The notes under the pieces: model-generated | What the model was told of the DNA's origin: nothing | What the model saw: only the letters and a program-made list of their open reading frames with translations | Databases searched by the model: none | Position numbers and translations under genes: made by a program | Source of the DNA: Paracoccaceae bacterium | GTDB taxonomy: Bacteria; Pseudomonadota; Alphaproteobacteria; Rhodobacterales; Rhodobacteraceae | Direction: 5' to 3' | Assembly (NCBI GenBank): GCA_003545125.1 | Contig: DQCI01000239.1 | Span: 1-21,456, forward strand | DNA: 21,456 nucleotides | In this document: piece by piece, positions 1 to 21,456 of the stretch | Position numbering within the stretch: the stretch's first letter is position 1 | Layout: each line of letters begins with the position of its first letter

Positions 1-2347
1 CGTCGCGCGGGCTGGCGAGCACGGTTGCGCGCACCGCCTCGACATCGGCGCCGATGCCCGCATCTCCCGCGACGGCCCGCGCACGGCTGAGCGCGAGGTG
101 CTCCCAGGTCCAGGCTTCGGTCTGCTGGTAGGCCCGGAAACTGCTCAGAGAGGTGGCGACCGGGCCCTGCCGCCCCGAGGGCCTGAGCCGCATGTCGACC
201 TCGTAGAGCTTGCCCTCCGACATCGGCGCCGACAGCGCCGTCACCATCGCCTGGGTGAGCCGCGCGTAATAGGCGCGTGCGGCCAGCGGCCGCCGGCCCT
301 CCGAGGCCTCCGCGCCAGCCGCGTCGTAGATGACGATGAGGTCGAGATCCGAAGTCGCCGAGGTGGTCCGCGCGCCGAGGCTGCCCATGCCGATCAGCGC
401 CGCCCCGCGACCCGGCGCCCCCCCGTGCTTGGCGCTGAAGCTCTCGACGACCACCGGCCAAAGCGCGCCGAGCACCGCTTCGGCAAGGTCGGCATATTGC
501 GCGCCGACGTCGCGCCCCGAGGTCAGACCCCGCAGGTGATGCACGCCGATGCGGAAGTGCCATTCCTTCTTCCAGCGCCGGGCGGTGTCGAGTTGCGCCT
601 CGTAGTCGCCACCGACCTCCGAGAGCTTTTCCGCGAGATCCTTGGTCAGCCCCTCGACCCCCGGCCAGGGTTTGAAGAAATCGCCCCCCAGCACCGCGTC
701 GAACACCTGGGCATTGCGCCCCAGGTAGGCCGAAAGCGCGGGCGCCGTGGCGGCGATGTCAACGATCAGATCGACGAGCGGCGGGTTGGCTTCGAACAGC
801 GAAAACACCTGTACGCCCGCGGGCAACCCGCGCAGGAAGGCGTCGAACTGCACCAGCGCCTCGCGGGGCCGGGCCGCCTTGCCGAGACGGGCAAGAAGCT
901 CGGGCTTGAGGCGTTCGAAAACCTGGCTCGCCCGCGCCGAGCGGCAGGCCGGATAGGCGCGCCAGCGGGTGATGATCTCTTCGTCCTCATCGGTAAAATC
1001 CGGCAGCACGGCCGCTTTCTCCTCAGGCGCAAAGAACCCCTCGGTCAGCCTGTGGACCTCGGTCAGCGCCTCCGTCAGCGCCGCCCGCCACGCCGGCACG
1101 TCCGCCTCCCCCATCATGTTGACGATCCGGCGCATCTCGTCGGGGTCGCCCGGCAGCTTGTGGGTCTGGGCGTCGCGCACCATCTGCACCCGGTGCTCGA
1201 TCTCGCGGTGGCGGCGGTAATGCGCGGTGAGGGTCTCGGCCGTCTCGGCCGGTTCCCAACCCTTCAGAGCCAGCATAGCCAGACCGGGCACGGTCGCGCG
1301 AATGCGCAAATCGGGGTCGCGCCCGCCGGAGATGAGCTGCCGGGTCTGGGTGAAAAACTCGATCTCGCGAATGCCGCCGCGGCCGAGCTTGATGTCGTGG
1401 CCCTCAAGGGTGATCGGTCCGCCGACCCGCTTGTGCTCGCGAATGCGAAGCCGCATCGCATGGGCGTCCTCGATCGCGGCGAAGTCGAGGTGCTTGCGCC
1501 ACACGAACGGCGTGAGCCGGTCGAGATAGGCCTCACCGGCGGCGATGTCGCCAGCACAGGCGCGCGCCTTGATGTGGGCGGCGCGCTCCCAGGTGCGCCC
1601 GAGGCTTTCGTAGTAGCTTTCGGCCGTCGCCATGGCGAGAATCACCGGGGTGACCGACGGGTCGGGGCGCAGCCGCAGATCGGTGCGAAAGACGTAGCCA
1701 TCGGCGGTCATCTCGCTCAGCGTTGCGCTCATCCGGCGGGTCGCACGGATGAAACTGGCGCGCGCGTCATGGAAATCGTCGCGCTCGAAGCGGCTTTCGT
1801 CGAACAGCATGATGAGGTCGATATCGGACGAATAATTGAGCTCGAACGCCCCCATCTTGCCCATCGCCAAGGCCACCGCGCCAGCGGCGGTGTCGATGTC
1901 GTCAATCGTCGCGCCGGGGAGTTTGCCGCGGGCGATCTCCTGGCCGACATGGAGCTTCAGCGCCCGGTCGGTGGCGGTGTCGGCGAGGCGCGTCAGCGCG
2001 GTCGTGACTTCCTCGAGGCTCCAGACCCCGCCAAGATCGGCAAGCCCTGCAATCAGCGCGATCCGGCGCTTGGCGGTCCTGAGCGCGGGGCGCAGCGCGC
2101 TGTCGGTCTCGCCGGTGGCCGCGGCCAGTTCCGCGTCCAATACCGTCTCCGGCGCCCGTCCAAAGGCCGCGCGTAGCCAGTCGGCCTCGCGCACCGCGAG
2201 ATCGCGCAGATAGGGGCTGCATCCGGCCGTGCGCGCAACCAGATCGCGCAGCTCCGGCGCGAGATCGGCGAACTGCGCGGCAATCTCTGCGGCGGGTGCG
2301 CGTTCGAACGGGACCGGCAAGCGGGTGATACGGCTGGCAAAACTCAT
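1..2347 (-). CDS. glnE: Glutamine synthetase adenylyltransferase/adenylyl-removing enzyme GlnE (partial, C-terminus outside window)
   Basis: This bifunctional cytoplasmic enzyme attaches AMP to, and removes it from, glutamine synthetase in response to PII and glutamine. The minus-strand frame runs open for 782 codons from ATG (2345-2347) to the window edge; the family is usually about 920-990 residues, so the C-terminus lies outside. Two nucleotidyltransferase domains are visible. The N-terminal adenylyl-removing domain has AMGKMGAFELNYSSDIDL near residues 161-178 (D175, D177). The C-terminal adenylylating domain has GMGSLGARTTSATSDLDL near 653-670 (D667, D669). Both metal-binding DxD pairs are intact. 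The protein begins MSFASRITRL. Only a weak ribosome binding site precedes the ATG, so the start is supported mainly by the family-like N-terminus. The identity follows from the paired motifs. Confidence 0.97.
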   Translation of the reverse strand, partial: MSFASRITRLPVPFERAPAAEIAAQFADLAPELRDLVARTAGCSPYLRDLAVREADWLRAAFGRAPETVLDAELAAATGETDSALRPALRTAKRRIALIAGLADLGGVWSLEEVTTALTRLADTATDRALKLHVGQEIARGKLPGATIDDIDTAAGAVALAMGKMGAFELNYSSDIDLIMLFDESRFERDDFHDARASFIRATRRMSATLSEMTADGYVFRTDLRLRPDPSVTPVILAMATAESYYESLGRTWERAAHIKARACAGDIAAGEAYLDRLTPFVWRKHLDFAAIEDAHAMRLRIREHKRVGGPITLEGHDIKLGRGGIREIEFFTQTRQLISGGRDPDLRIRATVPGLAMLALKGWEPAETAETLTAHYRRHREIEHRVQMVRDAQTHKLPGDPDEMRRIVNMMGEADVPAWRAALTEALTEVHRLTEGFFAPEEKAAVLPDFTDEDEEIITRWRAYPACRSARASQVFERLKPELLARLGKAARPREALVQFDAFLRGLPAGVQVFSLFEANPPLVDLIVDIAATAPALSAYLGRNAQVFDAVLGGDFFKPWPGVEGLTKDLAEKLSEVGGDYEAQLDTARRWKKEWHFRIGVHHLRGLTSGRDVGAQYADLAEAVLGALWPVVVESFSAKHGGAPGRGAALIGMGSLGARTTSATSDLDLIVIYDAAGAEASEGRRPLAARAYYARLTQAMVTALSAPMSEGKLYEVDMRLRPSGRQGPVATSLSSFRAYQQTEAWTWEHLALSRARAVAGDAGIGADVEAVRATVLASPRD

Positions 2348-2819
2348 GCAGGCGAGAGTGCGGCGGCGGCGGCAGGGGGTCAAGCGGTGACGGTCGCGGT
2401 GGGGCTCACCAAAGCGCCCGGACGACGCGCGGACGCAGATTGCTATGCTCTCGGCTACGCACGCGCCCTGCCCCCGGTAGGTTGAAATGGTTAACGAAAG
2501 GACAATGCGACACTCTAGGTAACAGATTGTTTTTAAAGCATTGTTGCGTTCCGATAGGGGAACGGTTTCCTAGGAAACTGACCCCGGTTCCCTAGGAAAC
2601 CGGCAAGTTCAGGCGGTTTGGTTTCAGACGTGCCCTGCTTGCTCGGTCTGGCACTTTCTTGGTGCGATCTGGGCGTGAAACCTGCGTCGTCCTGCCCGGT
2701 AATGGTTTCTGAGGCCCGCACCTGCAAGACAGGCCGGCCGCCCGGCCCGATGACCCATCCCCACAGGAACCTGACCCCAGGCACCACCGTCCGCGTTCTG
2801 CCGCGGCGCTGCGGAGCGT
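2348..2819. other. 472-bp non-coding gap between glnE and the RatA/Coq10 gene
   Basis: No convincing gene is seen; the open frames here lack family-like sequence and good ribosome sites. It is locally AT-richer than the rest of the window (about 2480-2580). It holds a GTTAAC near 2490, an inverted repeat ACAATGC/GCATTGT (2502-2508 and 2538-2544) and the paired CTAG-centred palindromes at 2562-2603. It probably contains the glnE promoter on the minus strand, but no confident -35/-10 pair can be assigned. Confidence 0.6.
2562..2603. repeat. Palindrome array A: two tandem CTAG-centred palindromes
   Basis: Unit A1 contains the perfect 14-bp palindrome GTTTCCTAGGAAAC (2565-2578, centre 2571.5). 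Unit A2 is CCGGTTCCCTAGGAAACCGG (2584-2603, centre 2593.5), palindromic except for one mismatched pair. The centres are exactly 22 bp apart. The spacing, unit length and GGTTTC/GAAACC arms match arrays B, C and D elsewhere in the window, so I treat it as a member of the same family. It could instead be a two-site operator. CTAG is generally scarce in such genomes, which makes a duplicated CTAG core stand out. Confidence 0.75.
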
Positions 2820-3281
2820 CTAGCTCGCATAGAGCACCTTCGCGCGCTCCTCGAAAGCCCGCACGATCCGCTGCATCGCCTCGTGGAAGACCACGCCGAT
2901 CACCTTTTGCAGCACCGCGTTGCGGAACTCGAAATCGACAAAAAACGATACCTCGCAGCCGCCGCCGTCCTGTGCCGGGGCATCGGCGAATTGCCATCTC
3001 GAGCGCATGTGTTTGAACGGCCCGTGGAGGTATTCGATATCGAGCTTCAGGTTCGGCTCATCGAGCAGCACCCGGCTGCCGAATTTCTCGCGGAACACCT
3101 TGAAACTCACCACCAGGTCGGCCTCCATCTTCTGGGTCCCGTCGCCCTGCGGCACCACCGACCGGATCCGCGCCGCCGAGATCCAGGGGATGAATTCCGG
3201 GTAGCGCATCACATCAGCGACGAGGTCATACATCTGCCGCGCCGTGTACGGCATGCGCCTGGTTTCGCCATGTGTCGGCAT
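2820..3281 (-). CDS. RatA/Coq10-type START-like (SRPBCC) lipid-binding protein
   Basis: This 153-residue protein fits the Coq10/RatA family of SRPBCC fold proteins, which bind ubiquinone-like lipids and support respiratory quinone function. The name RatA toxin is also used for close relatives. The sequence shows the family's opening (YTARQMYDLVADVMRYPEFIPW, about residues 12-33), a central beta-rich segment (VVSFKVFREKFGSRV) and a long C-terminal helix (VFHEAMQRIVRAFEERA). Length is normal for the family. The start at 3281 is supported by AAAGGG about seven bases upstream of the ATG. It is divergent from hpt with about 100 bp between them. In many alphaproteobacteria this gene lies beside lipA; here lipA is about 4 kb away. 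There is no signal peptide. Coq10-like ubiquinone chaperone is the preferred role; toxin activity is unsupported by the sequence. Confidence 0.92.
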   Translation of the reverse strand: MPTHGETRRMPYTARQMYDLVADVMRYPEFIPWISAARIRSVVPQGDGTQKMEADLVVSFKVFREKFGSRVLLDEPNLKLDIEYLHGPFKHMRSRWQFADAPAQDGGGCEVSFFVDFEFRNAVLQKVIGVVFHEAMQRIVRAFEERAKVLYAS

Positions 3282-3382
3282 GTCGCCCTTTCAACGCGTG
3301 ATCTGACCCCAACTGGGCCTGTGCTTTGGCTCGCGATTTGCCTAAGCTGACGGCAGGATGCAAGCAGCGCAAGGGGGCGCCG

Positions 3383-3937
3383 ATGCCAACGCGGCCATAT
3401 GTCATAGACGAGATGATCTCGGCAAAGACCATCGCGGCCCGGGTGGAGGCGCTGTCGAAAGACATCCACGACGCCTTCTCGGATACCGACAAGCTCGTGG
3501 TCGTGGGGCTCCTGCGCGGGTCCTTCGTCTTCATCGCCGACCTCGTGCGTGAGATCGATCTGCCGATCGAGGTCGATTTCATCGAGGCGAGCTCCTATGG
3601 AGACTCGACCGAATCGAGCCGGGAAGTGCGGATTCTCAAAGACTTGCGGGGCGCAATTCACCATCGCGACGTGCTCGTTGTGGAAGACATCGTCGACACC
3701 GGCTACACGCTCAAACATGTCGTCGGGCTGTTGAAAGCGCGCAGACCCGCGCGGCTCAAGACGATCGCCCTGCTCGACAAACCGTCGCGCCGCGAGGTCG
3801 ATATCCAGGCCGATTGGACCGGGTTCGAGATCCCCGACGAATTTGTCGTCGGCTATGGGATCGATTTCGCCCAACGCAACCGCAACCTGCCCTACATTGG
3901 CAAGGTGCGGTTCAGCGACGAGGAACAAGGAACCTGA
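3383..3937 (+). CDS. hpt: Hypoxanthine(-guanine) phosphoribosyltransferase
   Basis: This enzyme transfers phosphoribose from PRPP to hypoxanthine or guanine, salvaging purines to IMP/GMP in the cytoplasm. The 184-residue protein carries the PRPP-binding signature [14 protein letters not shown] at residues 97-110, with the acidic pair E101/D102. It also has the family's flexible-loop region ([19 protein letters not shown], about 70-88) and the C-terminal [17 protein letters not shown]. Length matches bacterial Hpt (about 180). The start at 3383 is chosen over an in-frame ATG at 3326 because AAGGGGG sits five bases upstream and the protein then begins in family register. The stop is followed four bases later by a tiny leader-like ORF and a small membrane-protein gene, so these may be cotranscribed. 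Confidence 0.97.
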
Positions 3938-3940
3938 TTA

Positions 3941-3970
3941 ATGAATTTCAATCAGTGTCTTACGGTATGA
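3941..3970 (+). CDS. Possible 9-codon leader peptide ORF (MNFNQCLTV)
   Basis: ATG at 3941 is preceded by AAGGAA (3927-3932) at eight bases, the best ribosome binding site in this stretch. The frame encodes MNFNQCLTV and stops at TGA 3968-3970, overlapping the ATG of the next gene (3967-3969) in an ATGA junction. The opening ATGAATTTCAAT closely resembles the start of the next gene, ATGAACTTCAAC, 26 bp further on. It may be a translated leader coupling translation to the small membrane protein, or a relic of a 26-bp duplication of the original start. Whether it is translated cannot be known from sequence alone. Confidence 0.35.
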   Translation: MNFNQCLTV

Positions 3971-4155
3971 ACTTCAACCCGCGCCAGCTCTTGCGCATGG
4001 CCCGCTGGGCACGCAACCCTCCGGGAGAGAAGCGGGTAAAACTGGTGCTCGCGGTGATCGCGATTGCCCTGGCGATCTGGGGGCTGGAGCGGCTCTTCGG
4101 CACGCCGGACTGGATGCTGATCGAAGGCCAACGCTCGGGCCGTTTGTCGCGGTGA
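3967..4155 (+). CDS. Small single-pass membrane protein, unknown function
   Basis: A 62-residue protein beginning MNFNPRQLLRMARWARNPPG. It has a basic amphipathic N-terminus, one predicted membrane helix (KLVLAVIAIALAIWGLERLF, about residues 25-44) and a short polar tail. The positive-inside rule puts the basic N-terminus in the cytoplasm. The hydrophobic profile and in-frame continuity argue that it is a real gene rather than a shadow. Its own ATG lacks a good ribosome site; translation may be coupled from the 9-codon ORF ending in ATGA at 3970. It lies 29 bp after hpt on the same strand, suggesting cotranscription. I do not recognise a named domain and assign no function. An upstream in-frame start inside hpt (3814) exists but would overlap hpt heavily. 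Confidence 0.72.
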   Translation: MNFNPRQLLRMARWARNPPGEKRVKLVLAVIAIALAIWGLERLFGTPDWMLIEGQRSGRLSR

Positions 4156-4303
4156 CCGGTGAGTTGCATGGAACGGCGAACGGTTAAACTATCGCCACCA
4201 ACCCATTGTTTTTCATACGTGTCACGGCTGTTAGAGCCCCCCCTGGCAGTCCGCCGCAGTCCGCCGCCCGCGTCCCGCCCATGTATCCTTGCCACACAAA
4301 CGG

Positions 4304-4328
4304 AAAAACACCGAGGTCGCACCCCCGG
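4304..4328 (-). terminator. Probable intrinsic terminator of the LysR-type gene
   Basis: Read on the minus strand, CCGGGG (4328-4323) pairs with CCTCGG (4316-4311) around a six-base loop. There is one G-U pair, and after two bases come five T residues (4308-4304). It lies about 50 bp beyond the stop of the LysR-type gene. Confidence 0.6.
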
Positions 4329-4376
4329 CAAACCCACCACCGCAAGGCCGCACCGCCGCCGCGCAGAATCGCCTCG

Positions 4377-5267
4377 TCATCCGCCCGCCTTCGTCTGCCC
4401 GCTTTCGTCGCCCGGCACGGCCGCCATCTCCAGCGCATTGGCAAGCGCGCGCAGGAGCATGTCGCGCACCGCCCTGATCCGGGGCACTTGCGCGAAATCG
4501 GCGTGGCTCGCCACCCAGACGTCGACATGCATCTGCGGCAGGATGTCATCGATCCGGACCAACCGCCGGTCGCCGTCCCCGAGCACGCAGGGCAGGATCG
4601 CACGCCCTTGCCCGGCTGCCGCCATTTCCCGCAGCACCGGGAAACTGTCCGCCCGACCCGCGATCTCCGCCTTGCCGACGTTCCGGTCCAACCACGCCGA
4701 CGGCGCCGACCGGTGCAGCGTTCCACCGAAGCCGAGCCATCCCGCCTCGCCCCCCGGCGCGGCGTAAACCGCAAACCGCAGCCGCCCGGCCCGCGCGCCC
4801 ACCAGTCCCGCCGGCAGCTCGACCGCCGGGCGCACCGCGATATCGGCATCGAGCCGGCCAAGGTCGGCCGGCTGGTTCTGGGCGTTGAGCTCGATCGTCA
4901 GCCCCTCGGCCGCGCTCATCAGCCGGGCCACGATCGGCGCCAGAACGGTCAGGCAAAGCGTGTCGGTCGAGGTCACCCGTACGGTCCCCGCCAACGGCGC
5001 GCGGGCGGCGTCCAACGCCCGGGCAACCCCGAGTGCGGCCTCTTCCATCGCCTGCATCGCGGCGATGATCCGACCGCGGCCGGGCGCGACCCGGTAGCCG
5101 CGCGCGGTGCGGTCGAAGACCGTAATCCCGGTCGCTTGCTCGAAACTCGACACCCGTCTCAGCACGGTGGCATGGTTGACACCGAGAGCCCGCGCCGCTC
5201 CGGACAACGAGCCCGCCTCGGCCACCGCCCGCATGACCCGGACGTCATCCCAATCAAACCTGTTCAT
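4377..5267 (-). CDS. LysR-type transcriptional regulator
   Basis: A 296-residue LysR-family regulator. The N-terminal winged helix-turn-helix occupies about residues 5-62 (DWDDVRVMRAVAEAGSLSGA, then ARALGVNHATVLRRVSSFEQ, then FDRTARGY). A LysR-substrate domain follows from about residue 88, poorly conserved as usual. The start at 5267 puts the protein in family register with GGAGG 12 bases upstream. An in-frame ATG at 5288 lies ahead of that ribosome site, and one at 5372 would put the gene far into the divergent promoter region. It is transcribed away from the cytochrome c genes at 5402, the classical arrangement for a LysR regulator of its neighbour. The intergenic inverted repeat ATCTGT-N20-ACAGAT (5290-5321) is a candidate binding site. 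The ligand is unknown. Confidence 0.95.
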   Translation of the reverse strand: MNRFDWDDVRVMRAVAEAGSLSGAARALGVNHATVLRRVSSFEQATGITVFDRTARGYRVAPGRGRIIAAMQAMEEAALGVARALDAARAPLAGTVRVTSTDTLCLTVLAPIVARLMSAAEGLTIELNAQNQPADLGRLDADIAVRPAVELPAGLVGARAGRLRFAVYAAPGGEAGWLGFGGTLHRSAPSAWLDRNVGKAEIAGRADSFPVLREMAAAGQGRAILPCVLGDGDRRLVRIDDILPQMHVDVWVASHADFAQVPRIRAVRDMLLRALANALEMAAVPGDESGQTKAGG

Positions 5268-5289
5268 ATTCGCACAGAACCTCCGCATA

Positions 5290-5321
5290 ATCTGTGAGTT
5301 CCCTTCGGTTTGATAACAGAT
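5290..5321. promoter_or_regulatory. Inverted repeat in the LysR/cytochrome c divergent promoter region
   Basis: ATCTGT (5290-5295) and ACAGAT (5316-5321) form an inverted repeat with a 20-bp spacer inside the 134-bp divergent intergenic region. It lies 23 bp upstream of the regulator start and about 80 bp upstream of the cytochrome gene. Location and size suit a LysR-type tetramer site; the assignment is by position only. Confidence 0.4.
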
Positions 5322-5401
5322 ATTCTGCCAAGAGTGACACCCAACCAAACCGCCCCAATCAAGGCGCCCCAACCAAGTTACGATGAACCCAACAGGAGAC
5401 G

Positions 5402-5878
5402 ATGATGCCCAAGTTCCGCGCCCCTCTGCTCAGCCTCGCAGGTGCCGCTGTCGCCATCGCGGTTTTCGCCGGTCCCGGCGCCGCCCAGGACGTGCCCGCC
5501 GCCGTCAAGGCCCGCCAAAGCCAGATGCAGCTCTACGCGTTCAACCTCGGCACCCTCGGCGCGATGGCCAAGGGCGAGGCCGAGTACGATGCCGAGGCAG
5601 CACAGGGTGCCGCCGACAACCTGGTGGCGCTGACCTCGCTCGCCGCCGGCCCGATGTGGGCCCCCGGCACCGACGACATGAGCATCGACGGGACGCGGAC
5701 CCTGGCGACGATGTGGGACAACTTCCCCGACGTCATGGCCAAGGGTACGGCCCTCGCCGAAGCAGCCGGGGGAATGGCTGCAGCCGCTGGCACCGATCTC
5801 GCCAGCCTGCAAGCCGCCATGGGCCCGCTCGGCGGCGCCTGCAGCGCCTGCCACAAGGCCTACCGCGCCCCGGAGTGA
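5402..5878 (+). CDS. Class II cytochrome c (cytochrome c'/c556 type), periplasmic
   Basis: A 158-residue secreted class II c-type cytochrome. A signal peptide (MMPKFRAPLLSLAGAAVAIA through PGAAQ, cleavage probably near residue 29) precedes a four-helix-bundle domain. The single haem site is at the extreme C-terminus, CSACHKAYR (C147, C150, H151), the class II signature. Cytochromes c' bind NO and CO and are linked to NO tolerance; the c556 relatives are six-coordinate electron carriers. Met42 in the first helix (KARQSQMQLYAFNLG) could be a sixth ligand, so c' and c556 cannot be separated. Two adjacent ATGs are possible: AGGAG (5394-5398) is three bases from 5402 and six from 5405, so 5405 may be the true start. 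A terminator hairpin follows, then the diheme cytochrome gene. Divergent from the LysR regulator. Confidence 0.92.
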   Translation: MMPKFRAPLLSLAGAAVAIAVFAGPGAAQDVPAAVKARQSQMQLYAFNLGTLGAMAKGEAEYDAEAAQGAADNLVALTSLAAGPMWAPGTDDMSIDGTRTLATMWDNFPDVMAKGTALAEAAGGMAAAAGTDLASLQAAMGPLGGACSACHKAYRAPE

Positions 5879-5912
5879 GCCTTTCGGGAGTTTGAAACGG
5901 CCCGGAACGACC

Positions 5913-5945
5913 AACCGGCGCGGCACATCCCGCGCCGGTTTCTTC
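5913..5945 (+). terminator. Intrinsic terminator/attenuating hairpin after the class II cytochrome c gene
   Basis: AACCGGCGCGG (5913-5923) and CCGCGCCGGTT (5930-5940) form a perfect 11-bp stem with a six-base loop, followed by TCTTC. The T tract is short, so some readthrough into the next cytochrome gene is possible. Confidence 0.7.
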
Positions 5946-6028
5946 ACCGAAACATGCGCCCAAGCCTCTTGCCGGCGCGACGGTCATGCGTTGCCATGCG
6001 CGCAACCGGGATGACAACGGAGATCCAG

Positions 6029-6922
6029 ATGCGCCGTACCCTCTTCGCCCTCATCCTCATCGGTCTCGTGGTGGCCGCGCTTGGCATCTACCTCACCCGC
6101 CCGCGCCTCGACGGGCCGCAGGTGCTCGACGGGCTCACCGGCGATGCGGCGGCGGGCGCGTTGGTGTTCACCGCCGCAGGCTGCGCCTCATGCCACATGG
6201 CCGAAGGGGCAACCGGCGACGACAAGCTGGTGCTGACCGGCGGCCAACGCTTCCCCTCGCCTTTCGGCACTTTCACGGCGCCCAACATCTCGATGGACCC
6301 AGAGCACGGGATCGGCGGCTGGCGCGCGCTCGATCTGTGGAACGCGCTGCACCACGGCACCTCGCCCGAGGGTCAGCATCTCTACCCGGCCTTTCCCTAT
6401 GCGAGCTATGTGCGGATGACGCCGCAGCAGGTGGTCGATCTCCACGCCTATATCCGGACCCTGCCCGCCGACCCGACGCCGAGCACGCCGCACGATCTCG
6501 GCTTTCCGTTCAACATCCGCGCGAGCCTCGGCGGCTGGAAACTCCTTTACCTGCGCGCGGGCTGGGTCATGGACGGCGACCTGACGCCCGAAGAGACCCG
6601 CGGCCGCGTCATCGTCGAGGCGCTTGCCCATTGCGCCGAATGCCACAGCCCGCGCGATCCGCTTGGCGGGTCGAAGACCGGGGCCGACTGGCTCACCGGC
6701 GCGCCCAACCCCGCCGGCCGCGGCACCTTCCCCGACCTGACGCCGCCAGAGCTCGACTGGTCGACCGGCGATCTCGTCGAGTATTTCACCTCCGGCTTCA
6801 CCCCGGAATACGACAGCGCGGGCGGTCATATGGCGCATGTGGTCGACAACCTCGCGGCTCTGCCGGAGACCGACCGCACCGCCGTCGCGGCCTACCTCAA
6901 GCGCCTGCCGCTCACCGAGTGA
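6029..6922 (+). CDS. Membrane-anchored diheme cytochrome c
   Basis: A 297-residue electron-transfer protein with an uncleaved N-terminal anchor (TLFALILIGLVVAALGIYL, residues 4-22) and two periplasmic cytochrome c domains. Haem motifs are CASCH (C52-H56) and CAECH (C202-H206). Family-like segments APNISMDPEHGIGGW and FPYASYVRMT resemble cytochrome subunits of periplasmic dehydrogenases and related diheme cytochromes of Rhodobacterales. The start at 6029 is chosen because GGAG (6019-6022) lies six bases upstream; earlier in-frame ATGs at 5954, 5996 and 6011 have no such site and would add a non-family extension. It follows the class II cytochrome by 150 bp with a hairpin between, so the two could be an operon with attenuation or separately transcribed. 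A plausible role is passing electrons from the quinol/bc1 side or from a dehydrogenase to a terminal acceptor. Confidence 0.94.
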   Translation: MRRTLFALILIGLVVAALGIYLTRPRLDGPQVLDGLTGDAAAGALVFTAAGCASCHMAEGATGDDKLVLTGGQRFPSPFGTFTAPNISMDPEHGIGGWRALDLWNALHHGTSPEGQHLYPAFPYASYVRMTPQQVVDLHAYIRTLPADPTPSTPHDLGFPFNIRASLGGWKLLYLRAGWVMDGDLTPEETRGRVIVEALAHCAECHSPRDPLGGSKTGADWLTGAPNPAGRGTFPDLTPPELDWSTGDLVEYFTSGFTPEYDSAGGHMAHVVDNLAALPETDRTAVAAYLKRLPLTE

Positions 6923-6992
6923 GGTCCGGCACCGCCGCCGCGACACCGCAGGCCCCGGGCCGGCAAACGCAATCGCCTGCCGCGGGCGGGCA

Positions 6993-7060
6993 CGGTTTCC
7001 GTGCGGAAACCGACACGAATTCCGACCCGGAATTCGATCCGAAATCCGCTTCGGATTTCG
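6993..7060. repeat. Palindrome array B: three tandem hairpins with compensatory arm changes
   Basis: Three perfect 9-bp-arm inverted repeats follow one another. B1 is CGGTTTCCG/CGGAAACCG (6993-7012, two-base centre). B2 is CGAATTCCG/CGGAATTCG (7016-7036, three-base centre). B3 is CGAAATCCG/CGGATTTCG (7040-7060, three-base centre). Centres are 23.5-24 bp apart. The left arms share CG and TCCG ends and differ in the middle; every difference is matched on the other arm. The array lies between convergent genes (diheme cytochrome c and lipA), so a bidirectional 3'-end role is possible, but there is no T tract. Confidence 0.88.
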
Positions 7061-7199
7061 CGCCCCGCGCGTGTCAGGTCATCTCTGCAGAACCGTCAGA
7101 CTGCGCGCCCAAGCACATCGTCGGCGCCTCCCTGCCGACATGCGTCGCGATCGAACCGCGGTGCCGATACACGGGGCTACATGCCCGCCCACATGGGCC

Positions 7200-8150
7200 T
7201 CAGGCCCGCCCGAGTTTCTCCAGCCTTGCCGCGCGCAGCCGCGCGAAATCGTCGCCGGCGTGATAGGATGACCGGGTGAGCGGCGTGGCAGAGACCATGT
7301 GGAATCCCTTGCCATAGGCCGCGTCCTCGTAGGCCTTGAACTCCTCGGGTGTGACAAACCGGTCGACCGCGTGGTGTTTCGGCGTCGGCTGCAGATATTG
7401 GCCGATGGTGATGAAATCGATGTCGGCCGCGCGCATGTCGTCCATCACCTGCATCACCCCCTGCCGGTCTTCGCCCAGCCCGACCATGATGCCCGACTTC
7501 GTGAACATCGCCGGATCCAGCTCCTTGACCCGCTGCAACAGCCTGAGCGAGTGGAAATACCGCGCGCCGGGGCGCACCGTCGGGTAGAGCCCGGGCACCG
7601 TCTCGAGATTGTGGTTGAACACGTCCGGGCGCGCCTTGACCACTACCTCCAGCGCAGCGGGCTCGGACTTGAGAAAGTCGGGCGTGAGGATCTCGATCGT
7701 CGTCTCCGGCGCCTTGCGCCGGATCGCCCGGATCGTCATCGCGAAATGCTCGGCGCCGCCGTCGGCCACGTCGTCGCGGTCAACGCTGGTGATCACCACG
7801 TGGTTGAGCCCGAGCTTGGCCACCGCATCGCCCACCCGGCCCGGTTCGAACGCATCGAGCGGATTGGGCCGTCCGGTCGCGACGTTGCAGAAGGTGCAAC
7901 CGCGCGTGCAGATCTCGCCCATGATCATCATCGTCGCATGGCCGGCGTTCCAGCATTCGCCGACATTGGGGCAGCCCGCCTCCTCGCAGACCGTCGCCAG
8001 CCCGTGCTCGCGCATGATCCGGTGGGTATCGGCATAGCCCTTGCCGCCGGGCGCACGCACCCGGATCCAGCCGGGCTTTTTCGGCTGGGCCTGGTCGGGA
8101 CGGTGGGCCTTCTCGGGGTGACGGCCTGCGGGGGTCTTCAGATCGCGCAT
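7200..8150 (-). CDS. lipA: Lipoyl synthase
   Basis: This radical SAM enzyme inserts two sulfurs into octanoyl groups on lipoyl domains of 2-oxoacid dehydrogenases and the glycine cleavage H protein. The 316-residue protein shows the auxiliary-cluster cysteines C55, C60 and C66 ([12 protein letters not shown]). The radical SAM cluster is C81, C85 and C88 (CTRGCTFC). The C-terminal RSSYHAGD contains the conserved serine that ligates the auxiliary cluster. Length is normal. The start at 8150 has GGAGAG a few bases upstream; an in-frame ATG at 8276 would add 42 non-family residues. It is divergent from the beta-hydroxyacid dehydrogenase gene, with 228 bp between starts. In related genomes lipA is often followed by the RatA/Coq10 gene, which here is separated from it by about 4 kb of other genes. 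Confidence 0.99.
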
Positions 8151-8290
8151 GGTTCTCTCCGTTTGGGCGTATATAGGCAGCGCGGGCGCGGCTGTCACAT
8201 CGAAACGGCGCAAACCCGATCTGTGCACGCCGGGTGGCTCCGGTCGGCACTGGCCGCCACGATCCGGCAAATCCAACGCCGGTCCCGGGA

Positions 8291-8318
8291 ATTTTCGACT
8301 GGTATACTAGTCGAAAAT
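8291..8318. promoter_or_regulatory. 28-bp palindromic operator, GntR/FCD-like, overlapping a -10 box
   Basis: ATTTTCGACT (8291-8300) and AGTCGAAAAT (8309-8318) flank GGTATACT. The whole 28 bp is palindromic except for the pair 8301/8308. The core TGGTATACTA resembles the NGTATACN operators of GntR regulators of the FCD subfamily. TATACT (8303-8308) matches five of six bases of a -10 box, so binding would block a promoter reading toward the dehydrogenase at 8379. No clear -35 is seen. No GntR gene lies in the window, so the regulator must be encoded elsewhere. Confidence 0.75.
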
Positions 8319-8378
8319 GGTGTAGCCAGCTTGGGTGAACCCACGCAGCAATTTCGCAGCAATCTCCTGGAGTCAGCT

Positions 8379-9260
8379 ATGCCAAAGCCCGTCATCGGTT
8401 TCATCGGCCTCGGCCTCATGGGCGGCAACATGGTCGAGAACCTTCAGACGCGAGGTTTCGAACTTGTCGTCATGGACCTCAACAAGGATGCCGTCGCGAC
8501 CGTGATCGACCGCGGCAACGCCAGGGAGGCCGCGTCGCCCAAGGACCTTGCCGAAGCCAGCGACATCGTGATGCTCTGTCTCACCACCTCCGAAGTTGTC
8601 GAAAAGATCGTCTACGGCGACAGCGGCATCCTCGCCGGCATCAAGGCCGGCGCCGTGCTGATCGATTTCGGCACTTCGATCCCCGCCTCCACCCGCAAGA
8701 TCGGCGCCGATCTCGCCGCCAAGGGCGCGGGCATGATCGACGCCCCGCTCGGCCGCACCCCGGCGCACGCCAAGGACGGGCTGCTCAACATCATGGCCGC
8801 GGGCGACAAGCAGACCTTCGACAAGGTCAATCCGGTGCTCGACGAGCAGGGCGAAAACGTGTTCCACCTCGGCGCGCTCGGCGCCGGCCACACGACCAAG
8901 CTCATCAACAACTTCATCGGCATGACCACCGTCAGCGCCATGAGCCAGGCTTTCGACGTCGCCAGCCGCGCCGGTGTCGACCGCAAGCAGCTCCACGAGA
9001 TCATGTCGACTGGCCCGTCGAACTCGCCCTTCATGGGCTTTTGCAAAACCTACGCGGTGGATGGCGTGAGCGATCTGGGCTTCTCGATCAACAACGCCAA
9101 CAAGGATCTGGGCTACTTCCTCAAGATGGTCGAAGACCTGGGCACCCGGTCCGAGATCGCCGAAGGCACCTCGCACAACCTCCAGGCCGCGGTCGACGCG
9201 GGCCTCGGCAATGGCAACGTGCCGGAGATCCTCGACTACTTCGCCAAACTCGAGACCTGA
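8379..9260 (+). CDS. NAD(P)-dependent beta-hydroxyacid dehydrogenase (HIBADH family, YihU-like substrate loop)
   Basis: A 293-residue cytoplasmic oxidoreductase of the 3-hydroxyisobutyrate dehydrogenase superfamily, which reversibly oxidises beta-hydroxyacids to semialdehydes. The N-terminal Rossmann fold opens FIGLGLMGGNM (GxGxxG at G10-G15), with an acidic residue after beta-2 (VVMDLNKD) suggesting NAD preference. The catalytic lysine is K174 in GHTTKLINN. The substrate loop reads DAPLGRTP (121-128) instead of the usual DAPVSGG; a GRT loop is also found in YihU, the 3-sulfolactaldehyde reductase, and some semialdehyde reductases. The C-terminal all-helical domain is complete. The start at 8379 has GGAG (8369-8372) six bases upstream; a much longer in-frame opening from 7299 runs antisense through lipA and is spurious. 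A strong palindromic operator lies 61 bp upstream and a hairpin terminator follows. The exact substrate is not determinable. Confidence 0.93.
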   Translation: MPKPVIGFIGLGLMGGNMVENLQTRGFELVVMDLNKDAVATVIDRGNAREAASPKDLAEASDIVMLCLTTSEVVEKIVYGDSGILAGIKAGAVLIDFGTSIPASTRKIGADLAAKGAGMIDAPLGRTPAHAKDGLLNIMAAGDKQTFDKVNPVLDEQGENVFHLGALGAGHTTKLINNFIGMTTVSAMSQAFDVASRAGVDRKQLHEIMSTGPSNSPFMGFCKTYAVDGVSDLGFSINNANKDLGYFLKMVEDLGTRSEIAEGTSHNLQAAVDAGLGNGNVPEILDYFAKLET

Positions 9261-9293
9261 GCCCGCCGCCTGCGGGCCGCGATGGCCAGGATT

Positions 9294-9333
9294 GGCCGCG
9301 GGCCCCCGCCGGGGGGCGCGGCCATTTTCGTTT
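9294..9333 (+). terminator. Intrinsic terminator of the dehydrogenase gene
   Basis: GGCCGCG (9294-9300) pairs with CGCGGCC (9317-9323). An inner CCCCC (9303-9307) pairs with GGGGG (9311-9315), separated by a small internal loop. The stem is followed by ATTTTCGTTT. It lies 33 bp after the dehydrogenase stop. Confidence 0.72.
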
Positions 9334-9512
9334 GGCGACGCAAGGGGGCCCGGCGGTTTCGGTCCGGCGCCGGCCTGCGGCACCACGACCCCATCCCGAC
9401 GCACGAGACGCGCACCCACCTGCGCCGCATCGGCACGGCAAAGCCGCGCGCCCCACCCCGGGCACACGCGGCCATGTACTGTGGCGGGACAAAACGCGGC
9501 CCCGCCGGCCGG

Positions 9513-9959
9513 TCAGGCGGGGGCGGTAAAGGCTTTGACCCCGGCTTCCGCGACCTCCCGGTCCTGGTCCGGCGTCCCGGTGCTGGTCCCGGTGCTGGTC
9601 CCGGTGCTGGCCCCGATCCCGCCGATCACCACGCCGTCGACCAACACCGGCACACCGCCGGCGAGCACCATCATCCGGCCGCCATGCGCCGAGGTCAGCC
9701 CGAAAGCCGGCGCGCCGGGCTGCACCGCCGGGCTCAGCTCATGGGTCGCCTTGCGGGTGCCGGTCGCGGTGAAGGCCTTGTCGATGGCGATCGACACGCC
9801 GATGGTCTTGGCCCCGTCCATCCGCTCGAAAGCGATCAGGGTGCCGCTCTCGTCGGTCACGGCGAGGCACGTCGGCACCCCCATATGTTCCGCACGGGCC
9901 CAGGCTGCGGCGATCATCGCCTGTGCATCGGCCAGGTCCAGCCGATTGACTGTCAGCAT
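9513..9959 (-). CDS. GlcG/HbpS-type (DUF336) protein with a repeat-expanded loop
   Basis: A 148-residue protein of the GlcG/HbpS family, small oligomeric proteins linked to haem binding or carried beside oxidation operons. The family pattern is clear: an N-terminal helix (LADAQAMIAAAWARAEHMGV), a strand (TCLAVTDESGTLIAFERMDGA), KAFTATGTRKATHEL, then GGVPVLVDGVVIGGIGAS. Before the closing DQDREVAEAG helix the sequence reads STGT three times. This matches three 12-bp direct repeats at 9574-9609, where relatives generally have a short GxSGGT-type turn. No signal peptide is seen. The start at 9959 has AAGGA about five bases upstream; a longer in-frame opening from 10217 overlaps the divergent gene and is rejected. 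The function of this family is poorly defined; haem binding is family knowledge, not shown here. Confidence 0.9.
   Translation of the reverse strand: MLTVNRLDLADAQAMIAAAWARAEHMGVPTCLAVTDESGTLIAFERMDGAKTIGVSIAIDKAFTATGTRKATHELSPAVQPGAPAFGLTSAHGGRMMVLAGGVPVLVDGVVIGGIGASTGTSTGTSTGTPDQDREVAEAGVKAFTAPA
9574..9609. repeat. Three tandem 12-bp repeats inside the GlcG-like gene
   Basis: GTCCCGGTGCTG occurs three times in perfect tandem (9574-9585, 9586-9597, 9598-9609), followed by a degenerate partial copy. On the coding strand each unit encodes STGT. Copy-number change would keep frame. Confidence 0.92.
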
Positions 9960-9984
9960 GGGGTCCTTCCCGGGTGTGGTTTCT

Positions 9985-10074
9985 CGCCGCCCGGCGGGCG
10001 GCGCGACACCGCCGCAGCCCCGCACGGGGCGGCCGGACACCGGCGTCCGCGCGCACCGTCCGCCGACCGGTGCG
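9985..10074. other. Divergent intergenic region packed with four consecutive hairpins
   Basis: Between the divergent GlcG-like and DUF1801 genes lie four non-overlapping inverted repeats. They are a perfect 9-bp-arm repeat around one G (9985-10003), GCCCCG/CGGGGC (10017-10030), CGGAC/GTCCG (10034-10038 and 10045-10049) and CGCACCG/CGGTGCG (10052-10058 and 10068-10074). High G+C makes chance hairpins common, so this is only suggestive. No promoter boxes are clear. Confidence 0.4.
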
Positions 10075-10117
10075 AGACACGCTTGCGCAACGTCCCGCCG
10101 TCGGCCAGGCTGACCCC

Positions 10118-10501
10118 ATGGCCAGGTTCGACACCCATGACGCCTATCTCGCGTCCCTGCCCGACGACCAGCGTGCGGCCCTCGAAACCCTGCGCGCGCA
10201 GATCCGGGCCGCCGCACCGGAGGCGGACGAGATGTTTTCCTACGGCATCCCCGCCTTCCGGGTGGGCCCCGGCAAGGGCCCAGGAAAGCGCCCAGGAAAG
10301 GGCAAGGTGCTGGTCGGATACGCGGCGATGAAGCAACATTGCGGCTTCTATGTCTTCGAAGGCGATCTGGTCGGGCGGTTCGCCGACCGGCTCGCGGCGT
10401 TCTCCATCGCCCAGGGCGCCGTGCGGTTCACGCCCGACCACCCGATCCCGGCGGCGCTGGTGGCACAGATGGTGGCCGCCCGCCGCGCCAAGATCGGCTG
10501 A
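10118..10501 (+). CDS. DUF1801 (YdhG-like) small protein with a GPGK-repeat insertion
   Basis: A 127-residue protein of the DUF1801 family, small cytoplasmic proteins whose relatives have been called iron-chaperone-like, with no firm activity. Family features are the N-terminal helices (YLASLPDDQRAALETLRAQI), the segment EMFSYGIPAFRV, then KVLVGYAAMKQHCGFYVFEG and a C-terminal helical tail with basic residues. Between PAFRV and KVLVGY, where relatives have a short turn, this copy carries GPGKGPGKRPGKGK, encoded by three 12-bp near-repeats (10265-10300). The start at 10118 puts the protein in family register, though its ribosome site is weak; an in-frame opening from 9974 would run through the hairpin-rich intergenic DNA. 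It is divergent from the GlcG-like gene and upstream of the SDR gene with a 126-bp gap. Confidence 0.87.
   Translation: MARFDTHDAYLASLPDDQRAALETLRAQIRAAAPEADEMFSYGIPAFRVGPGKGPGKRPGKGKVLVGYAAMKQHCGFYVFEGDLVGRFADRLAAFSIAQGAVRFTPDHPIPAALVAQMVAARRAKIG
10265..10300. repeat. Three 12-bp near-repeats inside the DUF1801 gene
   Basis: Units GGCCCCGGCAAG, GGCCCAGGAAAG and CGCCCAGGAAAG encode GPGK, GPGK and RPGK. The last two differ by one base. The tract adds a basic, flexible loop. Confidence 0.85.
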
Positions 10502-10627
10502 CCCCGGTCGCGGCGCCCGCCCTCCCCCTGCGCCCCCCGCACACGCCGCACCGGGGCTCTGGACAGTCGCCCGCGCGGGTGAGATACCGGCCCGGCACAC
10601 ACCTGCAATTCGACGGGGACACCGCAT

Positions 10628-11305
10628 ATGCCCGACAAGATCGCCCTCATCACCGGCGCCTCGCGCGGGCTCGGTGCCGCCCTGGCGCTGGCGCTCGCGC
10701 CCAGCCATCACATCGTTGCCGTCGCCCGGACCACCGGCGCGCTCGAAGAGCTCGACGATCGCATCCGCGCCGTCGGCGGCGAGGCCACGCTGGCACCGAT
10801 GGACATCGTCCTGCCCGAGGCCATGGCGCAGCTGTGCCGCGCGATCCACGAGCGGTGGGGCCGGGTCGACCTCTGGGCGCATACCGCCATCGAGGCGATG
10901 CAGCTCACGCCGACCAGCCACCTCGCGCTCCAGCCGGAGGACCTCGAAAAGAGCCTCAAGGTCAATGTCGAGGCGACCGCGCGGCTCATCGCCTATGTCG
11001 CACCGCTGCTCGGCGAGACCGGCACCGCCGCCTTCTTCCGCGACAGCCACGCGGGCGAGCCGTTCTTCGGCGGGTACGGCGCCACCAAGGCGGGGCAGAT
11101 GGCGCTTGTGGAGAGCTGGCAGAAAGAGACGGCACGGATCGGCCCCCGCGTCGTGATCGCCGCACCAAAGCCGCTCGCCACCGCGATGCGGGCCCGCTTC
11201 CACCCAAGCGAAGACCGCTCCGGCCTCGCCGCCCCCGCGGAGGAGGCGGTGCGGCTGTTGCCGCAGATCCTCGGCACGTCCCAGCGTGAAAACGGACCAG
11301 CCTGA
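10628..11305 (+). CDS. Short-chain dehydrogenase/reductase (YciK-like)
   Basis: A 225-residue SDR oxidoreductase. The N-terminal NAD(P)-binding motif TGASRGLG (residues 9-16) is intact. VARTT after beta-2 carries an arginine consistent with NADP preference. The catalytic YxxxK is Y150 and K154 (YGATK). The putative catalytic serine S140 is ten residues before the tyrosine, closer than the usual 12-14. The usual NNAG segment reads HTAI (in LWAHTAIEA), so the structural asparagine is not at the expected place. The C-terminal part is short and ends soon after PKPLATAMRARFHP. GGGGA about eight bases upstream supports the ATG at 10628. It follows DUF1801 on the same strand, and a hairpin with a T tract follows it. 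Substrate unknown. Confidence 0.9.
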   Translation: MPDKIALITGASRGLGAALALALAPSHHIVAVARTTGALEELDDRIRAVGGEATLAPMDIVLPEAMAQLCRAIHERWGRVDLWAHTAIEAMQLTPTSHLALQPEDLEKSLKVNVEATARLIAYVAPLLGETGTAAFFRDSHAGEPFFGGYGATKAGQMALVESWQKETARIGPRVVIAAPKPLATAMRARFHPSEDRSGLAAPAEEAVRLLPQILGTSQRENGPA

Positions 11306-11329
11306 AACTTCTGGTCCCGGGACTTTTTT
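11294..11329 (+). terminator. Intrinsic terminator of the SDR gene
   Basis: GGACCAG (11294-11300, inside the last codons) pairs with CTGGTCC (11311-11317). An alternative is the perfect palindrome GTCCCGGGAC (11314-11323), which directly abuts six T residues (11324-11329). The two stems are mutually exclusive. Confidence 0.65.
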
Positions 11330-11345
11330 CAAACTGCTAAATCAG

Positions 11346-11392
11346 GATCAAAATCCGTCTTCAGATCGGTCAAATCTCAATTGGTTTTGATC
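11346..11392 (-). terminator. Possible terminator-like stem at the end of the DUF4336 operon
   Basis: GATCAAAATC (11346-11355) pairs with GGTTTTGATC (11383-11392), with one G-U wobble, around a loop of about 27 bases. It overlaps the stop codon of the minus-strand gene. There is no clean T tract, so confidence is low. Confidence 0.4.
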
Positions 11393-12126
11393 TAGCCCCC
11401 GGCCCCGCCCTTTCGCAGGACCTTCGCCCAGGCCTCGTGGGCAACCGCCTTGGCGTCCGCGCGCACAAGATCTCCGTGAGACAACACGATCCGGTCGAAC
11501 TCCCAGGCGAGGATCGTCGAAAGCTGGGCGGCGGCTTCGCGCTTGTCGGTCCACCCGAGACTGTATTCCGGCGCTGGACGCGGTTTGTTCCACATGAAGG
11601 TGAGCGCCTTCCACCAGAATTTCAGAACCCGGTCGACTCCCGGGGTATCGTCGCCGATGAGTTCGATCAGATCGGTGACGATCAGCGTGCGCGAGGGCAT
11701 GTGCAGGAAAACCACCTCGCGAATGATCCTGTTGGCCGTGACCGGTTGCAGAGCGATTTCGCCGCCCCAATCCTTGGGCGGGTCCGCGCCGAGGACCGCA
11801 TCGTAACGCAGGCCCGGCTGTTTCTTCTCGACACCGGGGCAGATCAGCACCTGGGCGCCGGGCCAGACGTCGGCAGCCGCAGCGACGTGCAGGTGGTGAA
11901 AGGTGCCCGGGGCGACGATCCATCCGACCGGCCCGATGCCGTCGACCGCGCGTTTCAGCCCGTCGTCCAGCGGCCCCGGCGAATGCAGGATCACCCGCCC
12001 GTCGGCGAGACGGATCACTGTGGTGCGGGCGTTGAACCGCGATCCGGCGTAGCGCACCGGGTAGGGATGCACCCACACCGACCCGGCAGCAAATTCTTCC
12101 AGACCCGACCTGGCCTCGGTCACCAC
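11392..12126 (-). CDS. DUF4336 protein (metallo-beta-lactamase-like fold)
   Basis: A protein of about 244 residues resembling DUF4336 proteins, which look like divergent metallo-beta-lactamase-fold proteins without a defined activity. Visible family features are ARTTVIRLADGRVILHSPGP near the N-terminus, APGTFHHLHV with the two histidines, VVFLHMPSRTLIVTDLIELI in the middle, and IVLSHGDLV near the C-terminus. No ATG fits. Two consecutive GTG codons (12126-12124 and 12123-12121) lie just after the zapA stop, and the sequence becomes family-like right after them. I therefore place the start at GTG 12126, with a weak GAGCGGG ribosome site. An in-frame ATG at 12282 lies inside zapA and would add an arginine/proline-rich shadow. 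The gene is third in an apparent operon. Its link to division is only positional. Confidence 0.83.
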   Translation of the reverse strand: MVTEARSGLEEFAAGSVWVHPYPVRYAGSRFNARTTVIRLADGRVILHSPGPLDDGLKRAVDGIGPVGWIVAPGTFHHLHVAAAADVWPGAQVLICPGVEKKQPGLRYDAVLGADPPKDWGGEIALQPVTANRIIREVVFLHMPSRTLIVTDLIELIGDDTPGVDRVLKFWWKALTFMWNKPRPAPEYSLGWTDKREAAAQLSTILAWEFDRIVLSHGDLVRADAKAVAHEAWAKVLRKGGAGG

Positions 12127-12133
12127 CGCCCGC

Positions 12134-12532
12134 TCAGCGCGCGGCCTTCGCCTCGACCGCGGCGGCCAGCGCCTCGGCCTGGGCCGCGATCCCGGTGAGC
12201 GCCTCGACCGCCGGCGCCGCGGCGGCGCCGGCGCTCGCCACGCGGGCCTCGGCCTCGGCAAGCCGCGACCCGGCGTCGGCAAGCCGGCTTTCGAGCTCGG
12301 CGATCTTCTGTTCCGCGAGCTTCAGGTTGTCGTCGATCCCGGCGGTCTTGTCCGCCAGCATCAACCCGGACATCAGCAGCAGCCTCGGTTCGGTCAGGTG
12401 GCGGATCTGGGTCACCAGGGTCTGCGCCTCGGCGTCGAGCATGGCGGCGGCGGAGCGCAGGTAGTGCTCCTCGCCTTCCTGGCAGGCCACGTCGAACTCG
12501 CGGTCGCCGATCTTTACCGTCACGTCAGGCAT
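12134..12532 (-). CDS. zapA: Cell division protein ZapA
   Basis: ZapA binds FtsZ and bundles protofilaments to stabilise the division ring in the cytoplasm. The 132-residue protein has the characteristic N-terminal domain (VTVKIGDREFDVACQEGEEH, then YLRSAAAMLDAEAQTL), followed by LLLMSGLMLADKTAG. A long C-terminal alanine/glutamate-rich coiled coil runs from about residue 70 to the end. The start at 12532 is supported by a strong AGGAGGA about nine bases upstream, located inside the preceding gene. ZapA overlaps the upstream coiled-coil gene by eight bases and is followed by the DUF4336 gene after seven, so these three are almost certainly one transcript. In many proteobacteria the 6S RNA gene follows zapA; there is no room for it here. 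Confidence 0.93.
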   Translation of the reverse strand: MPDVTVKIGDREFDVACQEGEEHYLRSAAAMLDAEAQTLVTQIRHLTEPRLLLMSGLMLADKTAGIDDNLKLAEQKIAELESRLADAGSRLAEAEARVASAGAAAAPAVEALTGIAAQAEALAAAVEAKAAR

Positions 12533-13034
12533 GGGCCGCTTCCTCCTCATCCGCACCGCGCGCGGCGTCTGCCACCAGCGCGTTCAATTCGCCCAGCACC
12601 GCGTCGAGCTCGGCCCGGTCGGCCTCCTGGGCCGTGCGCAGGGCCTCAAGCTCGACCATCATCGATTTGTTCACCAGGTGCGGCTCGGCCACGCCGTGGG
12701 CGATCGCCTCGCGCAGCGCGGTGTTGTTGGCCCTGAGTTCGCCGTTCACCCGCGACAGCCGGGCGACGGTCTCTTCCTCTGCCGCGAGCAGCGCGCGCAG
12801 CCGTTCGACCTCGTCCGCCAGCACTTGCACGGTCCCGTCCTGCTTTTCCTTGATCGTGCGCACCCGCTCCTCGAGCTGGGCGTTGGCGGTCCGCTCCTCT
12901 TCGAGCGCCTCTGTGAGGCGGGCGACCTCGGCGCTGCCGTCCGCTCCGCCGCCTGGGCCAAGCCCCTCCAGCCCGGTCCCGATCCGGTCGAGCGCCGCGG
13001 TGATGCGCGCCTGAAGGTCTGTGATCTCTGTCAT
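12525..13034 (-). CDS. Coiled-coil protein encoded upstream of zapA
   Basis: A 169-residue acidic protein, nearly all helical. After a short N-terminal helix (MTEITDLQARITAALDRIG) and a glycine-rich linker (GPGGGADG) come long heptad-like stretches (EVARLTEALEEERTANAQLE, then ERVRTIKEKQDGTVQVLADE, then VERLRALLAAEEETVARLSR). The C-terminal half (LRANNTALREAIAHGVAEPH onward) is also helical. Genes of this type sit directly upstream of zapA in Rhodobacterales and related orders. The eight-base overlap and the strong zapA ribosome site within its end suggest co-translation. A role in division as a ZapA/ZapB-like partner is inference from position and shape. The ATG at 13034 has only a weak GCAGAGA ribosome site. 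Confidence 0.87.
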   Translation of the reverse strand: MTEITDLQARITAALDRIGTGLEGLGPGGGADGSAEVARLTEALEEERTANAQLEERVRTIKEKQDGTVQVLADEVERLRALLAAEEETVARLSRVNGELRANNTALREAIAHGVAEPHLVNKSMMVELEALRTAQEADRAELDAVLGELNALVADAARGADEEEAAHA

Positions 13035-13072
13035 TCTCTGCCCGTTCTCTGCTCGTGTCCCGGCGACATTGG

Positions 13073-13098
13073 TCCGTCACCGACATTTATCCGTCACC
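13073..13098. promoter_or_regulatory. Direct repeat upstream of the zapA operon
   Basis: TCCGTCACC occurs at 13073-13081 and 13090-13098, 17 bp apart start to start and 39-64 bp upstream of the coiled-coil gene start. The position fits a promoter-proximal regulator site, but no regulator can be named. Confidence 0.35.
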
Positions 13099-13368
13099 AG
13101 CGCCCCAAGGTCCAGCCCCGCGGGGCGAACGCACGCAGTTTCGCCAAAGCACCGGCGGCAGTGGCGGGGAGCCGGGCGCTGGTTTCGAGGCAGGTTCGGC
13201 GCAGATTCGCGGCAGATCCGGGGCATATCCGGTCGCCACACGGGGCGAATCGCGCCCGCGCCGCTGCCCCCGCCAGTCTAGCCAAAGCGGGGGCGTTTCA
13301 CGCCGTCCCGCCCCCGGTTCGCGCCCCTTCGGCTTGATATTGTGGCGACGGGTGGTATTCGGGTGCCG

Positions 13369-13378
13369 ACACCGGTGT
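13369..13378. promoter_or_regulatory. Palindrome in the tkt leader
   Basis: ACACCGGTGT is a perfect 10-bp palindrome, nested in a wider GTGCCG/CGGCAC inverted repeat, just ahead of the tkt ribosome site. It could be an operator or an mRNA leader hairpin. Confidence 0.3.
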
Positions 13379-13406
13379 TTCGCCGGCACTGAACAAGGAG
13401 ACCGCC

Positions 13407-15428
13407 ATGGATGCCTCGACGCTGCGCCAAACCCACCCCGATCACTGGATGCGCGCCGCCGCAGTGCGGATGCTCGCCGTCGATGCGGTCCAGGCGGCCA
13501 ATTCCGGCCACCCCGGCATGCCGCTCGGCATGGCCGACGTCGCCACCGTGCTGTTCTCCAAGCACCTCACCTTCGACCCGAAAGCCCCGGACTGGATCGA
13601 CCGCGACCGCTTCGTGCTGTCCGCCGGCCATGGCTCGATGCTGCTCTACGCGCTCCTCCACCTCACCGGCTACGCCGACATGACGCTCGACGAGCTGAAG
13701 AACTTCCGCCAATGGGGCGCGAAGACCGCCGGCCACCCCGAATACGGCCACGCCCAGGGGATCGAGACCACCACCGGCCCGCTCGGCCAGGGCCTCGCCA
13801 ACGCCGTCGGCTTCGCGATGGCCGAGGAGGCGCTACGCGCCCGCTTCGGCAAACGCGTGCAGGACCACTACACCTACGTCATCGCCGGTGACGGTTGCCT
13901 GATGGAAGGCATCAGCCACGAGGCCATCGGGCTTGCCGGCAAACAGAAGCTGTCGAAGCTGATCGTGCTCTGGGACGACAACGACATCTCCATCGACGGC
14001 AACATCTCGCTCTCCGACATCACCGACCAGCGCAAGCGCTTCTCCGCCGCCGGCTGGCAGGTGCTCGACGCCGACGGCCACGACCCGGACGCGATCGACG
14101 CAGCGCTCACCGAGGCGAAAAACTCCGGCAAGCCGACCCTCATCGCCTGCAAGACCCACATCGGCTTCGGCTCCGCGGTGCAGGACACCGCCAAAGCCCA
14201 CGGCACGCCGCTCGGCCCCGACAATATCGCCGCCCTGCGCGAGACCTACGGCTGGCCCTATCCGGCCTTCGAGGTCCCGGCCGAGATCCGTGACTGGTGG
14301 ACGCAGGTCGGCGCCCGCGGCGCCGAGGCGCGCGACGCCTGGCAGAACCGCTTCGACGCGCTCACCGAGCAGCGCCAGAAGGAAATCACCCGGGTCTTCG
14401 ACGGCGCCGCGCCACGCCGGCTCAGCGCCACGATCAAGGCGCTGAAGAAGCAGATCTCCGAGGAAGCGCCCAAGGTCGCGACCCGCAAGGCGTCCGAGAT
14501 GGTGCTGGAAGTGGTCAACCCGATCATGCCCGAGACCATCGGCGGCTCGGCCGACCTCACCGGGTCGAACAACACCTACACCGGCGATCTCGGCATATTC
14601 GAGCCGGAGAACCGCAAGGGCCGCTACGTGCACTACGGCATCCGCGAGCACGGCATGGCGGCGGTGATGAACGGCCTGGTGCTGCATGGCGGTCTGCGGC
14701 CTTACGGCGGCACTTTCCTGGTGTTCACCGACTATGCCCGCGGCGCGATGCGGCTGAGCTCGCTGATGGGCGTGCCGGTCACCTACGTGATGACCCATGA
14801 CAGCATCGGTCTCGGCGAAGACGGCCCGACCCACCAGCCGGTCGAGCACCTGGCGATCTGCCGCGCGACCCCAAACTGCATGACCTTGCGCCCCTGCGAC
14901 ACGATCGAGACCGCCGAGGCCTGGGAACTGGCTCTGACGTCCGAGCGCACGCCCTCGGTGCTGGCGCTCTCGCGCCAGGGCCTGCCGACGCTCAGGACCG
15001 AGAACAAGGTCAAGAACCTCACCGCCCAAGGGGCTTACGTGCTCGCCGAGGCCGAGGCCAAGCGCCGGGCGATCCTGATCGCCACCGGCTCCGAGGTCGA
15101 GATCGCGATGAAGGCCAAGGTGCTGCTCGAAGACGCCGGGATCGGCACCCGCGTGGTGTCGATGCCGTCGATGGAGCTGTTCGCCGCGCAGGACGAAAAA
15201 TACCGCCGCAAGGTGCTGCCGGCTGGCCCCGTCCGGGTCGCCGTCGAAGCGGGTCTGCGCGCCGGCGGCTGGGACCGCTGGCTGCTCGGCGAGCGCGGCC
15301 GCGAAGCCAAGCAGGCCTTCGTCGGCATGGAAGGCTTCGGCGCCTCGGCGCCCGCGGAACGGCTCTACGAGGAATTCGGCATCACCGCCGAGGCCGTGGC
15401 CGGCAAGGTCAAGGCGCTCCTCGCCTGA
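13407..15428 (+). CDS. tkt: Transketolase
   Basis: This thiamine-diphosphate enzyme moves two-carbon ketol units between sugar phosphates in the pentose phosphate pathway (and Calvin cycle where present). The 673-residue protein is full length. The TPP/Mg site motif begins GDGCLMEG at G161. Substrate/cofactor-binding segments include SGHPGMPLG (H35) and [12 protein letters not shown]. The pyrimidine domain contains [13 protein letters not shown] with the conserved glutamate, and [19 protein letters not shown]-terminal transketolase domain ends the protein. AAGGAG seven bases upstream supports the ATG at 13407. The conserved small gene at 15473 follows after 44 bp and is probably cotranscribed. 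Nothing in the sequence says which pathway this copy serves; no Calvin-cycle genes are in the window. Confidence 0.99.
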
Positions 15429-15472
15429 GCCTACCGCGACCGGCACGTACCCAGGAAAAGGCAAGGAACGAC

Positions 15473-15784
15473 ATGGATGATCCAACCGCCCGCTGGGTCC
15501 GGTTAGACACCGAACGCGCCTTCAGAGAGGCCTTCGCCGACAAGCGTTTTGCCGGCGAAGGCTTTCAATTCACGATCCACGCCGACGGGCGCCTGACCGG
15601 CCAGTTTGGCGCCGCGCGGCTCGACGGGCGTTGGCACTGGCGCGACGGCTATTTCTGCCGGACGGCCAGCCTCGACGGCGAAGACCTCGGCCTCGATTGC
15701 GAAATCATCGAATATCGACCCGGCGAAATGCGATACACCCGCGACAAGGGCGCGGGCGAACGAACGGTCGTGGCCTTCGGCTGA
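15473..15784 (+). CDS. Small conserved protein of the GYFCR/RGAG family (often mislabelled dihydrodipicolinate reductase)
   Basis: A 103-residue protein. Its C-terminal half (GRWHWRDGYFCRTASLDGED, then LGLDCEIIE, then MRYTRDKGAGE) matches a small family common in Rhodobacterales, whose members are usually secreted. That family is sometimes labelled dihydrodipicolinate reductase without basis. This copy has no signal peptide: it begins MDDPTARWVRLDTERAFREA and looks cytoplasmic. The two cysteines (in YFCR and LDC) are at the family positions. AAGGA is five bases upstream of the ATG at 15473. It follows tkt by 44 bp on the same strand and precedes palindrome array C. The function is unknown; the family link is from memory of the motif pattern. 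Confidence 0.8.
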   Translation: MDDPTARWVRLDTERAFREAFADKRFAGEGFQFTIHADGRLTGQFGAARLDGRWHWRDGYFCRTASLDGEDLGLDCEIIEYRPGEMRYTRDKGAGERTVVAFG

Positions 15785-15825
15785 CGCGGTGCGCCGAAGG
15801 GTGCATCGAGGCGCCGACCGGCGAG

Positions 15826-15890
15826 ACGGCGTTTCGAAACGCCGTGTCACGCGGTTTCGAAACCGCGTACCTCCCCGCGTTGAAATCGCG
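15826..15890. repeat. Palindrome array C: two perfect 20-bp palindromes plus a degenerate third
   Basis: C1 is ACGGCGTTTCGAAACGCCGT (15826-15845, centre 15835.5). C2 is ACGCGGTTTCGAAACCGCGT (15849-15868, centre 15858.5). Both are perfect palindromes, 23 bp apart. A degenerate third unit with CGCG ends (15876-15890) follows at the same spacing. The array lies between convergent genes. C2 is identical to unit D2 at 21106-21125. Confidence 0.9.
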
Positions 15891-15905
15891 TGCTCGGACC
15901 GGATG

Positions 15906-16301
15906 TCAGAACCGCGCAATCACGAACGGGTTCATCAAGATCACCGACAGGAAGATCGCGCCGAGCGTCAAGACTGCCAGGCTTTCGCCCGTCGTGCGGA
16001 CGTGGTTTCGCCGCCGATCACGCACCAGCTTGAAAACAAGTACCGCCATGGCGACGGGGAACAGGCCGAGGATCGGAAAGGGCGACAGATCCGGCCAGAG
16101 ATACGGCGGGCCGACTGATGCCCATTGCAGAGCGAACAGCGCCGCCGTGGCCGCACAAATGGCCAGGGAAAACTTGTCGCGTCCCCGTGCCGCCACGGCC
16201 AGGAACAAGAAAAGCAGCGGCGTCACCGCGAAATAGGCGGCCACGGCGGCGTTGAAGATCCCGAAACCCGCCCCGTCGAGGACCACGTCAGGCGGCATCA
16301 T
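15906..16301 (-). CDS. Four-helix membrane protein, unknown function
   Basis: A 131-residue protein with about four predicted membrane helices. These are FGIFNAAVAAYFAVTPLLFL, FSLAICAATAALFALQW, FPILGLFPVAMAVLVFKLV and SLAVLTLGAIFLSVILM. A basic loop (RDRRRNHVR) sits between helices 3 and 4 and is probably cytoplasmic. I recognise no named family. It lies three bases after the stop of the DUF808 gene on the same strand, so the two are probably one transcript with coupled translation. Only a weak ribosome site is visible, and a second ATG follows directly (MMPPDVVLD). Convergent with the small gene ending at 15784 across palindrome array C. Confidence 0.8.
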   Translation of the reverse strand: MMPPDVVLDGAGFGIFNAAVAAYFAVTPLLFLFLAVAARGRDKFSLAICAATAALFALQWASVGPPYLWPDLSPFPILGLFPVAMAVLVFKLVRDRRRNHVRTTGESLAVLTLGAIFLSVILMNPFVIARF

Positions 16302-16304
16302 ATC

Positions 16305-17279
16305 TCAATGTCCCGCGGTCTTCTTGCCCATCACCGCCGACACCGCCGGGCCGATCACCCGGGTCGAGAGCGGGATCAGCACGATCCCCCAGACAAGGCC
16401 GAACACCCCGTCCAGCGCCGCCGTGGTGGCCCAGCCCGCGAACCCGGCCCAGGCCGCGCCGACACCATGCGCCACCACTTCCGACAAGTGGTGGATGAAA
16501 TCGTAGATCGGGTGCCAGCCGAGATCGTTCAGCCCGTGCACGACGATATTGCCGCCGACCCAGAGCATCGCCGCGGTGCCCACGATCGTCAGCCCCTTCA
16601 TGAACTTGGGCATGCCCTTGACGAGCCCGCCCCCGACCGCGCGGGTCAGCCCGAGCCGGCCGCGTTCGACCATGCGCAGCCCGAGATCGTCCATCTTCAC
16701 CAGGATCGCCACCGACCCGTAGACCACCACGGTGATTCCGATGGCGACGACCGCCAGAACCGCCGCCTCCATCCAGAAGTTCGACGCCGGGATCGCCGCG
16801 AGCGAAATCGTCATGATCTCGGCCGAGAGAATGAAATCGGTCTTGATCGCGCCCGCAACCTTCTGCTCTTCGAGATGGGTCGGGTCGCCTTCGACATGCT
16901 CGGCCGCGTCGATCACGTGGTCATGCGGGAACAGAACGTGCCAGATCTTCTCGGCGCCCTCGAAACACAGATAACTGCCCCCCAGCATCAACAGCGGCGT
17001 GATCGCCCAGGGCGCGAAGTTCGACAGCAAGAGCCCGAGCGGCAGCAGGATCAGGAGCTTGTTGCGGACCGAGCCCCAGGCGATCTTGCCGACGATCGGC
17101 AGTTCGCGCGCCGGGGCAAAGCCGGTGACGTATTTCGGCGCCACCGCCGCATCGTCGATCACCGCGCCCGCCGCCTTGGCGCCGGCCTTGGCCGCCTGCG
17201 CCGCCACGTCATCGACGCTCGCCGCCGCCACCTTGGCGATCCCCGCCACATCGTCCAGAAGCGCCAGAAGTCCACTCAT
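16305..17279 (-). CDS. DUF808/YedI-type inner-membrane protein
   Basis: A 324-residue integral membrane protein of the DUF808 (YedI) family. The N-terminus MSGLLALLDDVAGIAKVAAA with VDDVAAQAAKAGAKAAGAVI is the family's conserved opening, followed by KYVTGFAPARELPIVGKIAW. Hydrophobic segments lie at roughly residues 74-104, 150-165, 168-192, 233-255 and 283-315. The conserved loop GGSYLCFEGAEKIWH (about 100-114) and EEQKVAGAIKTDFILSAEIM (about 137-156) match the family. AGGTGAG just upstream supports the ATG at 17279. It is divergent from mfd and followed by the small membrane-protein gene. The role is unknown; no transport motif is evident. Confidence 0.92.
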   Translation of the reverse strand: MSGLLALLDDVAGIAKVAAASVDDVAAQAAKAGAKAAGAVIDDAAVAPKYVTGFAPARELPIVGKIAWGSVRNKLLILLPLGLLLSNFAPWAITPLLMLGGSYLCFEGAEKIWHVLFPHDHVIDAAEHVEGDPTHLEEQKVAGAIKTDFILSAEIMTISLAAIPASNFWMEAAVLAVVAIGITVVVYGSVAILVKMDDLGLRMVERGRLGLTRAVGGGLVKGMPKFMKGLTIVGTAAMLWVGGNIVVHGLNDLGWHPIYDFIHHLSEVVAHGVGAAWAGFAGWATTAALDGVFGLVWGIVLIPLSTRVIGPAVSAVMGKKTAGH

Positions 17280-17564
17280 CTCTCACCTCGCCCACCGTTT
17301 CGGCCAAACTAGTGGATCGGCGCGCCTGAGCAAGCCCCGTCGGTCGGTCCGGGGCCGGCGCACCCCGGGGGGGCGCGGCCTCCCGGACCTGCGGTGGCGG
17401 GGCCGATGGATAGAGACATACCGCTGTCGGCCGCTGGCCCGTGCGCGCCTCGTCTTTGGTTGCCAAATACCTCGGGGGGACCGCGGGCCTGCCGCCCCCG
17501 GGAACGGCCGCAAGCATATCCATTCCCGGTTGATCCCGTCGCCCCCCGGGGGTACGCCCCCCCC

Positions 17565-20500
17565 ATGTCCGAAACGCGCCCCATCACCCTGTCGGGAGCC
17601 CCCGAGGGCTTTGACGCCTTGCTCATCGCCCGCGAGCTGGAAAAGACCGACCGCCCGGTCGTCCATATCGCGCGCGATGCCCGCCGCCTCGCGGCGATGG
17701 AAGCGGCGCTCGACTTCTTCGCCCCCGGCGTTCCGCGGCTCACCCTGCCGGGTTGGGATTGCCTGCCGTTCGACCGGGTCTCGCCGAACCCGGACGTCTC
17801 GGCGGCGCGGATGGCGACGCTCGCGGCCCTCACCCACGGCATGCCGACCGACCGCTTCATCCTGCTGACCACGGTCAGCGCCGCGACCCAGCGCATGCCG
17901 GCCCGCGAGGTGATCGCCGAGGCCAGCTTCTCGGCCCGCGTCGGCGACCGGATCGACGAAGCGGGTTTGCGCAGCTTCCTGGTGCGGATGGGGTTTTCCC
18001 AGGCGCCGACCGTCACCGAACCGGGCGACTTCGCGGTGCGCGGCGGCATCATCGACATCTACCCGCCGGGCGAGGCGGGCCCGGTCCGGCTCGATCTGTT
18101 CGGCGACACGCTCGACGGCGCACGCCGTTTCGACCCCGCGACCCAGCGCACCACCGAAAAGCTCAAGGTTGTGGACCTCGCCCCGGTTTCGGAAGTGATC
18201 CTTGACGACCCCGCGATCACCCGGTTCCGTCAAAACTACCGGATCGAGTTCGGCGCCGGCACCTCGGACGACCCGCTCTACGAGGCGGTGAGCGCAGGCC
18301 GCAAGCACCAGGGGCTCGAACACTGGTTGCCGTACTTCCACGACCGGCTCGAGACCCTGTTCGACTACCTCGCGAACGCCAGCTTTTTCCTCGACGACCA
18401 GGCGACCCCGGCGCGGCTCTCGCGCTGGGAGGGCATCGCCGACCAATACGACAGCCGCCGCGAGGCGATGGGGGCGAAGAACCGGCTCGACACAGTCTAC
18501 AAACCCTGCCCGCCCGGGCTGCTCTACCTCGACGACGCCGCCTGGACTGCGGCCACGACGGGCCTGCGGGTGATCGAACTGGCGGCACTTCCCCGCGCCA
18601 CCGGGCTCGGCGTCACCGACGGGGGGGGACGCATCGGGCGTAACTTCGCCCCCGAACGTCAGGCGGAAAAGGTAAACCTTTTCAGCGCCCTCGCGACCCA
18701 CGTGCGCGACAAACGAAAGCAGGGCGCGGTCGTCGTCGCCTCCTATTCCGACGGCGCGCGCGAGCGTCTCAAGGGGCTGCTCGCCGACGAAGACCTCACC
18801 GCCACCGCCGAGATCGCCGATTTCCGCGACCTGCCCGAAGCCGACACCGGCGAGACCGGCGAGACCGGCCCAAAGACAACGGGCGGCGTCTACCTCGCGG
18901 TCTGGCCGCTCGAGCACGGGTTCGAGGGTCCGGTCGGGGCGCAAAGCCTCACCGTCATCTCCGAACAGGACGTGCTCGGCGACCGTCTCATCCGCGCGCC
19001 GAAAAAACGCCGCAAGGCGGAGAACTTCCTCACCGAAGCGGGCGCGCTCAGCGCCGGCGACCTCGTCGTCCACCTCGACCACGGGGTCGGGCGTTACAAC
19101 GGGCTCGAGACGATCACCGCGGCGGGCGCCCCGCATGAATGCCTCGCCCTCGAATATGCCGGCGGCGACCGGCTGTTCCTGCCGGTGGAAAACATCGAGC
19201 TGCTCACCAAGTACGGCCACGACGAAGGCCTGCTCGACAAGCTCGGCGGCGGCGCCTGGCAGGCGAAAAAGGCCCGCCTCAAGGAACGCATCCGCGAGAT
19301 CGCCGACAAGCTCATCCGCCTCGCCGCCGAGCGCGCCCTGCGCAAGGCCCCGGTGCTGGAAGCGCCGCACCACGCCTGGGAGGAGTTCTCCGCCCGCTTC
19401 CCCTACCAGGAAACCGAGGACCAGTTCAGCGCCATCACCGACGTGGTCGACGACATCGCCGCCGGCAAGCCGATGGACCGCCTCGTCTGCGGCGACGTCG
19501 GCTTCGGCAAGACCGAAGTCGCCATGCGCGCGGCCTTCGTCGCCGCGATGGCGGGCATGCAGGTCGCGGTGATCGCCCCCACCACCCTGCTCGCGCGCCA
19601 GCACTACAAGAGCTTCGCCGACCGCTTCCGGGGCCTGCCCGTCCAGGTCGGCCAGCTCTCGCGTTTCGTGCCCGCACGCGAGGCCGAGCTCACCCGCGCC
19701 GGCATCAAGGACGGGTCCATGGACATCGTCATCGGCACCCATGCGCTGCTCGCCAAGGGCATCCGGTTTGACAATCTCGGCCTGCTCATCATCGACGAGG
19801 AACAACGCTTCGGCGTCGCCCACAAGGAACGGCTCAAGGCGCTGCGCTCCGACGTCCACGTGCTGACGCTGACCGCCACGCCGATCCCGCGCACCCTGCA
19901 AATGAGCCTCACCGGGGTGCGCGATCTCTCGATCATCGGCACCCCCCCGGTCGACCGGCTGTCGATCCGCACCTACGTGAGCGAGTTCGACACGGTGACG
20001 ATCCGCGAAGCGCTGCTGCGCGAGCACTACCGCGGCGGCCAGAGCTTTGTCGTGGTCCCGCGGATCAAGGATCTCCCCGAAATCGAGGATTTCCTGAAAA
20101 CCCAGGTGCCGGAGGTGACCCATGTCGTCGCCCACGGGCAGATGGCGGCGGGCGAGCTCGACCGGCGGATGAACGCCTTCTACGACGGCAAGTTCGACGT
20201 GCTGCTGGCCACCACCATCGTCGAATCGGGGCTCGACATCCCCACCGCCAACACCATGGTGGTCTGGCGCGCCGACATGTTCGGCCTTGCCCAGCTCTAC
20301 CAGATCCGCGGCCGGGTCGGGCGCGCCAAGACCCGGGCCTATTGCTACCTCACCACCAAGCCCCGCGCACCGCTCACCGAGGCGGCACAGAAACGGCTCA
20401 AGGTGCTGGGCTCGCTCGACAGTCTCGGCGCGGGCTTTGCGCTGGCGAGCCAGGATCTCGACATCCGGGGTGCGGGCAACCTGATCGGCGAAGAGCAGTC

Positions 20501-21074
20501 GGGCCAGATGAACGAGGTCGGCTACGAGCTGTACCAATCTATGCTCGAAGAGGCGATCGCCAAGATCAAGTCGGGTGAGCTTGAAGGCGTCACCGACACC
20601 GGCGAGACCTGGGCGCCGCAGATCAACCTCGGCGTGCCGGTGCTGATCCCCGCCGATTACGTGCCAGATCTCGACGTGCGCCTCGGCCTCTATCGCCGCC
20701 TGTCGTCGCTTTCGACCAAGGTGGAACTCGAAGGCTTCGCCGCCGAACTGATCGACCGGTTCGGGAAATTGCCCAAGGAAGTCAACACGCTGCTCTTGAT
20801 CGTGCGGATCAAGGCGATGTGCAAGAAGGCGGGCATCGCCCGGCTCGACGGCGGCCCGAAGGGGGCGACGCTCACCTTCCACAACGACAAGTTCGCCAAC
20901 CCCGCCGGGCTGGTCGAATACCTCCAGGCCCAGAACGGCCACGCCAAGGTCAAGGACAACAAGGTGGTGATCCGGCGCGACTGGGCCACCGACGCCGACA
21001 AGATCAAAGGCGCGTTCTCGATCGCCGTGGACCTCGCCGAGAAGGCCGGAACGGTGAAGCGCAAGACTGGATGA
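17565..21074 (+). CDS. mfd: Transcription-repair coupling factor Mfd
   Basis: Mfd displaces RNA polymerase stalled at DNA lesions and recruits UvrA for nucleotide excision repair. The 1169-residue protein has the UvrB-like N-terminal domain (to about 340), a variable linker, and the RNA-polymerase-interacting domain (GDLVVHLDHGVGRYNGLETI, about 500-570). The helicase motor has Walker A GDVGFGKT (643-650), DEEQ (744-747), TATPIPRTLQMSL, and motif VI GRVGRAKTRAYCYL. A TRCF C-terminal domain follows. Length is normal. The start at 17565 (MSETRPITL) is in family register; an in-frame opening from 17394 is GC-rich leader. The only SD-like sequence, GGGGG (17548-17552), is half of a CCCCC/GGGGG palindrome 12 bases before the ATG, so initiation may be weak. 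The linker carries a short repeat DTGETGETG. A palindrome array begins ten bases after the stop. Confidence 0.98.
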   Translation: MSETRPITLSGAPEGFDALLIARELEKTDRPVVHIARDARRLAAMEAALDFFAPGVPRLTLPGWDCLPFDRVSPNPDVSAARMATLAALTHGMPTDRFILLTTVSAATQRMPAREVIAEASFSARVGDRIDEAGLRSFLVRMGFSQAPTVTEPGDFAVRGGIIDIYPPGEAGPVRLDLFGDTLDGARRFDPATQRTTEKLKVVDLAPVSEVILDDPAITRFRQNYRIEFGAGTSDDPLYEAVSAGRKHQGLEHWLPYFHDRLETLFDYLANASFFLDDQATPARLSRWEGIADQYDSRREAMGAKNRLDTVYKPCPPGLLYLDDAAWTAATTGLRVIELAALPRATGLGVTDGGGRIGRNFAPERQAEKVNLFSALATHVRDKRKQGAVVVASYSDGARERLKGLLADEDLTATAEIADFRDLPEADTGETGETGPKTTGGVYLAVWPLEHGFEGPVGAQSLTVISEQDVLGDRLIRAPKKRRKAENFLTEAGALSAGDLVVHLDHGVGRYNGLETITAAGAPHECLALEYAGGDRLFLPVENIELLTKYGHDEGLLDKLGGGAWQAKKARLKERIREIADKLIRLAAERALRKAPVLEAPHHAWEEFSARFPYQETEDQFSAITDVVDDIAAGKPMDRLVCGDVGFGKTEVAMRAAFVAAMAGMQVAVIAPTTLLARQHYKSFADRFRGLPVQVGQLSRFVPAREAELTRAGIKDGSMDIVIGTHALLAKGIRFDNLGLLIIDEEQRFGVAHKERLKALRSDVHVLTLTATPIPRTLQMSLTGVRDLSIIGTPPVDRLSIRTYVSEFDTVTIREALLREHYRGGQSFVVVPRIKDLPEIEDFLKTQVPEVTHVVAHGQMAAGELDRRMNAFYDGKFDVLLATTIVESGLDIPTANTMVVWRADMFGLAQLYQIRGRVGRAKTRAYCYLTTKPRAPLTEAAQKRLKVLGSLDSLGAGFALASQDLDIRGAGNLIGEEQSGQMNEVGYELYQSMLEEAIAKIKSGELEGVTDTGETWAPQINLGVPVLIPADYVPDLDVRLGLYRRLSSLSTKVELEGFAAELIDRFGKLPKEVNTLLLIVRIKAMCKKAGIARLDGGPKGATLTFHNDKFANPAGLVEYLQAQNGHAKVKDNKVVIRRDWATDADKIKGAFSIAVDLAEKAGTVKRKTG

Positions 21075-21083
21075 GCCCGGGCG

Positions 21084-21149
21084 ACGCCGCTTGGAAGCGG
21101 CGTAAACGCGGTTTCGAAACCGCGTTCCCAAGGCGCTTCGAAGCGCCTT
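21084..21149. repeat. Palindrome array D: three tandem 20-bp palindromes after mfd
   Basis: D1 is ACGCCGCTTGGAAGCGGCGT (21084-21103), perfect except for a G/G centre. D2 is ACGCGGTTTCGAAACCGCGT (21106-21125), perfect. D3 is AAGGCGCTTCGAAGCGCCTT (21130-21149), perfect. Centres are 22 and 24 bp apart. Arm sequences differ between neighbouring units while self-complementarity is kept. The array starts ten bases after the mfd stop; no T tract follows. Confidence 0.92.
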
Positions 21150-21220
21150 CCCACCCCCCTGATTTGACGCAGCGCACCGCGGGCCCCGCCGACGATGATC
21201 GGGCCGCCAGGATCTTTCGG

Positions 21221-21456
21221 GTGGCGCGCATGATCTGGGCGTGGACCGGTTATGTCGTCATGGCAGCGGCGCTTTTCGCCCTTTTGTACCTGTCCGCCAT
21301 CCTCACCGGCTACAGGAGCGCCCTTGCCTGTGCGGCGTGCGGCCTTGGTATCACGTTGCCCCGGCCCGGGCCCGCCCAGGTCGCCGCGCTCGGCGGCTGG
21401 GGGCTGGCATTGCGCGCGCTGGCCGGCGCCCTCCTCCTGGTCGCGTCCTGGTCGCG
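21221..21456 (+). CDS. Start of an unrecognised membrane protein (partial, C-terminus outside window)
   Basis: An open frame runs to the window edge. It shows two membrane-like helices, YVVMAAALFALLYLSAILTG and ALRALAGALLLVASW, with a CxxC pair (ACAACG) between them. GTG at 21221 has AGGA (21209-21212) eight bases upstream and gives MARMIWAWTGYVV. An in-frame ATG at 21230 is the alternative with a weaker site, and the frame is open back to a TTG at 21164. The hydrophobic pattern supports a real gene over the opposite-strand frame. No family is recognised and the product is incomplete. Confidence 0.58.
   Translation, partial: MARMIWAWTGYVVMAAALFALLYLSAILTGYRSALACAACGLGITLPRPGPAQVAALGGWGLALRALAGALLLVASWS

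Follow-up and report, generated by a model that had tools for sequence, protein, structure and literature searches.

We begin by considering the window, that is, the whole stretch of DNA that was analysed: positions 1-21,456 (21,456 nucleotides) of the forward strand of contig DQCI01000239.1, from the genome of Paracoccaceae bacterium GCA_003545125.1 (the own genome below). Genes are called by a codon-usage script whose calls were inspected on the window only, and six of the eight window proteins tested got names. Palindromes are present at four sites (2562-2603, 6993-7060, 15826-15890 and 21084-21149), which a first-pass annotation had joined into one family. While the palindromes are there at all four, the sites are of two related kinds, A and B, plus one outsider, C (Table 1). 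Kind A (15826-15868 and 21084-21149) has 20-bp palindromes centred on TTCGAA, with a period of mostly 23 bp; kind B (6993-7060) has 9-bp stems of the form CGnnnnnCG, with loops of 2-3 nt and a period of 23-24 bp; kind C (2562-2603) is a CCTAGG palindrome, single or doubled, that lies off gene ends. In the arrays at 6993, 15826 and 21084 the arms differ within an array and the pairing is kept, just as the annotation had described, while the third unit near 15890 turns out to be degenerate, leaving two perfect units only.

Table 1. Palindromic features of the window, with the mfd gene
Feature	Position	Units	Strand	Context
Kind C doublet with 22 bp between centres (CCTAGG core)	2562..2603			Separate dispersed palindrome, outside the A/B class
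Kind B array, 3 units	6993..7060	6993-7012, 7016-7036, 7040-7060		Between cytochrome c and lipoyl synthase genes
Kind A array, 2 perfect units	15826..15868	15826-15845, 15849-15868		Between convergent genes, stops 41 and 37 bp away
Degenerate third palindrome-like stretch (CGCG..CGCG), not counted as unit	15878..15892			Read directly
mfd, transcription-repair coupling factor	17565..21074		+	Gene call; TIGR00580 above cut-off; kind A triple at 3' end
Kind A array, 3 units	21084..21149	21084-21103, 21105-21126, 21130-21149		9 bp past mfd stop

The two C units are near-identical, with one mismatched pair in the second; the first core is 218 and 242 bp from the flanking genes, and the CCTAGG core is found singly elsewhere in the own genome. 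Because the whole C stretch is predicted to fold as one long hairpin and lies far from gene ends, we drop it as a member of the A/B class. The B array is 70 bp from the stop of the cytochrome c gene and 139 bp from the lipoyl synthase gene, and it is absent in the congener G004, where the gap is 45 bp compared with 302 bp in the own genome. RNA folding of 21075-21175 predicts three separate hairpins for the A triple, and folding of 15785-15905 predicts that unit 1 stays a hairpin and that part of unit 2 (15849) pairs elsewhere. The 3' ends of the mfd orthologues in G001, G002, G004 and G005 are array-free over the ~200 bases inspected, and that in G003 has one B-like hairpin. As a counterpart to the 15826 array, an A array lies between the tkt and DUF808 genes of congener G005, with different small neighbours; congener G006 has an array-free gap of 64 bp at the corresponding site. 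In agreement with the annotation, which recognised no named family, no Rfam model reaches its gathering score, either in the window or across six array loci (L218, L083, L215, L228, L248 and L181).

Abundance and distribution

With arms of at least 7, loops of at most 4 and centres 19-28 bp apart as the criterion, the window contains five palindrome pairs, and each of 40 dinucleotide shuffles contains none. A scan of the whole genome, which the annotation had proposed, is likewise positive: TTCGAA-N15-19-TTCGAA is found at 75 sites and the reversed control pattern at one, and 20 own contigs off the motif list (202.6 kb) hold 13 arrays of any kind, compared with 0-3 in 10 shuffles. A set of 52 contigs (528.7 kb) chosen by number off the motif list, and depleted in motif arrays because they were picked in this way, holds 12 A, 5 B, 3 C and 6 unclassed arrays; extrapolated from these, the own genome would have ~165 A/B/C arrays, a rough and low figure. 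Twenty loci and eight contigs are selected for containing the 14-mer CGGTTTCGAAACCG or an extended version of it. One array, L152:11826-11866, owes its B label to a loose rule, and the call is doubtful; it is included in the B half-site, non-identity, position and folding counts.

Within the own family, arrays reach a high density in a few scattered genera. Across a class sample of 240 genomes (three from the own family, own included), the highest two-centre counts outside the family are 13 (control 2) and 9 (controls 2 and 4); the matches listed from other genomes do not look like palindrome arrays by eye, and the top non-family genomes lie outside those listed. Mobile-element collections give no match for an A or B array in plasmids, an A array in phages or an A 20-mer in viral contigs. 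No description of these arrays was found in the literature covered, in which subscription journals are thinly represented, and a term search of the accessible text of a Rhodobacter sphaeroides PNPase paper (PMC7866481) returns nothing on arrays.

Placement and array ends

The arrays contain two to four units and lie mostly a few bases past a stop codon. For 57 A/B arrays a 3' end could be measured: 46 of them are within 40 bp of the stop, with a median of 14 bp (46/56 without the doubtful L152 call), which fits the annotation's suggestion of serial mRNA hairpins at 3' ends; in the relatives G307 and G238, 16/18 and 21/23 arrays are as close. In codirectional gaps, 30 of the 34 arrays are closer to the upstream stop than to the downstream start, at median distances of 15.5 and 105 bp. 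Only 2/61 A/B arrays are in divergent gaps, both of kind A, and two A arrays are inside called genes.

T-rich tails are rare. At least four T in the 8 nt past the array are found at 3/130 ends (own 1/60, congeners 0/12, G307 1/21, G238 1/37) and at least five at 0/130, and a count that starts one or two bases further out gives 0/48. The canonical (L-shaped) intrinsic terminator is rejected on its U tract, as 127 of the 130 ends have no four T in eight. The first 6 nt past the array are 62% C at 57 own ends, and C minus G over 20 nt past the arrays gives p 1.6e-9 against 270 other gene ends, a control taken 45-105 nt after stops and thus at a distance unequal to that of the arrays; for C-richness in the relatives, with few controls, p is 0.04 (G307) and 0.13 (G238). 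An outer closing stem made of a G-rich and a C-rich flank finds no support: in four sets the flanks pair no better than mismatched ones (own p 0.15 and 0.37).

Among known systems, the A/B arrays come closest to U-less hairpin clusters and REP-like repeats. Mitochondrial double-hairpin or repetitive hairpin-forming elements also place adjacent hairpins in dispersed repeats, but they are organellar and are likened to our arrays by description. In the available text of Gupta & Pal 2021 (PMC8355165), hairpin-cluster intrinsic terminators combine at least two short hairpins, with under 15 nt between them, near a stop codon, with the U tract unneeded, and the arrays similarly line up predicted hairpins within that spacing close to the stop. 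Those clusters are predicted hairpins of any sequence, whereas the arrays form families in which the period is fixed, the palindromes are perfect, half-sites recur and units differ from each other, with one A/B swap between species. The U-less ends also resemble the I-shaped (U-less) terminators of high-GC Alphaproteobacteria; in Methylosinus sporium 5, 602 of the 772 highly structured transcript ends lack the U tract (PMC12403871), and the accessible part of that work describes stem-loop ends but no tandem palindrome family.

Geometry, pairing and folding

The period of the arrays is 22-24 bp, with a mode of 23 in own A arrays (45/61 steps), 22 in G238 and 24 in G307, and A spacers are 0-4 nt in 65/66 cases. 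The annotation had seen about two helical turns between centres and suggested proteins on one DNA face. Since the spacing is 22-24 bp and not 21 bp, one DNA face does not follow; identical units are avoided as well, and helical phasing is rejected on the different periods of the three genomes. In contigs not chosen by motif, every one of the 25 perfect A units belongs to an array, with no single unit in this small sample.

The A half-sites follow the pattern A[A/C]G[C/G][C/G]nnTTC, with the outermost A in 113, T at -3 in 112 and T at -2 in 114 of 115 units, and the half-site ACGCGGTTTC is in 19/115, a count inflated by locus choice. These features exceed the needs of pairing alone and, like the self-complementary loop TCGA, unneeded for RNA hairpins, count against the hairpin reading. 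The same 115 units have 41 distinct half-sites, none repeated within an array, and 31 distinct 7-nt arms. In oriented arrays, where detection favours perfect units, 5/952 pair cells are non-Watson-Crick, one being G.U. Such scarce wobble would speak against selection at the RNA level, but the yardstick, a set of hairpins from further gene ends of the own genome, has no G.U excess (75 G.U and 76 A.C); the corresponding counts are 5 and 1 in G307 and 6 and 2 in G238.

Identical arms are not found within arrays: the count is 0/84 pairs for A, compared with 6.55 in permutations (p 0.0005, inflated by locus choice), and 0/40 for B, compared with 3.12 (p 0.015). The cleaner test uses sets not selected by arm, where arm identity is again below permutation (own p 0.028, G307 0.0036, G238 0.025; combined 2.4e-4). 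A CRISPR-like array is rejected on the lack of identical repeats and on the short A spacers.

Because the units differ in sequence, each can fold alone. One hairpin per unit is predicted for 47/49 real own A arrays, for a mean of 31.2/49 when units are reshuffled between arrays (0/60 shuffles reach 47), and for 0/49 when the arrays are homogenised into copies of one unit. G238 gives 22/23 compared with 18.4 reshuffled (0/60 as high), own contigs not chosen by motif 14/14 compared with 11.2 (6/200 as high), and own arrays without the 14-mer tag a borderline 15/15 compared with 12.3 (14/200 as high). The effect is not significant in G307 (14/60 shuffles as high), and B arrays have none (6/12 real, 6.3 reshuffled). 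Independent folding of the units points to an mRNA-ending or mRNA-protecting structure over a simple repeat.

We compare orthologous units in 25 hand-picked pairs, with some own units used twice against two congeners and the loose pair L093-G004 excluded. Out of 200 pair cells, 186 are unchanged, 8 are changed on both sides, 5 of these by a type unreachable via G.U, and 6 are half-way. At one convergent junction with the same genes (~80 bp), the own genome has a B triple (L218) and its sister G004 an A triple. Most loci from G004 and G005 were included for their arrays and are not a sample for a conservation rate. The annotation's view that the palindrome is kept rather than the sequence thus holds in part: the varying arms, the two-sided changes and the A/B swap agree with it, while the half-site pattern and the unchanged cells go against it.

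Interpretation and alternatives

The sequence evidence leans towards the A/B arrays being bidirectional tandem hairpins of mRNA 3' ends, selected for independent folding. Two to four serial hairpins would be transcribed at the mRNA end just past the stop codon, and, A units being perfect palindromes, the arrays could be read on both strands. The most likely role would be to have the transcript ended or trimmed without a U tract, where the serial hairpins may stall RNA polymerase and/or block the 3'-to-5' exonucleases trimming RNA that Rho has released. Selection would hold each unit self-complementary and would keep the A units of one array unlike, so that they form separate hairpins and do not collapse into one long one. 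We also put forward, as quite possible if not probable, a bidirectional 3'-end module coded by folding independence, in which A and B families of equal geometry would be interchangeable at a junction, units would be selected against cross-pairing, and the heritable trait would be the number of separate hairpins and not the sequence.

A minor but real possibility is that the arrays are (formerly) mobile palindromes, spread by a transposase and persisting at gene ends because they do no harm there, without a function under selection, as in REP/BIME, which the available texts describe as short extragenic palindromes in many copies, often grouped (PMC3733652, PMC2817692, PMC12306157). High copy number, a patchy spread across scattered genera and recurrent half-sites such as ACGCGGTTTC, partly due to locus choice, fit this. 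So do the array-free sites of congeners, e.g., that of the L215 B array (gaps of 13, 17 and 21 bp in G005, G004 and G001, compared with 120-128 bp), and the 84%-similar copy in G001 of the 69-bp L083 B array. The own genome has one Y1 transposase of the RAYT family, but it is the only one of seven congeneric genomes, several incomplete, with PF01797 above cut-off; G005 has a weak, stop-containing match, G004 and G005 carry arrays regardless, and no A/B array is found on the own 8.5-kb contig (L199) that holds the transposase. RAYT as the driver of the arrays is thus unsupported. Unlike REP/BIME, the perfect palindromes here have no consistent GTAG/CGTC head (among 61 own A/B arrays, 2 have GTAG and 3 have CGTC at ends or spacers), no identical units and no consistent RAYT. 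Despite the recurrent half-sites, the units appear not to be mutual copies, the sample has no single A unit, and the A/B difference at one junction is unexpected under neutral persistence.

It is improbable that the arrays are operators on which a dimeric DNA-binding protein, e.g., a chromosome organiser or insulator, sits cooperatively at TTCGAA palindromes. Such a protein would suit the perfect two-fold symmetry, centre included, the conserved half-site positions and the near absence of wobble pairs, but it would be expected to have equal tandem units, the opposite of what is found. The spacing varies by genome and is no whole number of turns, the bias to gene 3' ends is strong, and kind B, with a mostly unsymmetrical 2-3-nt loop and another sequence, replaces A at one junction. 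Finally, a purely mutational product, in which template switching perfects imperfect inverted repeats and slippage removes identical neighbours with selection unneeded, is very improbable: template switching homogenises inverted-repeat arms according to the available texts (PMC8604942, PMC3820800), and the two-sided changes unreachable via G.U and the few half-way states agree with it, but the process would not place arrays within 40 bp of stops or exclude single units, and it yields no fixed period or recurrent half-site pattern.

Implications

If the arrays are indeed 3'-end hairpins of mRNA, they would bear on how U-less transcripts end or survive in Alphaproteobacteria, where most structured ends lack the U tract in the accessible part of one transcript-end map (PMC12403871). 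Tandem hairpins under the putative rule that units must differ come with natural variants, including the A/B difference between sister species, and these variants would let one ask whether such arrays act by termination, by exonuclease block, or by both.

Arrays of tandem palindromes

The window corresponds to contig C56 in a genome of 4.35 Mb and 343 contigs (89% complete). Its mfd protein has a Rhodobacterales MAG as the top match (87%), followed by other MAGs and named Rhodobacterales genera, and on these matches we assign the genome to Rhodobacterales. Among the window genes, a family search names mfd, lipoyl synthase and transketolase, and it identifies three further products with a cytochrome c domain, DUF808 and a polyketide-cyclase fold, respectively; for the two small genes flanking the array at 15826 it gives no match at E 1e-5.

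We define a palindrome by an arm of at least 7 bases and a loop of at most 4. Five close palindrome pairs are found in the window, and none in each of 40 shuffles. In 225 kb (the window and 20 loci of its genome chosen for a 14-mer) there are 38 arrays, and five shuffles give 0-3. The corresponding count for 20 contigs off the motif list is 13, with 0-3 in ten shuffles. The two-centre pattern TTCGAA-N15-19-TTCGAA has 75 matches in the genome, while its reversed control has 1.

Kind A, the TTCGAA-centred palindromes of 20 bp, comprises 115 units in 49 arrays (two units in 33, three in 15, four in one), with 41 distinct half-sites following A[A/C]G[C/G][C/G][G/c/a][T/C]TTC. Kind B comprises 37 units in 12 arrays, one of them doubtful, and most units have CGnnnnnCG stems with 2-3-nt loops. 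Together, the A and B arrays make up a genuine class of tandem palindromes, unusually regular and placed at the 3' ends of genes.

Kind C, the CCTAGG palindrome (CCRGTTTCCTAGGAAACYGG-like, single or as a doublet at 22 bp), is a set outside this class. Its exact 14-mer core has 14 occurrences; of 314 loci, the 8 that contain it all come from this genome. Of 15 cores inspected, one overlaps the called end of a gene and the other 14 are 70-218 bp away from the gene closest to them; the three doublets tested and that of the window are each predicted to form one hairpin. Kind C may act as an operator, or may be a small repeat of another type.

Locations of the arrays and other repeats
Feature	Location	Remark
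C doublet	window 2562-2603	palindrome around TTTCCTAGGAAA
Other C sites	L084, L092, L148, L165, L167, L206, L208, L214	palindrome around TTTCCTAGGAAA
B array	window 6993-7060	absent from orthologous gap in G004
A array	window 15826-15868	absent from orthologous gap in G006
A array behind mfd	window 21084-21149	absent from ~200 bases at this gene end in G001, G002, G004, G005; single B-like hairpin in G003
Array	L215 at 13885	absent from orthologous gap in G004, G005, G001; two B units in G003, one hairpin in G002
Array	L083 at 4257	absent from orthologous gap in G004, G001, G003
Array	L087 at 6734	absent from orthologous gap in G003
Array	L207 at 5921	absent from orthologous gap in G004 and G005
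Tandem hairpins right after mfd, two other relatives	L060:9470-9509, L063:9476-9516	unlike kinds A-C
~78-bp repeat	L083:12267-12345, L207:10382-10460, L202:3475-3551, L162:3294-3371	and seven more loci of the same genome
Tandem hairpins with a GGGGGC..GCCCCC member	L202:3675-3719, L215:8759-8802, L093:6630-6673, L152:18249-18292	close to gene ends; not kinds A-C

Position and flanks

The 61 A and B arrays occupy 34 codirectional, 19 convergent and 2 divergent gaps, with 2 inside called genes and 4 at contig edges; the background of gaps of at least 45 bp, from contigs not chosen by motif, is 177, 40 and 58 respectively. The upstream stop is closer than the next start for 30 of the 34 codirectional arrays. 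Where a 3' end is measurable, 46 of 57 arrays lie within 40 bp of the stop (median 14), as do 16 of 18 in G307 and 21 of 23 in G238, two relatives within the family. This position alone is not new, because PMC1590033 reports stem-loops biased to gene 3' ends across 40 genomes.

At least four T in the 8 bases beyond the array edge are seen at 3 of 130 ends, and at least five at none. The first 6 bases 3' of the array have a composition of 62% C and 3% A (57 ends of this genome), compared with 31-32% C at 270 other gene ends, and the 12 bases on the 5' side are 54% G. The flanks in G307 and G238 are similar (p 0.04 and 0.13, with few controls). A search for specific pairing between the two flanks found none.

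The dispersed intergenic repeat of ~78 bp begins GGGTGGGCGAACTCGGAC, includes GCGCTAAC or CCGCTAAC and finishes near TTCGCCCGGGCGAA. The loci examined in this genome contain 11 copies and one 25-bp partial match; among the matches listed, the sister species G004 has at least 24 and the congener G003 two.

Units that differ and are predicted to fold apart

Within arrays, none of the 84 A pairs has identical arms (6.55 expected), nor does any of the 40 B pairs (3.12 expected) or any pair in the arrays of G004, G307 and G238, where the expectation is low. Since motif choice inflates one unit, the identity test was rerun on sets whose selection did not depend on arm sequence. The avoidance has p 0.028 here (14 arrays), 0.0036 in G307 (19) and 0.025 in G238 (23), combined 2.4e-4, and is concentrated at mid-stem positions -6 to -4.

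The A units differ and therefore fold as separate hairpins in predicted RNA folds. One hairpin per unit is predicted for 47 of the 49 bare A arrays; reshuffling the units between arrays lowers this to a mean of 31.2, and replacing every unit by a copy of the first lowers it to 0. The figures are 14/14 against 11.2 in contigs not chosen by motif (reached in 6 of 200 shuffles), 15/15 against 12.3 for arrays without the 14-mer (14 of 200), 22/23 against 18.4 in G238 and, not significantly, 18/19 against 16.3 in G307; first-unit copies give 0 in both relatives. Kind B has no such effect in predicted folds (6 of 12 real, 6.3 reshuffled). A neutral alternative is that slippage deletes identical neighbours; it leaves the absence of single surviving units unexplained, and in contigs not chosen by motif all 25 perfect A units belong to arrays.

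Shared, missing and exchanged arrays among congeners

Eight arrays (L081, L084, L090, L150, L215 at 3799, L217, L221, L227) are common to this genome and G004 with small changes, and those of L081 and L090 also to G005; in G004 both units of the L084 array and one of the L217 array are imperfect. Among 200 stem pair cells from 25 orthologous unit pairs, 186 are the same, 8 have two-sided changes that keep pairing, and in 6 the pair is broken or changed on one side. Eight of the 25 unit pairs differ in their four central bases.

An exchange of kind is seen once, at the convergent junction of L218, where three B units in this genome stand against three A units in G004. The protein ends match on both sides, the array is 4-8 bp from both stops and the aligned flanks are 81 and 80 bp apart.

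Serial hairpins recur at the mfd gene end, because L060 and L063 carry a type of their own there. These two are mutually similar, with a compensated stem change between them.

Range and relation to known systems

In a survey of 295 family genomes, one per genus and this one included, 15 have at least 12 two-centre matches: this genome (75), G216 (54), G221 (46), G307 (38), G238 (24) and ten at 12-21, among them G020, whose control pattern matches 8 times. Counts in the remaining 280 are 0-10, and their control counts 0-9. For G216 and G221 the pattern counts indicate arrays. Loci fetched from several relatives hold true palindrome arrays with a vocabulary and period particular to each (22 in G238, 23 here, 24 in G307). 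Beyond the family, counts are mostly close to control. AT-rich versions, abutting or nearly so at a 22-23 bp period, occur in the relatives' loci L135 (G151), L141 and L145, for example CAAATTTCTTCGAAGAAATTTG.

REPs are extragenic palindromic repeats that bear tags and come with RAYTs. Identity of the A and B arrays with REP elements, the subject of PMC3733652 and PMC2817692, fails on tag and transposase. A function like that of U-less hairpin clusters or ends is plausible: parts of PMC8355165 propose such clusters close to stop codons as terminators, and parts of PMC12403871 describe the structured transcript ends of an alphaproteobacterium as mostly U-less. In the literature searched we found no published description of tandem, mutually different, swappable hairpin families. 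The A and B arrays are best read as serial RNA hairpins, a role we infer from predicted folds and position, and the folding rule together with the exchange of A for B makes this serial-hairpin reading testable.
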